Positions 1-64,000 of a stretch of DNA of 64,000 nt are shown here, one piece after another. Source of the stretch: Enterovibrio calviensis DSM 14347 (GTDB taxonomy: Bacteria > Pseudomonadota > Gammaproteobacteria > Enterobacterales > Vibrionaceae); contig NZ_KK211217.1 of the NCBI RefSeq assembly GCF_000621165.1, forward strand, positions 1 through 64,000, given 5' to 3'. The notes under the pieces are model-generated. The model searched no databases. It worked only from the letters and a program-made list of their open reading frames with translations, and was not told the origin of the DNA. Positions within the stretch are counted from its first letter, which is position 1. Every line of letters begins with the position of its first letter. Made by a program: the position numbers and the translations under genes.

Positions 1-38
1 TGAGCTAACTGATACTAATTGCCCGTGAGGCTTAACCA
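1..38 (+). rRNA. rrl: 23S ribosomal RNA, 3' end only
   Basis: The first 38 bases match the conserved 3' terminus of gamma-proteobacterial 23S rRNA (gagctaact, then gtactaatt-like sequence, then ccgtgaggcttaacc). The rest of the gene lies upstream of the window. Its position just before a 5S gene and two tRNAs shows that the window opens inside the distal end of an rrn operon read on the plus strand. Confidence 0.93.
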
Positions 39-154
39 TACAACACCCAAGGGGTTTTAGCGGACTCAAATAAGAACATTGAATGTGTAAGAGAAGCTAG
101 TCAGAATTTTCCCAGATTTTAGTTTTTCGCGAATGCGGGAAACACAACAAGATT

Positions 155-272
155 TGCTTGGCGACCATAGCGTTATGGACCCACCTGACTCCATGCCGAA
201 CTCAGTAGTGAAACGTAACAGCGCCGATGGTAGTGTGGGGTCTCCCCATGTGAGAGTAGGACATCGCCAGGC
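155..272 (+). rRNA. rrf: 5S ribosomal RNA
   Basis: About 118 nt matching Vibrio/E. coli 5S rRNA: the 5' strand tgcttggcgaccatagcg pairs with the 3' strand catcgccaggc, and the internal blocks gacccacctgac, ccgaactca, gtgaaac, gccgatggtagtgtgggg and gagagtagg are all present. It follows the 23S end by about 115 bp, so it is co-transcribed with it. The ends are estimated from homology and could be off by one or two bases. Confidence 0.95.
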
Positions 273-378
273 TTCAAATTCGTTTTCATCTTTTTCAGGA
301 AAAGATGAAGGCAAAAAGATTAGATACGTGTATTGAACGACATGTATCGGATAGGCAGGACACTGTTTATCACCGTGT

Positions 379-455
379 GGAGCGGTAGTTCAGTTGGTTA
401 GAATACCGGCCTGTCACGCCGGGGGTCGCGGGTTCGAGTCCCGTCCGCTCCGCCA
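379..455 (+). tRNA. tRNA-Asp (GTC)
   Basis: A 77-nt cloverleaf with acceptor strands ggagcgg and ccgctcc, D-arm gttcagttggttagaa, anticodon loop cctgtcacg with anticodon GTC, T-arm gggttcgagtcc and an encoded CCA. It lies about 105 bp after 5S, as in E. coli rrnC and rrnH operons, whose distal tRNA is also Asp. It is probably processed from the rRNA transcript. Confidence 0.97.
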
Positions 456-491
456 TTTATTCAGACAGAGTTAAGTCTTTAAAATAACTAT

Positions 492-568
<77 letters not shown>

Positions 569-574
569 CATTTA

Positions 575-605
575 AGGCTCTAGCAGAAATGCTAGAGCCT
601 TTTTC
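575..605 (+). terminator. rRNA operon terminator
   Basis: An 11-bp perfect stem (aggctctagca / tgctagagcct) with a gaaa loop is followed by a run of T. It begins 6 nt after tRNA-Trp and is a textbook intrinsic terminator for the rrn-tRNA transcript. Confidence 0.92.
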
Positions 606-660
606 GTATGCGTTATTTCAAAATCACACCGTTAGTCAGAATGCTGGCCTTGGATAAATC

Positions 661-746
661 TCTCGAATGCTAGCTTTGTCCACCGCTGCCACATTTAAGG
701 CACTAGACTGTGCGTAGCGAAGAAATGCTAGCGCTTTTTTGTATGC
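661..746 (+). repeat. Degenerate copy of the tRNA-Trp 3' end and terminator
   Basis: Compared with the real tRNA end at about 547-608, this stretch repeats tcgaat, then tccaccgctgcc, then acatttaaggcactag, and finally gaaatgctagcgc with a T-run and gtatgc. The original reads tccacccctgcc, acatttaaggctctag and gaaatgctagagcc. The central 16 bases ctgccacatttaaggc are identical. The terminator loop carries an insertion of about 14 bases. The 5' part of the tRNA is missing, so this is a remnant and not a functional tRNA. It probably arose by tandem duplication or loss of a distal tRNA gene. Confidence 0.75.
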
Positions 747-760
747 CAGCTTTAGACGAA

Positions 761-797
761 CTCACACCTGTCACATTTTAGACTCTATGAAGAGCTT
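761..797 (+). repeat. Second, more decayed tRNA-end remnant
   Basis: The stretch cacctgtcacattttagactct resembles the junction of tRNA-Trp end and terminator (cccctgccacatttaaggctct) with a few substitutions. It lies in the same orientation about 80 bp after the first remnant, which suggests a decayed tandem array. It is short, so the assignment is tentative. Confidence 0.45.
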
Positions 798-1108
798 CTC
801 TTTGATGTTGGTATCTCTTGCTTTTGGTAAGGTGTGTAGGTGCTGTTATGTGAATGTTCTATAACGGATATGCCATTGATTAATGCAAGAACGCCAAATT
901 GTTTGAATATCAACTTACTCTAGTAGCCAGCGTGATTTTTTAATCTGATATGTTCAATGTAATATGCCTTACTGGGTGCCTATTTATTACCCCGATTGAA
1001 GTGACTTGCTACGTTGATTGACAATGTTGAGAACAGGTGGACATGTCACTTACTATGATTTTTTCGCGTCGTTTTGTAGCGGATTTACACCCATCAATAT
1101 ATTAGATA

Positions 1109-1978
1109 ATGAGCTTTCTTATGAGCCAATTTAAGCAACGCTGGGTTGTTATTTTTGCGCTATTGCTGCTTGTCGGATGTGCTGCTGTGTACTTCATGGT
1201 TGATGTTCCTGCTGAAGCGAGTCTTGCTTCCGGAGACAAGAAGGTGAAGTGCCGTGATTATGCATCACCGACGATTATCGACACGGGAGTGCCTCTCAAT
1301 GTCGCGGTATGGAATATTTATAAGCAGCAGTTAGATGGCTGGGATACTGAGCTTTCAACGTTATCGAAAAGGAATGCGTTGATTTTATTGCAGGAAGCAC
1401 AAAGTAAACCTAGGTTGTCCCAGTATATCGAACGTGAAGGTTGGCACAGTAATCAGGCTTATGCTTTCGCTGTAAATGGAGAGATTGCCGGGGTCATGAC
1501 ACTTTCAGATGCGATACCGAAGAGAGTCTGCGCGTACACAAAAGTTGAGCCGTATTTACGATTGCCGAAGAGTGCGCTGTATAGTCAGTTTGCTCTCTCA
1601 AACGGCGAATCACTCTCTGTGGTTAATATCCACAGCATTAATTTCACTTTTGGCACTGATGAGTATCGGGCGCAATTACGGGCGCTGGTGCAAGCCGCAA
1701 GCGGGCTTGATGGCCCTCTAATTGTTGCAGGGGATTTGAACACATGGAGTGATGAGCGGCTCGAACTCGTCAGCGAAGAGCTTCATCACCTTGGTTTGGC
1801 TGAGGTTGAATTTAGAAGAGATGAGCGATTGAAGGTCTTTGGGCATGCGCTTGACCATCTGTTTTATCGAGGCGTCGAACTTAAAGCATCCTCCTCGCAG
1901 TCTACGTCAGCCTCTGATCATGCGTTTATTGAAGCATCTTTTGTCTTTATGCTACATGACGAAAGGGACAGCTTGTAG
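1109..1978 (+). CDS. yafD: YafD-like endonuclease/exonuclease/phosphatase family protein (UPF0294)
   Basis: A 289-residue protein of the EEP (DNase I-like) fold, similar to E. coli YafD. Visible active-site motifs are WNIYK (N69), LLQEAQ (E96), NIHSINF (H175), AGDLNTW (D209, N211) and the C-terminal SDH (D270, H271). Residues about 11-30 are hydrophobic and end in LLVGC, so the protein is membrane-anchored or possibly a lipoprotein. The substrate is unknown. In E. coli yafD also lies just downstream of an rRNA operon and upstream of mltD-gloB, so the context is conserved. An in-frame ATG four codons later is an equally possible start. The stop codon is inside a hairpin shared with the convergent channel gene. 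Confidence 0.85.
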   Translation: MSFLMSQFKQRWVVIFALLLLVGCAAVYFMVDVPAEASLASGDKKVKCRDYASPTIIDTGVPLNVAVWNIYKQQLDGWDTELSTLSKRNALILLQEAQSKPRLSQYIEREGWHSNQAYAFAVNGEIAGVMTLSDAIPKRVCAYTKVEPYLRLPKSALYSQFALSNGESLSVVNIHSINFTFGTDEYRAQLRALVQAASGLDGPLIVAGDLNTWSDERLELVSEELHHLGLAEVEFRRDERLKVFGHALDHLFYRGVELKASSSQSTSASDHAFIEASFVFMLHDERDSL

Positions 1979-1992
1979 GCTGTCCCTTCATT
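1963..1992 (+). terminator. Hairpin between yafD and the convergent channel gene
   Basis: A 10-bp perfect stem (aagggacagc / gctgtccctt) with loop ttgtag that contains the yafD stop codon. T-rich sequence follows on both strands, so it probably ends transcripts from both convergent genes. Confidence 0.6.
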
Positions 1993-1994
1993 TC

Positions 1995-3449
1995 TTAACT
2001 GACTCTTTCCATCAGGCTTTGTGGCTCATTCTCATAGAGCGGCCTTAGTGCTTGAATGATGTCAGAGCGCGAAATAACACCGACCAATCGTCCATCCGTA
2101 ATCACCGGCATGATATGTGGTTTGCTCACTTTTGCTTCTTTGACGCGTTCTTTCAGTGACAAGGTAGAAAAGCTAGTTGCAATACCCATTGGAGATACAG
2201 GGAACACTTTTTCTTTGTCCATCACTAGAAACTCCGCAACATCAATCAAACTTTCGTTGGCATTAAGCGCAGTCACTTCGTCGCTCATTAACTCGCCGAC
2301 CAGAGAGTTCGTGTTTGGCAGGTAGTCTTCACACCAAAGGTTGACCATCGCATCGTGCACGGAGAAGAAGCCCACGACTTGCTGTTGTTCATTGCATACT
2401 GGTGCGCCAGTCAGGCAATTTGAAAGCAAGGTATCAATGGCGTCAGCCGTGCGGTCGCTTGCTTTCAGGACGATAGGGCTTTTGTTCATTAGGTCTTTTA
2501 CTTTCACATTGTTCATCATGGCAGAGTCCTTAGTCGCTTTTTTAATGTCAACTGGCGTGTTAACGCTCAGCATGTCAGGTTGTTGCATCTGTTTACGGTA
2601 AATTCCCCAGTTGGCGAGCCCTACAAGCACAGCGCCGCCGACAATATTGCCGAGAGTGACTGGGATAAGGTTGTTGATTAAAAAGTTATTGATAGTGAGG
2701 TCGGAATAACTCGCTGCGTTTGTTCCAAGCCCTAACCAGAATGTGTCTGGTGAGAAGTGAGTAATGACGATACCCAGAGGCACCATAAACATATTGGCAA
2801 TGCTATGTTCGAACCCACTTGATACAAACATGGCGACTGGGAGCATGGTCATCACGGCTTTGACGATAGGGTTAGCAGAACAAAAGGTCAGCCAAATTGC
2901 AGTACAGACCAGAATGTTACACAGCACACCCAATGTAAAAGCTTCGAGCCAAGTATGATGTAACTTGTGTTGTGCAATGTTGAGCGCATTGAGCCCCCAC
3001 TGCCCGCCATCAAGTTGGTATAAGCCTGCAGCGGTAACCATGACAACAAGTAGCGTTGCACCCAAGAAGTTGCCTACATAGACCTTGCCCCAAGTGGAAA
3101 GCAATTTGCGTGTACCCACCTGATTGTTTGCCCATGAAATGCTCGACAGAACCGTACTGGTAAACAGTTCGCCTTCAAAAATCACAATCAGTATCAGTCC
3201 CATACTGAATGCAAAGCCGCCAATTAAGCGATTTACACCCCAACTCGTACTGTCGTTGCCGGTTGTCACCGTAATGTAGAAAAGAAATGCGAGCCCGATA
3301 AATGCGCCGGCTAGCGTTGCAAGGCTCAGTGTTGCGCCACTCTTTTTACTGATTTTTTTTAAGGCATAGCGTTCTGCTTCATTCATCATTTCTGATGCCG
3401 AGAACCCTTTGACTGAGACGAACTCGTGTTCAGAGTAGGCTGTTGTCAT
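1995..3449 (-). CDS. Formate/nitrite-family (FNT) channel fused to a CBS domain pair
   Basis: 484 residues starting at an ATG preceded by a strong GGGAGGAG ribosome-binding site; the longer frame would use a TTG inside that site. Residues about 25-275 form an FNT channel domain with six hydrophobic segments and the family hallmark EGELFTS near residue 92. After a linker, residues about 315-480 carry two CBS modules (VKDLMNKSPIVL, then LVGELMSDEVTAL ending in GVISRSDIIQAL), which usually bind adenine nucleotides. FNT proteins pass formate, nitrite, hydrosulfide or similar small anions through the inner membrane; the substrate cannot be told here. The usual FocA/NirC length is about 270-285 residues, so the C-terminal regulatory extension is the unusual part. 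The divergent LysR gene 219 bp away is the likely regulator. Confidence 0.85.
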   Translation of the reverse strand: MTTAYSEHEFVSVKGFSASEMMNEAERYALKKISKKSGATLSLATLAGAFIGLAFLFYITVTTGNDSTSWGVNRLIGGFAFSMGLILIVIFEGELFTSTVLSSISWANNQVGTRKLLSTWGKVYVGNFLGATLLVVMVTAAGLYQLDGGQWGLNALNIAQHKLHHTWLEAFTLGVLCNILVCTAIWLTFCSANPIVKAVMTMLPVAMFVSSGFEHSIANMFMVPLGIVITHFSPDTFWLGLGTNAASYSDLTINNFLINNLIPVTLGNIVGGAVLVGLANWGIYRKQMQQPDMLSVNTPVDIKKATKDSAMMNNVKVKDLMNKSPIVLKASDRTADAIDTLLSNCLTGAPVCNEQQQVVGFFSVHDAMVNLWCEDYLPNTNSLVGELMSDEVTALNANESLIDVAEFLVMDKEKVFPVSPMGIATSFSTLSLKERVKEAKVSKPHIMPVITDGRLVGVISRSDIIQALRPLYENEPQSLMERVS

Positions 3450-3548
3450 TACTGCTCCTCCCAAAGAATATCCATGTGTTTTCCTTTTGTTGTGTTTGGC
3501 TAAATGCCCGACTTCCTAATCAGCGTAATGGAGTGAGCAGTATCAAGT

Positions 3549-3572
3549 ACAATTGATAATTCTTTGAATTGT
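3549..3572. promoter_or_regulatory. Inverted repeat in the FNT/LysR divergent promoter region
   Basis: The arms acaatt and aattgt are separated by 12 bases in the middle of the 218-bp gap between the channel gene and its divergent LysR gene. LysR regulators typically bind interrupted dyads of this sort between divergent genes. The site is inferred from position and symmetry only. Confidence 0.35.
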
Positions 3573-3667
3573 CTTCAGATTTATTGATGATTTTTCGGCG
3601 CTCTGTACAATGAATACATAATAAAAAAATAGGTTATTTCGGTTGGTTTTTTAGGGAGAAAAAGACG

Positions 3668-4573
3668 ATGCGATATTCGCTCAAACAGCTTGCAGTTTTT
3701 GATACTGTGGCGGACACAGGTAGTGTTAGCCAAGCCGCTGAAATACTGTCGCTGACTCAATCAGCAACCAGCATGTCATTGTCTCAGCTGGAAAAAATGC
3801 TAGGACGGCCGTTGTTTGAACGCAAAGGCAAGGGGTTGATTCTTACGCACTGGGGGAGTTGGCTAAGACCTAAGGCAAAACGCCTTTTGCGAGACGCAAA
3901 ACAGATAGAAATGGGGATCTACGAGCAGCACTTGCTTAGTGGCGAAATTCGACTGGGAGCCAGCCAAACGCCTGCGGAACATCTCGTGCCAGACCTTATC
4001 AGTATTATTGATAATGACTTTCCAGAAATTCGAATTTCCTTAGGCGTTCATAGCACGAGTTCCGTCATTTCTGGTGTGCTCGATTATCGTTATGATCTCG
4101 GGATTATAGAAGGACGTTGTGATGATAATCGCCTACATCAAGAACCTTGGTGCAATGACCACCTCACTATTGTCGCTTCCTCCCATCATCCGTTTTCTCG
4201 TCATGATCAAGTTAGCATCGCGCAGTTAGAACAAGCTAAGTGGGTGCTGCGAGAGCAAGGATCAGGCACGAGAACGGCGTTTGAAAGCTCAATTTGCCAC
4301 CATATTGAAGACCTTGATGTTTGGCGTGAGTACGAACATGTGCCCGTAATTCGGAGCCTAGTCGCGAATGGCTCTTACTTGACGTGTCTCCCTTATCTCG
4401 ATGTTGAACCCTATATTGAAAGCGGCAAGCTTGTAGCACTGAACGTCCCTGAACTGAAAATGGCACGTTCGCTGTCGTTTGTATGGCGCGCTGACATGGC
4501 AGAGAACCCATTGGTTGACTGTTTCAAACGTGAAGGGATTAGGATGATGAAGCGTCATCCAATGGTCATGTGA
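3668..4573 (+). CDS. LysR-family transcriptional regulator
   Basis: 301 residues with an N-terminal winged helix (residues about 3-62, SVSQAAEILSLTQSATSMSL as recognition region) and a LysR substrate-binding domain from about 90 on. The block LREQGSGTR in the effector domain is typical of the CbbR/YeiE branch. Start ATG is preceded by agggagaaaa. It is divergent from the FNT-CBS channel gene and probably controls it. In E. coli a LysR gene (yafC) also sits near yafD, but orthology with YafC is not certain. The effector is unknown. Confidence 0.85.
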   Translation: MRYSLKQLAVFDTVADTGSVSQAAEILSLTQSATSMSLSQLEKMLGRPLFERKGKGLILTHWGSWLRPKAKRLLRDAKQIEMGIYEQHLLSGEIRLGASQTPAEHLVPDLISIIDNDFPEIRISLGVHSTSSVISGVLDYRYDLGIIEGRCDDNRLHQEPWCNDHLTIVASSHHPFSRHDQVSIAQLEQAKWVLREQGSGTRTAFESSICHHIEDLDVWREYEHVPVIRSLVANGSYLTCLPYLDVEPYIESGKLVALNVPELKMARSLSFVWRADMAENPLVDCFKREGIRMMKRHPMVM

Positions 4574-4584
4574 TTCTTTGGATC

Positions 4585-4619
4585 AAAAAAGGGCATTGTG
4601 GAATACAAGGCCCTTTTTA
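4585..4619. terminator. Bidirectional terminator between LysR gene and mltD
   Basis: Stem aaaaagggc / gcccttttt with a loop that can itself pair partly. A runs on one side and T runs on the other make it an intrinsic terminator on both strands, serving the two convergent genes. Confidence 0.8.
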
Positions 4620-4638
4620 TCTATCAGAAAAATTGAAG

Positions 4639-6210
4639 CTACGCGCTGACTTTTGTTACATCAATATACAGTTTCAATTGTTGCCCTGGCTGAATATAAG
4701 CGTTCTTCTTCAATGAGTTCCACTTAATCAGATCGGTTACAGAGACCTTATATCGAGAAGCAATGCCACTCAGCGAGTCTCCCTCGCGGATTTTGTAAAA
4801 GATAGTGCGAATACGAGCACCTTCTTCCGCTTTTTTCCACACAACCAAATCTTGACCGATACGCAGTGGGTCTTTCGGGCTCATACCATTCCAGCGGGCT
4901 AGCTCGCTATGTGAGACACCATGCTTCCGAGAGATTGTCCAAAAACTATCCCCTTTAGTAACCTTGTGAGTTAGCTTTACATCCCCGCGTTTTTTGCTTG
5001 TCATTTTTGCAAGACGTTGAGGTGCGCTCAGTGAATATTGGCTCTCATCTTTCAGTGCAACAGGGATCAGCAAATGTTGGCCAACACGTATATTGGTTCC
5101 TCTGATGCTATTTGCACGTTGAATCACTTTTACTGTTGTATTGTGTCGCTGCGCAATCAAGCCTAATGAGTCGCCGCCTTTGACTTTATAGCGGGTGACC
5201 TTAATGCCTTGATTGTTATTCTCAGCAAGGTTAGTCGTGAATTGTTCCACGTTGGCTTTTGGCAATAAAAGCTGGTTGTTTCCGTCAGGTGCGGTTGCCC
5301 AGTGGTTATACGCTGGATTTAGGCTTTGTAACTTAGACAATGAGAGTCCCGCATAGCTAGCGGCAAGCGCCAAATCCATCTGAACATTCGGTTCGACGAC
5401 TTCGAGTACCGGCTGGTTCGCAATTGCCGGTAGCACCAAACCGTATTTTTCTTTGTTTTTAACCACATCAGCAACGGCAATCAGCTTAGGTACATAACCA
5501 CTGGTTTCTTTGGGTAAAGACAATGACCAAAAATCGGTAGGTTTACCTGCTGCTTTGTTCTTGCGAATTGCACGGAAAACACGCCCTTCGCCAGTGTTGT
5601 AGGCTGCAAGCGCATGGAGCCAATCACCATCAAATTTCTTGTGGAGATACTCCAATAAGTCTAATGCTGCGTCGGTTGACGCCACAACGTCTCGACGACC
5701 GTCATACCACCAGTTTTGCTCAAGTCCGAAGCGGCGACCTGTTTCCGGTACAAATTGCCACAAACCTGCTGCGCGCCCATGTGAATATGCAAATTGGTCA
5801 AAAGAACTTTCGACCACGGGAAGCAATGCAATTTCTAGCGGAATACCGCGCTCTTCCACTTTTTCAGTGATCAGATGAAGAAACGGCTCTGCACGTTTAG
5901 AGACAGTGTGGAGGTGCTGAGGGTGCTTTAAGTACCAACTACGGTAGTATTTAACTCGTTCGTTTTCGGGTACAGGCATGTCCATTTGCATGGCAATCCG
6001 ATTCCAGACATCCTCCTGATTTTGCGGAGTAATCACAGGTGCCTCAACCTTAGGTTCAAGCGTCTCAGCTTGTTGGTTCGTTGCAGCTTCCTTGGCTTGC
6101 AAGGTTTCCTGTTGGTCTGGCGTATTAGTCGTTGTTGCGACGTCATCTTGCCCTGTTAATTGGCATCCTGCGAGAAACATCGATCCCACTAATACGTAAC
6201 GGAACTTCAT
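4639..6210 (-). CDS. mltD: Membrane-bound lytic murein transglycosylase D
   Basis: 523 residues. A lipoprotein signal (MFLAGC, Cys16) is followed by a low-complexity linker, an SLT goose-lysozyme-like domain at about 100-215 with catalytic Glu134 in LPVVESSFD and the AAYNTGEGRV motif, and three LysM peptidoglycan-binding repeats near 335-382, 412-456 and 467-512. It cleaves the MurNAc-GlcNAc bond of peptidoglycan to give 1,6-anhydro products and acts at the outer membrane facing the periplasm. The neighbouring gloB, yafS, rnhA and dnaQ keep the E. coli order. E. coli MltD is somewhat shorter (about 450 residues), the difference being mainly the linker and the extra LysM repeat. Confidence 0.95.
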   Translation of the reverse strand: MKFRYVLVGSMFLAGCQLTGQDDVATTTNTPDQQETLQAKEAATNQQAETLEPKVEAPVITPQNQEDVWNRIAMQMDMPVPENERVKYYRSWYLKHPQHLHTVSKRAEPFLHLITEKVEERGIPLEIALLPVVESSFDQFAYSHGRAAGLWQFVPETGRRFGLEQNWWYDGRRDVVASTDAALDLLEYLHKKFDGDWLHALAAYNTGEGRVFRAIRKNKAAGKPTDFWSLSLPKETSGYVPKLIAVADVVKNKEKYGLVLPAIANQPVLEVVEPNVQMDLALAASYAGLSLSKLQSLNPAYNHWATAPDGNNQLLLPKANVEQFTTNLAENNNQGIKVTRYKVKGGDSLGLIAQRHNTTVKVIQRANSIRGTNIRVGQHLLIPVALKDESQYSLSAPQRLAKMTSKKRGDVKLTHKVTKGDSFWTISRKHGVSHSELARWNGMSPKDPLRIGQDLVVWKKAEEGARIRTIFYKIREGDSLSGIASRYKVSVTDLIKWNSLKKNAYIQPGQQLKLYIDVTKVSA

Positions 6211-6282
6211 TAATAGATTAACCTTTCAAAAAATGGCCGGTGATGATAATCGGCCTGACCGTTTGCTTACAAGTGACTTGCG

Positions 6283-7041
6283 TCAAAATTCATCTTTCCA
6301 ACGTCTGAGCGCTGCAAATGTTTCAACATCAGAGCTGTCCGTCGCAGTATGTTTCACCGCTTCTTTGACTGAAGCGTGATTCACGCGCAAAAATGGATTA
6401 ATGCTCTTTTCGCGACCAATCGTCGACGGCAATGTCATTTGATTGATGGCTCGTAAATCGTTAACAGTGAGTACATACTCACCAAGCGCAGTATTACTGG
6501 GTTCAACCACTTGAGCAAATTTCAAGTTTGATTGTGTGTATTCGTGCGTGCAAAACACCAAAGTTTCATCAGGAAAAGTGGCTAGGCGCATTAAAGATGA
6601 ATGCATCTGAGAAGGCGAGCCTTCAAAAAGGCGACCACATCCACCAGAAAACAAAGTATCACCGCAAAACAGCATACCTTCGGTATGATAAGCAATGTGG
6701 TCAACAGTATGTCCCGGGACATGTAAAACGGTGAATGGCGTGTTAAGCAAAGAAAATGATGCGTTGTCCTCAAGAGGATGAGTGACTTGTGAGAATCGTG
6801 CGGTTGACGGGCCATAAACGGTGGCACCAGCATAAACAGATGTTAACGCATTGACACCACCCACGTGGTCAGCGTGATGGTGAGTTAGCAATATTGCGTC
6901 TAAGATAAGCTCATGCTCAGCCAGAAATGCGAGCACAGGCTTTGCATCGCCGGGATCAACAACAACACAATGATTGTCATCATTTTTTAGTAGCCAGATG
7001 TAATTGTCATTGAATGCGGGTATGCTTGATATCGATAGCAT
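6283..7041 (-). CDS. gloB: Hydroxyacylglutathione hydrolase (glyoxalase II)
   Basis: 252 residues of the metallo-beta-lactamase fold with the binuclear metal motif LTHHHADHVGG (H54, H56, D58, H59), a second metal histidine in VPGHTVDH, and CGDTLFSGGCGR. It hydrolyses S-D-lactoylglutathione to glutathione and D-lactate, the last step of methylglyoxal detoxification, in the cytoplasm. The start was set at the ATG giving MLSISSIPAFNDNYIW, which matches the E. coli N-terminus and follows ctggagagtg; the open frame runs eight codons further. It is divergent from yafS with only 31 bp between the starts. Confidence 0.96.
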   Translation of the reverse strand: MLSISSIPAFNDNYIWLLKNDDNHCVVVDPGDAKPVLAFLAEHELILDAILLTHHHADHVGGVNALTSVYAGATVYGPSTARFSQVTHPLEDNASFSLLNTPFTVLHVPGHTVDHIAYHTEGMLFCGDTLFSGGCGRLFEGSPSQMHSSLMRLATFPDETLVFCTHEYTQSNLKFAQVVEPSNTALGEYVLTVNDLRAINQMTLPSTIGREKSINPFLRVNHASVKEAVKHTATDSSDVETFAALRRWKDEF

Positions 7042-7072
7042 TTTCACTCTCCAGCTATAACTCAAATACTCT

Positions 7073-7807
7073 ATGAAGCCAGCACGCAGTCAACGTCCAT
7101 TGGAATACCCGTATACATGGGAACAATTCGCTCATGGTGAATGGGCGTGCTCTCATATTCAGACTCGGCTCGACGAATGGCTTCCTCGATTTTTTGGTTA
7201 CCACATGCTGAAACTGGGCGGCTTAAGCTGCGAGTTAACCAGCGGGCATTGTAACATCCAACATCAAGTCTGCATTGATAAGTTAAACCCATTGCGAAAT
7301 GTCGAAGCAGACGGCTACCAACTTCCGTTTGTTGATAAAGCTTTTGACGTTTGCATTCTCGCGAACCAGCTAGATTACTCTGGCGACCCCCATCGATTAT
7401 TACGCGAAATTGATAGAGTGATGATCGATGATGGCTATTTGGTACTTTCTGGTGTCAACCCGAGTAGCTTGATGGGGATCGGACGCTTAATTCCGTGGCG
7501 TAAGAATAAACTGCCGTGGAATGGAAGAATGTTCAGTCCACTTCGTGTGCGTGATTGGTTGGGGTTGCTGAATTACGAGATCATGGAAATGTCGTGTTTT
7601 GGTTTGGTCCCTGCGACACAACACCGAACCTGCGGGGTTTGGTTTGAAAATGCATGTTCAGGTCTGTTGCCAGCAATGGGATCGCTCTATTTCATTGTGG
7701 CGAGAAAACGAACCTATCCATTGAAGCCGATTAAACCCGAGTGGAAAATGCGAAAACGCTTATCGCCAGTCAGTGTGAATTATAGAACCGGATCTGGCGA
7801 CGTTTGA
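7073..7807 (+). CDS. yafS: YafS-like SAM-dependent methyltransferase
   Basis: 244 residues with a class I methyltransferase core, best seen as LPFVDKAFDVCILANQLDYS (residues about 83-102) followed by DPHRLLREIDRVMIDDGYLV, the usual motif after the SAM-binding region. The glycine-rich motif I is weak. Its place between gloB and rnhA, divergent from gloB, is exactly that of E. coli yafS. The substrate is unknown. It converges on rnhA with 55 bp between stops. Confidence 0.85.
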   Translation: MKPARSQRPLEYPYTWEQFAHGEWACSHIQTRLDEWLPRFFGYHMLKLGGLSCELTSGHCNIQHQVCIDKLNPLRNVEADGYQLPFVDKAFDVCILANQLDYSGDPHRLLREIDRVMIDDGYLVLSGVNPSSLMGIGRLIPWRKNKLPWNGRMFSPLRVRDWLGLLNYEIMEMSCFGLVPATQHRTCGVWFENACSGLLPAMGSLYFIVARKRTYPLKPIKPEWKMRKRLSPVSVNYRTGSGDV

Positions 7808-7862
7808 ATGCGAGAAGGTGTCGGCGACAAGCATAGCGCTGTGCGCTTGATATTGGCGTGAA

Positions 7863-8330
7863 TTACTCGTTGGGTTTGTAGCCTGTATCCGGTTGCGTTG
7901 GTTTTTCAGCACCTGCACGAGCGAGTTCGTCACAACGTTCATTTTCAGGGTGGCCAGCGTGACCTTTTACCCATTGCCAATCGATGGTGTGGCGCTGAGA
8001 TTCCGTGTCGAGCTTTTGCCACAGATCTGCATTCTTCACTGGCTTTTTATCAGCTGTTTTCCAGCCTCGTTTTTTCCAATTGTGAATCCACTGCGTAATG
8101 CCTTGGCGTACGTACTGACTATCCGTGGTTAGTACTACTGAGCATGGCTCTTTGAGGCTAGCAAGGCCCATGATGGCAGCAAGTAACTCCATGCGGTTGT
8201 TTGTGGTGAGTTCAAAGCCTTCGCTCATCTCTTTTTCATGTTGCTTATAGCGTAAAACCACGCCATAACCGCCAGGTCCAGGATTGCCGAGGCAAGATCC
8301 ATCAGTGAAAATTTCTACCTGCTTGACCAT
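7863..8330 (-). CDS. rnhA: Ribonuclease HI
   Basis: 155 residues, the same length as E. coli RNase HI. The catalytic carboxylates D10 ([14 protein letters not shown]), E48 (TNNRMELLA), D70 (TTDSQYV) and D134 (NERCDELAR) are all present, as is the basic substrate-handling region [19 protein letters not shown]. It degrades the RNA strand of RNA-DNA hybrids in the cytoplasm. It is divergent from dnaQ, the two starts lying 51 bp apart as in enterobacteria, where the promoters overlap. Confidence 0.98.
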
Positions 8331-8381
8331 ATTTGTTAGTATCTATTTAAATTAATCGCCAAGTCTGACATAAGTGACGCC

Positions 8382-9110
8382 ATGAAAGCCAGTTACGACA
8401 GAATAATCGTTCTCGATACAGAAACCACGGGTATGAACCGTGAAGGTGGCCCTGTTTATGAAGGCCATAAAATTATTGAAATTGGTGCCGTTGAAATTGT
8501 TAACCGCAAGCTAACGGGGCGACACTTTCACGTGTATATCAAGCCAGATCGCGAGATAGACCCTGAGGCTATCTCCGTTCACGGTATTACCGATGAGTTT
8601 TTGGTGGGTAAGCCGGAATACGCTGCTATTCATGAAGAATTTCTGGCGTTCATTAAAGGGGCTGAACTGGTCGCGCATAATGCGCCCTTTGACGTCAGCT
8701 TTATGGATCACGAGTTCCAAACCGTTGATCCGAGCATCGGCAAAACTGAAGACTATTGTAAAATCACCGATACCCTTGCGATGGCAAGGAAGATCTTCCC
8801 TGGCAAGCGCAACAACCTCGATGTGCTCTGTGATCGTTATGGTATAGATAACTCGCACCGAACACTGCACGGCGCATTGTTGGATGCCGAGATACTCGCC
8901 GACGTTTATCTATTAATGACGGGTGGGCAAACAACCTTGTCCTTCAGTGGAACGGATTCAAATGGACAAGATACCAATGATGAATCAATCCGACGTGTTG
9001 AAGTGGGAACAAAAAAACTAAAGATCATCCATGCCTCTGCCGATGAACTAATAGAACATGAAGCGCAGCTGGACGTTATTGCGAAAAACGGCAGCTGTCT
9101 CTGGCGGTAA
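8382..9110 (+). CDS. dnaQ: DNA polymerase III epsilon subunit (3'-5' proofreading exonuclease)
   Basis: 242 residues of the DEDDh exonuclease family: D12 and E14 in LDTETTGM, D104 in HNAPFDVSF, H163 and D168 in HGALLDAE. The C-terminal tail (about 185-242) corresponds to the segment that binds the alpha subunit. It removes misincorporated bases during replication as part of the Pol III core. It is divergent from rnhA and followed after 11 bp by the TIGR03503-type gene, probably in one transcript. Confidence 0.97.
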   Translation: MKASYDRIIVLDTETTGMNREGGPVYEGHKIIEIGAVEIVNRKLTGRHFHVYIKPDREIDPEAISVHGITDEFLVGKPEYAAIHEEFLAFIKGAELVAHNAPFDVSFMDHEFQTVDPSIGKTEDYCKITDTLAMARKIFPGKRNNLDVLCDRYGIDNSHRTLHGALLDAEILADVYLLMTGGQTTLSFSGTDSNGQDTNDESIRRVEVGTKKLKIIHASADELIEHEAQLDVIAKNGSCLWR

Positions 9111-9121
9111 CAGGAGATGAT

Positions 9122-10405
9122 ATGAAAATGGGATGGTTTGGCGTGCTGCTTGCGTTGCTGACGGTATTCAGTGCCGCAGCGGAGCAGACATCTGATCGTG
9201 ACATTCGATTATTGAATAACCGTTTTCGTATCGATTCCACCATCACTCAGGTAGCGTTTGTTATCTATCGCAAGAACCCAAGCAAGCCCGTTGTTCTTGT
9301 GCAACCTGATGGCACCAAGCTGTATGAATGGCGTCACCCTGACAACGTGTCTTGGCACAAAGAGCCGGACATGGATATCGTATCCATTTTTGACCCAATG
9401 CCTGGGCCGTGGCAGGCAATAGGTAAAGTGACACCAGAGAATAAGATACGCATATTGTCGGAGCTGAGCATGAAGGTAGATACCTTCCCTCATCGGCTCT
9501 ATCAAGGGGAAACCCTTAAGTTCACTGCACGCCTAATGCAAGCTGGCGAGCCACTAAACCTTCGAGACTTTCTCGATCGCGTCGAATTGACGGTAACCTT
9601 CACCGAATACTTGGAGAGTGTGGATGACATCCCCGTTGATCAGCGTCCGCAGGAAATGTCTCTGGGACGATTTATCGATGATGGTTCTGGGTTGGATGAA
9701 GTGGCTGGGGATGGCATTTTTACCGTTGAGTTGCCCGTCAATGCTGCGCCAGGAAAGTACCGTGCGCGGGTAACGTCTGGAAATGGCGTTTTCTTTCGTA
9801 CACTAGAACAAGAGGTTCTCGTGTACCCAACGCCTTTAATGGCGACGTTTAAGCAAAGCCGCAAAAAAGCGCTTCCTCACCACCTGCTTGTGGAGTCAGA
9901 CTCAGCAAGTATCGAAAATGGCTCCATTGCAGCACATGCTGAATTCAAAGATCCCAAAGGAAAAGTGTCGGTCTATCAAGGCGTGTCTGGCAAAGAATAT
10001 ACCGCGCTGAATGTCGATATTGATAACTTTATTGAGCCTGGTCAGCACAAGTGGTTTGCTTGGCTCTATGGAACAGACAAGTTATCGGGGCGCTCGTTGG
10101 TTTTCCATTTGCCTGAGCAGACGTTTGCAGTGGCAGACTACGAAGCCATTGAAAAGGCAAAGCTCGAGCGAGAGGAAAGAGAAGCTGAGCGTGCGCGCAT
10201 TGAAGAGGAAAGACTTCAAGCGATTCAGCGAGAAGAAGACCGCAAGATGGCAATGATCACCATTATTGGCGGTAACATCTTATTGCTTGTTTTGGCGATA
10301 CTGACTTGGTTTATCATTCGTAAAATCAAAGCGAAGAAACTCGCGGCTGAAACAGAAGAAGAGTTAGAAGCGCCACCTCCTGAGGGGTCTGATAAAGCAG
10401 CGTGA
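9122..10405 (+). CDS. TIGR03503-type predicted periplasmic/membrane protein
   Basis: 427 residues. A Sec signal peptide (about 1-21, ending in SAAAEQ) leads into a beta-rich extracytoplasmic region of about 310 residues. This is followed by a highly charged Glu/Arg segment at about 342-375 that should form a coiled coil, one transmembrane helix (IIGGNILLLVLAILTWFII, about 380-398) and a short acidic cytoplasmic tail. I recognise it as the conserved protein TIGR03503 found in Vibrio and Shewanella, of unknown function. The von Willebrand-like architecture suggests an envelope sensor or scaffold, but that is a guess. It follows dnaQ by 11 bp. Confidence 0.75.
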   Translation: MKMGWFGVLLALLTVFSAAAEQTSDRDIRLLNNRFRIDSTITQVAFVIYRKNPSKPVVLVQPDGTKLYEWRHPDNVSWHKEPDMDIVSIFDPMPGPWQAIGKVTPENKIRILSELSMKVDTFPHRLYQGETLKFTARLMQAGEPLNLRDFLDRVELTVTFTEYLESVDDIPVDQRPQEMSLGRFIDDGSGLDEVAGDGIFTVELPVNAAPGKYRARVTSGNGVFFRTLEQEVLVYPTPLMATFKQSRKKALPHHLLVESDSASIENGSIAAHAEFKDPKGKVSVYQGVSGKEYTALNVDIDNFIEPGQHKWFAWLYGTDKLSGRSLVFHLPEQTFAVADYEAIEKAKLEREEREAERARIEEERLQAIQREEDRKMAMITIIGGNILLLVLAILTWFIIRKIKAKKLAAETEEELEAPPPEGSDKAA

Positions 10406-10526
10406 TGCTTGTGGCTCGTGGTTTGTGGTAAGAGAGAAACCGCGTGTGAGACTACCACGCCGCGATTAAGCCTTAAAAGCCTTGAGGGCGTTTGATAGTC
10501 ATCAGCGTAGACAGTATGAGTGAGAC

Positions 10527-10558
10527 AAAAAAAGGAGAAGCGATGCTTCTCCTTTTTT
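10527..10558. terminator. Bidirectional terminator between the TIGR03503 gene and fadE
   Basis: A 13-bp or longer stem (aaaaaggagaagc / gcttctccttttt) with loop gat, flanked by A and T runs, gives an efficient terminator on both strands. It lies 30 bp beyond the fadE stop. Confidence 0.88.
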
Positions 10559-10587
10559 GATGCCATGTTTGTTAACACATGCTCAGA

Positions 10588-13038
10588 TTATGCTGCATGG
10601 ATAACCTTATCTAAGGTTTTGCTTGCTGCGGCAAGCTCATCGGATTCAAAGTCGTCAACATTGATGGTTTCCAATCGACCCGCTTCTGCGATGCATAGGA
10701 TCTCCGCTTCTTTGTCGGTGATCACGCCTTCACGTAAACCAATCTGCGCCACTTTGTCGAGGAACATGAACGGTAGCTTTTGACCTGTTGTATCACAGAC
10801 CTTTTTGTAGACAGGCTCAGCCGCCAAAATGTCGAGTAGGGCTTTTTCAATCTTACCGACAGGGTTGTGCTCTGAGGCTTCGAGGAACTGACCACGACCA
10901 ATTCGGCTTCTCGACTCTCCCGGCGTTTGCAAGATTTGAGCAACCTTGCCGTCCAATTGGTCATTCGGTTTGGTGCGACGAGTGCCAAATGGGAACAGCA
11001 GGACACGCAGTGGCGCCGCTACCCATCGGCTTGGGAAGTTATCCAAAAACTCAATCAACGCCGTCTCCGTTTGATACAAAGCGTCTTGCATGCCCCAATG
11101 AACCAAAGGCATATCGGCTTTCTGATAACCTTCATCGGCATATCGCTTCATGGTTGAAGAAGCGAGGTAGAGTTGGCTCAATACATCACCAAGGCGAGCA
11201 GAAAGACGTTCTTTGCGTTTTAGGTTACCACCAAGTACAGCCATCGAAATATCGGATAGCAACGCGAGGTTAGACGCATAGCGGTTCATTTGTTGGTAGT
11301 AACGTGCGGTTTCGTCTTTTCGTGGTGAATTCGACGTACGACCGTCAGTCAGACCTAGCCACACAGAACGAACCAGATTACTGATCACAAAGCCAACGTG
11401 ACCAAACAGCGCTTGATCGAAAGAGCTAAGGGCTTCGCGCTCGTTTTCGTTGTATGCCGCTTCCATTTCAGTCAACACAAACGGATGGCAACGAATCGCG
11501 CCTTGGCCATAGATGATCATTGAGCGTGTCAGGATGTTCGCGCCTTCAACCGTAATGGCAATCGGTGAACCTTGGTAACCTCGGGCCAAGAAGTTCTTCG
11601 GCCCTAGACAAATGCCTTTACCGCCCACGACATCCATGGCATCAATCACACTGCGCTGACCACGGTGAGTACAGTGGTATTTCACAATGGCTGAGATAAC
11701 TGAAGGTTTTTCACCTAAATCGATACCAGTCACGGTTAATGCACTAGCCGCATCCATCACATACGCATTACCACCTATTCGTGCCAGTGGCTCTTCGATG
11801 CCCTCCATTTTACCAATAGGCAATTTGAATTGGCGTCGAATACGCGCATAAGCACCCGTTGCCAAGGCTGCCGACTTAAGACCGCCCGTTGAATTAGAAG
11901 GCAGCGTGATACCACGACCAACAGAAAGACACTCGACCAGCATACGCCAGCCTTGACCAGCCATTTCTGGGCCACCAATGATAAAGTCCAAAGGAACGAA
12001 AATGTTGTTACCGCGCGTTGGACCATTTTGGAATGGCAGGTTCAGCGGGAAGTGTCGACGACCAATTTCCACACCATCGAGGTCAGTCGGGATTAATGCA
12101 CAGGTAATGCCGAGGTCGGTTTCGTTGCCAAGCAATCCGTCTGGGTCTTTTAGTTTGAAGGCCAAACCAAGCACAGTCGCCACCGGAGCAAGGGTGATGT
12201 AACGTTTGTTCCACGTGATCGACATCCCCAGCACTTCTTCGCCTTGCCACATGCCTTTCGTAACGAAACCTTCGTCAGGAATCGATCCTGCATCCGAACC
12301 TGCTTCTGGGCTAGTGAGAGCAAAGCATGGAATCTCAAGGCCGTTGGCCAATCGAGGCAGGTAATAATCTTTTTGATCACGCGTACCATAATGCTGAAGC
12401 AGTTCGCCAGGGCCTAAGCTATTTGGAACACCAACGGTGGAAGAAAGCACACTAGATACACCGGTCAGTTTTTGCAAAACCAGAGATTGCGCGTAAGCAG
12501 AAAACTCAAGCCCACCATATTCTTTCTTGATAATCATGGCGAAGAACTTGTTGTCCTTTAAGTACTGCCATACGTCTTCCGGAAGGTCTGCAAGTTCGTG
12601 TGTCACTTGGTAGTCGTTGACTATACGACACACTTCATTAACGGGCCCATCAAGGAAAGCGCGCTCTTCAACACTCAAGCGTGGCGCAGGGATGTCATGC
12701 AGTTTGTTCCAATCTGGCGCACCACGGAAAAGGTCTGCTTCCCACCACACAGTGCCAGCATCAATGGCTTCCTTTTCTGTTTGTGACATTTCAGGCATGA
12801 CACCTTTAAACATCTTGAGTGCCGGTTTGCTCAGCCAGCTTTCACGAAAAGCACGCACATTCAGAGGAATGGCGATGGCAAAGAAAACTAACCACGTAAT
12901 TTGGCCTACGTTGCCAAGGAGTGATCCAATTATTAACAAAGTCGCTGCGGCGGCAGTGAACAATTTCAGGCCAGCACGGTGATACGCTAAAAGCGCAAGC
13001 ACTGCTAAGAACGTTATTAGATATAGGGTTGTTGCCAT
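10588..13038 (-). CDS. fadE: Acyl-CoA dehydrogenase, fatty acid beta-oxidation
   Basis: 816 residues, close to E. coli FadE (814). Two hydrophobic helices at the N-terminus (about 1-50) anchor it at the inner membrane. The acyl-CoA dehydrogenase domains follow, with FAD/substrate signatures such as [18 protein letters not shown] (about 240-258) and [13 protein letters not shown]. It performs the first, FAD-dependent step of fatty acid beta-oxidation. A GGAGAAGGAG ribosome-binding site precedes the ATG. A FadR-like operator lies 40-56 bp upstream of the start codon. As in E. coli it is divergent from gmhA. Confidence 0.96.
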
Positions 13039-13077
13039 GTCAGGTTCTCCTTCTCCATCAACCCAGCTTAAATTGGT

Positions 13078-13094
13078 AAGAGGTCATACCACTT
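13078..13094. promoter_or_regulatory. FadR-like operator upstream of fadE
   Basis: AAGAGGTCATACCACTT matches the core of the FadR consensus TGGTCRGACCA at 9 of 11 positions (AGGTCATACCA here) and is nearly palindromic. FadR represses fad genes until long-chain acyl-CoA is present. The site lies 40-56 bp before the fadE ATG, a plausible place to block transcription. It is found by eye only. Confidence 0.6.
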
Positions 13095-13325
13095 AATTGT
13101 AAGCAGGTTTTTGCAAGAATGTAAAACAATGACCCGTAAAAATGTGCACCGTCTTTCACAGATTAGGTAAATTGCTCTAATCCATTTTTCAGATAATTGT
13201 TTTCATTCAACAATCACAACCGTCATGGGAATATCGACAGCTTCCAGTGTTTACGGGTACACTGGCTCAAGACAAATTTGGGCGGCTTGCCCCATGCCAT
13301 TCAACATAAAAAAAGAGAATAGCCC

Positions 13326-13904
13326 ATGTACCAAGACCTTATTCGCTCTGAGCTGACTGAAGCTGCAAGCGTGCTAGACGCGTTTCTAAAAGACGAAAAG
13401 AATATTGCGAACATTGAAGCTGCTGCAAAGCATCTGGCGGATTCATTTAAAGCAGGCGGCAAAGTGCTGTCATGCGGTAACGGTGGTTCACACTGTGACG
13501 CGATGCATTTTGCTGAAGAACTGACAGGTCGCTACCGCGAAAACCGTCCAGGTTACCCTGCGATTGCGATTTCAGACCCTAGCCATATCTCTTGTGTGAG
13601 TAATGACTTTGGTTATGAGTTTGTCTTCTCACGCTACCTTGAAGCTGTCGGTATGAAAGGCGATGTGTTATTTGGTCTGTCTACATCGGGTAACTCAGGT
13701 AACATTCTTCGTGCGATTGAAGCGGCAAAAGCCAAAGGCATGACATCTATCATGTTGACGGGCAAAGACGGCGGTAAAATGGCAGGACTGGCGGACATTG
13801 AAATCCGTGTACCGCATTTTGGTTATGCTGACCGTATTCAGGAAGTGCACATCAAGATCATCCACATCCTGATCCAGCTTGTTGAAAAAGAAATGGAAAA
13901 ATAA
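13326..13904 (+). CDS. gmhA: Sedoheptulose 7-phosphate isomerase
   Basis: 192 residues, the same length as E. coli GmhA/LpcA. It is a SIS-domain protein with the phosphosugar-binding motifs [21 protein letters not shown] and [15 protein letters not shown] and the C-terminal [15 protein letters not shown]. It makes D-glycero-D-manno-heptose 7-phosphate, the first step of the heptose pathway for the lipopolysaccharide inner core. It is divergent from fadE and followed by yafJ after 77 bp, as in E. coli. Confidence 0.97.
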
Positions 13905-13927
13905 TTGGGCATTGCCCAAGCCGTGCT

Positions 13928-13951
13928 GAGTTGCTCACTGAAGAGCAACTC
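13928..13951 (+). other. Intercistronic hairpin between gmhA and yafJ
   Basis: A perfect 9-bp stem (gagttgctc / gagcaactc) with a 6-nt loop and no T-run following. A second short dyad (tgggc att gccca) lies just before it. This could stabilise the gmhA message or attenuate yafJ; it does not look like a full terminator. Confidence 0.5.
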
Positions 13952-13981
13952 TCGCCGTTGATAAGGAAAGTGTGACGGAAC

Positions 13982-14773
13982 ATGTGTGAACTTCTTGGCA
14001 TGAGTGCCAATGTCCCAACTGATATTTGTTTTAGTTTTACGGGTTTGATTCAGCGTGGTGGCAATACAGGTCCGCACCGAGATGGTTGGGGAATCGTCTT
14101 TTACGAAGGCAAAGGCTTTCGCACATTCAAAGATCCCAACCCTAGCTGTAACTCTAAAATCGCCGAACTCGTTCAAAGTTACCCCATCAAAAGCTGTGCG
14201 GTAGTGAGTCATATTCGACAAGCTAACCGAGGGGATGTGAATCTCGAAAACACGCATCCTTTTACACGTGAGATTTGGGGACGTTATTGGACGTACGCGC
14301 ACAATGGTCAGCTGACAGGTTATGAAGATATGCCATCTGGGCACTTTAAACCGGTTGGTGAGACAGACAGCGAGAAAGCATTTTGCTGGCTACTGCATGA
14401 AATTGAGCAGTATTACCCAGAAAAGCCTGAAGACATGACGGAGGTCTTCCGTTTTATCGCAAGCCGATGTGACACATTGCGTGAACTGGGTGTGTTTAAC
14501 ATGCTGTTTAGCGATGGTGATTATGTCATGGCGTATTGCACCAATAATCTCCATTGGATCACTCGCCGTGCGCCGTTTGGCAAAGCTAGTTTGATTGATG
14601 AAGATGTTACGGTCGATTTTCAAGAAGAAACGACGCCAAACGACGTGGTGACTGTGATTGCAACTCAGCCACTCACTAACAATGAAACCTGGCACAAAAT
14701 GCAGCCTGGTGAATATTGTGTGTTTCATCTTGGTGAAGTCATCACCTGTAATCGCGCTGATTTTTCTGGCTGA
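13982..14773 (+). CDS. yafJ: YafJ-like class II glutamine amidotransferase
   Basis: 263 residues of the Ntn-type glutamine amidotransferase (GATase 2) family. The catalytic cysteine is Cys2 (MCELLGMSAN), exposed once Met1 is removed. Supporting motifs are GPHRDGWG, HIRQANRGDVNLENTHPF and YAHNGQLTGYED. The domain frees ammonia from glutamine; the acceptor is unknown since no synthetase domain is fused. In E. coli yafJ likewise follows gmhA. The stop codon directly abuts a MITE-like element. Confidence 0.92.
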   Translation: MCELLGMSANVPTDICFSFTGLIQRGGNTGPHRDGWGIVFYEGKGFRTFKDPNPSCNSKIAELVQSYPIKSCAVVSHIRQANRGDVNLENTHPFTREIWGRYWTYAHNGQLTGYEDMPSGHFKPVGETDSEKAFCWLLHEIEQYYPEKPEDMTEVFRFIASRCDTLRELGVFNMLFSDGDYVMAYCTNNLHWITRRAPFGKASLIDEDVTVDFQEETTPNDVVTVIATQPLTNNETWHKMQPGEYCVFHLGEVITCNRADFSG

Positions 14774-15039
14774 TATACCCAAACAACCCGAAGATGCTGG
14801 ATTCAGCGAGCTTTAATGACGTTATGATCAAGGCGTCACTTTGCCGATGTAGTGAGCTCCATTAAAAAGGGACAACACCGAGCATGACGTCAGTAAACTC
14901 GCCCGAAGGGAGGCCCTCAGAGCGTCCACTTCATCGTTAAATCCCTGTGAAATAGAATGACTATTCCTACAAGAATTTGCCTTGAATTGAACACTCTGAT
15001 GGCCTCTGAAATCGAGCATCTTCAGGTTACTTGGGTATA
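14774..15039. mobile_element. MITE-like non-coding element with 25-bp terminal inverted repeats
   Basis: The left end tatacccaaacaacccgaag continues to 14798 and is matched by the inverted right end at 15015-15039; the two 25-mers differ at 2 positions. The 266-bp interior has no coding potential and contains smaller dyads such as cccgaaggga. The element starts at the very base after the yafJ stop. No transposase is present, so it would need one in trans. Sequences resembling its end (tacccaagcaacctgaa) recur near 29.75 and 30.79 kb. The boundaries follow from the repeats; a target duplication is not clear. Confidence 0.7.
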
Positions 15040-15041
15040 AG

Positions 15042-15079
15042 AAGGGGTAAATGCCCATGTTGGCGCATTGACCCCTTTA
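15042..15079. terminator. Hairpin between the MITE-like element and the chemoreceptor gene
   Basis: A long stem, aaggggt-aatgc against gcatt-accccttt with single-base bulges. The poly-T tails are short on both strands. It probably ends the chemoreceptor transcript, whose stop codon lies 26 bp away on the minus strand. Confidence 0.5.
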
Positions 15080-15104
15080 TCAATCCATGACTCTTTCTGG
15101 CGAT

Positions 15105-17027
15105 CTATATTTTATAGTGAGCTAACTGTTGGGTCATATCTCCTGCGAGTGACTCCAGTGATGCACTGGATTTCTTCACTGTTTCAGTGTGATGAGTGTT
15201 CTCTTCGCTAATAGCGTTGATGAGCGAGACATTGTTAGTGATCTCTTCTGAAAGAGAGAGTTGCTGATTTGCCGTGCCACTGATCCCAGAGTTAGCCGCA
15301 TTGATCTGTTGCACCGCATTCAAAATGTTTTTAAAGAACTCACCAGTAGATTTGGCTATCTCCAAATTTGATATTGCCGTATCGCGGTTTTTCTCCATCA
15401 ACGATGACATCTGACTTGAGCCGGATTGCAGGCGCTCAATCATTCCTCGAATCTCTTCTGTTGATGCTTGTGTGCGGCTGGCGAGAGAGCGAACCTCATC
15501 GGCGACCACGGCAAAACCTCGCCCTTGCTCACCAGCGCGAGCCGCTTCAATAGCGGCATTGAGCGCGAGTAAGTTGGTCTGTTCTGCAATCTGCAAAATA
15601 ACGTCCAAGATCCCGCTAATATCACCGGTCGCTTTGGTGAGTTCGTTCACCACATCTGTGGATGTGGTCATTGATTGGTGTTGATTCTCAATACTCTGAA
15701 TCATCTCTTGAACGACGCGACTACCCGTTTGCACTTGCTCATCTGCGCTTTCGACAGCGGTTGTAGCGACCCTGACATTTTCAGCGACTTCTTGCACCGC
15801 TTCGTTGATTTGGTGAACGGACGACGACACTTTTTGTGTTTGTTCGCTTTGTTTTCTCATCGCAACCCAAGACTGTTGAGCCACATCAGAAAGGGAGTGA
15901 GAGGCGGTGGTTAATTCTTGAGATGATGTTGATGCTTGTTGAATGGTGTGCTGAATTCTGGCCAATACGCGGTCAAAACTGCGAGCCATCGTACCAAATT
16001 CATCTTTGCGGTCTGAATTGAATCGCTTGGTGAGATCACCTTCACCTTCAGCAATGTCATCGATTGTGGCGATAAACTCGTTCAGGGGGGTCACAATAAT
16101 GCGTCTCATGGTAACGACGATAACCAAGGCAAAAAGCACCACGACTGCCATCACTGTGATGAATGCGCTCCATGCCGCATTCGAAGTGAGCGCTGTCACA
16201 TCTGATTCGGGGTAGGCGAGCACGACGTCGTAACCCCACTTGTCAAAAGGAATGGTTGAAATATTCCAACCTTTTGCGTTGTCAGCGAGAGCGTCGTTTA
16301 TCGTTGTGCTGCCCACGTCTTTAGAATGTGCGCGAATGCGTTGTTGGTTGTCGCGCAGCGCGATAAATCCATTCTCCAACAGCCCCGAGTTTTCGATGGC
16401 AAGATTGAGGTGGCTTAGTTCGGCAGAGTAGCCGACATACCAAATACCAATAATTTGATTGGTGTTATCTCGAATCGGGCTGTAAGCCGTGATGTAGGGG
16501 TCGCCGAGAATATCGATCTTACCGTAATATGCGTTCCCGTCTCTGATCGTTAAGTCGACCTTTCCGCCTGGGGACAGGATGGTTCCCGTAGCGCGTTTGT
16601 CATTTTTAATGACATTGGTAGCAATGCGAACGAATTCGTTGTTGTCCTTAGCAAAGATGGTTGCTGTACCGCCCATAATCTCTGTAATGCCGTCAACAAG
16701 TGCGAAATTATTCGCTTGGCTGGTGCCGCCCAGATACATGTTGGTGGCTTGTCGATCACTGACCGTGACTTTCTCTCCGAGTGCAGCTTCACCGAGAGAA
16801 CTCCCTTCTTTGATCAATAGGTTCATACTGCTTCGGACGCGATCCATCACTAATCCATGAGAGCTTTCCATCAGCCCGATCATTTCCTGCCCAATCGCGT
16901 CTTTTTCTTTCTCAATTTGAAGCCGAGTAATCTCTGCTTGGTTGGAGTAATTGAGGAAAAAAACGATAACACCCACAATCAGACCAATCACGGCGATGAT
17001 GAGTGAAAACTTTCGTTGAATAGGCAT
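15105..17027 (-). CDS. Methyl-accepting chemotaxis protein with Cache sensor domain
   Basis: 640 residues from the ATG giving MPIQRKFSL, preceded by aggggatatacc; the open frame runs 28 codons further without a good ribosome-binding site. A first membrane helix (about 6-27) is followed by a periplasmic Cache-type sensor of about 255 residues (motif [11 protein letters not shown] near the end), a second helix (about 284-306), a HAMP domain and a long coiled-coil signalling domain. The signalling domain has the conserved hairpin tip ([20 protein letters not shown]). It relays a chemical signal to CheA/CheW. The ligand is unknown. It is a single-gene unit with no che genes nearby. Confidence 0.93.
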
Positions 17028-17205
17028 TGGTATATCCCCTATGTCAAAGGTGTTGCCTTTGATTTGATTCAAATGATTCATTTTTTGAACAATAAAAAGG
17101 AGTATAGACAAAGTTCTAGATGCAATGAGTGAAGCGTGATTTGGCGTGTGGGATATTAAATTTAACTAACTGAATATAATCAAAAAATACACGTCGTTTG
17201 ATGGG

Positions 17206-17240
17206 TAAAAAAATGGCTGCCGTCCATAGGAAGGCAGCCA
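17206..17240 (-). terminator. Terminator of the purM-purN operon
   Basis: On the minus strand an 8-bp stem (tggctgcc / ggcagcca) with an 11-nt loop is followed by a run of seven T. It lies 35 bp beyond the purN stop. Confidence 0.85.
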
Positions 17241-17274
17241 GTTCTATTGATTAATGAGAGAGGTTTAATTGGCG

Positions 17275-17910
17275 TTAGTCTGTCGCATAACCTGATAGGC
17301 CAAGTTCATTGCTGTCGAGAAATGCTTTTTCATTACTCATGTTGAGGCGGTTCTGACAGAACCACTCAATGACAATGGGATAGATGCGATACTCTTGCTC
17401 TTGAACCTTTGCCATTAAGGTGTCGGCATTGTCCTGCGCTAAGATAGGCACTTGAGCTTGAAGAATAACAGGCCCGCCATCGAGCTCTTCAGTCACAAAG
17501 TGCACAGAGGTTCCATGCGCTTTGTCACCTGCGTCAATGGCACGCTGGTGGGTATTCAAGCCCGTGTACTTAGGCAGCAACGAAGGGTGAATATTGATCA
17601 TTTTACCGTGGTAATGCTGAACGAACTCAGGCGTTAATATTCGCATGAAGCCAGCGAGCACAATAAGATCAGGTTGATAACCATCAATGGCCGTCATCAA
17701 CTTATCGTCATATTCGCTGCGATCTGTGATGCCTTTGCTTTTCACAACGACAGCATCAATACCAGCTTCTTTCGCACGGGTCAGTCCGTAAGCATCTTCT
17801 TTGTTTGCCACTACCGCTGCTATCTTGATGCCATCATTTCCATGGCATTGATCGATAATGGCTTGCAAGTTAGAGCCGTTTCCGGAAACCAGCACTACCA
17901 CGTTTTTCAT
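17275..17910 (-). CDS. purN: Phosphoribosylglycinamide formyltransferase 1
   Basis: 211 residues (E. coli 212). Visible motifs are the phosphate-binding loop VSGNGSNLQAII and the formyl-transfer region INIHPSLLPKYTGLNTHQRA through HGTSVHFVTEELDGGPVI, which carries the catalytic Asn, His and Asp. It adds a formyl group from 10-formyl-THF to GAR in purine synthesis. The ATG start follows the purM stop by 2 bp (tga-tc-atg) and uses the aaggggtg at the purM end as ribosome-binding site; a GTG two codons earlier would overlap purM. The two are translationally coupled. Confidence 0.97.
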   Translation of the reverse strand: MKNVVVLVSGNGSNLQAIIDQCHGNDGIKIAAVVANKEDAYGLTRAKEAGIDAVVVKSKGITDRSEYDDKLMTAIDGYQPDLIVLAGFMRILTPEFVQHYHGKMINIHPSLLPKYTGLNTHQRAIDAGDKAHGTSVHFVTEELDGGPVILQAQVPILAQDNADTLMAKVQEQEYRIYPIVIEWFCQNRLNMSNEKAFLDSNELGLSGYATD

Positions 17911-17912
17911 GA

Positions 17913-18956
17913 TCACCCCTTGATTTCTACCTGCTCTTCATCAGCAGATGCATTCGCAATGTTGCCAAGTAGCCACGCGTTCTCACCTTCTTGGTTAAGA
18001 ATGTCGATAGCTTGTTGAGCTTGCTCAGCAGGTAGGGCAATGATCAAACCAACACCACAGTTAAAGGTGCGGTACATTTCGTGTTGAGTGACGTTGCCGT
18101 TTTCTTGTAGCCATTTGAAAATCGCTGGCCATTCCCAGCTGTTTCCATCGATAACCGCTTTCGTGCCTTCAGGCAGAACGCGTGGGATGTTTTCCCAGAA
18201 ACCGCCGCCAGTGATGTGAGAAATCGCATGCGCATCGCAGGTTTCTAGCATCTTAAGAACAGGCTTAACATAAATGCGAGTTGGTTCTAGAAGGTGGTCG
18301 CCCAACGGCTTTCCTTCAAGGTCTGCGGATACATCGGCGTTTGATACTTCGATGATCTTACGAACCAAGCTGTAGCCATTTGAGTGTGGGCCTGAAGATG
18401 CGATAGCGATGATCGCGTCTCCAGCACTGACTTTAGAGCCGTCAATGATGTCTTCTTTTTCCACAACACCGACACAGAAACCTGCAACGTCGTAGTCTTC
18501 TCCGTCATACATGCCTGGCATTTCAGCGGTCTCACCGCCGATCAAGGCACAGCCTGACTGCAAACAACCTTCACCAATACCAGTGACAACATCTGCCGCA
18601 GTATCAACATCCAGTTTGCCAGTTGCATAGTAATCAAGGAAGAAGAGAGGCTCTGCACCTTGAACAATCAAATCGTTCACGCACATAGCAACCAAATCGA
18701 TACCAATGGTGTCGTGTTTTTTCAGATCCATCGCTAGGCGAAGCTTGGTACCTACACCATCAGTACCGGAAACCAGTACGGGTTGTTTGTATTTTGTAGG
18801 CAATTCGCAAAGTGCGCCAAAGCCACCGATGCCACCCATGACTTCAGGGCGACGCGTGCGCTTAACTACACCTTTGATTCTGTCAACGAGGGCGTTACCT
18901 GCATCGATATCTACACCTGCATCTTTGTAGCTAAGAGAAGACTTATTATCGCTCAC
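17913..18956 (-). CDS. purM: Phosphoribosylformylglycinamidine cyclo-ligase (AIR synthetase)
   Basis: 347 residues, near the E. coli length (345). Motifs [43 protein letters not shown] and [13 protein letters not shown] are those of the PurM ATP-grasp-independent AIR synthetase family. It converts FGAM to AIR with ATP. It is the first gene of purMN, divergent from upp as in E. coli. A PurR-like box lies 63-78 bp upstream of the start. Confidence 0.98.
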
Positions 18957-19018
18957 TGGGGATCCTTACCGAGTTGTGGACTTAAAAGCGGCGCTATTTT
19001 AACAGTGCCATTCTAAAA

Positions 19019-19034
19019 AGGAAAACGTTTGCGT
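19019..19034. promoter_or_regulatory. PurR-like box in the purM/upp divergent region
   Basis: AGGAAAACGTTTGCGT matches the PurR consensus ACGCAAACGTTTGCGT at 14 of 16 positions. It lies between the divergent purM and upp starts and should allow repression of purMN by PurR with hypoxanthine or guanine. Confidence 0.75.
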
Positions 19035-19098
19035 CAGGCAATTTGCAGCAAAAAAGCGCAACTAGTTGTCTGTAACTATTCCACCCATATTTCTTGTG

Positions 19099-19104
19099 TA
19101 TAAT
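19099..19104 (+). promoter_or_regulatory. Probable -10 element of upp
   Basis: A perfect TATAAT, 32 bp before the upp ATG. No good -35 hexamer is seen at the usual 16-18 bp spacing, so other factors or a weak -35 must contribute. Confidence 0.45.
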
Positions 19105-19136
19105 GCGGTTAATTTGTTTTTTTGCAGGAGTCTGTC

Positions 19137-19763
19137 ATGAAAGTGGTTGAGGTTAAGCACCCGCTGGTTAAGCATAAAATCGGTTTGATGCGTGAAGGTG
19201 ACATCAGCACCAAGCGTTTCCGTGAGTTGGCCACTGAAGTTGGCAGCCTGCTGACGTACGAAGCAACATCAGACTTCGAAACCGAAAAAGTGACAATTGA
19301 AGGGTGGAATGGCCCTGTTGAAGTCGATCAGATAAAAGGTAAGAAAGTCACGGTTGTGCCAATCCTCCGTGCAGGTCTGGGCATGATGGATGGCGTGCTT
19401 GAGCATATTCCAAGTGCACGTATTAGCGTGGTTGGTATTTACCGCGATGAAGAAACGTTAGAGCCAGTGCCTTATTTCCATAAACTGGCGAGCAACATCA
19501 ATGAGCGTATGGCGCTGGTGGTTGACCCAATGCTGGCGACTGGTGGTTCGATGATCGCGACAATCGATCTATTGAAAGAGAACGGTTGTTTCAACATCAA
19601 AGTGTTGGTACTTGTTGCCGCACCTGAAGGTCTTGAAGCGCTAGAGAAGGCGCACCCAGATGTTGAGCTGTATACCGCTGCCATCGATGAAAAACTCAAT
19701 GACAAAGGCTACATCGTGCCTGGCTTGGGTGATGCGGGCGATAAGATTTTTGGTACCAAGTAA
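19137..19763 (+). CDS. upp: Uracil phosphoribosyltransferase
   Basis: 208 residues, identical in length to E. coli Upp, beginning [20 protein letters not shown]. The start was placed at this ATG because gcaggag lies at the proper distance; the frame is open five codons further. The PRPP-binding motif is [12 protein letters not shown] and the C-terminal uracil-binding region is [16 protein letters not shown]. It salvages uracil to UMP. It is divergent from purM and convergent with the uracil permease gene, unlike E. coli, where upp and uraA form one operon. Confidence 0.98.
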
Positions 19764-19795
19764 GTTTTAGTTGTACTTGCAACACCAATAATGAG

Positions 19796-19824
19796 AAAGG
19801 CTTCCATCATGGAAGCCTTTTTTG
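19796..19824. terminator. Bidirectional terminator between upp and uraA
   Basis: A 10-bp stem (aaaggcttcc / ggaagccttt) with loop atcat, followed by a T-run on the plus strand. It sits between the convergent upp and uraA genes. Confidence 0.88.
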
Positions 19825-19842
19825 TACTTGTTTTTCGCTTAA

Positions 19843-21084
19843 TCAGTCTTCCATTTGCGCATTGTCGACAACGTGGGTCTCGCCCATGTCATGCGGAAGG
19901 ATGAGGTTAAGCAAGATAGCCACGATACCGCACAAGCTGATACCTTGAAGGCTGAATTCGCCAATACCAAACGCCATACCACCAATACCAAACACCAGTG
20001 TTACAGCCACAATGGTCAGGTTGCGTGCTTTGTGAAGGTCCACTTGGTTCTTAATCAATGTGTTAAGACCAACGGTTGCGATAGAACCGAACAGCAAAAT
20101 CATAATGCCGCCCATAACCGGTACAGGAATGGTTTGCAGCACGGCGCCAAGCTTACCAACAAAGGCCAATATGATCGCAGTAACAGCCGCCCAAGTCATG
20201 ATCGCTGGGTTAAATGCGCGAGTCAGCATAACCGCCCCAGTCACTTCACTGTATGTGGTGTTTGGTGGCGCACCGAACATTGAAGCGGCAATCGTTGCCA
20301 CGCCGTCACCTGCCATGGTGCGGTGCAGACCTGGTTTCTTCAGGTAGTCTTTACCCGTTACGTTTGAAATAGCCAGCATATCGCCAACGTGCTCAACCGC
20401 AGGTGCAATCGCCACCGGGATCATAAACAAAATGGCATTGATATTGAAAGCTGGTGCGGTGAATGCAGGCATAGCAAGCCAAGCGGCGTTAAGAACGGGA
20501 GAGAAATCGACCACGCCAAAGAACAATGCAACGAGGTAGCCAGATACAATACCCGCTAGAATGGGAACCAGTCGAAAGAAGCCTTTTGCAAACACAGACA
20601 TGGCAATGGTGGTGACTAGTGAGACGCCTGAAATCCAAAGTGCGACCGAACCATCAACAAGCTGAAAAGCGCCATCGCCAGATTTTCCAAGCGCCATGTT
20701 AACCGCAGCGGGTGCTAATCCTAGACCGATGACCATGATGACTGGGCCAACGACCACTGGCGGGAGCAGTTTGTGAATGAAGCCCACGCCACGTACTTTG
20801 ATGATGCCACCCATAATGACATAAACCAAACCCGCGACCATGAGTCCGCCCATGGTGGCTGGAATACCCCATGTTTGAACACCGAACATGATAGGAGCAA
20901 TAAAGGCAAAAGAAGAGGCAAGGAAAATGGGGACAGAACGTTTGGTAACTAGTTGGAAAAGAAGGGTACCGACACCCGCACCGAAGAGAGCAACGTTAGG
21001 GTCGAGTCCGGTTAACAGCGGAACCAACACCAACGCGCCGAAGGCAACAAATAGCATTTGTGCCCCTAATAAGAATTGCATCAT
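19843..21084 (-). CDS. uraA: Uracil permease (uracil:proton symporter)
   Basis: 413 residues of the NCS2/nucleobase-ascorbate transporter family with about 12-14 hydrophobic segments. Recognisable blocks are LPPVVVGPVIMVIGLGLAP, the substrate-site region VAIAPAVEHVGDMLAIS, and APPNTTYSEVTGAVMLTRAF. It brings uracil across the inner membrane for Upp. Two adjacent ATG codons follow ggagcgtc; either could be the start, the second giving one residue less. Orientation is opposite to upp, so the E. coli upp-uraA operon has been rearranged. Confidence 0.95.
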   Translation of the reverse strand: MMQFLLGAQMLFVAFGALVLVPLLTGLDPNVALFGAGVGTLLFQLVTKRSVPIFLASSFAFIAPIMFGVQTWGIPATMGGLMVAGLVYVIMGGIIKVRGVGFIHKLLPPVVVGPVIMVIGLGLAPAAVNMALGKSGDGAFQLVDGSVALWISGVSLVTTIAMSVFAKGFFRLVPILAGIVSGYLVALFFGVVDFSPVLNAAWLAMPAFTAPAFNINAILFMIPVAIAPAVEHVGDMLAISNVTGKDYLKKPGLHRTMAGDGVATIAASMFGAPPNTTYSEVTGAVMLTRAFNPAIMTWAAVTAIILAFVGKLGAVLQTIPVPVMGGIMILLFGSIATVGLNTLIKNQVDLHKARNLTIVAVTLVFGIGGMAFGIGEFSLQGISLCGIVAILLNLILPHDMGETHVVDNAQMED

Positions 21085-21399
21085 GACGCTCCTTCTGAAA
21101 TGAAAAAATCGGCGGATACTACCACTAAAAGTAGGCGCTTTGCAGTGATTGATGCTGTCTTGTCGACGAGTTACACAGTCATTTCTAACTTTCTTTGAAG
21201 CTTGTGGTCTATGAAATGTGTTTGTGAGGTTTATACTTTTTCTGTCGATGGGGATGGATATGTGGCGACGAATTGATCATATGTGGCTCATTGAATAGTG
21301 TCGCTTGGTTATATCGCTCAAATTCGGTGTTTTGCCATTGCTGACAGTGTGGCTTCAATTTATGATCAACGTTTAACATTCGAGTTGTCTGGCAAATAT
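21085..21399. other. Non-coding region between uraA and the DUF2066 gene
   Basis: 315 bp holding the divergent promoters of uraA and the DUF2066 gene. No operator, RNA or coding sequence can be named. The frame of the DUF2066 gene is open back to 21298, but the signal peptide fixes the start at 21400. Confidence 0.5.
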
Positions 21400-22572
21400 A
21401 TGTTACGAATATTCTTTTTCGTTTTGGCGTTAGCACTAGGGCAAACCAGTGCAATGGCTTCTGCGTTGTTCAGTACGGAAGTTGTGCTGGATGATAGTGA
21501 TACCGCGACAGAGCAAACCGCGAAACAAAAAGCGTTTGTTGATGTGCTGGTTCGTATGTCGGGTCAGTCCAATGTGGGCGAAAACCCAGTGATTCAAAAA
21601 GCGCTTCCTTCGGTAAACCAATATATTACGCAGTTGGGGTACGGAGAATCAGAAGGGCTACGCAGCTTAGTTTTGGCATTTGATGATGCAAAAATCAGAA
21701 CACTACTAACACAAGCACAAGTGCCATATTGGGGGCTGCCGCGTCCTGAAGTGCTGTTTTGGCTGGTGGAAGACAGCGCATCACAGCGCAATGTGGTGTG
21801 GGAACAGTCTGGTTCTGACTTGATTACGACTCTCAAAGCGGAAGGAGAGCGACGAGGTTTGCCCGTTCTGATGCCAGTGGGCGACTTTGACGATGTGGTT
21901 GCGATTTCCATTCCTGATCTTTGGGGGGGATTCACTGGGCCAATTTCTCAAGCGAGTACGCGTTATAACCCGACCGGTGTTGCCGTTGTCAAAGTTCGTA
22001 ATAATCGTTTGAGTTGGCAGTTATTTCCCAATGCGGCAAATATTGGTGGCGATGCGCCAATAGAGGGGCAAGTATCGGGTGCGCCAGCACAAGCATTTGC
22101 AACAATGGTTGATGATATCTCTAACTATTACGCTGAACGCTTAGCGATTAATCTTGGTGTTGCTGATAGCAATGCGACGGCGTTAACCATTACGGGCTTG
22201 AACGATGCTGAAGATTTCTTTGTGGTTGAGCGCACGCTAAAAGGACTTAACTCGGTTGCATCTCTTCGATTAGCGTCCATTGAATCAGGCACTGCGACGT
22301 TTCGCATCAGCCTATTGGCCAATGAAGAAATCTTCCACAATGAAATGATGTCTGACCGTCGTCTTCGTCGTGTTGAAGTATTACCAGAGCCAGTTGTTGA
22401 AACGCTACCAACACCAACACCGGCACCAACACAACCAGTCGGTGTTAATGGCGAATCACAAGAGACTATCGACGGTGTTATTGTTCCTGTTATTGAGGAA
22501 CCCGCTTTGATTGAAGCGCCTCAGGTAACTCATACTGACACATCGACATTGACCTACCAATGGGTGGGTTAA
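21400..22572 (+). CDS. DUF2066 domain protein, predicted secreted
   Basis: 390 residues starting MLRIFFFVLALALGQTSAMA, a clear Sec signal peptide, which is why this ATG was chosen. The mature part resembles the DUF2066 family of Vibrio and relatives (VPYWGLPRPEVLFWLVED and AKQKAFVDVLVRMSGQSNV). The C-terminus has a proline/threonine-rich linker (about 345-365). Function is unknown; periplasmic. In related genomes, as I recall them, the next gene is hda, which is missing here. A strong terminator follows directly. Confidence 0.75.
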   Translation: MLRIFFFVLALALGQTSAMASALFSTEVVLDDSDTATEQTAKQKAFVDVLVRMSGQSNVGENPVIQKALPSVNQYITQLGYGESEGLRSLVLAFDDAKIRTLLTQAQVPYWGLPRPEVLFWLVEDSASQRNVVWEQSGSDLITTLKAEGERRGLPVLMPVGDFDDVVAISIPDLWGGFTGPISQASTRYNPTGVAVVKVRNNRLSWQLFPNAANIGGDAPIEGQVSGAPAQAFATMVDDISNYYAERLAINLGVADSNATALTITGLNDAEDFFVVERTLKGLNSVASLRLASIESGTATFRISLLANEEIFHNEMMSDRRLRRVEVLPEPVVETLPTPTPAPTQPVGVNGESQETIDGVIVPVIEEPALIEAPQVTHTDTSTLTYQWVG

Positions 22573-22602
22573 GCCTGAAATAGTCGACGTTTATACAAAA
22601 AG

Positions 22603-22631
22603 AAAAGCAGGTGAATCCACCTGCTTTTTTT
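22603..22631. terminator. Terminator after the DUF2066 gene
   Basis: A 10-bp stem (aaagcaggtg / cacctgcttt) with a 4-nt loop and a run of T. It can serve both the DUF2066 gene and the convergent DUF2069 gene. Confidence 0.85.
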
Positions 22632-22669
22632 GTCTCTGAGCAATAGTTGTCAGTATCAGAGGCTATCGC

Positions 22670-23083
22670 TTATTTTTCAAATCGTGCTTTCTCTTCGCGT
22701 TCTACTTGGGAAAGTTTCTTAAGACCCAACCCCATTTCTTGCCCTTTTCGTTTCGCGAAATAGATGTTGCTGACAAATGAAATCGAAGTCAGTACCAATT
22801 CGACGAGGGCAAGCCAACGCTCTCCTTGGTCAATCCACAAGATCGTTAATGCATGAGTGAAGTAGAGCATCAAAATGAAGTTCGCCCACGCATGTGTATA
22901 AGGCTTACCCGTAATGATCCCTTTTAACGGCAAAAGTAGCGGCAATAACCAAGCGATGGTGACACCATAAGGGTTTACATGGATATGTGGCGACAAAATG
23001 CCATGCCACAACGCCACCCAGCCAAACAGGGCTAGGTAAGAAGAAAGCGCTACAGCCCTAAGGCGAGAAGTAGAAGAGAACAA
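22670..23083 (-). CDS. DUF2069 family inner-membrane protein
   Basis: 137 residues with four hydrophobic segments (about 12-30, 41-53, 64-86 and 91-108) and a basic/acidic cytoplasmic tail. It matches the small DUF2069 membrane family of gamma-proteobacteria by pattern (WAWLLPLLLPLKGI-like core, YTHAWANFILMLYF). Function is unknown. It follows wrbA by 44 bp on the same strand and is likely the last gene of an arsC-wrbA-DUF2069 unit. Confidence 0.75.
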   Translation of the reverse strand: MFSSTSRLRAVALSSYLALFGWVALWHGILSPHIHVNPYGVTIAWLLPLLLPLKGIITGKPYTHAWANFILMLYFTHALTILWIDQGERWLALVELVLTSISFVSNIYFAKRKGQEMGLGLKKLSQVEREEKARFEK

Positions 23084-23127
23084 CGGGATAACTCCTTTTA
23101 TCTAAGTCTTATTTCTGTCTCTTGGGA

Positions 23128-24071
<944 letters not shown>

Positions 24072-24121
24072 GAAAGCTCCTTGTACTGCGTTATTTGCCG
24101 CAGTTTATGTTGTCATTTCCC

Positions 24122-24153
24122 AAGCCAAGATATGCATAAAAGCATCTTGGCTT
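24122..24153 (-). other. Intercistronic hairpin between bepA and yfgD
   Basis: A perfect 10-bp stem (aagccaagat / atcttggctt) with a 12-nt loop. There is no convincing T-run on either strand, so it may only slow transcription or protect the bepA message from 3' decay. Confidence 0.45.
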
Positions 24154-24170
24154 AGATTTAATGCCTTTTG

Positions 24171-25628
24171 TTAGCGTTGAAGTGCGCTGAAACGCGCTTC
24201 TTCCACCCTCAGCTGATCAATACGTGCATCGTAGCGAGCTTGATCAAGACTGCCAAGCTCAACCAACTGGCTAGCTTGTGTGTAATTGTGAATGGCTTTG
24301 TGCCAGCGCCCTTGCAAGGCATACAGTTCACCTTGTGCGGCCAAAGCGCCATGGCGAACCCCTTGTTTATCGAAGGCTTCTTGGAGAAGAGACCAGCCAT
24401 TAACATCATTCGGGAAACGATGAGTGTATCGTGTGAGACCCGTTGTCGCTTCTTTGTATCTTTCTGCATTGATCAACACATAATCTCGGTTCAATAACAG
24501 CACCGGGTTATTAGGCTGACTCTCTAGCGCTTGGTCTAGGCGTTTCACTGCTTGGTCGAAATGCTTCTGACTCACGTCCAAATCGGTCATGGCATCAAGG
24601 AAAAAACGATTGTTAGGCTGCGCCTTGATGAGTGGGGCTAGCAGTTTCCCCGCTTTCTCAAACTGACGACTGTCAATGTAGATCAAAGCCTTGCCGTAGT
24701 TGATGGATTGCGCTTGAGCAGGCGATGCCTTTCTCAATTCACGGTTAAATCCATCCAACGCGGCGGCGTGATCCAAGCCAGCATATCGCGCTATCACACG
24801 AGACCTTGCTAGTTGATATTCTGGTGAGTAAGGCACGGTTTTTTGCGGATACTGCTGAGCGCGCGCACGTGAATCCGTAATGCGCGAATCTGGCATGGGG
24901 TGCGTCAGCAAAAACTGAGGCGGCTTAGAAGCAAAGCGATATTGGTCAGATAAGCGCGTGAAGAAACGCGGCATCGCATTCACATCAAACCCTGAACGCG
25001 ACAAGGTTTCGATGCCGACGCGATCAGCTTCTTTTTCGTTACTGCGTGTGTAGTTGATTCGGCTTTGGATGGATGCTGCCGTTGTTGCTTGTGCGGCAGC
25101 GATACCCGCCTGTGGGGCGGCAATGGCCAGTAACAAAGACCCAACTAAGGCCGCTGTCGTCAATGGCGTTTGCTTTGCTTGATCTTCCATTGCTCGCGCG
25201 AGGTGTCGTTGGGTTAAGTGTGCGATCTCGTGAGCAACGACCGATGCCAGTTCACTTTCACTTTGAGCATGAAGGAAAAGGCCAGTATGAAGAGCAACGT
25301 GTCCACCGAAGAATGCAAACGCATTAATGTCACGATTGCGAATTAAGATGAACTCAAACGGCGTTTTAACATCGTTCGCATTTGCAACTAATGTTGCACC
25401 TAGCGATGAAATATACTCGGAAAGAAGAGGGTCGTTAACGATCGGCTGACTGCCACGCAGTATGCGCATGTAAGCCTTACCGTATTCAATTTCTTTTTCG
25501 ACTGACAAAGTGCCAGCTGCGGCCGTCCCAATGTCGGGCAGACTGCTGTAACTGGTTGCCATCACAGGGGATGATAGTGAAAGAGAGGCGACTAAAAGAC
25601 TTGTCGTCATTTTTTTAAACAACTGCAT
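24171..25628 (-). CDS. bepA: Beta-barrel assembly-enhancing protease BepA (M48)
   Basis: 485 residues, close to E. coli BepA (487). A signal peptide (about 1-24, ending SSPVMA) is followed by the zinc metalloprotease domain with VVAHEIAHLTQRH (H133, E134, H137), a third zinc ligand in NEKEADRVG and the active-site-covering histidine region. A TPR region runs from about 300 to the end. It degrades or helps assemble LptD and other outer-membrane proteins in the periplasm. The frame is open eight codons further from a GTG with GGAGG nearby; the ATG was chosen because it gives the usual signal peptide. Confidence 0.94.
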   Translation of the reverse strand: MQLFKKMTTSLLVASLSLSSPVMATSYSSLPDIGTAAAGTLSVEKEIEYGKAYMRILRGSQPIVNDPLLSEYISSLGATLVANANDVKTPFEFILIRNRDINAFAFFGGHVALHTGLFLHAQSESELASVVAHEIAHLTQRHLARAMEDQAKQTPLTTAALVGSLLLAIAAPQAGIAAAQATTAASIQSRINYTRSNEKEADRVGIETLSRSGFDVNAMPRFFTRLSDQYRFASKPPQFLLTHPMPDSRITDSRARAQQYPQKTVPYSPEYQLARSRVIARYAGLDHAAALDGFNRELRKASPAQAQSINYGKALIYIDSRQFEKAGKLLAPLIKAQPNNRFFLDAMTDLDVSQKHFDQAVKRLDQALESQPNNPVLLLNRDYVLINAERYKEATTGLTRYTHRFPNDVNGWSLLQEAFDKQGVRHGALAAQGELYALQGRWHKAIHNYTQASQLVELGSLDQARYDARIDQLRVEEARFSALQR

Positions 25629-25801
25629 AACTGACGTTGGTGCCTCCAGCACGCGGAAAAAAAGGGTGCGAAATCTTATAGGTAGACAGCAAACTTGTAG
25701 AGAGGTTCTGTGTCGCTTAACGAAGCACGAGGTTACCTGAACTACATCTCCGCGCCGTTTAAGTATACAATGCGGTCGATAATAGCGATCAGTGAGAAAG
25801 A

Positions 25802-26023
25802 ATGGAAATTCAATCCCTTGATTTGCGTGAGCATCGCTGTCCTATGGCGTTGCTTATGGCCAAAAGAGCCTGTGCAAAATTGGGGCAGGGAGAGCAATTA
25901 GCGCTATACGTGTTGGACAGCGGTACAGTGAAGGATATTCCCCGCTACTTAAATAGCAATGGGTTTGATTTTGAGCAAAGCGTTGTGTCTGGTGCGACGG
26001 TGTTTTACGTCACCAAACTTTAA
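25802..26023 (+). CDS. TusA/SirA-like small sulfur-carrier-type protein
   Basis: 73 residues of the TusA fold: LDLREHRCPMALLMAKRA with the single conserved cysteine followed by proline (Cys13-Pro14), then the beta strand and GFDFEQSVVSGATVFYVTKL. Family members move persulfide sulfur or act in redox reactions; the CPxP motif of true TusA is altered (CPMA), so this is a paralogue of unknown partner. It precedes perM by 12 bp and shares its transcript, an arrangement common in Vibrio. Confidence 0.82.
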   Translation: MEIQSLDLREHRCPMALLMAKRACAKLGQGEQLALYVLDSGTVKDIPRYLNSNGFDFEQSVVSGATVFYVTKL

Positions 26024-26035
26024 ACGGGAATTTAC

Positions 26036-27118
26036 ATGTTAGAAATGCTTAACCGTTGGTACAAAAGACGGTTTTCAGATCCACATGCGGTCAGTTTGAT
26101 CACATTACTTATCATGGGCTTTGTGGTCATTTACTTCTTCGGCAATTTGCTGGCTCCGTTGTTGGTGGCGATTGTGTTGGCGTATTTGTTGGAATGGCCA
26201 GTGTCGAAAATGGTGTCTTTCGGTCTCCCTCGGGTGATGTCCGTCATTTTGGTGCTGACTCTTTTTGTGGGATTCATGTTGCTTGCCTGTTTTGGCTTAG
26301 TCCCCACGATTTGGACTCAGGTGATTAATTTGATCGCCGACATCCCGACAATGTTTAACGATTTTCAGTTCTATATCTCTCATCTACCAGAAGCTTACCC
26401 TGATCTTATTCAGCCAGAGATGGTGACTGCGTTTCTCGATACGCTTCAAAGTCGTGTTCTTGGCTTGGGCGAAACGGCAGTCAAAGGGTCTCTTGCCTCT
26501 TTGGTGAGCCTAGCTACGCTTGCCGTTTATTTGATCTTGGTACCGCTGTTACTGTTCTTTTTGCTGAAAGATCGCGATGAAATGCTGGCATCTTTTAGTA
26601 CGTTTTTGCCTCGAAACCGAAAACTCACGAATCGTGTCGCGAGTGAGATGAATGAGCAAATTTCAAATTATATTCGTGGCAAAGTGACTGAAATCATCAT
26701 TGTTGGCATCGCGAGTTACATTACTTTCGCGTTGTTAGATTTGCGCTATGCAGCTCTGTTAAGCGTCGCGACGGGTTTGTCGGTACTCATTCCTTATATC
26801 GGCGCAGCAGCAGTGACGCTGCCGATTTTCATGGTGGCGTTGTTCCAGTGGGGCATCAGCCCTGAACTTGGCTATTTGATGCTTGCATACGGCATTATCC
26901 AAGCACTGGATGGTAATGTTTTAGTTCCTGTCCTGTTCTCAGAAGCGGTGAACCTTCACCCTGTTGCGATTATTGTGGCCGTGTTGGTATTTGGCGGATT
27001 CTGGGGCTTTTGGGGGGTGTTTTTTGCCATCCCTCTCGCGACATTGGTCAAAGCCGTGTGGAATGCATTGCCATCACACGATCTCGAAGATGATGCAGTG
27101 TCTGAAACTTCAAACTAA
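26036..27118 (+). CDS. perM: PerM-like AI-2E family transporter
   Basis: 360 residues with about seven or eight hydrophobic segments. Family motifs are the central LLLFFLLKDRDEM and the C-terminal GLSVLIPYIGAAAVTLPIF and GNVLVPVLFSEAVNLHPVAII. It is a polytopic inner-membrane protein; family members export autoinducer-2 or antiport Na+/H+, and the role of PerM itself is not settled. It keeps the bepA-perM neighbourhood of E. coli (divergent). A terminator follows. Confidence 0.92.
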   Translation: MLEMLNRWYKRRFSDPHAVSLITLLIMGFVVIYFFGNLLAPLLVAIVLAYLLEWPVSKMVSFGLPRVMSVILVLTLFVGFMLLACFGLVPTIWTQVINLIADIPTMFNDFQFYISHLPEAYPDLIQPEMVTAFLDTLQSRVLGLGETAVKGSLASLVSLATLAVYLILVPLLLFFLLKDRDEMLASFSTFLPRNRKLTNRVASEMNEQISNYIRGKVTEIIIVGIASYITFALLDLRYAALLSVATGLSVLIPYIGAAAVTLPIFMVALFQWGISPELGYLMLAYGIIQALDGNVLVPVLFSEAVNLHPVAIIVAVLVFGGFWGFWGVFFAIPLATLVKAVWNALPSHDLEDDAVSETSN

Positions 27119-27151
27119 AATGATCCGTAACGTCATGAATTCAGTAATGAC

Positions 27152-27179
27152 AAGAGGCCTTTAGGGTCTCTTCTTTTTT
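27152..27179 (+). terminator. Terminator after perM
   Basis: Stem aagaggcc / ggtctctt with one G-U pair and a 5-nt loop, followed by ctttttt. It covers the TTG that could be read as a far-upstream start of the next gene, which argues against that start. Confidence 0.75.
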
Positions 27180-27192
27180 GCAAACGTTGCAA
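27178..27192. promoter_or_regulatory. Short dyad before the flavoprotein gene
   Basis: ttgcaaacgttgcaa holds two TTGCAA palindromes around acg. It resembles a PurR/LacI-family operator with one base deleted from the centre. It lies about 40 bp before the likely GTG start of the downstream flavoprotein. An operator role is possible but unproven. Confidence 0.3.
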
Positions 27193-27231
27193 ATTGATAC
27201 TTTATATATTTTTGAAGCGAGAATTTCGATC

Positions 27232-28698
27232 GTGGTGGGTAGTGAGCAAGCTGAGTTGGCGACATCGGCAGCGCCTTTTAGGGTAGGTATTGTTGGTGGT
27301 GGCGTTGCAGGTGCAACGGCAGCACTGAAAATGGCAGGGCTTGGTATTGAAACGCTGTTGTTTGAAGCGGGTGATAGCTTAGTCAGCGGTCCACCGATTT
27401 GTCACCTTCACGCGGGTGGTAACTTATACCGTGAAATTTCTGACGAGCAATGTATTGCGTTGCTTGAGCAATCCATTGCGACTGTGCGTGCTTACCCTGA
27501 TACGGTAAACCGTCGTCCTACCGTGATAGCGATTCCGACCTCAGACGCAGGCGAGCCCGACACTATTCTGAAGCGGCTTGAGCAACTGACACTTCACTAC
27601 AAAACATTGATTGAGCAAGATGCAGACAATGAAGTGTTGGGGCATCCTGAACAATATTTCACACTCTACGACAAGCACGATTTAGCGCGACTCGCTCAAC
27701 AGTCACTGCCGGACAATCCACAAACACCTGATGATTGGCTTATCCCAGTGGCGAAATACATGCCACATGACAAGTTCAAGTTCCCATTGGTGGTGGTGCA
27801 AGAATATGGCCTGAGTGTATTTCGCTTAGCAGCGACTGCAGCGCTAGGATTGGAGCAATCTCAGAACTGTCGCGTTCACCTGAATAACACGATCACCCAG
27901 ATTGAGCCGCTGACTGAGGGCTGGCGAATTGAGTCAACAGATAGAGATGGCGCCTCTCAGGTTCATGATGTCGACTTTGTCATTAATGCCTGCGGCTTCC
28001 GCACGGGGAAAGTGGATGACCTTGCATCATTTTCACGTAAACGATGGGTGGAGTACAAAGCGGCCTATGTGGCTCACTGGCCATCCCAGCCTGGAATGTG
28101 GCCAGAAGTTATCGTGCATGGCGATCGTGGCACACCACAAGGTATGGCGCAGTTAACCCCTTATGCAAACGGCTTTGTGCAGTTGCATGGCATGACACAC
28201 GACATAACCTTGTTTGATGGCGGGCTGGTGGCGAGCACAGAGGCATCAGCGCAGCCAAATTTGCCGCAGCACATGGTGGCGAAAGCTGGCGGTGGTTGGG
28301 AGTGGACAGAAATCCGTGAACGTACCGAGCGCGCTATTTCTCACTTCAGCCAGTGGTTGCCTGAGTTTGAACATGCTGAAGTTGGTGGAAAGCCGCTTTG
28401 TGGCGCACAACAAATCCCAGGTGAAGACCCAAGCCTTCGTGCTGCCGATGCGACGTTTGAAGGTGAGCGTTATGCGCGTGTCGAATTGGTAAAAGCGTCA
28501 TCCGCGCTGCAAGCCGCAGATCGTATCCTTGCACATTGTGAGCAGCATGGCTGGATTTCATTGCCTGCAGGGTGGGAAAACCCGACGTTGCCGCTAACCG
28601 TTTCTTTGGATAGCGATGCGATTGTAGAGAAAGCGCGCCGCTTAGCGATCAACCGTGATTATCCGGATGCGTTAGCGTTACCGTTTCCTCAACAGTAA
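27232..28698 (+). CDS. FAD-dependent oxidoreductase (DAO-like), function unknown
   Basis: About 488 residues from a GTG start; the frame is open to a TTG at 27178 that lies in the perM terminator, so a later start is preferred. A Rossmann dinucleotide motif VGIVGGGVAGATAALKMAG is followed 20 residues on by the ribose-binding LLFEAG. The FAD motif near the middle is VDFVINACGFRTG and the C-terminal block is KPLCGAQQIPGEDPSLRAAD. The layout is that of glycine/D-amino-acid-oxidase-like flavoproteins acting on small amines or acids. I do not recognise a specific substrate. It stands alone between two terminators. Confidence 0.75.
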   Translation: MVGSEQAELATSAAPFRVGIVGGGVAGATAALKMAGLGIETLLFEAGDSLVSGPPICHLHAGGNLYREISDEQCIALLEQSIATVRAYPDTVNRRPTVIAIPTSDAGEPDTILKRLEQLTLHYKTLIEQDADNEVLGHPEQYFTLYDKHDLARLAQQSLPDNPQTPDDWLIPVAKYMPHDKFKFPLVVVQEYGLSVFRLAATAALGLEQSQNCRVHLNNTITQIEPLTEGWRIESTDRDGASQVHDVDFVINACGFRTGKVDDLASFSRKRWVEYKAAYVAHWPSQPGMWPEVIVHGDRGTPQGMAQLTPYANGFVQLHGMTHDITLFDGGLVASTEASAQPNLPQHMVAKAGGGWEWTEIRERTERAISHFSQWLPEFEHAEVGGKPLCGAQQIPGEDPSLRAADATFEGERYARVELVKASSALQAADRILAHCEQHGWISLPAGWENPTLPLTVSLDSDAIVEKARRLAINRDYPDALALPFPQQ

Positions 28699-28722
28699 AC
28701 CGTTGTCGACCTTGATTGAAAG

Positions 28723-28749
28723 AAAAAGCCTGCGAACAGCAGGCTTTTT
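28723..28749. terminator. Bidirectional terminator after the flavoprotein gene
   Basis: A perfect 11-bp stem (aaaaagcctgc / gcaggcttttt) with a 5-nt loop, flanked by A and T runs, between convergent genes. Confidence 0.9.
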
Positions 28750-28784
28750 GCGTTTTATGGGGTGAATCATGCGGGCTTAATCGC

Positions 28785-29693
28785 TCAGTGTTGCATGTGG
28801 AAATCGACACTGTTTTTCAATAAGAAGCCTGCTTCTTTGTACTCTGGATAGCGTTTTTCCATTTCGGCCATCGCCTCTTCTTTTGAGGCCGCGGTCGCTG
28901 TGATTTTTTGGAAATCATCAATGTAAGTGATCATGGCGGAAAACAGACCGATATCTGAAGGTGCGCCGTGCCCTGGGTAAACCGTCGGGTTTAGCTCAGT
29001 GTAGCGTTCTTTCAACTCTGCCAGTTGCGTCTTCCAGTTGTTAACGTGTGCATTCGTGACGCCTTGTCCCATCCATAGATGGACTTTGTTGTAACCAAAG
29101 TCAGACGTAAATAGGCCATTGATGTCTTCAACATAGACAGTAGTGATGTGCTCCGCTTCCATAGGAAGGTACTGTGTCGTCAGAGCAAGCTCACCGCCAC
29201 CCACCAATGACAATGTCTCGCCAGAAAGCACTGAGATGTTATTTTCGTAATCAAAGCCATTTGGGTTTTTATCTGACTTTGGCTTAAGAGCAGGCTCTGC
29301 ATCTAACCAACCCACGCTTTCCATCCAAGTAGAGAATCCAATGATGTCTTTTTTGATGTCTTCATTCGCAACCACCACTTTTGCATCAGGAAACTCTTTG
29401 AGCAGCCAATCCATCCCAATGTAGTGATCAGGGTGACCATGACTGATCAGTAAATGCGTAAGCGGTAATTTCTTCGCTTTAATCACTTCACTCAGCTTTT
29501 TGGCTTCGTCGGTTGAGCGTTGTAAATCCATCACCACCAGTGATTCACCGTTTGAAAACAGGTACGAATTCACGGTCGCGGTTTCACCATTGAAAATATC
29601 GACGTCTACTGGCGTCGCCGCGAAGGCATTTGAGAACACGCCGAAAAACAAACTCATTGTTGCAATAGCTAAAGAATAAACACGTAACTTCAT
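28785..29693 (-). CDS. Secreted metallo-beta-lactamase-fold hydrolase
   Basis: 302 residues from the ATG preceded by agagggaaat. A signal peptide (about 1-26, ending SNAFA) places it in the periplasm or outside. The metal-binding signature is LLISHGHPDHYIGMD, with further ligands likely in the GLFTSDFGYN and YPGHGAPSD blocks. Family members hydrolyse beta-lactams, lactones, thioesters or other esters; nothing here singles out a beta-lactamase. It is divergent from a LysR gene that is the likely regulator. The pair interrupts the collinear perM-bcp block, suggesting insertion. Confidence 0.8.
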   Translation of the reverse strand: MKLRVYSLAIATMSLFFGVFSNAFAATPVDVDIFNGETATVNSYLFSNGESLVVMDLQRSTDEAKKLSEVIKAKKLPLTHLLISHGHPDHYIGMDWLLKEFPDAKVVVANEDIKKDIIGFSTWMESVGWLDAEPALKPKSDKNPNGFDYENNISVLSGETLSLVGGGELALTTQYLPMEAEHITTVYVEDINGLFTSDFGYNKVHLWMGQGVTNAHVNNWKTQLAELKERYTELNPTVYPGHGAPSDIGLFSAMITYIDDFQKITATAASKEEAMAEMEKRYPEYKEAGFLLKNSVDFHMQH

Positions 29694-29752
29694 TTTTATT
29701 TCCCTCTTCTCATCGTTATCTCTTGATGCGACGTTACAAACATTGCCTTTAT

Positions 29753-29784
29753 ACCCAAGCACCCAAGCACCCAAGCACCCAAGC
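29753..29784. repeat. Four tandem copies of an 8-bp repeat (acccaagc)
   Basis: Four perfect copies of acccaagc directly follow tat. The unit equals the end of the MITE-like element at 14.77-15.04 kb (tatacccaag), so the array probably grew by slippage on a solo end of that element. It lies in the divergent promoter region between the metallo-hydrolase and LysR genes, where its length could affect spacing. Confidence 0.85.
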
Positions 29785-29884
29785 CGCTTAGCTCGGGCAT
29801 CAAGTTGTGAAAAGACTAGTCGCTTGACTAAATGAGAGAAACAACAGCTAATAAATTCACTGTTTACTAAATAGCGCTAATAAT

Positions 29885-30787
29885 ATGAACCTTGTTTACT
29901 TGCAGACGTTTCTGGTTGTCACTGAAGAACGAAGCGTCACTAAAGCGGCAGATATATTAGATGTTTCTAAGGGATTGGTTTCTCGACACATTAAGCGATT
30001 GGAAGAATCACTGAATGTTCGATTGTTGCACCGAACAACGCGCACTGTCGCGCCGACAGAAGCTGGAAAGGAACTCTATGAAAAAGCGAAACAAATTCAA
30101 CGATTAGCCTTTGAAGCTGAAGTTCGCATCAAAGGTCTTACTGATGAGATAAGTGGCGACCTAAAAATTACAGCGCCCTTTGAGTTTGGTCGCGCCTTGT
30201 GCCGTCATGTCATCTCCACTTTTAGCAAACAATACCCGACGGTAAGGTTTATTCTCGACTTTGGCCCTCAATTGAAAGACGTCGAGTTTGGTGACTACGA
30301 TATCGCGTTTCGCGCCTATGAAGCTTTGCCTAATGATGTCATTCAAAAGCGACTTGGGTATATACGAAATGTCCTTGTTTGTAGCAAAGACTATGATGAA
30401 AAATCGCAAATCACGTGTGTTAACGACCTTCGAGAACGTCAGTTTATTCTCAACAATCAAAACGATGCATGGAACACCCTGATATTGATTGAGGGGAATC
30501 AAGAGTACTCTATCAAATCAAAAGGAAACATCAGTAGCAGCACCTATCATTCCATGTTGGAGTTAGCGCTACAGGGTATGGGAATCGCAAGCTTGCCTTA
30601 CTATCAAGTCGAAGCATTCATCGAGAAAGGCGAATTGGTACACGTTCTTCCTGATGTATCGGTAAAAGCGCACCACCTCAGTTTGATATATGCCAACCGG
30701 CGAGTGACGCCCAGCAAAATAAGCGCGTTCAACAAAGCCGTGACTGAGTGGTTGGTTTTAAGTGATCACTACATCATCGAGCAGTAG
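29885..30787 (+). CDS. LysR-family transcriptional regulator
   Basis: 300 residues. The N-terminal winged helix (about 3-60, SVTKAADILDVSKGLVSRHI) and the linker helix are followed by the LysR effector domain, of the CrgA/DsdC-like branch judging from HRTTRTVAPTEAG and GDLKITAPFEFGR. It is divergent from the secreted metallo-hydrolase gene, its likely target. Codon use appears more AT-rich than the flanking housekeeping genes. Sequences like the MITE end lie on both sides (29.75 and 30.79 kb), which hints that it came with that kind of element. The effector is unknown. Confidence 0.85.
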   Translation: MNLVYLQTFLVVTEERSVTKAADILDVSKGLVSRHIKRLEESLNVRLLHRTTRTVAPTEAGKELYEKAKQIQRLAFEAEVRIKGLTDEISGDLKITAPFEFGRALCRHVISTFSKQYPTVRFILDFGPQLKDVEFGDYDIAFRAYEALPNDVIQKRLGYIRNVLVCSKDYDEKSQITCVNDLRERQFILNNQNDAWNTLILIEGNQEYSIKSKGNISSSTYHSMLELALQGMGIASLPYYQVEAFIEKGELVHVLPDVSVKAHHLSLIYANRRVTPSKISAFNKAVTEWLVLSDHYIIEQ

Positions 30788-30790
30788 AGA

Positions 30791-30807
30791 TACCCAAGCA
30801 ACCTGAA
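30791..30807. repeat. Solo MITE-end-like sequence
   Basis: tacccaagcaacctgaa matches the end of the element at 14.77-15.04 kb (tacccaagtaacctgaa as read inward from the right end) with one difference. There is no partner end nearby, so it is a remnant or a chance fragment. It directly follows the LysR stop. Confidence 0.5.
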
Positions 30808-30828
30808 CGCTTCTGAAACCGAGCCGCG

Positions 30829-30862
30829 AAAAAAAGCGCTTAATGAATATCATCAAGCGCTT
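30829..30862 (-). terminator. Terminator of bcp
   Basis: Arms aagcgctt on both sides, extended by atga/tcat, around a short loop. On the minus strand the stem is followed by a run of seven T, so it mainly ends the bcp transcript; on the plus strand the tail is weaker. Confidence 0.75.
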
Positions 30863-30945
30863 CTTATTTGTTTGGTGAATCTGCTTATTGCGACAAGTAT
30901 GGGTGTGCACCATGTGTGCCGTTGTTACCCGCCTTAGCGAGCAGA

Positions 30946-31416
30946 TTACTCGCCTTTGAGGTAGTTGATAACCACGTCATGGTGATCTTTGGTTTTGAAT
31001 TTGTTGAACACGTGCTCAACGTTGCCATCTTCACCAATGAGGAAACTGATGCGGTGAATGCCATCAAACTCTCTGCCCATGAATTTTTTCGGGCCCCAGA
31101 CGCCAAAGGCATCTGCAACAGCATGGTCTTCATCGCTCAAAAGGGTGAAGTTCAGTTCTTTCTTTTCTTCAAAGCCTTTTAGTTTTTTTACCGGATCAGG
31201 GCTTAGGCCGAGTACCACGGTATTTAGCGCTTCTAACTCACTTTTACTGTCGCGCAGTGAGCAAGCTTGAGTAATACAACCTGGTGTCATTGCCTTTGGG
31301 TAGAAATAAACCAGAACTTTGTTTTTCCCTTTGAACTGACTCAGCGACACCATTTCGCCGTTTTGATCTTGAAGCGTAAATTCTGGTGCGGCAGCACCGG
31401 CAGTCAGCATTTGCAT
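30946..31416 (-). CDS. bcp: Thioredoxin-dependent thiol peroxidase (Bcp/PrxQ)
   Basis: 156 residues (E. coli Bcp 156). The peroxiredoxin motif YFYPKAMTPGCITQAC carries the peroxidatic cysteine and, five residues later, the resolving cysteine typical of PrxQ. It reduces H2O2 and alkyl hydroperoxides with thioredoxin in the cytoplasm. The start follows aaggaagact. It is divergent from dapA. In E. coli gcvR lies between bcp and dapA, but there is no such gene here. Confidence 0.96.
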   Translation of the reverse strand: MQMLTAGAAAPEFTLQDQNGEMVSLSQFKGKNKVLVYFYPKAMTPGCITQACSLRDSKSELEALNTVVLGLSPDPVKKLKGFEEKKELNFTLLSDEDHAVADAFGVWGPKKFMGREFDGIHRISFLIGEDGNVEHVFNKFKTKDHHDVVINYLKGE

Positions 31417-31740
31417 AAGTCTTCCTTAATTGAAAATAGTCACGTGTTAAGCGAATACATTTTTGTATGAAAAAATGCATTTGGACGCAAGCCTACACCT
31501 TTCTTGGTGGTGTAGGCACCTGCGGCCGTTCAATTTGTCTCATTGATGATATTTCAGCCAAAATAACGCTTTTTGATGCGTTCAGACAGATTTGGCAATC
31601 AACATTACGGTAGTCAGGACAATATCGTTCATTTTCGTGGTGATCAACCGCGCAAAGCCAGCGTTTAGGCGCGGTCTCGGCGCTTGTTTTTGCAGGTCGC
31701 CAAAAGTACCATGGGACAAAACGCATTTTTGGAGAAGGAA
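31417..31740. other. Non-coding region between bcp and dapA
   Basis: 324 bp holding the divergent promoters. It contains two clear dyads: gcctacacc / ggtgtaggc at 31491-31517 with a 9-nt loop, and accgcgc / ggcgcggt near 31648-31676. Neither is followed by a T-run. No lysine riboswitch core was recognised and no gcvR gene is present. Confidence 0.6.
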
Positions 31741-32619
31741 ATGTTTTCAGGAAGTATCGTGGCATTGGTCACGCCGATGGATAGCTCTGGTGAAGTTGAC
31801 TATACCAGTTTGAAAAATCTCGTAGATTTTCATGTTGATGCTGGCACAGATGCAATCGTTTCTGTGGGTACAACAGGTGAATCTGCAACCGTCACCGTGG
31901 AAGAGCACATCAAGATTGTTCTGAAGACGCTAGAATTCGCAGACGGACGCATCCCTGTGATTGCAGGAACAGGTGCAAATGCAACACATGAAGCCATTAC
32001 CTTCAGCAAGATGTTTGCAGGTTCTGGTATTGCGGGTTGTTTGAGCGTCGTGCCTTACTACAACAAACCGTCTCAAGAAGGGTTATTCCAACACTTCAAA
32101 GCGATTTCTGAATCCACTGAACTCCCGCAAATCCTGTATAACGTACCGGGGCGTACTGTCGCTGACATGTTGCCAGAAACGGTTGCGCGTTTATCTGAAT
32201 TCGAAAACATCGTCGGCATTAAAGATGCAACTGGCGATTTAGACCGCGTGCGTGTTCACCGTGAACTTTGTGGCGAAGATTTTGTCCTTTTAAGTGGTGA
32301 TGATTTAACTGGACTGGATTTCGTTGCTGCGGGTGGACAAGGTGTTATTTCGGTATCGAATAACATTGCTGCTGCGCAAATGGCAAAAATGATCAAATTG
32401 GCATTGGCGGGTGAGCTTGATGAAGCGCGCTCAATCAATGAAAAGATCATGCCTCTTCATACTGATCTGTTTGTAGAAGCGAACCCAATTCCGGTTAAAT
32501 GGGCACTGCATGAAATGGGCCTTATTGCGGATGGAACACTGCGTCTGCCGTTAACCCCGCTCAACACTGCGTTGCAGCCTAAGGTTAAACAGGCATTGAT
32601 TGACGCTGGTGTGCTGTAA
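31741..32619 (+). CDS. dapA: 4-hydroxy-tetrahydrodipicolinate synthase
   Basis: 292 residues, identical in length to E. coli DapA. The start ATG ([14 protein letters not shown]) follows ggagaagga; the open frame begins earlier without support. Motifs are [25 protein letters not shown], the catalytic tyrosine in YNVPGRTV and the Schiff-base lysine in GIKDATGD. It condenses pyruvate with aspartate semialdehyde in lysine and diaminopimelate synthesis. bamC follows 18 bp later, as in E. coli. Confidence 0.98.
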
Positions 32620-32637
32620 CGCTTCTCTGGAGATACA

Positions 32638-33663
32638 ATGAAACCTGTTTTTAAACTCGCCTTGAGTGGTGTACTGGTTGCCTCTTTGGCGGCTTGTTCA
32701 AGTGCGGACAAACGACGTCAAGCGTCCGATGATTTCGAGTATCTCAATACTCAGCCTATGACTCAGTGGCAGCTGTTGCCCGATCAGGTGCCAGAGTTTT
32801 CTGGTGCCTATCGCATTCCTGATCGTGACTTTGATGGCCCAGTAGGTCGTGATATCGATATTCGTCCTCCCCAGCAAATTCTTGAGCTTATCCCTGGTGC
32901 TCGTTATGAGCAGGATGCTGAAGGTGTTTCTGTTTGGATGCCTAGACCGGAGCAAGCTGCTCACCTGTGGCAATCCATTGAAGAGATGGCTTCAGGCCCT
33001 CAAGTTCCAGTTCGCAATGTTTCCCCTGGCAGCATTGAAACCGATTGGGTTGTGTGGAGCATTGAAGACGACGAGGAAGTGATTGAAAGCCGCTACCTTC
33101 TCACACAACAAAAAGAGCGTGCTCGTGAAGGTTTCCGCATCGAAATGGTGGAATGGAAGCGCAATGGGCAGGCTGAGAACTTAAGCTTGTCCTCTCGTTC
33201 TCGTTACAACGCGCAGATGACCAATCTGATTGCTGCTCGCTACGATGAAGAGTTGCGTGAAGAAGCGCGTCTTAAAGCACAAGAGTTGGTGAAGAATATT
33301 CCTATCAGCTTGGGCAAAGACCGCAGCGGACTGCCTGTCATCATTGCACGTGCACCTTATGATGTATTCTGGGAGCGTTTCCCGAACATTCTAGGTCAGC
33401 TTGGCTTTACGATTGAAGAGCGTAACCGTTCTCAAGGTACGTTGAGCGTTGCACTAAAAGAGCAGGATGATGAGTTCTGGCAAGATTTAGGTGTTCAACC
33501 TCTGCAGCTAGAGCGTAAAAACTACAACATTCAGTTGGGCGATTTGGGTAACCGAACGTCGATTAACGTCACTGATAGTTCAGGTAAGCCTGTTCCTGAA
33601 GAGCAACTGGCGAACCTTAGCCCTGCACTTGTGGCAGCGGTAGAGCGATTAAACCGTAACTAG
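32638..33663 (+). CDS. bamC: Outer membrane assembly lipoprotein BamC (NlpB)
   Basis: 341 residues (E. coli 344). A lipoprotein signal with lipobox LAAC (Cys20) is followed by the unstructured BamD-binding N-terminus (residues about 21-100) and two helix-grip domains. It is part of the Bam complex that inserts beta-barrel proteins into the outer membrane. It is co-transcribed with dapA and ends before a strong terminator. Confidence 0.95.
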   Translation: MKPVFKLALSGVLVASLAACSSADKRRQASDDFEYLNTQPMTQWQLLPDQVPEFSGAYRIPDRDFDGPVGRDIDIRPPQQILELIPGARYEQDAEGVSVWMPRPEQAAHLWQSIEEMASGPQVPVRNVSPGSIETDWVVWSIEDDEEVIESRYLLTQQKERAREGFRIEMVEWKRNGQAENLSLSSRSRYNAQMTNLIAARYDEELREEARLKAQELVKNIPISLGKDRSGLPVIIARAPYDVFWERFPNILGQLGFTIEERNRSQGTLSVALKEQDDEFWQDLGVQPLQLERKNYNIQLGDLGNRTSINVTDSSGKPVPEEQLANLSPALVAAVERLNRN

Positions 33664-33706
33664 TTGGTTATCTGTCTAGTTACCAGTGATTGATGTCGTT
33701 GAAATG

Positions 33707-33736
33707 AAAAGAGGACGCTAAGGCGTCCTCTTTTTT
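33707..33736. terminator. Bidirectional terminator between bamC and purC
   Basis: A 13-bp stem (aaaagaggacgc-type arm against gcgtcctctttt) with loop taag, then T-run. It serves the convergent bamC and purC genes. Confidence 0.92.
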
Positions 33737-33783
33737 GTCTCGAAATCTGATTCTTGAGCCTTGATACCGACGGAATCAGTCAA

Positions 33784-34887
33784 TCAGTCAATCAGGCCAT
33801 AGTCTTTGCGCAGGATATCGATAATTTCTTGCTTAGGATTCTCGCTCAAGTGGATTGGCTGACCGATAATTTTCTCGGCGATGCCAATATAGGTGCGTGA
33901 AATATCCATTAAGGCGTCGACAGGCAATGCGTTGTCACGGGCCAAGGCTTCACGCTCTGGCATACGCTCTTTGTTCAGCAAGATATCGGGATCTGGGAAA
34001 TAACCCAGTAAGAACTGACGAAACCCTTCTTTCGAGTTTTCGACAATATTGCCTGCTTCGTATTCTGCCGTATCCCAAATACGTGATGAATCAGGTGTGC
34101 CCACTTCATCCATGTAAATCAACTTTTCTTGCCCTGATGCGTCGGAGACGTAGCCGAACTCAAATTTGGTATCCACGAAGGTTTGGCCAACAGCATCAAG
34201 CGCGTTACTAATAACGCCAAAGCCTTCTTTTAGGTAGGTTTCGTAAAGAGCAATATCATCTGCAGACGAGAAATTGAACGCCGCAAAGTTATCTTCGATG
34301 TTCTGACGGGTGATGTTCACATCATCAGCTTCAGGCACACCGGGAATCCCTTTCAAAATCCCTTTGGTGGATGGCGTGATCAACAGCTCTGGCAAGGCTT
34401 TGTCTTTTTCTAAGCCTTCCGGCATTGCGATACCACAGAATTCACGTTCGCCTTTGGCATAAGAGCGCCACATCGATCCTGTGATGTACTTGCGGCAAAT
34501 GGCCTCAATTTTAACAGGCTTGGCTTTTTGAACGATCCAAACGAACGGGTGGGGAATGTCGAGAATATGGCTGTCAGCTAAACCATTTTCTTTAAACAGT
34601 TTGAACCAATGGTTCGAAATGGCGTTGAGTGCAGCGCCTTTACCCGGAACGCCTTTTAGGCCGCCTTCCGCATGCCAGATACAATCAAACGCGGAAATAC
34701 GGTCACTGATGACCATGATCGCGAGCGGTGCATCGGGAGCCACATCGTAGCCTTTTTCTTGAATAAGGCGTTGGCTATCAGCTTCTGTTAACCAATAAAC
34801 GGAGCGGACTTTTCCGCTGTGGACTGGCTGGTGGGTACGAATGGGAAGATCGTCGTTAACGGCGAGAACTTGATCCGCGAGGCTCAT
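33784..34887 (-). CDS. purC: Phosphoribosylaminoimidazole-succinocarboxamide synthase (long form)
   Basis: 367 residues from the ATG giving [18 protein letters not shown]; the frame is open 30 codons further upstream, but those residues do not fit the family. Motifs are [27 protein letters not shown], the [18 protein letters not shown] block and the KFEFGYVSD and [15 protein letters not shown] blocks of the ATP/CAIR site. It makes SAICAR in purine synthesis. This is the long PurC of Vibrio and relatives, not the 237-residue E. coli form. A PurR-like box lies about 120 bp before the start. Confidence 0.96.
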
Positions 34888-35008
34888 TGAGACATTCCTA
34901 TCTGTTGTTGAACGGCACACAGAAGATGGCAGGGAGCGGGAATTCCTTGCGCTTACCATCCATTTGACACGCATCATACCAAGAAGTCTTTACTCGCTGT
35001 TAGAGAAA

Positions 35009-35024
35009 AAGCAAACGTTTGCCT
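35009..35024. promoter_or_regulatory. PurR-like box upstream of purC
   Basis: AAGCAAACGTTTGCCT matches the PurR consensus ACGCAAACGTTTGCGT at 14 of 16 positions, with a perfect 12-bp core. It lies in the purC upstream region, 122-137 bp from the ATG, consistent with purine repression and a long leader. Confidence 0.8.
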
Positions 35025-35062
35025 AAAAAAATAAAATGCAGGTTTTTGCTGGTGGATGGGCA

Positions 35063-35087
35063 AGAAGAAAGCGACGTTGGCGTCGCT
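35063..35087 (-). terminator. Terminator of the yffB-dapE operon
   Basis: On the minus strand a 7-bp stem (agcgacg / cgtcgct) with a 4-nt loop is followed by ttcttcttg. It lies about 40 bp beyond the DUF2897-type gene. Confidence 0.6.
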
Positions 35088-35127
35088 CTTGTCATTGGAA
35101 CTGAAAATAAATGAATGAAGTCAGGGC

Positions 35128-35340
35128 TTACCAAAAAGATGACTTGTCGTCTTCGTCATCCTCTTTGTTGGGTTGCGTTGTTTTTTTCTGTTCTTCATTG
35201 GGTTTATTGGCGTCGTCAGTTTTGGGTTTTTGCTTCATCCCAAACTTCGCATTTGCGGTGTACTTGAGCGCCATGATGTTACTGACCACTACCGCGACCA
35301 CAATGAAAATAATCACATAAGGGTTGGTTAGAAAATCCAT
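35128..35340 (-). CDS. Small DUF2897/YpfN-like membrane protein
   Basis: 70 residues: one transmembrane helix (about 8-25, YVIIFIVVAVVVSNIMAL) and a charged tail ending in an acidic cluster DDEDDKSSFW. E. coli has a similar small protein, YpfN, next to dapE, so gene order supports a real gene. Function is unknown. It follows the M15 peptidase gene by 2 bp and is the last gene of that transcript. Confidence 0.7.
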   Translation of the reverse strand: MDFLTNPYVIIFIVVAVVVSNIMALKYTANAKFGMKQKPKTDDANKPNEEQKKTTQPNKEDDEDDKSSFW

Positions 35341-35342
35341 GA

Positions 35343-36014
35343 TCAGGCCTCACACACATTAGAAATGTACTGTGAATATATCCAATTCAACATGGGAAGG
35401 ATAGTTTCACGCCCTTGTATGTCGGATGACGCAATCACTGAATTCAAGGTTTGTGGTGTGAGTTGTTCTAGCAATCCCTGCGTGGTCGCTTTGTGGCTGA
35501 TATGCCAAGGTTCGAATGCCACGCCGCCTTTGTCTTCACGATAAGGAAGGTAAAAGCCGTATTGCTCGAGGTGTTCTTCAAGCCAAGTAAAAAGGGGCGC
35601 TTGATGGCCAGAGAGATACTCCCACGGCTCTAGCTGCAAAGAGACATCTTGCGGCATAAGATTCGTCGCATACACGTCGATGTCAGTTCCCCAATGGTGT
35701 CGACTTGCGCCGGGCAGTGCTGACCATCGAAGGATCGCGCGTACTTTTTCTTCATCGCTTAGGCGAGAAGGGTCGAGCGCGGCACCAGTATCATCGAGGA
35801 TCGGTCTAAGGCCTGTGAACTTGTTGTTCCAAATCAGTTGCTGACGTTCAAAGTCTCGAAAGCTGCTGGCAATCGTTAACTTGAACCCTACAGCCTGCGC
35901 GGCGGTTTGAAGGCGGATAAAATCCGCCTTCACGTCGGCATGCAGCAAGAAGTCACCATGAGAAACAAGGTGCTCTTGGGTTTGACCGGTCAGCGACGCA
36001 ACACGCCAAGGCAT
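35343..36014 (-). CDS. M15-family D-alanyl-D-alanine carboxypeptidase (VanY-like)
   Basis: 223 residues from an ATG that overlaps the dapE stop by one base (TAATG), showing translational coupling; the open frame extends into dapE without support. The zinc-peptidase motifs are SSFRDFERQQLIW, the metal-binding SRHHWGTDIDVY and the catalytic PWHIS. It removes the terminal D-alanine of peptidoglycan peptides. No signal peptide is obvious, so it may act on recycled muropeptides in the cytoplasm, or the start may be misjudged. Confidence 0.88.
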   Translation of the reverse strand: MPWRVASLTGQTQEHLVSHGDFLLHADVKADFIRLQTAAQAVGFKLTIASSFRDFERQQLIWNNKFTGLRPILDDTGAALDPSRLSDEEKVRAILRWSALPGASRHHWGTDIDVYATNLMPQDVSLQLEPWEYLSGHQAPLFTWLEEHLEQYGFYLPYREDKGGVAFEPWHISHKATTQGLLEQLTPQTLNSVIASSDIQGRETILPMLNWIYSQYISNVCEA

Positions 36015-37147
36015 TAGGCGAGCGCTTTCTCTAGGACTTTTTGATACATGTCCGTGAGCTTTTCTAAATCGGCAATTTTCACACACTCATTCACTTTGTG
36101 GATGGTTGCGTTCACAGGGCCAAGTTCGATGACCTGCGTGCCCATTTGCGCGATAAAGCGACCGTCAGATGTACCGCCTGTCGTAAGCAGTTCAGGTTTC
36201 TGATGGTTCACTTCATCAACCGCTTCAACAACGGCATCCAGCAAGGTGCCCGTATCCGTAAGGAAAGGGTGTCCGCTAAATGTCCATGCTAAATCGTATT
36301 CGAGGCCGTGTGCATCAAGCACCGAGTGAATACGTGATTTGATGTCATCAACCGTCGATTCAGTGCTGAAACGTAGGTTGAATTGCACATGAAAATCACC
36401 AGGAATAACGTTACTTGCGCCTGTGCCAGATGCCACATTCGGGATTTGGAAACTGGTCGGTGGGAAATAAGCGTTACCTTGGTCCCATTGAGTTGCCGCT
36501 AGTTCAGCCAGTGCAGGCAAGGCTTGGTGAATTGGGTTACGCGCCAGTTGTGGGTAAGCCACGTGGCCTTGGATCCCTTTGATTATGACGTCGCCAGTGA
36601 TCGAACCGCGACGGCCATTTTTCACCACATCGCCCACGGCGTGCGTGCTTGAGGGTTCGCCAACAATACACATATCAATGATTTCGTTACGCTCGACCAA
36701 GGTGTCTACCACGCGGGTCGTACCATTGATGAACGGGCCTTCTTCATCTGATGTGATCAAAAAGGCGATAGAGCCTTTGTGGTCAGGGTTTTCAGCCACA
36801 AAACGTTCAGCGGCGACGACCATTGCAGCCAATGACCCTTTCATGTCGGCAGCGCCGCGACCATGAAGGTAGCCATCAATGACGGTGGGTTCGAAAGGTG
36901 GTGTATGCCATTGCTCAACTGGGCCAGACGGCACCACGTCGGTATGACCGGCGAAGGCAAACAAAGGACCCTCTGTGCCACGGCGTGCCCAAAGGTTCGT
37001 TGTGTCTTCAAACACTAAGCGTTCGATAGAAAAACCAATCGCTTCTAAGCGAGAGATCATAAGTTCTTGGCACCCTTCATCGATAGGGGTGACGGAAGGG
37101 CGGCCTATTAAATCCTTGGCCAAAGACAATACAGCACTGTCTGTCAT
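36014..37147 (-). CDS. dapE: Succinyl-diaminopimelate desuccinylase
   Basis: 377 residues (E. coli 375). M20 metallopeptidase motifs are [11 protein letters not shown] (zinc His and Asp), [13 protein letters not shown] (bridging Asp) and [13 protein letters not shown] (catalytic Glu pair), and the C-terminal zinc histidine lies in [13 protein letters not shown]. It yields LL-diaminopimelate in lysine and peptidoglycan synthesis. The operon order yffB-dapE-vanY-DUF2897 resembles E. coli yffB-dapE-ypfN. Confidence 0.97.
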
Positions 37148-37184
37148 GGGGGAGTGTGTCCTTTCTACTATCTATTTTTAAATG

Positions 37185-37535
37185 TTATTTTGCGAAAATG
37201 TTCGCGTATTCGTCGGGTTTGAAGCCAAGGTAGTATTGGCCACCATGTGCAAGCAACGGACGTTTAATCATTGCAGGCTGAACCAACATCAGCGCGATGG
37301 CATTTGACTCATCAAGATTATTTTTTTGTTCTTCAGACAGTGCACGGAACGTGGTTCCACGTTTATTCACCATCGCTTCCCAACCTAATGCTTCAACAAA
37401 CTGTTTTAGCATGTCTTGATCAATGCCATCTTTACGGTAGTCGTGAAACGCGAAAGGTTTCTCTTCCGTCTCTAGCCACTTCAGCGCTTTCTTAATGGTG
37501 TCACAATTCTTTATCCCGTAAACCACTGTGGTCAT
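37185..37535 (-). CDS. yffB: YffB-like ArsC/Spx-family protein
   Basis: 116 residues from the ATG preceded by aagaggaag; an upstream open extension of 33 codons is not supported. The thioredoxin-like fold is shown by VYGIKNCDTIKKALKWL (single redox Cys near residue 10) and the C-terminal MLVQPAMIKRPLLAHGG. It belongs to the ArsC/Spx superfamily; the YffB branch is thought to be a glutathione-dependent thiol reductase. It leads the dapE operon. Confidence 0.9.
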   Translation of the reverse strand: MTTVVYGIKNCDTIKKALKWLETEEKPFAFHDYRKDGIDQDMLKQFVEALGWEAMVNKRGTTFRALSEEQKNNLDESNAIALMLVQPAMIKRPLLAHGGQYYLGFKPDEYANIFAK

Positions 37536-37662
37536 TGACGGCTTCCTCTTGCTGGTCGTCTTTGGCGATAGATTGACATTGCCACGTTTTGAAAGCAAGG
37601 CGTGTGCAGGGATCCCATGACAAACCCAAAACACAGTCTGGTCAATAATTAAAATTGCTAAT

Positions 37663-37676
37663 TTAGATTAAACTAA
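37663..37676. promoter_or_regulatory. Dyad upstream of the ArsR-type regulator
   Basis: ttagattaaactaa is palindromic at 12 of 14 positions and a related sequence (tttagttaaattaaa) follows about 15 bp later. ArsR-family repressors bind such AT-rich dyads at their own promoters. Inferred from symmetry and position. Confidence 0.4.
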
Positions 37677-37729
37677 TACAATTCACTTTAGTTAAATTAA
37701 ATGTAATGAATCAGTTGTGAGGAAAGGAA

Positions 37730-38053
37730 GTGACACAAGAGTTGATTGACCAAGCAACGGACGCTGCGAAAGTGCTGCGTATTTTGTCGCACCCAGAGCG
37801 TCTGCTCGTGCTGTGCCAGTTGAGAGAAGGCGAGCGTAATGTCTCTGCACTTCTACAAAACAGTGCGTTAAGCCAGTCAGCGTTCTCACAACATTTGACT
37901 GTTTTGCGACAAGCCGGATTAGTGGCGACGCGCAAAGAATCTCAATCTGTTTATTACCGCATTGGTGATGCTAAAGTTGAAAATTTGATTAACGCTATTC
38001 AAGGTGCTTGGTGTGGCGAAATGCCGTTAGTATCAGAAGAGACGTCTAAGTGA
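37730..38053 (+). CDS. ArsR-family transcriptional regulator
   Basis: 107 residues starting at GTG behind gaggaaagga. The winged helix (ILSHPERLLVLCQL, then SALSQSAFSQHLTVLRQAGL as recognition helix, then the wing RKESQSVYYRI) matches the ArsR/SmtB fold of the HlyU/BigR branch. The metal-site cysteines of classical ArsR are not seen; single cysteines lie at about 34 (VLCQL) and 94 (AWCGE). It could be a redox or persulfide sensor, as known for BigR-like proteins. It is divergent from yffB and probably autoregulated. Confidence 0.85.
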   Translation: MTQELIDQATDAAKVLRILSHPERLLVLCQLREGERNVSALLQNSALSQSAFSQHLTVLRQAGLVATRKESQSVYYRIGDAKVENLINAIQGAWCGEMPLVSEETSK

Positions 38054-38151
38054 GAGAGTGCTCCCGTGTGAATGCGCGTTCATATTGATCAAGCGCAATA
38101 CCTCATTTGCAATTCATTGAATAATGGGGGAAGTCATATTAGGAGGTCTCA

Positions 38152-38433
38152 ATGGAACTGAATCCGGTTTTTGCAAGAAGACTGTATCTCGCTTTCTTGG
38201 TAGAAGAAATGGAACGCCCCAATGTTCCGCGTTTGATTGAAGCGACAGGCTGGCCGCGTCGTACCATTCAAGACGTGATCAAATCATTAGCGGGTTTAGG
38301 TATTGAATTGGCATTCATTCAAGATGGGCGTCGCCACAACGATGGCTATTATCGCCTGACTGATTGGGGACCCTTCAAACGAGAATGGGTTGAGGAACGC
38401 AAAAGAGATATCGTTTGCACCCTCGAAGGCTAA
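38152..38433 (+). CDS. Small winged-helix DNA-binding protein
   Basis: 93 residues behind a perfect AGGAGG. Residues about 20-50 (RPNVPRLIEATGWPRRTIQDVIKSL) form a helix-turn-helix and the following GRRHNDGYYRLTDWG a beta wing. There is no effector domain. I recognise it only as a conserved wHTH protein. It sits 98 bp after the ArsR gene and before a terminator; whether they are co-transcribed is unclear. Confidence 0.75.
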   Translation: MELNPVFARRLYLAFLVEEMERPNVPRLIEATGWPRRTIQDVIKSLAGLGIELAFIQDGRRHNDGYYRLTDWGPFKREWVEERKRDIVCTLEG

Positions 38434-38436
38434 TAG

Positions 38437-38467
38437 AAAAAACGCAGTCAGTTCACTGCGTTTTTTT
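38437..38467. terminator. Bidirectional terminator after the wHTH gene
   Basis: A 12-bp stem (aaaaaacgcagt / actgcgtttttt) with a 6-nt loop. The stop codon of the convergent MmcQ/YjbR gene lies inside it. Confidence 0.88.
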
Positions 38468-38833
38468 GTGCGTGTGAATATCGTTATCTAGCACGGGGCG
38501 CAAGGCACTTTGAACATACTTGGGCAATTTATCCACCACCAAATGCCAAGAACGGTTAATGATGTTTTCCAGTTCTGATGTGGGTAATGGGCATGCACTG
38601 CTAAACTCAATCCATCCGGCGCGAGCCAAATGTGGCGCGGGACGACACCCCGGTATCTCTGCCATCATCACAAACAAGTCATCAGGCACTTTACATGCCA
38701 TTCTGCTGTCGTCAAAAAAGATGCACACCATCTTGGTTTGATGAACGCTGTAGACATCGACACCTCCCCACTTTACATCGTGACGAATGCCAATAAGTGA
38801 TTGGCAGTGACCATGTAGTGCCTTGATGTCCAT
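38453..38833 (-). CDS. MmcQ/YjbR family protein
   Basis: 126 residues of the CyaY-like MmcQ/YjbR fold: DVKWGGVDVYSVHQTKMVCIFF, then MACKVPDDLF and the C-terminal SWHLVVDKLPK. Members bind DNA or act in unknown ways; no function is established. Its ATG directly follows the stop of the DUF1499 lipoprotein gene (taa-ATG), so the two are coupled. Confidence 0.85.
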   Translation of the reverse strand: MDIKALHGHCQSLIGIRHDVKWGGVDVYSVHQTKMVCIFFDDSRMACKVPDDLFVMMAEIPGCRPAPHLARAGWIEFSSACPLPTSELENIINRSWHLVVDKLPKYVQSALRPVLDNDIHTHKKTQ

Positions 38834-39274
38834 TTACTTAATAAGACCTTCAGCTTGCAGTGCTGCACGTAGGGCTTCTGTGCGTTTACGGTTAACACCA
38901 AAATCAGAATAGCCCACGCGAGATTCAGAGCGAACCATTAAGGTGCCATCTTCAATGCGAAGATCGAGGTCATCGACAAAGCGCATGATTTTGCTGACGT
39001 ATTCAATGCGAGCATAGCCCGGTTCTTGAGCGCCTACACGAGCGCCTGGCAATGTGAGTGCGACGTCAATGATTCGTGGCATGGTGACGTCGTCTGAGGC
39101 TAGCTCGAAAGGGGCGATGGCATATTCCTCGCGGGTATCTACCGTTGAAACGCAATTTGGTTTATCGCCACAGGGCGTTCTTGATTTATCACTCACAGAT
39201 TCATCTCCTTGTGCACACCCTTGTAGTATCAGTAATACTGCGCCACTGATCAGCGCGAGAAGTGTTTTGTTCAT
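38834..39274 (-). CDS. DUF1499 lipoprotein
   Basis: 146 residues. The signal peptide ends in the lipobox LQGC (Cys19), and the DUF1499 core follows: RTPCGDKPNCVST, then YARIEYVSKIMRFVDDLDL and RSESRVGYSDFGVNRKR. A membrane-attached protein of unknown function. It is followed without a gap by the MmcQ/YjbR gene. Start behind gagaggga. Confidence 0.85.
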   Translation of the reverse strand: MNKTLLALISGAVLLILQGCAQGDESVSDKSRTPCGDKPNCVSTVDTREEYAIAPFELASDDVTMPRIIDVALTLPGARVGAQEPGYARIEYVSKIMRFVDDLDLRIEDGTLMVRSESRVGYSDFGVNRKRTEALRAALQAEGLIK

Positions 39275-39348
39275 CGTTCCCTCTCAATTTATTCTCATTC
39301 TGCATATTCAATCGTTGTGTATTGTTCGCAACACAGCGATTGGTTGCA

Positions 39349-39693
39349 TTAGGCTTTTGTCATGAATACATAGCCAACAAATCCTATCCAGCTTAGTAGT
39401 AGCAATATCCAAGGCAGGTGATTACTGCTACTCGTAGACTCGGCTTCTGGCACCTCTGTCACATTGTGAGCGGCTTGAGATGCAGTGATGTTCTTTTGTC
39501 GTTGCTGTTTCTTTTTGTCTTTATCTCGTTCGCGGGCTTTGGCTTTTTGTTGCTTCTTATATAGCGCAATGCCTTTCTCAATACCTTGAGCAATTAATTT
39601 TGTTTCTTCTTTAGATTGCCCCTGTCTTTGAGTGGCCTTGGCGATCTTCATGGCTTCTTGCTGAGTTTCAGGGGAAGAAGGGGTATTTGTCAT
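39349..39693 (-). CDS. DUF2956 family tail-anchored protein
   Basis: 114 residues. The conserved N-terminal block SPETQQEAMKIAKATQRQGQ and LIAQGIEKGIALYKKQQKAK is followed by a very basic stretch (about 50-67) and one C-terminal transmembrane helix (about 93-112). It is typical of DUF2956 in Vibrio and Shewanella. The function is unknown; the topology suggests a cytoplasmic domain held at the inner membrane. Confidence 0.8.
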   Translation of the reverse strand: MTNTPSSPETQQEAMKIAKATQRQGQSKEETKLIAQGIEKGIALYKKQQKAKARERDKDKKKQQRQKNITASQAAHNVTEVPEAESTSSSNHLPWILLLLSWIGFVGYVFMTKA

Positions 39694-39816
39694 GGTCTGT
39701 CATTCTTCTAGCAACATTGGGCATGAGTGAAATTATACTGTGATAACAAAATGTCACGAAACCTAAAACGGGTAAATGTGTCAAAGGTCTAGCATTAGAA
39801 ACAAGGAAGCAAACAA

Positions 39817-40137
39817 ATGATCTTAACAACAACGCCAACAGTACAAGGCCGAGATATCACTCACTACCACGGTGTCGTGGTGGGTGAAGCCATATTGGGT
39901 GCCAATATTTTTAAGGATATCTTCGCAAGTATTCGCGATATCGTCGGTGGTCGTTCTGCAGCGTATGAACGTGAGTTAGCCAAAGCGCGAGAAATTGCAT
40001 TTGAAGAGCTACGTGAACGCGCCATTGAATCGGGTGGCAATGCCGTTGTGGGCATTGACCTTGATTACGAAGTGGTTGGCCCCAATGGTGGTATGTTGAT
40101 GGTGAGTGTAAGTGGCACCGCGGTAACATTGGGATAA
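39817..40137 (+). CDS. YbjQ family protein (UPF0145)
   Basis: 106 residues that cover the whole YbjQ fold: [20 protein letters not shown], then [21 protein letters not shown], then [16 protein letters not shown]. Family members are pentameric, possibly metal-binding, of unknown function. A single-gene unit. Confidence 0.92.
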
Positions 40138-40307
40138 GCCATAATGTGCTTAACTGTGAACCCGCTTGAATCTTGTTGTAAAACTTACTGCGTTACACCG
40201 CAATTATTGGTGCATCTACTTTGCGCTAACCTGGAATATTGAGACAGTGTGGCTGCGGGTTGTGAACAATGTTTTATTACTCCCAGCCCCAAAGAAAACA
40301 CACATAG

Positions 40308-40787
40308 ATGAATACGCATTTGTACCAATCACCTGATTACTACGACAAACATGGCAATGCAAAGCCAAACCTTCTTTTTTGGCTAAGTTGTCTTTTCTTA
40401 GCGCGGTCTTGGTTGGTTTTTGTTATTGCAGGCGTAAGCCGAGAGCAGGGACAAGATCTTCTTGCACTGTTCTACCCGAGCCATAACGCCCTTTATATAG
40501 GCTTAGGCGTGGGGTTCCCAGCCGTCGTATTGATGCTGCTGGCGGGTAACCTCCATCGTTATCCTGCGTTTTTCGACAGGGTTTGGCATTGGGGAAAAAC
40601 GCTGCTAATTACTGCGTTCTTTACTGACTTGATACTGCAAATCAAGCATTTGATGATATTACACTGGCAGTTCCAATGGAGCGGCGCAGTGACCTTACTG
40701 ATTGCGCTTTGGCTGGTCATTTATTTGTTTAAGAGCCGTCGCACTCAGTTTTTGTTTAAAGCCCCGATTTTAAGAGAAGAAAAATGA
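40308..40787 (+). CDS. DUF2919 (YfeZ-like) inner-membrane protein
   Basis: 159 residues with four hydrophobic segments (about 22-42, 62-79, 90-110 and 122-142) and the N-terminal motif YYDKHGNAKPN. It is like E. coli YfeZ, which is a neighbour of yfeX there, as here. Unknown function. Its stop overlaps the next start (ATGA), so the two are coupled. Confidence 0.82.
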   Translation: MNTHLYQSPDYYDKHGNAKPNLLFWLSCLFLARSWLVFVIAGVSREQGQDLLALFYPSHNALYIGLGVGFPAVVLMLLAGNLHRYPAFFDRVWHWGKTLLITAFFTDLILQIKHLMILHWQFQWSGAVTLLIALWLVIYLFKSRRTQFLFKAPILREEK

Positions 40788-41179
40788 ATGAGTGGAAGAA
40801 AGGGCTTGTCCTATTTAGTGCCATGTTAAGCCCGTTGGCGATGGCAGATTGGCAAGTCGACGTGAATTTTGAAATGGACCGAGCAGGCAAGCAGCACCGC
40901 GCGCAAAGCTCTGTATCCCTAATCCCCGGCGAAGAAACCATTTTATTTGATGATGGAATGCCAAACGGCTCCGTAGTCGGAAAAGCCGAACTGCTTGAAG
41001 TGACCGCTGACGAAGTGCGAATTTCACTGGTTGTGCAAGAGCAATGTGACGATGGCGCATGGCGAACCATTATGTCGCCTGTGGTCTGTGCCGGTTTGAA
41101 TACGCCAGCATCCATTAACTTCAGCAATGAGTCATTGGACGAATTTGCCTCACTTAAAGTAGAAATTACGTCCGTTTAA
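40784..41179 (+). CDS. Small predicted periplasmic protein
   Basis: 131 residues with a signal peptide (about 1-21, ending SPLAMA) and a beta-rich mature domain that begins DWQVDVNFEM. Two cysteines (VQEQCDDG and VVCAGL) could form a disulfide. I do not recognise the family. It overlaps the DUF2919 gene by 4 bp and precedes yfeX by 123 bp. Confidence 0.65.
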   Translation: MNEWKKGLVLFSAMLSPLAMADWQVDVNFEMDRAGKQHRAQSSVSLIPGEETILFDDGMPNGSVVGKAELLEVTADEVRISLVVQEQCDDGAWRTIMSPVVCAGLNTPASINFSNESLDEFASLKVEITSV

Positions 41180-41302
41180 CGTCCTCTTAGGTACCTTTAC
41201 AGATCTGAGACAAAGTCATAGTAAAATATTGGCATTATGCTTAGACTTTTCTTCGTATCAGACATAATGAACTGATCGTTCTGTATTTATCTGGAGGTAA
41301 CA

Positions 41303-42202
41303 ATGGCGGTTTCTCAGCCAGCAATCGTGGCCGATGCTGGGCCGTTCGCACTTTACACTGTGCTGAAAGTCACTGGTTCATCATCTGCTGTATTGCAACA
41401 ATGTCGTGTCATTCACTCGCTGGTTGACGAAATTAATGCCAATCAACCCGGCGCAGATCTAAAAGCTGCCGTGTCGTTTTCAGCGGCTTTTTGCCAAGCG
41501 AACGGTATTGCTACTCCAGAAGAGTTTGTCGATTTTCGCGCATTGGGGCAGGGCGATACGCAAGCGCCTGCAACTGATTGTGACATTTTGCTTCACGCTC
41601 ACTCTACTCGCCATGATTTGAACTTCTTCATGTTGCGTAAATTCCTTTCTGATATCGCGTCTGACGTGACTGTGGTCGATGAGACCTATGGATACCGCTA
41701 CCTCGATTCTCGCGATATGACGGGCTTCATTGATGGTACCGAAAACCCTGAAGGCGAAGATGATCGTCGTGAAGTGGCGATTATTGCAGATGGAGAGTGT
41801 GCTGGCGGCAGTGTGGTGATGATGCAGCGCTATGTGCATCGTCTTAATGCATGGGAACCGCTGTCAGTGAAACAGCAAGAAAAAGTGATTGGTCGTACTA
41901 AACCAGACTCTATTGAGTTGGAAGATGTGCCAGCAACTTCCCACGTAGGTCGTGTCGATATTAAAGAAGATGGCAAAGGCCTAAAAATGGTTCGTCATAG
42001 TTTACCTTATGGCTCAGTGTCGGGCGATCACGGGTTGCTGTTCCTAGCGTATTGTCATACTCAGCATGTTCACAAGACGATGCTAGAAAGCATGTTTGGC
42101 GAACGCGACGGAAAAACCGACATGATGTTGCGTTTCACCACGCCAGTGACAGGGGCATATTTCTATGCGCCATCAATGGATGCGTTAAGTGACCTTGCGT
42201 AA
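41303..42202 (+). CDS. yfeX: DyP-type heme peroxidase YfeX
   Basis: 299 residues, identical in length to E. coli YfeX. The DyP signature GFIDGTENPEGEDDR carries the catalytic Asp, the proximal heme histidine is probably in TSHVGRVD, and the distal Arg lies in MVRHSLPYG. It oxidises porphyrinogens and other compounds with H2O2 and has been discussed as a heme-related enzyme. No signal peptide, so cytoplasmic. A SD sequence ggaggtaac precedes the ATG. Confidence 0.94.
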   Translation: MAVSQPAIVADAGPFALYTVLKVTGSSSAVLQQCRVIHSLVDEINANQPGADLKAAVSFSAAFCQANGIATPEEFVDFRALGQGDTQAPATDCDILLHAHSTRHDLNFFMLRKFLSDIASDVTVVDETYGYRYLDSRDMTGFIDGTENPEGEDDRREVAIIADGECAGGSVVMMQRYVHRLNAWEPLSVKQQEKVIGRTKPDSIELEDVPATSHVGRVDIKEDGKGLKMVRHSLPYGSVSGDHGLLFLAYCHTQHVHKTMLESMFGERDGKTDMMLRFTTPVTGAYFYAPSMDALSDLA

Positions 42203-42521
42203 CACAGACGTTATTGCGCTCGCGGCTAAATCGTCATCATAGCGGTAAAATAAGGGCGCAATAAGTTGAACTCAAAGCACTGCCAACAGGCGGTGCTTTT
42301 TTATTATGTGGAAACTAAATATTGAATCGACGTGCCTGCCATGATGCTCTTTTTCCTCGAACTGTGACCTAAGCGAAACAAACCTTTTCGCTAAGTTTGA
42401 CCGCGCTTCGCTTTTGCAACACACCATAAAAATGTCCAGTGAATCTATCTCGACGCACCCGCACTCATTGTGATGATCTTCAGGGTATAACGTTATAAAA
42501 ACAGACGTGCTGGAGAAGATC
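42203..42521. other. Intergenic region before the mannoside/glycopeptide cluster
   Basis: 319 bp. It holds the yfeX terminator (listed separately), scattered CRP-like half sites (tgtga near 42363 and 42470) and a perfect 12-bp palindrome tataacgttata at 42486-42497 just before the EIIB ribosome-binding site. The cluster promoter is presumably here. Confidence 0.5.
42274..42303 (+). terminator. Terminator after yfeX
   Basis: Stem aaagcac-gcc / ggc-gtgcttt with one T-G wobble and a 4-nt loop, then a T-run. Confidence 0.8.
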
Positions 42522-42833
42522 ATGAACATTGTTGCCATTACTGCCTGCCCTTCAGGTGTTGCCCATACTTACATGGCTGCTGAATCATTAGAACAAGCGG
42601 CGATTGCTCGCGGCTGGACAATTAAAGTTGAAACCCAAGGTGCGCTTGGCACAGAAAACGAAATCACATCAGACGATGTACAAAACGCTGATGCAGTTAT
42701 CGTGACGACAGACATTGAATTGGTTGGCATGGCGCGTTTCGAAGGCAAGGCTGTCATTGAAACCACAGTGAAAAAGTTAGTTGTAAATGCAGCTGAAATT
42801 CTTGATTCAGCCTGTGACGTAGCGGTGGCTTAA
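42522..42833 (+). CDS. Lone PTS EIIB component, fructose/mannitol family
   Basis: 103 residues starting MNIVAITACPSGVAHTYMAA behind ggagaagatc; an ATG five codons earlier lacks a ribosome-binding site. Cys9 in ITACPSG is the phosphorylation site, and the rest (KVETQGALG, then VIVTTDIEL) matches the EIIB of fructose-like permeases. No EIIC is fused or adjacent; the only EIIC of the window is in the minus-strand cluster at 57.8-59.3 kb, which already has its own EIIB. It leads the plus-strand glycan cluster, 2 bp before the beta-mannosidase start. Confidence 0.92.
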   Translation: MNIVAITACPSGVAHTYMAAESLEQAAIARGWTIKVETQGALGTENEITSDDVQNADAVIVTTDIELVGMARFEGKAVIETTVKKLVVNAAEILDSACDVAVA

Positions 42834-42835
42834 CC

Positions 42836-45292
42836 ATGACAATGTTGAAATTAGATGGCGAATGGACACTGACTTCTTTGGCGGATGCCACCATCGTTGC
42901 GCCCATCATGTTGCCAGGTGATGTACATAGCGCTTTGCTTGCCGCAGACATTATTCCAGACCCATATTTAGGCTGTAACGAAACCCAAGTGCAGTGGGTC
43001 GGCGAGCATGATTGGCGACTAGAAAAAACCTTCATTGCCGATGCCGATCTTCTCGACGCGAAAGCGGTCGATCTGATCTTGAACATGGTCGATACCATGG
43101 CCGAGATCGTGTTGAATGGTGAAACCATATTGCTATGCAGCAACATGTTCCGCCATTACCGCCGCGACGTTCGCCCATTCTTACGTGACGGTGAAAATAC
43201 GTTAAGAGTCACGCTTAAACGCGCAGACATTGAAGCCAAAGCGCGCGCTGAGCGTTTGCCTTTCCCAGTACCTTGGGCGGTTGGAAACAACCAAATTCCT
43301 CACATGAATACTTTGCGAAAAACACAGTGCCATTCAGGATGGGATTGGGGTATTTGTTTAATGGTGAGCGGAATTTACGACAGTATTCGTTTACAAGCGG
43401 TGTCGGAAGTTCGCCTGCAACAGGTGCGTTCAACGCAGCAATGGCACAGCGATGGTAGCTGTGATGTTACTGCGATTATTTCAGCCGAGAGCATCACCCC
43501 AGATGCTGCTGTTCAGATTGAATGTTGTTTGGTTAGCCCTGATGGCGAGCGCATGTCGCAATCCGTAGCCTTGATCAGCGCTGAGGTGGAATGCTGTTTT
43601 CGTGTGCCTCAGCCTAAACGCTGGTGGCCTGCAGGTTACGGACAGCAGCCGCTCTATACGCTGACAGTGATGACGGATGGCCAAACTATCGAGAAACGCT
43701 TGGGCCTTCGTGAGCTGTATTTAGAAACGGGCGAAGACGAGGTGGGCGCGGCGATGACATTTGTCGTCAACGACAAAGCCATCATGGCTAAAGGCGCGAA
43801 TTGGATACCGCTTGACGCAATGCCAAGTAGACAGACTCCTGACCACTACCGCCGTTTATTGGAAGATGCCAAAGCCGCCAACATGAACATGATCCGCGTT
43901 TGGGGTGGTGGCATGTATGAACGCGATACTTTCTACGACTTGTGTGACGAGTTAGGTTTGTTGGTGTGGCAAGATTTGATGTTCTCTTGCGCCTTATACC
44001 CATCAACACCGGATTTCCTTCGCGACGTAGAACAAGAGATCACCGAGCAAGTTCGTCGATTGAGCGATCACCCTTCACTGGCCTTGTGGTGCGGTGACAA
44101 CGAAGTGATCGGTGCGATCAATTGGTACCCAGAATCTCGTGCGAATCGCGAAAAATACGTGGTGAATTACGATCGTCTCAGCCGCGTTCTACAGGAAGTG
44201 GTTGAGCGCGAAGACACAAGCCGTCGCTTCTGGGCGAGCTCGCCATGTAACGGTGAGTTAGATTTTGGTGATGCGTGGCATGACGACAACAAAGGTGACA
44301 TGCACTTTTGGGATGTGTGGCATTCCGGTAAATCGTTCGATGCTTACAGCAGTATCAAGCCGCGTTTTTGTAGTGAGTTTGGTTACCAATCTTGGCCGTC
44401 ATTGCCAACCGTGAAAACCTTTGCGGCAGAAGAAGATTGGAACGTAACGTCTCCAACCTTTGAGCAACACCAGAAAAACGGTCGTGGTAATAGCATTATC
44501 ACTGAAATGTTTACCCGTTATTTCCGATTCCCGTCCAACTTCTCTCAGATGCTGTATTTGAGTCAGGTTCAACAAGCGCTGGCCATCAAAACGGCCAGTG
44601 AATACTGGCGTGCGAATAAGCCCGTTTGTCGTGGCATCTTGTATTGGCAGTTGAATGATTGCTGGCCAGTGAGTTCATGGTCGAGCATTGAATATACTGG
44701 GCGTTGGAAGCAACTTCACTACCATGCGAAGCGATTTTTCGCGCCACAACTGGCCGTGTTTATTGATGATGGTGAAACGCTAAAACTGAATGTTATCAAT
44801 GATGAACACCGTAAACTCGGCGCCAAGGGACAAGTGACCTGGTACGACTGGCAAGGTGAAGTGATTGATACGTGGCCGGTCGAAGCGACGCTGGAAGAAG
44901 ACGGTAACCAAGTGCTGTGGCAGTGCGATCGCAACGTGATCAACGAGCGCAAGCACGAAGGCTTCTTCCAAGTGGATATGGAATGCAATGGGCAAGCGTT
45001 AACGAATACATGGTTTGACGATGTGTATAAGCGCCTGCCGTTACCTCGTGCCAACGTAGAGGCTGATGTCATCGAGAAAAATGGCACGATGACCATCACG
45101 CTAACAACCGATAAACCTGCGTTCTTTGTTCATCCTGAACTTGAGGGAGAAGGACGTTTTAATGATTCAAGTTTTACCCTGATGCCATGTAGCCCAGTGA
45201 CGCTCACTTACACAGGTGATGCATCGGCAGAAGAAATTCGTTCGAAACTTTCGATTTATCACTTAGTGCAAAGCTATACCCTAACTCACTAA
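42836..45292 (+). CDS. Beta-mannosidase (GH2)
   Basis: 818 residues. The order of domains is a jelly-roll sugar-binding domain (about 1-175, with CHSGWDWGICLM typical of beta-mannosidases), an immunoglobulin-like domain (about 180-280), the TIM barrel with acid/base Glu423 in WCGDNEV and nucleophile Glu514 in FCSEFGYQSWPS, and C-terminal beta domains. It releases beta-linked mannose from non-reducing ends, for example from Man-beta1,4-GlcNAc. No signal peptide, so it should act in the cytoplasm on imported oligosaccharides. It follows the EIIB by 2 bp. The ABC transporter genes come next, after a hairpin. Confidence 0.93.
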   Translation: MTMLKLDGEWTLTSLADATIVAPIMLPGDVHSALLAADIIPDPYLGCNETQVQWVGEHDWRLEKTFIADADLLDAKAVDLILNMVDTMAEIVLNGETILLCSNMFRHYRRDVRPFLRDGENTLRVTLKRADIEAKARAERLPFPVPWAVGNNQIPHMNTLRKTQCHSGWDWGICLMVSGIYDSIRLQAVSEVRLQQVRSTQQWHSDGSCDVTAIISAESITPDAAVQIECCLVSPDGERMSQSVALISAEVECCFRVPQPKRWWPAGYGQQPLYTLTVMTDGQTIEKRLGLRELYLETGEDEVGAAMTFVVNDKAIMAKGANWIPLDAMPSRQTPDHYRRLLEDAKAANMNMIRVWGGGMYERDTFYDLCDELGLLVWQDLMFSCALYPSTPDFLRDVEQEITEQVRRLSDHPSLALWCGDNEVIGAINWYPESRANREKYVVNYDRLSRVLQEVVEREDTSRRFWASSPCNGELDFGDAWHDDNKGDMHFWDVWHSGKSFDAYSSIKPRFCSEFGYQSWPSLPTVKTFAAEEDWNVTSPTFEQHQKNGRGNSIITEMFTRYFRFPSNFSQMLYLSQVQQALAIKTASEYWRANKPVCRGILYWQLNDCWPVSSWSSIEYTGRWKQLHYHAKRFFAPQLAVFIDDGETLKLNVINDEHRKLGAKGQVTWYDWQGEVIDTWPVEATLEEDGNQVLWQCDRNVINERKHEGFFQVDMECNGQALTNTWFDDVYKRLPLPRANVEADVIEKNGTMTITLTTDKPAFFVHPELEGEGRFNDSSFTLMPCSPVTLTYTGDASAEEIRSKLSIYHLVQSYTLTH

Positions 45293-45308
45293 AGTATCTG
45301 GGAAGAAA

Positions 45309-45338
45309 AACCATTGGCGATCTTTGTCGCCAATGGTT
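45309..45338 (+). other. Hairpin between beta-mannosidase and the solute-binding protein gene
   Basis: A perfect 12-bp stem (aaccattggcga / tcgccaatggtt) with loop tctttg. No T-run follows on the plus strand, so it is more likely a message-stabilising or attenuating hairpin than a full terminator. A separate promoter for the transporter may lie in the 130 bp that follow. Confidence 0.6.
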
Positions 45339-45467
45339 CGGTTTCGTGCGCCTTAAGAACGGGAATTTGAAGAAAAATCACGTTAATCAGGGCAATAAAA
45401 ACCGTGTGAACCAGTGTTTTCTTGTGCAGGGATTTAGCAACAACGTCATTTGAAGTAAGGACACCCA

Positions 45468-47126
45468 ATGCTTAGCAAAACGAAACTTGCAGCCATTGTG
45501 CTTGCCGCTTTAACCGCACCAACCGCGATTGCCACAGAAAGACACGAGCTGACCATCGTGTCGGATTTCTATCCGACGATGATCAGAAACTTCAACCCTT
45601 TCCTGTCCACCACGCTGCGTACGACGACAGATTTCGTCTACGAGCCTTTGGTCATTTTCAACCAGATGCACGGGAACAAGCCGGTTATGCGTCTGGCGAA
45701 AGATTACTATCTTTCAGAAGACCTGATGCAGGTCACGTTTGAAATTCGAGAGGGCGTGAAGTGGTCAGACGGTAAACCGTTCACGGCAGAAGACGTTGTT
45801 TATTCATTTGCACTCATTAAAGAAAAGCCAGAGCTCGATCCTAAAGGCATGGACAACTGGGTCAAATCCGTCCGACAGGATGGCAATAAGGTTATTTTTG
45901 ACCTGACTGAGGTCAATACCAATGTCCCGTATGAAATCTCGACCATTCCAATTGTGCCAAAGCACATTTGGCAGAACATTGAAAAACCGGAGCTGTTCAC
46001 CAACGACAATCCAGTAGGTTCGGGGCCATTTACCGAAATCGACACCTTTACGCCTCAGCTTTATATTCAGTGTCGTAATCCGCATTACTGGGACAATGAC
46101 AATCTCGACGTCGATTGCTTACGTGTGCCTCAAATCGCTAACAATGATCAGTTGTTGAGTAAGGTCATCAAATCTGAATTGGATTGGAGTGGACACTTCA
46201 TTCCTGATGTCGACATGGTCTATGCAGCAAGAAGCCCTCACCACAAATACTGGTACCCAGCGGCGGGCCCTCAATCCTTCATGCTGAATTTCAAAACGCC
46301 GCACCCAGGCAACAATGAAGCGATTAACAACATCGACTTCCGTCGTGCGTTCTCTATGTCGATCGACCGTCAGAAAATCATCAATATTGCGTTTTACGGT
46401 AACGGCGTGGTGAACGATTACGCGTCTGGTCTTGGTCAAGTCTTCGATTTCTGGGCAAACCAAGACACCTATAACCAATACAAAAACTACAACACATTCA
46501 GCGTAGACAATGCGAAAGCGTTGCTTAAAGAAGCAGGATTTATCGATATCGATGGTGATGGTTTCGTTGAAACGCCTACCGGTCAGCAAATTGAGCTTGA
46601 ACTTCAATCTCCAACGGGGTGGACTGATTTCAATAATGCCGTCCAATTAGGGGTAGAGCAGCTTCAAAAAGTTGGCGTGAAAGCCAAAGCCCGTACCGCA
46701 GACTTCGCTGTGTACAACCAAGCAATGTTATCTGGCACTTATGACGTGGCGTATACCAACTACGTGATTGGTGCCGACCCTCATCGCTATTGGAACCGCG
46801 CTTTCCATTCTCGCTACCAAGAAGGAGCCAATGCGCCTCGCTATGCGATGCATTTCTTTAAGCATGAAGAGCTTGATGTCCTATTAGACAGTTTCTATAA
46901 AACGGACAAGCAAGAAGAGCAGATGCAAATCGCGCACAAAATCCAAAAAATCATCGCAGAGAATCAAGTCACGGTACCTGTGATGTCAGGTGTGGATGTG
47001 TATCAGTTCAATGAAAGCCGCTTCACGGGCTGGTGGAACGAAGCAAATCCAAAAGGTCGTCCAATGTCATGGGCGGGTGTACCTGAGCGTCTGTTGCATG
47101 TTCTGGATTTGAAACCTAAAGCCTAA
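45468..47126 (+). CDS. ABC transporter solute-binding protein (SBP_bac_5 family)
   Basis: 552 residues. A Sec signal peptide (about 1-22, ending PTAIA) without lipobox leads into the family 5 binding fold: DFVYEPLVIFNQM, then GVKWSDGKPFTAEDVVYSF, then RRAFSMSIDRQKI. Family 5 binds peptides, but a branch in Vibrio and Thermotoga binds oligosaccharides such as chitobiose, cellobiose or mannobiose; the gene layout here is like the Vibrio chitin-oligosaccharide transporter. Given the neighbours, a mannose-containing glycan or glycopeptide is the proposed ligand. Aromatic-rich segments (TYNQYKNYNTF, WANQDTYNQY) could stack on sugars. Confidence 0.88.
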   Translation: MLSKTKLAAIVLAALTAPTAIATERHELTIVSDFYPTMIRNFNPFLSTTLRTTTDFVYEPLVIFNQMHGNKPVMRLAKDYYLSEDLMQVTFEIREGVKWSDGKPFTAEDVVYSFALIKEKPELDPKGMDNWVKSVRQDGNKVIFDLTEVNTNVPYEISTIPIVPKHIWQNIEKPELFTNDNPVGSGPFTEIDTFTPQLYIQCRNPHYWDNDNLDVDCLRVPQIANNDQLLSKVIKSELDWSGHFIPDVDMVYAARSPHHKYWYPAAGPQSFMLNFKTPHPGNNEAINNIDFRRAFSMSIDRQKIINIAFYGNGVVNDYASGLGQVFDFWANQDTYNQYKNYNTFSVDNAKALLKEAGFIDIDGDGFVETPTGQQIELELQSPTGWTDFNNAVQLGVEQLQKVGVKAKARTADFAVYNQAMLSGTYDVAYTNYVIGADPHRYWNRAFHSRYQEGANAPRYAMHFFKHEELDVLLDSFYKTDKQEEQMQIAHKIQKIIAENQVTVPVMSGVDVYQFNESRFTGWWNEANPKGRPMSWAGVPERLLHVLDLKPKA

Positions 47127-47135
47127 GGCTATTCG

Positions 47136-47159
47136 GGAGCGCATGTTCGTATGCGCTCC
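47136..47159 (+). other. Hairpin after the solute-binding protein gene
   Basis: A perfect 9-bp stem (ggagcgcat / atgcgctcc) with a 6-nt loop and no strong T-run. Such hairpins after the binding-protein gene commonly keep its message more abundant than that of the permeases. Confidence 0.6.
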
Positions 47160-47251
47160 TTAGTTTCTCGTTAATCAACACCTATCAGCGTAATAAAAAT
47201 GGCTAAGCCTGTTTTTATATGCACCGGGTTAACTGTATCTGAGGATAAGGT

Positions 47252-48238
47252 ATGGCCTTTTTTCTTCGACGGCTTTCATTCTATTTAATGGCATTAATTT
47301 TTGCCGCCACATTGAATTTTATTTTGCCCCGCGCAATGCCTGGCGATCCGGTCACCATGATGTTTGCGAATGCAACGGCAGAGGTAACGCCAGAGCGTAT
47401 CGAATCCATGAAAAAGCTTCTTGGGTTTGTCGACGCGCCGTTGCCGCAGCAATATTTATCGTATTTGGCCAACATCTTCACCGGTAACTGGGGCATTTCC
47501 ATTAAGTACTTTCCCATTACGGTGAACGAGCTGTTGGCAAGTGCGGTTGGCTGGTCTTTGTTTCTAACAGGTTCTGCCATTGTTCTGGCTTTCTGTATTG
47601 GTTCGGTGCTTGGCATTTTTGCCGCGTGGCGTCGTGGCAGTCACTACGACTCCTTCATTTCGCCCAGCATGTTGGTGGTGCAATCTATTCCATCCGTGGT
47701 TGTCGCCATGTTGGTGCTTTACACCTTTGCGATAGGCCTTGAGTGGTTCCCTTCCGGCAACGCTTATACCGTGGGAACTCATCCCGACTGGGGCAGTTGG
47801 GAGTTCTACAAAGACGTCGGCTATCACGCTGTCTTGCCGTTGTTCTGTGCCACGATTGGCCAGATTGGTGGCTTCCTTATCAGCATGCGTAACAACATGA
47901 TCAATTTGCTCAATGAAGACTTCATTACAATGGCAAAAGCCAAAGGGTTGAGTGAAAACCGTGTTGTCTTCAATTACGCCGCCCGTAACTCCATGCTGCC
48001 AAGTGTCACTGCGTTGTCCATGGCGTTGGGGTCGGCCATCAGTGGTCAGTTGATTGTTGAAATGATTTTCAACTACCCAGGACTTGGCACTGTGTTGCTG
48101 AATGCCATCCATGCGCGTGATTACCAAGTGCTTCAAGGTCAGCTTCTACTCATGACCATGTTTATGTTGTTCTTCAACTTCTTGGCAGACTTGATGATCG
48201 TTTACCTCGATCCTCGTTTGCGCAAGGGAGGTAAATAA
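47252..48238 (+). CDS. ABC transporter permease (DppB/OppB type)
   Basis: 328 residues with about six membrane helices. The N-terminal FFLRRLSFYLMALIFAATL and PRAMPGDPV are typical of OppB-type permeases, and the cytoplasmic EAA loop is EDFITMAKAKGLSENRVV. It forms half of the membrane channel of the oligosaccharide/peptide importer. The next permease starts 2 bp later. Confidence 0.93.
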   Translation: MAFFLRRLSFYLMALIFAATLNFILPRAMPGDPVTMMFANATAEVTPERIESMKKLLGFVDAPLPQQYLSYLANIFTGNWGISIKYFPITVNELLASAVGWSLFLTGSAIVLAFCIGSVLGIFAAWRRGSHYDSFISPSMLVVQSIPSVVVAMLVLYTFAIGLEWFPSGNAYTVGTHPDWGSWEFYKDVGYHAVLPLFCATIGQIGGFLISMRNNMINLLNEDFITMAKAKGLSENRVVFNYAARNSMLPSVTALSMALGSAISGQLIVEMIFNYPGLGTVLLNAIHARDYQVLQGQLLLMTMFMLFFNFLADLMIVYLDPRLRKGGK

Positions 48239-48240
48239 TC

Positions 48241-49260
48241 ATGAAAGCGTTAATGAGATTACTCATTGGGAATAAGAAGTCTCTGGCTGGGCTTATTATT
48301 CTGATCATGTTTGCGTTGGTTGCCATCTTCGCGCCTGTTATCACCAAACACGCACCTGATGTGGGCACAGGCAACCCACACGAATACCCTGCGTTTATCG
48401 TGAAAGCCGCGCAGGAAAATCCAGAAGGTTGGATAGCAAAAAACCTCGCCAATAATCCTCGTCGTTTGATGATGTCTGAAGGGGCTGATCACGTCCTTGG
48501 CACATCGAGAATGGGCCGAGATATTTGGTCGCAGTTAGTTTATGGCGCAAGAACATCACTGGCAGTCGGCGTTGGGGCGGGTGTACTGGTGTGCTTTTTG
48601 GCAACAGCGATTGGCGTAACGGCAGGTTATTTCGGCGGTAAGGTTGATGATTATCTGTCGGCAGCCATGAACATCATGTTAGTGGTGCCGCAGTTACCGC
48701 TGCTCTTTATCATTGCCGCGTTTATTGGCGAGGCAGGCCCCGCCACTATTGCTGTGGTGATAGCCATCACTTCGTGGGCTTGGGGCGCTAGGGTGGTTCG
48801 AGCGCAGACGTTATCGGTGCGAGAGAAAGAATTCGTGCGTGCGGCAGAAGTGTTGGGCGAGAAAACGTGGCGCATTATTGCCGTCGAGATTCTCCCTAAC
48901 CTGATGTCGATTCTCGGCGCTAGCTTCATTGGTTGTGTGTTGCTCGCGATCATGACTGAAGCCAGCCTATCCTTCCTCGGGCTAGGTGATCCGAACTCCA
49001 TCAGTTGGGGCGTGATGCTCTACAACGTTCAAACCTCTTCATCCATGCTGATTGGCGCATGGTGGGAAATTCTGGCGCCTTGTTTTGCGTTGACCATGAT
49101 AGCGGTGGGCTTGTCGCTTCTTAACTTCGCGGTGGATGAAATCGCGAACCCACAACTGCGCTCACAGAAAGGCTTTCGCCTTTGGAAGAAACGCAACAAG
49201 TGGGAAAAATCGTCAGCTCGCGCAAAACGCCCAGTATTTGAAGAAGGACCGCACTCATGA
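48241..49260 (+). CDS. ABC transporter permease (DppC/OppC type)
   Basis: 339 residues. An N-terminal helix (about 16-33) is followed by a periplasmic loop with HVLGTSRMGRDIWSQLVYGARTSL and five more helices; the EAA loop is EKEFVRAAEVLGEKTWRII. It pairs with the preceding permease. Its end overlaps the next start (ATGA) by 4 bp. Confidence 0.93.
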   Translation: MKALMRLLIGNKKSLAGLIILIMFALVAIFAPVITKHAPDVGTGNPHEYPAFIVKAAQENPEGWIAKNLANNPRRLMMSEGADHVLGTSRMGRDIWSQLVYGARTSLAVGVGAGVLVCFLATAIGVTAGYFGGKVDDYLSAAMNIMLVVPQLPLLFIIAAFIGEAGPATIAVVIAITSWAWGARVVRAQTLSVREKEFVRAAEVLGEKTWRIIAVEILPNLMSILGASFIGCVLLAIMTEASLSFLGLGDPNSISWGVMLYNVQTSSSMLIGAWWEILAPCFALTMIAVGLSLLNFAVDEIANPQLRSQKGFRLWKKRNKWEKSSARAKRPVFEEGPHS

Positions 49261-50237
49261 CAACCCCTCAAATCTCGATACGCAATTTGTGTGTGGACTA
49301 CATCACCGATGCGGGTGATGTTCGCGCGGTGAATGATGTCAGCTTTGACATTGGTAAAGGTGAAGTGTTTGGGTTAGCCGGAGAGTCTGGCTGCGGTAAG
49401 TCAACGGTGGCCTTTTCACTGATGCGCTTGCACAAGCCCCCCGCGTATATCTCAAAGGGTGAAGTCTTTTTTGATGGTCATGGTGACTTGCTGAAGAAAT
49501 CCGAACAGGCCATGTCGCGTTTTCGTTGGAAAGAAGTGTCCATGGTATTTCAAAGTGCCATGAACGCGCTTAACCCTGTCTTGACCATGGAAGAGCAATT
49601 TTGCGACGTGATCATGCGCCATACCGATTTCACTCGTGATCAGGCGAAACGACGAGCAGAAGGCCTGCTGGAGATTGTCGATATTCACCCGAGCCGTTTG
49701 ACCGACTATCCGCATCAATTCTCTGGTGGCATGCGTCAGCGTTTGGTTATTGCAATCGCGTTAGCGCTGAACCCTAAAATGATCATCATGGATGAGCCGA
49801 CAACGGCACTGGATGTTGTGGTTCAACGCGAGATTTTGCAAAAGATCCATGCGCTGAAAGAAGAGTTTGGCTTCTCGATTTTGTTCATCACTCACGATCT
49901 GTCTCTGATGGTCGAATTCTCAGATCGTATCGGCATTATGTATGCCGGCGAGCTGATTGAGGTCGCGCCATCAAAGCAAATTCTGACCACGCCTTTTCAC
50001 CCGTACACAGAAGGATTGGGAAGTTCATTCCCGTCTCTAACGGGCCCTAAAACCCAATTGAAAGGCATTCCTGGTAGTCCACTTAACCTGTTTGATATTC
50101 CCACAGGCTGTCGCTTTCAAGCGCGCTGCGGCAAAACGCAATCGAGTTGTTTCACCCAATCAACTGCGCTGACATTGATTGAGCCGGGACGTTACTCAAA
50201 CTGCCATTTGTTTACTTCGCCAACGGCTAAGGGCTGA
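49257..50237 (+). CDS. ABC transporter ATP-binding protein (DppD/OppD type)
   Basis: 326 residues. Walker A is GESGCGKST, the signature FSGGMRQR, Walker B MIIMDEPTTALD and the switch histidine in FITHDLSL. The C-terminal cysteines (GCRFQARCGKTQSSC) are those seen in oligopeptide/oligosaccharide ATPases, where they may bind an iron-sulfur cluster. It energises import together with the next ATPase. Confidence 0.94.
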   Translation: MTTPQISIRNLCVDYITDAGDVRAVNDVSFDIGKGEVFGLAGESGCGKSTVAFSLMRLHKPPAYISKGEVFFDGHGDLLKKSEQAMSRFRWKEVSMVFQSAMNALNPVLTMEEQFCDVIMRHTDFTRDQAKRRAEGLLEIVDIHPSRLTDYPHQFSGGMRQRLVIAIALALNPKMIIMDEPTTALDVVVQREILQKIHALKEEFGFSILFITHDLSLMVEFSDRIGIMYAGELIEVAPSKQILTTPFHPYTEGLGSSFPSLTGPKTQLKGIPGSPLNLFDIPTGCRFQARCGKTQSSCFTQSTALTLIEPGRYSNCHLFTSPTAKG

Positions 50238-50247
50238 GGAGATACTT

Positions 50248-51240
50248 ATGAGTAAGCCAACAGGAAAACTCATTATCGAGGGCAAAAACCTCATCAAAGA
50301 TTTTGCCGTTAGCAGTAATTCGCTTCAGAAAACGAAGATGCGCGCCATCAATGACGTGTCATTCAAAATGTATAAAGGGCGCGGATTAGCCGTGGTGGGC
50401 GAGTCGGGTTCCGGCAAATCCACTACGGCAAAAATGATTGCCAAAATGTACCCGCCAACGGGTGGGAGCATCGAGTACTTCGGGCGTGATATTCAGTCAA
50501 TAACCAAGCGTGACGACCTGATGCTCTATCGTCAGGGCGTTCAAATGGTATGGCAGGATCCGTTTGGTTCGCTCAATCCTACCCATACGATTTTTCATCA
50601 CATTGCTCGCCCGCTTCTCATCCACAACAAGCTGGATGGAAGCGACAAGAAAGCGCTAGAGGACATGGTTTATGACTTGTTGCAGCAAGTCGGCCTAACC
50701 CCGCCTAAAGAGACTGCCGCCAAATACCCGCATCAGTTATCGGGTGGTCAGCGCCAACGTGTCAATTTGGCGAGAAATATAGCGGTGGGTGCGGAGGTGG
50801 TGTTGGCCGATGAGCCTACATCCATGCTTGATGTTTCGATTCGTGCCGGTGTTCTGAACCTGATGGAAGAGATGAAAGTGGAGCGTGAAATGGCACTGCT
50901 TTACATCACTCACGATATCGCGACTGCCCGTTATATCGCCGAGGACATCGCCGTGATGTATGTCGGTCACATGGTTGAGTGGGGCGATGTGGAGCAAATT
51001 ATCCATGATCCGCAGCACCCGTATACCCAATTGCTGGTATCAGCGGTGCCCGATCCTAGTAAATCGATTCATGAAAAGCTTAAAGGGAATCGCGGAGAGA
51101 TCCCGTTGTGGACGCCTGACAGTGTCGGTTGTCCGTTTGCAGGTCGGTGTTTACATGCCACGCCTAAGTGTAAGGAAGCTTTGCCTCCCGTTACTCAATT
51201 ATCAGAAAACCACTTTGTACGTTGTTATCTCTTCGACTAA
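50248..51240 (+). CDS. ABC transporter ATP-binding protein (DppF/OppF type)
   Basis: 330 residues from the ATG behind aggagatact; the frame is open 23 codons back into the previous gene without support. Walker A is GESGSGKST, the signature LSGGQRQR, Walker B VVLADEPTSMLD and the switch LYITHDIATA. A C-terminal cysteine motif (GCPFAGRCLHATPKC) is present. It is the partner ATPase of the heterodimer. 27 bp separate it from the aminopeptidase start. Confidence 0.94.
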   Translation: MSKPTGKLIIEGKNLIKDFAVSSNSLQKTKMRAINDVSFKMYKGRGLAVVGESGSGKSTTAKMIAKMYPPTGGSIEYFGRDIQSITKRDDLMLYRQGVQMVWQDPFGSLNPTHTIFHHIARPLLIHNKLDGSDKKALEDMVYDLLQQVGLTPPKETAAKYPHQLSGGQRQRVNLARNIAVGAEVVLADEPTSMLDVSIRAGVLNLMEEMKVEREMALLYITHDIATARYIAEDIAVMYVGHMVEWGDVEQIIHDPQHPYTQLLVSAVPDPSKSIHEKLKGNRGEIPLWTPDSVGCPFAGRCLHATPKCKEALPPVTQLSENHFVRCYLFD

Positions 51241-51267
51241 CACGTGATAACAACCGAGGACATTAGG

Positions 51268-52656
51268 ATGTTTCAACTAGCGTTTATTCGCGTCAAAGAC
51301 ACAGAGTGTCAAGCGACAAGAACTTTGCATTTGGCTGTAGGCGAAGGCAAATCACTGGACGTGAATCAGGATATTGATGGGTTCAACAGTGAAATCAAGA
51401 AGGCGACGTTTACTGTCGCAGACCTGCAAGATATTGGTTACCTGTTGGCATCAACGTTTAAGCGAGCGCAAACGCTTGAGCTTCATGTTGATGACGACGT
51501 GCTGTCTCTTCATGCCCCTGAAGTGTGGGTTAAGTGGGTGTCATTGGGGCTGGCGTTATCGTCTTACGATTACAAGCACAGAGACAGTTTCCATCTCGAG
51601 CCTGGCATCAATGCCTTTGAGCTAAAAACCGATGAAAAAACGCTATCTACGGCGTTTTTTGAAGGACAAGTTCTAGCACAAAGCCAATTGATTGCCCGTG
51701 AATTGGTGAACAAACCCGGCAACGTGATCTACCCAGAATCCTTCGTCAGTGCTGTAAAAGAACTACCAATGGAGAACACAAGCTTATCGTTTTTGACAGA
51801 AGCCGAAATGCGAGAGCAGGGGTTTGGTGGTCTGGTTTGTATTTCTCAAGGCAGTGACCGTGATGGTCGCATGCTGTGCTTGGATTACCATCCCGAAGGC
51901 GCAAAAACGACGATTGCGCTGGTCGGTAAAGGCGTCACCTTTGATACCGGTGGGATCAGCATCAAAGGCCAATTACGCATGAGTACCATGAAGGTCGACA
52001 TGGGCGGTGCGGCGGCGGTGGTTGGCGCATTGAATGCAATCGCTCAGTTACACCTTCCTGTTCGCGTGATTGGCTTGTGTGGTTTGGTTGAAAACATGCC
52101 GTCAGGCGGTGCTATCAAGCCGGGGGATGTCGTCACTATGTTGTCGGGTAAAAGCGTCGAAATTATCTCGACGGATGCCGAAGGACGCATGGTGTTGGCG
52201 GATGTGATGCACTACGCGCAGCAAACCTATCAGCCTGATTATTTGGTTGATATCGCCACACTCACTGGCGCAACGGGCGTTTCGTTAGGCAAGGCGTTTG
52301 CATCTTTGATGGGTAACAGTGATGAGCTGAAAACACTGGCCAAAACGGCGGGCAATAGCTGCTCAGAACCTTTGTGGGAAATGCCTATTAGTGCAGATCT
52401 TTTCGAAGCGTCGCTGAAAAGTGATTTCGCGGATGTTCGCCATGGCAGTGAAGATGGCGATGCAGGTGCGAGCGTGGCAGCGACTTTCCTTCATCACTTT
52501 GTGGCACCCGATCAGAAATGGATACACATCGATTCTGCGGCGATGTCTCTTGGTATGTCGCATCGAAAAATCTATCCAAAAGCGGCGTCAGGGTACGGCA
52601 CATTTTTGCTTACTTCGCTTTGCCAACATATTGCATCTTTGACGAATAACGAATAA
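51268..52656 (+). CDS. M17-family leucyl aminopeptidase-like protein
   Basis: 462 residues from the ATG behind gaggacattagg; a frame extension of eight codons is unsupported. The catalytic domain has the metal motifs VGKGVTFDTGGISIKG (Lys and Asp) and STDAEGRMVLAD (Asp and Glu) and MKVDMGGAAAVVGA. It removes N-terminal residues from peptides in the cytoplasm. The N-terminal domain is divergent from PepA. The placement directly before aspartylglucosaminidase suggests that it trims amino acids from imported glycopeptides, exposing the free Asn that the next enzyme needs. A 7-bp tandem repeat covers its stop codon. Confidence 0.88.
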   Translation: MFQLAFIRVKDTECQATRTLHLAVGEGKSLDVNQDIDGFNSEIKKATFTVADLQDIGYLLASTFKRAQTLELHVDDDVLSLHAPEVWVKWVSLGLALSSYDYKHRDSFHLEPGINAFELKTDEKTLSTAFFEGQVLAQSQLIARELVNKPGNVIYPESFVSAVKELPMENTSLSFLTEAEMREQGFGGLVCISQGSDRDGRMLCLDYHPEGAKTTIALVGKGVTFDTGGISIKGQLRMSTMKVDMGGAAAVVGALNAIAQLHLPVRVIGLCGLVENMPSGGAIKPGDVVTMLSGKSVEIISTDAEGRMVLADVMHYAQQTYQPDYLVDIATLTGATGVSLGKAFASLMGNSDELKTLAKTAGNSCSEPLWEMPISADLFEASLKSDFADVRHGSEDGDAGASVAATFLHHFVAPDQKWIHIDSAAMSLGMSHRKIYPKAASGYGTFLLTSLCQHIASLTNNE

Positions 52657-52670
52657 CGAATAACGAATAA
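52643..52670. repeat. Four tandem copies of a 7-bp repeat (cgaataa)
   Basis: cgaataa occurs four times in a row across the stop codon of the M17 aminopeptidase and the short gap before the next gene. Every frame through the array meets TAA within 21 bp, so a change in copy number would alter only the last few residues and the spacing to the next ribosome-binding site. Confidence 0.9.
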
Positions 52671-52690
52671 TGACCAATAAGGACTACCCC

Positions 52691-53617
52691 ATGATTTTGC
52701 TTGCCAACTCTGAAGCCTACCCTGGCATCGAAGAATCTGCTCGTCGCTTGCAAGCCGGTGAAGATGGCCTGATCTCGTTGATTGAAGGCATTAAATTGGT
52801 CGAACTCGACCCGCGTGTGCGTACTGTTGGCTACGGTGGCTGGCCTAACGTACTTGGCGAAATGGAGCTTGATGGCTCTGTAATGGATGGCGACAACTTG
52901 CGCACTGGTGCTGTTGGCGCTTTGAAAGGCTACATGCATCCCGTGGATGTTGCACACCGAGTGATGACAGACCTAAATCACGAGATTCTTGTGGGTGAGG
53001 GCGCGGCAATTTTCGCCAAAGAAATTGGCGCAGTCGCAGGCAACAACCTAATTGAAGACTCCAAGCAAGTCTGGTGGGAAAAGCTTGAGCAAGCGATGAC
53101 CCCTGAGGAACAAGCAGCATTTCCCAATGTACCGCTTGCTCCATTGTCCAATAACGCCACAGACCCAGAGCGTGTGCGCGATACCACTGTTTTTTTGAGC
53201 AGTGACATCAACAAAAAAATCAGTGTTGCCACGTCTACATCAGGCTGGGCATGGAAGTACCCGGGTCGTTTAGGTGACAGCCCAATTATTGGTGCGGGTT
53301 CTTACGCGGATAGTCGTTATGGCGCGTGTGCATGTACGCATACGGGTGAAATGGCAATTCGTTGTTCGACCTCCCACGCTGTAGTGCTTTACATGAAAAT
53401 GGGCATGAGTTTGGATGACGCTGTCTATGAAGCCATCAAAGACTTGGACTACCTAAAAGACGGGTACACCGAAGGCGTCACCATTCACGCGATTGACCGC
53501 TTCGGCAATCACAAAGTGGTGAGTCTCAATTGTCCTGGCAACATTACTTACTGGTTCTGGCAAACGGGCATGGATAAGCCTGAAGAGCGTCAGGCTGAAG
53601 TGATCTTCACGCGATAG
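52691..53617 (+). CDS. Aspartylglucosaminidase (N4-(beta-N-acetylglucosaminyl)-L-asparaginase)
   Basis: 308 residues. The ATG giving MILLANSEAYPG was chosen because aaggac lies at the right distance; an ATG seven codons earlier has none. It is an Ntn hydrolase that cuts itself before Thr165 in RDTTVF (human HDTIGM); other motifs are VGYGGWPN, STSGWAWKYPGRLGDSPIIG and ACTHTGE. It hydrolyses the GlcNAc-Asn bond of N-glycoproteins once the asparagine has free amino and carboxyl groups. No signal peptide is seen, so it should work in the cytoplasm, unlike many exported bacterial homologues. It is last in the plus-strand cluster, after the aminopeptidase. A plain isoaspartyl peptidase is less likely given the GYGGWPN and GRLGDSP blocks. 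Confidence 0.92.
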   Translation: MILLANSEAYPGIEESARRLQAGEDGLISLIEGIKLVELDPRVRTVGYGGWPNVLGEMELDGSVMDGDNLRTGAVGALKGYMHPVDVAHRVMTDLNHEILVGEGAAIFAKEIGAVAGNNLIEDSKQVWWEKLEQAMTPEEQAAFPNVPLAPLSNNATDPERVRDTTVFLSSDINKKISVATSTSGWAWKYPGRLGDSPIIGAGSYADSRYGACACTHTGEMAIRCSTSHAVVLYMKMGMSLDDAVYEAIKDLDYLKDGYTEGVTIHAIDRFGNHKVVSLNCPGNITYWFWQTGMDKPEERQAEVIFTR

Positions 53618-53637
53618 TTTCGCCATCAATGATCAAA

Positions 53638-53670
53638 TAAAAAGCCGCTTTTGATGAGCGGCTTTCTTTT
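53638..53670. terminator. Terminator between the two converging glycan operons
   Basis: A 9-bp stem (aaagccgct / agcggcttt) with a 7-nt loop followed by ctttt. It serves the aspartylglucosaminidase transcript and possibly the convergent RpiR gene. Confidence 0.82.
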
Positions 53671-53720
53671 CACTGTTATTCGGCTGTTGTTAGAGCGTCG
53701 TTGTTAGACGTTAACGCGGG

Positions 53721-54524
53721 TTATTTCCCAAATGGTGCTTCGGTCGACACCCAGTTTTTGATTGTCTCTCGGTCAAGCGATACATAGTGATAGTAGAGGT
53801 GATCGATAGCCATCAACATGGGCAGTTGCGCCGAAATCATGCCCGTACGCTCTTCGCCATTGAGCGAGGAGGTGAGCAAGGTTGCTGTCGCGGACTGTGA
53901 CATCTTCGATTTTGGATTCGCTGAAATCAGATAGGTTTCGATACCACGGCGTGTCAGGTTTTTCACTACCTTAGCCATGTCATCATTTTGCGCATTCAAA
54001 CTCAGCACGATCACTAGGTTATCGGTTGTCAAAATGTCTTGGTACATCTGCATCGAGTTTGTGTCTTGTACCACTTCAACGAACTTGCCGAGACGCCCAA
54101 ATCGAAACTTAAAGTCCGCCCCCGCGAGTGCACTGAAGCCCGTGCCGAACACATGAATGATTTGGTGTTTCGCGATAGCGTGGGTGATTTGGTTGATAAT
54201 GTCGCTATCAAGGCAGTGTTTCAGTTGCTGCAAGACATCGAAATAATCTTGATGAAGACCATCGTTTTCAGGTTTGGCGAGGGGGTTCGCGCTGTCCAAT
54301 TGTTCTTGGTAAAGAAACAGGAATTCTTTGAGGTTATTCAGGCCGATTTTTTGGCAAAAACGCGTAATGGAGGCTGTGGATACGCCAATGTCCGCCGCCA
54401 GCTCTTCAATGGTTTTGACAGGGCGACGTGCGAGAAAATAGTCCGCAACTTTGTTGTCGGTAGTGGTGAATTTGCTCCGTGCATATTCAAACAGCAATCC
54501 AATGTCTTTGTTCATCAGTACCAT
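53721..54524 (-). CDS. RpiR/MurR-family transcriptional regulator with SIS domain
   Basis: 267 residues. The N-terminal HTH_6 domain (about 15-75, EELAADIGVSTASITRFCQK) is joined to a SIS phosphosugar-binding domain (about 115-245, IHVFGTGFSALAGADFKFRF and VLSLNAQNDDMAKVV). Such proteins sense sugar phosphates, for example MurNAc-6P for MurR. It follows the alpha-mannosidase by 45 bp on the same strand and probably responds to a phosphorylated mannoside made by the neighbouring PTS. No clear ribosome-binding site is seen; ATG codons at 1 and 4 are both possible. Confidence 0.9.
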   Translation of the reverse strand: MVLMNKDIGLLFEYARSKFTTTDNKVADYFLARRPVKTIEELAADIGVSTASITRFCQKIGLNNLKEFLFLYQEQLDSANPLAKPENDGLHQDYFDVLQQLKHCLDSDIINQITHAIAKHQIIHVFGTGFSALAGADFKFRFGRLGKFVEVVQDTNSMQMYQDILTTDNLVIVLSLNAQNDDMAKVVKNLTRRGIETYLISANPKSKMSQSATATLLTSSLNGEERTGMISAQLPMLMAIDHLYYHYVSLDRETIKNWVSTEAPFGK

Positions 54525-54569
54525 AGGCCATCAATCATTCGCCCCACTACCGTAGGGCGAACGCTCCTC

Positions 54570-57233
54570 TTAATCAAGCGTGATCTTAATGGTGCGGATT
54601 TGCTTCGCACGAAAGTCGCCAAGTTGAATCACATTGTCATCAACCACCAAGGTATTCAGGGTGTCGAGCATCAGGTTGGTTTCTGCCGCGTGTTTGATTG
54701 CTGCATGCTTCACAGAGAGTGAACCTGTGTTTTCGATGCTGTATTCCGATGGATTAAACAGACGCACATGCAGGGCGTTGTTGTCGAACTGCACGCTACT
54801 ACAAACAAGTTGCGGTGCATCTAGGGTAAACAAACTGTCGCTATCTTTTACCGCGCGCTCGAGCGGATGCATGACGAAATATTTCAAGGTATTGGTGAAC
54901 TGATTGAGCGTTTGCGCTTGATAGTAAGGCGTATTCACACTCCACATTTGCCATTGCCGCACAGCGGTCGCTGGCGAGAAGCTTGAATCAATGTGTAGCC
55001 CAAGTGTGATGTGCTGGTGGCCTTTCATCTGGCTATCGGGGGTGGGGATATATTTAAACTGCTGACCTGAAGCAATCCCAGGGCGGCGAAGAAGGTCGGG
55101 CTTACCCAACCAACCAACGCTGCGGAACAACGTGAGGGCGAGGGTGCCGCTAGGCTGTTCCGCGCTATCGATAAGCACTTCATACTCTTTGATGCCTTGG
55201 GCGAACACGGTCAAGCTGGCTTGCTCATCGTGCAGGTTGGCATAGTTGATCATCGGGTAAATCCCGCAAGGCTCTTCTTTCCAGCCGCGCTCACGCCAGT
55301 CCGCCAACTGTGGTTGAAAGAGTGGACGACGCGCAAATCCAAATGGCGTATCCGCAATGCTTTCTTTGGCTTTTATCGGGCTGTTGATGACCAACTGTAA
55401 GCGGTGATCGTCGGCTTGGTTATCGATGGTCACATCGATCTGCAATGGCTGTTCATCGTTGGTGAGCGTTACCTTCACGGTGTACTCGCAAACGGTGTCT
55501 CGGAAACCCTGAGCGCGAGCTTCTAAGTTTTCTGGTAGCAACCATGTGCCTTTCAAGGTCATCTGTTGTTTACGCTGACCGGATTGTGTTGTGCATTCTG
55601 CGTGACTGAATGACAAGGTGATTACCCAATCATTTTCAGGTGGCGAGTAGTCGTAGGTATCGCCATCATCGCCGCCATCACGCAGCGTGAAGGCTTGCGG
55701 CCAATGCTGGCCAGTTTGCTTATCTGTAAGGTTCAATTCGCCGTTTTGATAGTCGATACGGTAGCGATCATTCTCGATGCATTTGCCAAGCACGGTGGGT
55801 AACACTTGCGCGTCTTTTTCTGGCACTTCTTGAATGATAAGGGACGTGAAACCTAATGCGGGAAGCGCATGTTGAACGGCGATGTCAGTTTGGTAGTAGT
55901 AGCCATTCGGGTCATTGTCTTCGGCATTGCGTTGGATACTGCCGTTGTAGTGCTGGTTTTGCGCTATCACATCAAACGCCACGTTCTCACCGTCTAAGGT
56001 GCTCAGCGTGAAATGGTTAGATTTGGTTGAAAGCGTGATGTCTTGTACCTGATCGCGGGTAACCGGCAAGGTATTGAACAGGGTCAAACGCGTGCCGTTG
56101 TCGAGTTCTGGCTGAGAGTCTGCCAACTTACGCACTAAGTAGTCTCGCGCTGCACTCGATGTTTGATCGACATGCTCAAAGCGTTCAACGATGATCTTGT
56201 TGGTTTTGTCGGTGTTGCAACCGCCGGCACTATCATGGGCGTGGTTACGCGTCATGGTGCGCCAAAGGTTATTAATGAGTTCAGGCTGATAGCCGATGCC
56301 ATAGCGCGTGGCGAGCGCCATAAGGGGCTCAAGCTCAAGGGTGATGCGTCGTTCAAGCATATCGTTCAGGCGCTTATGATCGGCGCGTGACGAGTAAATG
56401 GATCGGTGGATTTTCGATACTTGCCCATCGATCATCTCGCCGCTCAGCGTGTCCATTGGCAGGTCTTGCGCGGCAAGCGAGGCGAACAGTTTGTCGTAGC
56501 TGCTTTCAATCAGCTGGCTATCAATGTTTGCATCTGCCAGCTTTTGATTAAACAGCGCAATACGTTCTTTGACATTGCGATCGACGAAGCGCTGGTCGCC
56601 GCCCAATGGCAGGGCAACATGATGGCTCAGGCAGTCTTTCTCAACTTGTTGTGTCAGTGAAATGGCATCATCAGAGTAGATCAGTTGCCCGCCCACGTAA
56701 TAGCCATCTTTGATGTTGTAGAAAAGCACGTGGCTGCCATCTTCACTTTGCCATTGGCCTTCTCGGTGAGGATAAACGTCCGTCGACAGTCCGCGCCAAA
56801 ACACCGTTTTATCGATGCCGACGCCGTTATAAATCTTTGGCATGTCCATGCTTTGACCAAAAGAGTCTGGCACGTAGCCCAGCATTTCACAGCCACCGAG
56901 TGATTCGCCGAGACGAATACCCAGTTGCAGGTTTCGGATGATGGATTCACCCGAAATGATCAGTTGATCGGTTTGGCTATACCAAGGGCCGATCTTGAGT
57001 TTTCCGCTTTCGACCAAATGACAAAAGCGTTCTTTGTGTTGCGGGCAGGCCGATAAATAATCTTCTACGATGCTCAGTTGTCCATCCAAGTAGTAGTTAT
57101 CTACCTCGCCTTTTTCGAGCGCGTCCATCACTTCTTCGAGGTGATAGATTAATTGAATGAGCGATTCATGAGCGGAGAAATACCACTCAAAATCCCAATG
57201 AGTATGGGAGATAACATGTAGTTGTTTTTTCAT
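54570..57233 (-). CDS. Alpha-mannosidase (GH38), MngB-like
   Basis: 887 residues (E. coli MngB 877). The GH38 catalytic domain has the zinc ligands in SHTHWDFEWY (H12, D14), nucleophile Asp123 in LGYVPDSFGQS and NHAHDSAGG with further metal ligands, then the three-helix and large beta-sandwich domains. It cleaves alpha-mannosides, or 6-phospho derivatives when paired with a PTS: MngB works on mannosyl-glycerate-6-phosphate. Cytoplasmic, no signal peptide. The PTS genes lie upstream on the same strand, as mngA-mngB in E. coli, but the substrate may differ here because of the N-glycan enzymes opposite. Confidence 0.92.
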   Translation of the reverse strand: MKKQLHVISHTHWDFEWYFSAHESLIQLIYHLEEVMDALEKGEVDNYYLDGQLSIVEDYLSACPQHKERFCHLVESGKLKIGPWYSQTDQLIISGESIIRNLQLGIRLGESLGGCEMLGYVPDSFGQSMDMPKIYNGVGIDKTVFWRGLSTDVYPHREGQWQSEDGSHVLFYNIKDGYYVGGQLIYSDDAISLTQQVEKDCLSHHVALPLGGDQRFVDRNVKERIALFNQKLADANIDSQLIESSYDKLFASLAAQDLPMDTLSGEMIDGQVSKIHRSIYSSRADHKRLNDMLERRITLELEPLMALATRYGIGYQPELINNLWRTMTRNHAHDSAGGCNTDKTNKIIVERFEHVDQTSSAARDYLVRKLADSQPELDNGTRLTLFNTLPVTRDQVQDITLSTKSNHFTLSTLDGENVAFDVIAQNQHYNGSIQRNAEDNDPNGYYYQTDIAVQHALPALGFTSLIIQEVPEKDAQVLPTVLGKCIENDRYRIDYQNGELNLTDKQTGQHWPQAFTLRDGGDDGDTYDYSPPENDWVITLSFSHAECTTQSGQRKQQMTLKGTWLLPENLEARAQGFRDTVCEYTVKVTLTNDEQPLQIDVTIDNQADDHRLQLVINSPIKAKESIADTPFGFARRPLFQPQLADWRERGWKEEPCGIYPMINYANLHDEQASLTVFAQGIKEYEVLIDSAEQPSGTLALTLFRSVGWLGKPDLLRRPGIASGQQFKYIPTPDSQMKGHQHITLGLHIDSSFSPATAVRQWQMWSVNTPYYQAQTLNQFTNTLKYFVMHPLERAVKDSDSLFTLDAPQLVCSSVQFDNNALHVRLFNPSEYSIENTGSLSVKHAAIKHAAETNLMLDTLNTLVVDDNVIQLGDFRAKQIRTIKITLD

Positions 57234-57268
57234 AAACCTGTCCGCTTTGGAATGCTATCCGTTGATGC

Positions 57269-57297
57269 GAAGGTGCGGCTCAGTGAGCTGCACCTTC
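57269..57297 (-). other. Hairpin between EIIA and alpha-mannosidase genes
   Basis: An 8-bp stem (gaaggtgc / gcaccttc) extended by gct/agc after one mismatch. No T-run. Probably a stabilising or attenuating hairpin that lowers alpha-mannosidase expression relative to the PTS genes. Confidence 0.5.
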
Positions 57298-57317
57298 ATG
57301 TCATTGGATATGTAAAC

Positions 57318-57764
57318 TCACGCAATTACGTGTTGAATGGTGTCTAAAATGGCTTGCGTATCGTTCTGTTGTAGTGTGTTTCGAATATCGGGTTTCATCA
57401 TGGCGCGCGACAACTTAGTCAGCATCACCAAGCTTTCTTCAGCGCCTGACTCTGGAATCGCTAACGACACTGCCGTGGTGACTGGTTCATCATCCATGGT
57501 TTCCCATTGGATAGGGTGGGCAAAGCGCACCACAAAAATCGCTGGTGTTTTCACATGGGAAGATTTGCAGTGTGGCACCGCTATTCCGCCGAGAAACCCT
57601 GTGCTGTCGTGAGACTCTCGCGCTTGTAAGCCACCTGCGAAGCCATCAATGCTGTCGATGTAGCCCAGTTGATGCGCGTGCGCAGCAATGAACTGAAAAG
57701 CTTGCTGCTGTGTCGTAGAGTGGGCATCAGTCAGAATATGTTCTGCGTTAAATACATTGCTCAT
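57318..57764 (-). CDS. PTS EIIA component, fructose family
   Basis: 148 residues of the PTS_EIIA_2 fold. The phosphorylated histidine is His65 in GGIAVPHCKSSHVKTP, and ESHDSTGFLGG precedes it. It takes phosphate from HPr and passes it to EIIB. It starts 5 bp after the EIIBC stop. In E. coli MngA these domains are fused into one EIIABC polypeptide; here they are separate. Confidence 0.93.
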   Translation of the reverse strand: MSNVFNAEHILTDAHSTTQQQAFQFIAAHAHQLGYIDSIDGFAGGLQARESHDSTGFLGGIAVPHCKSSHVKTPAIFVVRFAHPIQWETMDDEPVTTAVSLAIPESGAEESLVMLTKLSRAMMKPDIRNTLQQNDTQAILDTIQHVIA

Positions 57765-57769
57765 CAGGT

Positions 57770-59332
57770 TTATCCATTCACTGTGGTTGAGGCGGCAACA
57801 GCGGGTGTGACTGCTTCTTGCTGCATGGTGGTTGATGCTGCGCCCGCGTCTTTTGCATCAGCAACAGGCTGTTTAGAAGGGCGTCGCCAGAATCCGATAA
57901 TCATGGCCGTGGTTGCGATACCCGCGAAGGTACAAGCAATCCACGTTACGAAAGGAATCGGCTGCTCGATGTAACCGATGAACGTACCCAACGGAGAACC
58001 GATACCGCCATAGAATTTCACGTCCAAGTAGCCAACAAGGCCACCGGCTAGTGCTGAGCCGGCCACACTGGCGGTGATGATTTGAACGGGGTTCGCCGCA
58101 GCAAATGGAATTGCACCTTCAGTTACCCCGACAATGCCCATACCGAACGCGGAGTTTGCAGACACTTTTTCAGTGTCAGAGAAGCGGTTTTTGAACAGTT
58201 TTGACGCCAAGAAGATACCCAGCGGAGCAACAGAGATAGCCGCTTGCGCCGCAGTGCCTGGTACAAAGTTAGCGCCTTCAATGCCATATTTTGCAACGGT
58301 GTCTGTCCAAACGGCAGTACCGAAAATCAGTGCAGTTTTGTTGACTGGGCCGCCGAAGTCGAAGCCGATCATGGCACCGATAATGGCACCGATGATGAAG
58401 GTAGACGCGCCATACGTGTTGGTTAGCCAGTTTAGACCTTCATAGAGTGCACTCATTGCGCCAGCAATAGGTTGTCCAATGAAGTACAGCACCACAACGG
58501 TAATGAAGAAGGTCGCGATCAACGGGATGATCATGATAGGAACAAGCGGTTGAAGCAGTTTCGGCCATTTGATTTTCTTCAGGTACTTCACGAAGTAACC
58601 AACAAGGAAAGCAACAAGAATGGCTGATAGGAAGCCGCCACCTGCGTCGGTACCCAAGAATGCAGGGTCATTCGCCATGTATGCACCCAGCATCGCTGGA
58701 GCGATCGCGGGACGATCCGCGATGGAGTTTGCGACGAAGCCTGCAAACAGTGGGATCATTAGTAGGAAGCCGATCTGACCCACTTTGAACAAGTGCGCCA
58801 TGAAGTAACCGAGAGGTTCGGTTTGGTCAAAGCCCCACGCGACCATGCGGCCTAGGTCATCACGCTGGAAAGCGAAAATATTCGCGATGGCCAGCAACAA
58901 ACCCGCAGCAATAACCATGGGTACCATGTAAGAGATACCGCTCATGATGTGCTGAACAAAACCGTTCTCAGTGGTTTTACCCAAGGTCACGTTACCGACT
59001 TTTGTGCCTTTCGCACCAAAGACGGTCGCGTTTTCTTCTGCTTCTTTGATAAGTGCCATTGCGTCGCGAATCGCGGCTTTTGGACGTGCTTTGTAAACAC
59101 GTTTCCCTGCAAAGCGAGCAAGATCAATTTCAATATCAGAGGCGATGATCACTAGCTCTGCATCGTTAATTTCTTGTTCGGTCAGGATGTTTTGCGCACC
59201 GATTGAACCTTGGGTTTCAACCTTTACAAAAAAATTGTGTTCTTTGCCAGCTTGTTCAAGGGCTTCAGCTGCCATGTAGGTGTGCGCAATACCAGCAGCA
59301 CAGGCGGTAATCGCAACAACATTTTTGGTCAT
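57770..59332 (-). CDS. PTS EIIBC component, fructose/mannosylglycerate family
   Basis: 520 residues. An N-terminal EIIB domain (phosphorylation site Cys11 in VAITACAAGIAHTYMAAEAL) is joined to an EIIC domain from about 120 on with eight to ten membrane segments. Conserved EIIC blocks are GFDFGGPVNKTALIFG and MGIVGVTEGAIPFAAANP. It imports and phosphorylates a sugar, probably a mannoside, given the adjacent GH38 enzyme. A strong aaggagaac precedes the start. It leads the minus-strand operon EIIBC-EIIA-mannosidase-RpiR. Confidence 0.94.
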   Translation of the reverse strand: MTKNVVAITACAAGIAHTYMAAEALEQAGKEHNFFVKVETQGSIGAQNILTEQEINDAELVIIASDIEIDLARFAGKRVYKARPKAAIRDAMALIKEAEENATVFGAKGTKVGNVTLGKTTENGFVQHIMSGISYMVPMVIAAGLLLAIANIFAFQRDDLGRMVAWGFDQTEPLGYFMAHLFKVGQIGFLLMIPLFAGFVANSIADRPAIAPAMLGAYMANDPAFLGTDAGGGFLSAILVAFLVGYFVKYLKKIKWPKLLQPLVPIMIIPLIATFFITVVVLYFIGQPIAGAMSALYEGLNWLTNTYGASTFIIGAIIGAMIGFDFGGPVNKTALIFGTAVWTDTVAKYGIEGANFVPGTAAQAAISVAPLGIFLASKLFKNRFSDTEKVSANSAFGMGIVGVTEGAIPFAAANPVQIITASVAGSALAGGLVGYLDVKFYGGIGSPLGTFIGYIEQPIPFVTWIACTFAGIATTAMIIGFWRRPSKQPVADAKDAGAASTTMQQEAVTPAVAASTTVNG

Positions 59333-59403
59333 GAGGTTCTCCTTCTACGACCTTCAAATAGGGATTTGGCTGAGAGATGATGAAAACATTTCCAATTTAA
59401 GAC

Positions 59404-59419
59404 TGTGATTGAGCGCATA
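59404..59419. promoter_or_regulatory. Possible CRP site before the EIIBC operon
   Basis: TGTGATTGAGCGCATA has one perfect CRP half (TGTGA) and a 3-of-5 match in the other (TCACA). It lies 72-87 bp upstream of the EIIBC start, where cAMP-CRP activation of a PTS sugar operon would be expected. Weak on sequence alone. Confidence 0.33.
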
Positions 59420-59432
59420 TTAGTCATTTTGT

Positions 59433-59446
59433 TGTAAATATTTACA
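59433..59446. promoter_or_regulatory. Perfect 14-bp palindrome between EIIBC and araC-type gene
   Basis: TGTAAATATTTACA is a perfect palindrome in the middle of the 233-bp divergent region; an imperfect relative (tgtaaattttttcac) lies at 59488-59502. This is a good candidate operator for the RpiR regulator or another dimeric repressor. AraC proteins usually prefer direct repeats, so the AraC gene product is a less likely binder. Confidence 0.55.
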
Positions 59447-59565
59447 GTTAAATGGTGCACTCCATCATGGAAATATTCTCAGAAAGCTGTAAATTTTTTC
59501 ACCACAATCAGAGTAATTTTTATTCTGATGAATGAATTTTCACACCCAGCAGTGAGAGTGACACC

Positions 59566-60459
59566 ATGCCGCACACGACCAACCAGACCGATACATTTTC
59601 ATATTTGGTGCTTTCAGAGATCGCAGGTCGTTTAGAGGGAAAGCTAAATACCGAATGTCATTACGCGGTTCCATGCGGAGAGATGCCACTTCTCGCGTGG
59701 TGTACGCCCAATGAACGGGTAGATATCGTCGTCGAAGGTTCGGTAGACATGATGTACAGCCGAGGGAATGGTGAGCGAGGGTTGGTGCGCATGCTGCCTG
59801 GCGATGTGCTTCGCATTAAAGCTCACGGTTGGAATTTGCCTTATGCGAATGAGGCAAACACCCTGAGTATCTGCTGCCGTGGCGAAAAGCTAGGACTCAG
59901 TTACAACCATTGGCAAGATGGTCGTTGCATCAGTTTGGCAAAATGGGCCATGCCATTGACCTCTCTGAATGCGTTGTTGCTTGGCTTGACGTCTGAAGTG
60001 ACGGGCTTGAGTGATGTGAAACTTGATGTGTTATTGCAAGCCATTTCTCGAAAGCTAAGTGCCAGAGCTTCCGATGTCTCCAAACAAAAGCAGCTATTTC
60101 ATCAAATCCTAACCTACATGCGCTGCCATTTTCATGAGTCAATTTGTCGAGAGTCGGTGGCTGAGCATTTTTATATTTCAACGAGCTATCTTTCTCATCT
60201 GTTCCGACAGCACAGCGATATTGGCTTCAATGAATACATTAATCGAGAGCGCTTTGCCCACGCGAGGCATCTGTTGATAGAGAAAGGGTTGCGCGTTAAA
60301 CAAGTGGCGCTGGAAAGTGGATTCGTGGATGCAGATTACTTTTGTCGTCTATTTAAACGGCTCGCTGGGATGACGCCAACCCAATATCGCCAGCAATACA
60401 TCAGTCAGCAGCACCAATTTGTTCAAGAAGTTACGCAAGATTTTTCGGCTCGCTCCTAA
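59566..60459 (+). CDS. AraC-family transcriptional regulator
   Basis: 297 residues with a cupin-like sensing domain (about 30-110, RMLPGDVLRIKAHGW) and a C-terminal double helix-turn-helix (about 185-282, ESVAEHFYISTSYLSHLFRQ and KQVALESGFVDADYFCRLFK). It is divergent from the PTS EIIBC operon and likely an activator of it or of the plus-strand glycan genes in response to a free sugar or glycan. Followed after about 85 bp by the crr terminator. Confidence 0.9.
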   Translation: MPHTTNQTDTFSYLVLSEIAGRLEGKLNTECHYAVPCGEMPLLAWCTPNERVDIVVEGSVDMMYSRGNGERGLVRMLPGDVLRIKAHGWNLPYANEANTLSICCRGEKLGLSYNHWQDGRCISLAKWAMPLTSLNALLLGLTSEVTGLSDVKLDVLLQAISRKLSARASDVSKQKQLFHQILTYMRCHFHESICRESVAEHFYISTSYLSHLFRQHSDIGFNEYINRERFAHARHLLIEKGLRVKQVALESGFVDADYFCRLFKRLAGMTPTQYRQQYISQQHQFVQEVTQDFSARS

Positions 60460-60543
60460 CGATTGTTTTAGGAAGAGGGGGGATGTTTCGCTGAGTGTGA
60501 AATCGTATGAGACGTGGCTGCGCGGGTACAAATAAAAGGCAAC

Positions 60544-60573
60544 AAAAAAGCGCAGCCGAGGCTGCGCTTTTTC
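60544..60573. terminator. Bidirectional terminator between the AraC-type gene and crr
   Basis: A 13-bp stem (aaaaagcgcagcc / ggctgcgcttttt) with a tiny loop and A/T runs on each side. Confidence 0.92.
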
Positions 60574-60587
60574 TTACACATTAAGAA

Positions 60588-61097
60588 TTACTTCTTGATG
60601 CGTAGTACTGGTGTTTGACCAACAACAACAGAACCAGAAAGCTTGTTCAGCTCTTTGATTTCGTCCATGTTAGAAATAACAACAGGTGTCAGGGTAGACT
60701 TCGCTTTTTCTTCTAGCATAGCCAGATCGAATTCGATGATTGGGTCGCCAACTTTAACAGTTTGACCTTCTTCAGCGATACGCTTGAAGCCTTCACCTTT
60801 TAGCTCAACAGTGTCGATGCCGAAGTGAACGAACATTTCGATGCCGTCTTCAGATTCGATAGAGAAAGCGTGGTTAGTTTCGAAAATCTTACCAATGGTG
60901 CCGTTAACCGGTGCAACCATTTTGTCGCCAGTTGGTTTGATTGCGATACCGTCACCAACGATTTTCTCTGCGAAAACAACATCTGGCACATCTTCGATGT
61001 TTACGATTTCACCAGAAAGAGGTGCCATGATTTCAATCACACCTGCATCGCTGCTGTCGTCAGAAACCAGCTTCTTCAGTTTGTCAAACAGACCCAT
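60588..61097 (-). CDS. crr: PTS glucose-specific EIIA (EIIA-Glc)
   Basis: 169 residues, the same length as in E. coli. The phosphorylated histidine is His91 in [11 protein letters not shown], and His76 in TNHAFS assists. It passes phosphate to glucose-type EIIB domains and, depending on its phosphorylation, controls adenylate cyclase and inducer exclusion. Last gene of ptsH-ptsI-crr; 42 bp after ptsI. Confidence 0.98.
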
Positions 61098-61139
61098 AGT
61101 GTTTGCTCCTAAGCGTTATCAATACTTTGCTGCCGTATT

Positions 61140-62867
61140 CTAGCAGACAGTTTTCTCAGCAATGAATTTATCTACGTGTGCAGTGATTTCAGCTGCGGTA
61201 GGCATTGCCAATGCTTCTTCTGCCATCGCTTTAACATCAGCAAAGTTAGCATTACGGATAATTTTCTTGATGCGTGGGATAGAGATGCCGCTCATGCTGA
61301 ACTCATCAAGACCCATACCCATTAGCAACAATGTTGCTCGCTCATCACCTGCAAGCTCGCCACACATGCCAGTCCATTTGCCTTCTTTGTGAGAAGCGTC
61401 AATGACTTGCTTGATAACGGTCAATACAGCTGGAGACAATGGGTTGTATAGGTGCGAGATCATCTCGTTACCACGGTCAACCGCCAGAGTATACTGGGTT
61501 AAGTCGTTTGTACCAATGCTAAAGAATGCAACTTCTTTCGCTAGGTGGTGAGCAATCGCTGCCGCTGCTGGCGTTTCAACCATTACACCGATTTCGATGT
61601 TCTCGTCGAACGCATGGCCTTCTGCACGAAGCTCAACTTTGTACTCTTCGATCGCCGCTTTAAGCTCACGGATTTCTTCTACCGAGATGATCATTGGGAA
61701 CATCACGCGTAGCTTGCCATGTGCTGATGCACGTAGGATTGCACGAAGTTGATCGCGAAGAATCTCACGACGGTCCAAGCTGATGCGAATAGCACGCCAG
61801 CCTAGGAACGGGTTCATTTCTTTTGGCAGATCCATGTACGGAAGATCTTTGTCACCACCGATATCCATAGTACGGATAATAATTGGGTGACCTTGCATTG
61901 CCAAGGCAACGTCTTTGTACGCTTTGTACTGCTCTTCTTCAGTAGGCAGTGCGTCACGATCCATGAACAGGAACTCAGTGCGGTACAGACCAACACCTTC
62001 ACCGCCGTTACGGTTGATACCGTCACAGTCTTTCACTGTACCGATGTTGCCGCAAACTTCGACTTGGTGACCATCAAGAGTGATTGCTGGCAAATCTTTC
62101 AGTTTTGCTAGCTCATCTTTCTCTGCGATGAATTCGTCGCGGATCGATTTGAATTTGTTTAGCTCTTCGTTGCTTGGGTTGATCACAATCTTGTTGTTGA
62201 TTGCATCAAGTACCAGCATATCGCCGTTGTTCACACGCTTAGTGATATCGTTAGTACCAACGATTGCAGGCAGTTCTAGCGAACGCGCCATGATAGAGGT
62301 GTGTGAAGTACGACCGCCGATATCTGTAATGAAGCCCAGAACATAATCGAGGTTGATTTGCGCTGTTTCAGAAGGCGTTAGGTCGTTAGCAACCAAAATA
62401 ACTTCTTCATTGATTGAGCTCAAAGACACGATATTGATACCCAGTGCGTTTTTAATGAAACGCGAGCCAATATCACGTACATCTGTTGCGCGCTCTTTTA
62501 GGTATTCGTCATCTAAAGACTCAAGCGTTACAGCTTGTTCTTCAATCACGCTATAGATTGCGTATTCAACAGAAGCGTTATTGTCTTTGATGAAAGCTAT
62601 GATTTCTTCTTCTAGCTCTTCATCTTCAAGCAGCATGATGTGACCTTCAAAGATTGCTTCTTTCTCTTCACCGAAAGTCGCAAGAGCTTTTTCTTTAATC
62701 ACTTCAAGTTGCTGTTTAGATAGTTCACGCGCTTCGAAAAGGCGCTTGATTTGCGCGTCTAGCTGATCAGCTGGAAGCGGGTTTTTGTTGATGACGATGT
62801 CATCTTCTTGAAGTAGCAGCGCTTTGCCAAAAGCAATACCAGGAGATGCCAGGATACCTGAAATCAT
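61140..62867 (-). CDS. ptsI: PTS enzyme I (phosphoenolpyruvate-protein phosphotransferase)
   Basis: 575 residues, the E. coli length. The active His189 lies in [20 protein letters not shown]; the PEP/Mg site is in [15 protein letters not shown] and [12 protein letters not shown], and the catalytic cysteine in [10 protein letters not shown]. It starts the phosphate relay from PEP to HPr. It follows ptsH by 55 bp and should feed the mannoside-type PTS next door. Confidence 0.99.
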
Positions 62868-62922
62868 AGCCTTACCTTACATTTGATCAATTGAAATACT
62901 AATGGAAAGAAAAAGAGCTGGA

Positions 62923-63180
62923 TTATTCCAGCTCGTCCATTAGCTTAACTAGGTGATCAACGGCTTCTTGAGCTTGTGCACCTTCAGCTTTGATAGTAAC
63001 CACAGTACCTTTAGTTAGACCTAGAGTTTGCAGTTTGAACAGGCTAGTTGCGCTTGCTTCTTTACCACCAGATTCAACAGTGACTTTTGCTTCAAAGCTT
63101 TTTGCTTCTTTAACAAACTGAGCAGCAGGACGAGTGTGTAGACCGTTTTCAGCAGTGATTTCTACTTGCTTTTGATACAT
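62923..63180 (-). CDS. ptsH: PTS phosphocarrier protein HPr
   Basis: 85 residues, as in E. coli. The phosphorylated His15 is in [13 protein letters not shown], and the regulatory-serine region is [16 protein letters not shown]. It carries phosphate from enzyme I to the EIIA proteins, including the fructose-type EIIA at 57.3 kb. First gene of the ptsHI-crr operon. Confidence 0.99.
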
Positions 63181-63497
63181 GTTTTACCCCGGTACATTAT
63201 TTATTTAGGTTTATGTATTAAATCTGTGGATAGCTTAAACCGTATGGCCTGTTTTGGCTATCAATGGACGTTAAACTAACCAAGATTTACATGCCCTAGC
63301 TTAATCCAAGTCAATTTTTTGTGACATTTTTCCGTAAATCGATACCTGACTCACTATCGAGTCGAGGATTAAATTCGAGCTGGAAAATAAAAGGCTGGGA
63401 ATTTTTACTAGAGCAGGCAGAAAAAATCAAATAAAAAAGCCCTGTTAGGGCTTTTTTGTTATCGACAATACGATTGTATTTAGGTCAAGAATACCGA
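63181..63497. other. Region between cysK and ptsH
   Basis: 317 bp containing the ptsH leader and promoter region and the cysK terminator. E. coli also has a long gap with several promoters here. A TGTGA half site occurs near 63321 but no convincing full CRP site was found. No coding sequence is seen. Confidence 0.55.
63433..63458. terminator. Terminator of cysK
   Basis: A perfect 11-bp stem (aaaaaagccct / agggctttttt) with a very small loop. It lies 40 bp beyond the cysK stop on the minus strand; the A/T symmetry makes it work in both directions. Confidence 0.9.
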
Positions 63498-64000
63498 TTA
63501 TTGTTGGTTCTCTAGCTCTGTAAAGATGCCGGCAAACAGTGCAGTACTCAGGTAACGCTCACCAGAGCTTGGCAGTATTGTGACAATGTTCTTGTCTGCA
63601 AATTCAGGCAATTCAGCGATTTTATTGGCAGCGACAACAGCAGCACCTGATGAAATACCCGCCAGAATACCTTCTTCTTCCATCAAACGACGAGCCATGG
63701 TGATCGCTTCGTCTGATGTCACCAATACCGTCTTGTCAATCAAAGACAAATCTAGGTTGCCAGGTACGAAGCCTGCGCCGATACCTTGGATTTTGTGTGG
63801 TGCAGGTTGCACGTCATCACCGTTGACTGTTTGCGTGATAACTGGAGACTCAGCGGGCTCAACCGCAACCGTTGTGATTGCTTTGCCTTTGGTGTTTTTA
63901 ATGAAACGGCTAACACCTGTTAGCGTACCACCGGTACCAACACCAGCAACGAATACGTCGATTTCACCTTCAGTATCTTCCCAAATTTCTGGACCAGTGG
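63498..64000 (-). CDS. cysK: Cysteine synthase A, C-terminal part (cut by window end)
   Basis: The reading frame is open to the last base of the window and gives about 167 residues, beginning [12 protein letters not shown] and continuing [19 protein letters not shown], the PLP phosphate-binding loop, then [26 protein letters not shown] and [10 protein letters not shown]. This is the C-terminal half of O-acetylserine sulfhydrylase A, which makes cysteine from O-acetylserine and sulfide. The order cysK-ptsH-ptsI-crr is that of E. coli. The start lies beyond the window. Confidence 0.95.

Follow-up and report, generated by a model that had tools for sequence, protein, structure and literature searches.

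Bacterial cleavage of the GlcNAc-Asn linkage, with which N-glycoprotein breakdown ends, seems to have received little study, and the literature we searched yielded one bacterial glyco-asparagine pathway and no other, that of the alf-2 genes of Lacticaseibacillus casei. In the available part of its description (PMC6960285), Fuc-GlcNAc-Asn is imported by an MFS permease and met by an alpha-fucosidase, an intracellular glycosylasparaginase (AsnA2) and a dedicated regulator, and the adjoining M20 peptidase gene, pepV, is dispensable for growth on the glyco-asparagine. The Man3GlcNAc2 core is handled in Cutibacterium acnes by a GH38-GH5_18-GH20 locus with sugar ABC genes, in which, according to the accessible text of PMC6160142, GH38 and the GH5_18 beta-mannosidase are cytoplasmic and GH20 cuts chitobiose; the N-glycan cluster of Xanthomonas campestris, known to us from its mention there, employs a GH2 beta-mannosidase in N-glycan breakdown.

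We analyzed a window of 64,000 nucleotides (positions 1 to 64,000, forward strand, of NZ_KK211217.1) from Enterovibrio calviensis DSM 14347 (GCF_000621165.1; GTDB lineage Bacteria; Pseudomonadota; Gammaproteobacteria; Enterobacterales; Vibrionaceae), a bacterium of a marine, fish- or coral-associated type. ORF calls and Pfam and NCBIfam matches bear out the gene content and converging operons that the initial annotation had described at 42522–60459 (Table 1): a plus-strand operon (EIIB, GH2, a five-part ABC importer, M17 peptidase, and aspartylglucosaminidase-family enzyme, AGA) converges on a minus-strand operon (RpiR, GH38, and PTS EIIA/EIIBC), with a plus-strand AraC gene beyond. The flanks are yfeX (a Dyp-type peroxidase gene) and crr-ptsI-ptsH, as it had stated, and empty sites in relatives agree with its view of acquired accessory DNA. 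By-eye inspection found a signal peptide on the binding protein (SBP) and none on GH2, M17, AGA, or GH38. The GH2, M17, and GH38 translations contain strings typical of their catalytic centres, and the island joins an alpha-mannosidase, a beta-mannosidase, and an importer, the combination expected of a bacterial N-glycan utilisation locus. The ATPase F reading frame was taken from its first start codon, and the real start is probably further inside.

Table 1. Features of the island, with positions in the window
Feature	Position	Strand	Domain matches
PTS EIIB, stand-alone, fructose type, 103 aa	42522..42833	+	PF02302, 74 bits
GH2 exo-beta-mannosidase, 818 aa	42836..45292	+	Pfam GH2/mannosidase Ig domains
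ABC binding protein, chitooligosaccharide-binding type, 552 aa, putative signal peptide	45468..47126	+	SBP_bac_5
ABC permease B	47252..48238	+	BPD_transp_1
ABC permease C	48241..49260	+	BPD_transp_1, OppC_N
ABC ATPase D	49257..50237	+	ABC_tran, oligo_HPY
ABC ATPase F	50179..51240	+	ABC_tran, oligo_HPY
M17 aminopeptidase, AGA-linked clade	51244..52656	+	PF00883, 352 bits
Aspartylglucosaminidase-family Ntn hydrolase (AGA), 315 aa	52670..53617	+	Asparaginase_2 (PF01112), 184 bits
Terminator-like hairpin between converging operons	53641..53665	+	
RpiR-family regulator with SIS domain	53721..54524	-	HTH_6, SIS
GH38 alpha-mannosidase, clade distinct from MngB, 887 aa	54570..57233	-	Pfam GH38 domains
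PTS EIIA, fructose type	57318..57764	-	PTS_EIIA_2
PTS EIIBC, fructose/mannosylglycerate superfamily	57770..59332	-	PTS_IIB, PTS_EIIC
Two palindromes TGTAAATATTTACA, putative operator of divergent PTS/AraC promoter	59433..59501	.	
AraC-family regulator	59566..60459	+	HTH_18

The idea of the island as one unit did not survive comparison with 100 relatives (13 bearing AGA, 87 not): there are two separable modules beside a resident GH2 gene, and the yfeX-crr site was filled stepwise by the two. GH2 beta-mannosidases cleave beta-mannosides in general; the island enzyme has the domains of this family together with its two catalytic Glu motifs, and its closest solved relatives are the beta-mannosidases 6bye/6byc (523 bits). 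Because GH2 occurs in 35/100 relatives, 22 of them without AGA (22/87 non-AGA relatives), and already sits at the yfeX-crr site in relatives without the rest of the island, it is not diagnostic. The stand-alone EIIB is 92% identical to the EIIB preceding GH2 in another locus (L154) and 52% to that of the genome's own GH92 cluster.

The SBP-permeases-M17-AGA block recurs in four Vibrionaceae genera, which is beyond chance. The SBP gives 863 bits and 67% identity against the V. cholerae chitin oligosaccharide binding protein 1zty, and ATPase D is 85% identical to its counterpart in a chitobiose operon of the same genome. Binding-site residues W363, D365, N409, R436, and W513 are conserved in the island SBP, and W363, D365, and W513, whose mutation gives among the largest binding losses in the available part of the CBP study (PMC8449061), are present in 22/22 AGA-linked SBPs. 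It differs from Vibrio CBP at positions 221, 411, 412, and 437; F437 is Tyr and F411 is Val in the SBPs of the window and three other loci (L036, L037, and L050), with Phe in the other 18, so the CBP pair around the site-2 N-acetyl group is absent from the island protein. S221 is changed in all 22 but is no proof of a Man-specific site, since in the same text the S221A mutation of VhCBP shifts the binding energy for (GlcNAc)2 by no more than 0.1 kcal/mol (PMC8449061).

The M17 peptidase is 52–69% identical to AGA-linked M17s (six loci compared) and 37–40% to two other M17s of relatives, presumably PepA. Glycosylasparaginase (GA) is the best PDB match of AGA both by sequence and by predicted model, with an Ntn Asparaginase_2 fold and a catalytic Thr after Asp. 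T172, T190, R200, D203, and T223 are invariant in an alignment of 62 sequences, and the position matching GA G204 is His in 60/62; GA R180, D183, T203, and G204 are the residues holding the Asn alpha-groups and oxyanion. W11, the tryptophan at the substrate cleft of glycosylasparaginases, likely has no equivalent in this clade, in an alignment whose GA row started at residue 20 and whose register was set by eye; in that part of the N-terminus, N13 and E15 do not vary across the 62 rows, nor does W58 elsewhere. Model pLDDT is under 50 at 204–208, adjoining R200 and D203. The clade is monophyletic (98/96 for 11 rows) and separate from EmGA and IaaA in a tree with long branches, where it forms a deep branch by itself. 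"Lysosome-like" is accordingly an analogy. In other bacteria, mostly Proteobacteria, the clade is found with other importers (CUT1 sugar ABC, amino-acid ABC, and POT), often adjoining CutC, which is absent here.

GH92 mannosidases are present in 11/13 AGA-bearing relatives vs 2/87 others, although the relatives are phylogenetically close and Fisher values across them overstate independence; within the genus, GH92 is in 9/10 genomes with AGA vs 1/8 without (p 0.002). The exceptions are AGA without GH92 in G001 and G029 and GH92 without AGA in G007 and G075. E. calviensis itself has five GH92 genes in tandem outside the island. A search for two types of release enzyme, GH85 and PNGase F, found neither in the 100 relatives; the GH85 control matched in Lactococcus lactis, and the PNGase F positive control also gave no match anywhere. 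The conserved block, chitobiose-type SBP, GH92 co-occurrence, and glycosylasparaginase-like model uphold the N-glycan/glyco-asparagine theme for the ABC-M17-AGA block; as a reading of the whole island it fares less well, GH2 not being diagnostic and GH38-PTS forming a separate module.

That module, in which PTS and GH38 are one unit, is tied to N-glycans through co-occurrence only, and could instead serve mannosylglycerate, a compatible solute, as MngA/MngB of E. coli do, and merely adjoin the AGA block. MngB is the sole NCBIfam match of the GH38 (746 bits), EIIBC and EIIA also match MngA (30%, the value for EIIBC against the E. coli protein), and the layout is that of mngA-mngB. However, the score lies under the curated cut-off of 1138, identity to E. 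coli MngB is only 34%, and another GH38 clade (56–66%, nine loci compared) is the better MngB, on which grounds we reject MngB as the identity of the island enzyme. The better clade coexists with the window clade, as a further 36–37% match, in G001, G005, G006, and G012, and occurs in 5/13 AGA genomes and 9/87 others, whereas all 11 occurrences of the window clade among the 100 relatives fall in AGA genomes. We find the mannosylglycerate explanation unlikely. Chance assembly of unrelated catabolic modules at a permissive yfeX-crr site would account for their stepwise entry and for ABC-AGA blocks sited elsewhere in L152 and L153, and no operator common to both modules was found in the window or in the GH92 and chitobiose loci (L148–L151). 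Within the window, the TGTAAATATTTACA palindromes (one exact, the other with 2 mismatches; 2 found vs 0.25 expected, 3/100 shuffles reaching as many) are confined to the PTS/AraC promoter; matches with ≤2 mismatches recur in the EIIBC-AraC interval of 5/5 relatives read that share this arrangement (L036, L038, L050, L154, and L155), with none in L158, where AraC is missing at that position, and none in the four loci read near the chitobiose operon or the GH92 cluster (L148–L151), leaving a common regulon unsupported. The island AraC is 26% identical to that of the GH92 cluster. Chance assembly is nonetheless improbable, given that G052 carries GH2, the ABC-M17-AGA block, and PTS genes in a single run with GH92 nearby, and that GH38 and AGA co-occur even on different contigs (6/11).

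For the block itself, AGA might be a beta-aspartyl (isoaspartyl) dipeptidase served by an oligopeptide importer, as E. coli iaaA adjoins gsiA of the glutathione ABC importer. The shared Ntn family, the Opp-like ABC family, and the M17 peptidase within the operon are compatible with this; beta-aspartyl-peptidase is the sole NCBIfam match of AGA, at 109 bits vs a cut-off of 567, and we judge this function quite improbable. Handling of chitin or plant-mannan oligosaccharides, with AGA and M17 incidental, would suit a CBP-type importer and the broad action of GH2 beta-mannosidases, yet is very improbable: the genome has a chitobiose-type operon elsewhere (L148), GH9/GH20/GH94 genes adjoin an SBP paralogue on another contig rather than the island SBP, and the co-occurring GH92 is an alpha-mannosidase family. 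M17 and AGA, moreover, accompany this SBP in 21/21 loci of a set picked by AGA, whereas GH2 is variable (within the loci read in 14/21, outside in 7/21).

We consider it probable, from homology, that the ABC-M17-AGA block imports Man-GlcNAc(2)-Asn-type stubs and breaks them down in the cytoplasm. Surface lipoprotein GH92 mannosidases would trim high-mannose glycans while proteases cut the protein, giving Man-beta1,4-GlcNAc(2)-Asn stubs and short glycopeptides. Judging from conserved residues, the SBP would bind the stub by its non-reducing end (Man-GlcNAc or GlcNAc-GlcNAc) in sites 1–2, the open reducing-end side of the SBP accommodating the asparagine tail, and the ABC importer would take the stub in. 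GH2 would then remove the beta-mannose, M17 would strip residues N-terminal to Asn to free the alpha-amino group, and AGA would cut the GlcNAc-Asn amide, yielding Asp together with 1-amino-GlcNAc(2); the latter would decay to GlcNAc(2) and ammonia. Released chitobiose could feed the genome's own GH20/GH94 operon. The argument from M17 is weakened by the dispensability of L. casei pepV. More weakly, the fructose-type PTS may phosphorylate small alpha-mannosides on uptake and so supply GH38, giving the mannose arms a route of their own; the entire scheme with this route is offered tentatively.

Taken jointly, and as a possibility short of a probable account, a Vibrionaceae chitobiose-type importer may have been refitted for Asn- or peptide-linked N-glycan stubs, with M17 exposing asparagine for a novel glycosylasparaginase clade whose pairing with CUT1 ABC, amino-acid ABC, and POT importers would make glyco-asparagine a widespread bacterial nutrient; the AGA-tracking novel GH38 clade may act on PTS-imported phospho-alpha-mannosides, and CutC may be a further member, e.g. 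acting on 1-amino-GlcNAc. If true, marine Gram-negative bacteria have an ABC-based glyco-asparagine pathway, a well-studied class of binding proteins gains a concrete ligand prediction and the CutC family a testable role, tandem GH92 clusters are tied to a downstream cytoplasmic route, and the lysosome analogy opens the pathway to gene-by-gene testing.

Compared with E. coli mngR-mngA-mngB, where a fructose-type PTS and GH38 likewise form a single unit, the island has a GH38 of another clade, EIIA and EIIBC as separate proteins, an additional EIIB, and RpiR and AraC regulators in place of the GntR-type mngR. Its SBP shares the key residues of the Vibrio chitooligosaccharide ABC system and 65% identity with VhCBP, but is linked to M17-AGA, whereas that system, in the part of the source available, is linked to GH9/GH94 (PMC8449061). 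Like the C. acnes locus it pairs a cytoplasmic GH38 and beta-mannosidase with sugar ABC genes, but its beta-mannosidase is GH2, as in X. campestris, and it adds a glycosylasparaginase-family enzyme, a peptidase, and a PTS, none of which the accessible text mentions for C. acnes (PMC6160142). With alf-2 of the Gram-positive L. casei it shares the proposed glyco-asparagine import, an intracellular enzyme for the amide bond, an adjoining peptidase gene, and its own regulator, while a chitobiose-type ABC importer, a beta-mannosidase, and an M17 peptidase stand where the available description of alf-2 has an MFS permease, an alpha-fucosidase, and M20 PepV (PMC6960285). The island thus looks like a novel version of known N-glycan and glyco-asparagine routes.

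ORF and family checks bore out the gene list of the initial annotation, including its start coordinate, which is that of a small PTS EIIB gene before GH2. The window is part of contig 2 of the 5.5-Mb genome (G000), and Enterovibrio are the closest named relatives among the matches listed. A terminator-like hairpin separates the two operons of the island; another follows the binding-protein gene, a position where such hairpins are frequent when binding protein is made in excess.

Features of the island, in window coordinates
Feature	Position	Strand	Content
Island	42522–60459		
Plus-strand operon		+	EIIB, GH2, binding protein, two permeases, two ATPases, M17 aminopeptidase, AGA-family (Asparaginase_2) enzyme
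Binding-protein gene (SBP)	45468–47126	+	
Terminator-like hairpin	47135–47160		between binding-protein gene and first permease gene
AGA gene	52670–53617	+	
Minus-strand operon		−	EIIBC, EIIA, GH38, RpiR regulator
AraC gene			oriented away from EIIBC
Alignment to loci of G005 and G010, end	45186		
Alignment to loci of G005 and G010, restart	53706–53721		
Stretch with no counterpart in three genus relatives	45.2–60.5 kb		

A scan for AGA found 416 relatives, of which the best 80 were counted. Recurrence of the same gene set elsewhere, raised in the initial annotation, holds in part: judged by gene content, ABC-M17-AGA forms a conserved unit, and GH2 is a variable partner of it.

Transporter settings of AGA loci (best 80 of 416), with classes assigned by translated BLAST to single representatives and Pfam applied to a few representatives
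Setting	Loci	M17	GH2	CutC	Found in
CBP-type block (SBP-permeases-M17-AGA)	21/80	21/21	14/21	0/21	Enterovibrio, Photobacterium, Vibrio renipiscarius, Aliivibrio
CUT1 sugar ABC	11/80	11/11	0	3/11	Serratia, Pasteurellaceae, one Photobacterium
Amino-acid-type ABC	39/80	0/39	0	25/39	Rhizobiales, Thalassospira, some Vibrio, others
POT permease	4/80	0/4	0	1/4	Francisella, two Neisseriales-type MAGs, one Fusobacteria MAG
No transporter by the rule used	5/80			1/5	includes L038, a CBP block in pieces

One reading of the M17 distribution is that the peptidase is required where the importer carries peptide-bearing glycan. Against this counts Lacticaseibacillus casei, where the peptidase beside the glycosylasparaginase is reported to be dispensable (PMC6960285). 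For this reason we slightly lowered our rating of the main reading, uptake and cytoplasmic breakdown of Man-GlcNAc(2)-Asn-type stubs by a route whose order of reactions we infer, and now favour it only modestly. The predicted fold of AGA is glycosylasparaginase-like in a comparison that covered Foldseek-preselected chains, so that unlisted families may match too. Motifs were counted over 62 sequences, the window AGA and 61 AGA ORFs that clustered together (from the best 80 of 416); the other 19 loci had no AGA ORF in the cluster, the greedy ORF choice apparently having favoured longer antisense frames.

Two further genes were seen beside AGA. In four Pasteurellaceae loci (L055, L056, L062, and L064; Pfam for L056 only), a GHL6/fucosidase-like hydrolase gene lies directly 3′ of AGA, and its product possibly acts on core fucose. 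A CutC-family gene lies 0.9–3.1 kb from AGA in 30 of 80 loci (best 80 of 416; L055, L056, L062, L066-L068, L070, L073, L075-L077, L079-L081, L085-L087, L089, L091, L094-L096, L098, L099, L101, L102, L105, L106, L110, L111), in lineages that include Rhizobiales, Vibrio, Thalassospira, Francisella, and Pasteurellaceae. This proximity suggests a role for CutC in breaking down glyco-asparagine, with 1-amino-GlcNAc as a possible substrate. The idea that CutC pairs specifically with AGA in Vibrionaceae was dropped, since it occurs in 68 of 100 window relatives whether AGA is present or not (in G000, on another contig) and is absent from all CBP-type loci among the best 80 of 416.

The SBP matches the V. 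cholerae chitin oligosaccharide-binding protein with 863 bits over nearly the whole mature length, at 67% identity versus 57% to the second chitooligosaccharide-binding protein (CBP) of its own genome. The latter has GH9, a BadF-type kinase, GH20, GH94, and a phosphohexose mutase as neighbours, a group that we read as a putative chitobiose operon. Two more distant CBP-like proteins are encoded on contigs 19 and 4 of G000 (L156 and L157; 37% and 34% identity, respectively), the one on contig 4 with its own permeases, ATPases, and an adjoining 1151-aa protein. Using residues from the mutation study of the Vibrio homologue VhCBP, we found W363, D365, N409, R436, W513, and N204 retained in all 22 aligned AGA-linked SBPs (the fragmented L038 was omitted), which marks the predicted binding site as chitobiose-type; F411 is replaced by Val and F437 by Tyr in the window SBP and three others of the 22. 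S221 is Ala or His in 22/22. The window SBP has His there, and the L033 type has Ala together with F411 and F437. We had considered the S221 change a sign of a mannose-specific site 1 and downgraded the idea, because in the VhCBP study S221A costs only 0.1 kcal/mol and barely alters (GlcNAc)2 binding (PMC8449061); a mannose site does not follow from it. The same study reports that R436 was among the residues probed, its mutant not being obtainable in quantity, and that the ligand's non-reducing end lies innermost with the reducing end loosely held (PMC8449061). By analogy, a loosely held reducing end would give space for an asparagine tail, and a Man-GlcNAc(2)-Asn-type stub would be the imported substrate. 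Both ATPase genes of the block are missing from 12 CBP-type AGA loci (L039-L048, L053, and L065), out of 22 when L038 is included (best 80 of 416). Chitobiose-importer and block ATPases are 80–85% identical in the window's genome, and the ABC systems of ATPase-less loci may borrow the former.

Mannosidases accompany AGA across genomes. The AGA clade is present in 13 of 100 relatives (12 whole, one, G006, in two pieces), and GH92 occurs in 11 of these 13 compared to 2 of the 87 others, or, inside the genus, in 9/10 with AGA versus 1/8 without; the surveyed genomes are akin, so p values for the association are overstated. Six of the 21 CBP-type loci (best 80 of 416; Pfam for one of the six) have GH92 no more than 10 kb from AGA. 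G000 carries five tandem GH92 genes at about 30–43 kb of contig 1 (L149, L150). Their N-termini look lipobox-like by eye, and the array lies between genes for PTS EIIC, EIIB, and AraC at one end and the gene for a multiphosphoryl PTS protein (HPr-EI-EIIA fusion) at the other; we read this as a probable surface mannosidase cluster adjoining a PTS. The relative G052 has EIIC-EIIB-AraC-GH2-SBP-permeases-M17-AGA in one run, with GH92 remnants shortly after and GH92, EIIB, and the multiphosphoryl protein about 19–26 kb beyond. GH85 was found in none of the 100 relatives. The searches for PNGase F and for GH99, a candidate disaccharide source for the PTS (0/14 genomes searched), were uninformative, their controls finding no match.

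The GH38-PTS pair could be a plain mannosylglycerate system like E. coli MngA/MngB, a view that we downgraded. The window GH38 scores 746 bits against NCBIfam MngB (cut-off 1138) and shares 34% identity with the E. coli enzyme, whereas GH38 at nine other relatives' loci is 56–66% identical to MngB and 33–35% to the window protein. Eleven of the 100 relatives have window-clade GH38, and every one of them has AGA too; in 6 of the 11 the two genes are on different contigs (both places read for G005 and G010). The MngB clade, to which nine loci were assigned by their identity to the E. coli protein and five further 35–37% matches (G001, G005, G006, G012, G051) by search score only, is present in 5/13 AGA genomes versus 9/87 others. 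Score, separate clade, and co-occurrence together argue that the window GH38 is not simply a mannosylglycerate system, and the pair may serve a second route, for small alpha-mannosides. The PTS/AraC promoter has two palindromes, matched in the same interval in 5/5 relatives read with this arrangement. A common regulon was dropped, as upstream-region alignments revealed no shared block by eye and the palindrome is absent from L148-L151, the four loci read at the GH92 cluster and at the putative chitobiose operon.

The island is assembled modularly at one site. In three genus relatives (L171-L173), yfeX, GH2, and the crr-ptsI block are contiguous. Loci L154 (G005) and L155 (G010) have the order yfeX-EIIB-GH2-RpiR-GH38-EIIA-EIIBC-AraC-crr, and the gap in their alignment to the window means that the ABC-M17-AGA block is missing from this site in both; each genome carries it on another contig. 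The simplest reading would be a resident GH2 joined by two added modules, with loss in some lines as the alternative. Split copies of GH2, GH38, AGA, or SBP in G001, G006, G029, and L038 are assembly faults or decay.

Two precedents bear on the stub-degradation reading. L. casei has an intracellular glyco-asparagine route (PMC6960285) and Cutibacterium acnes a proposed cytoplasmic locus with GH38 and beta-mannosidase (PMC6160142). A literature search covering few subscription journals found, among the papers listed, neither a chitobiose-type ABC joined with M17, AGA, and mannosidases, nor descriptions of N-glycan loci in Enterovibrio or Photobacterium. With both routes known and this combination not found, the island would be a variant of known routes rather than a new kind of system, its combination of parts being, within that search, apparently new.
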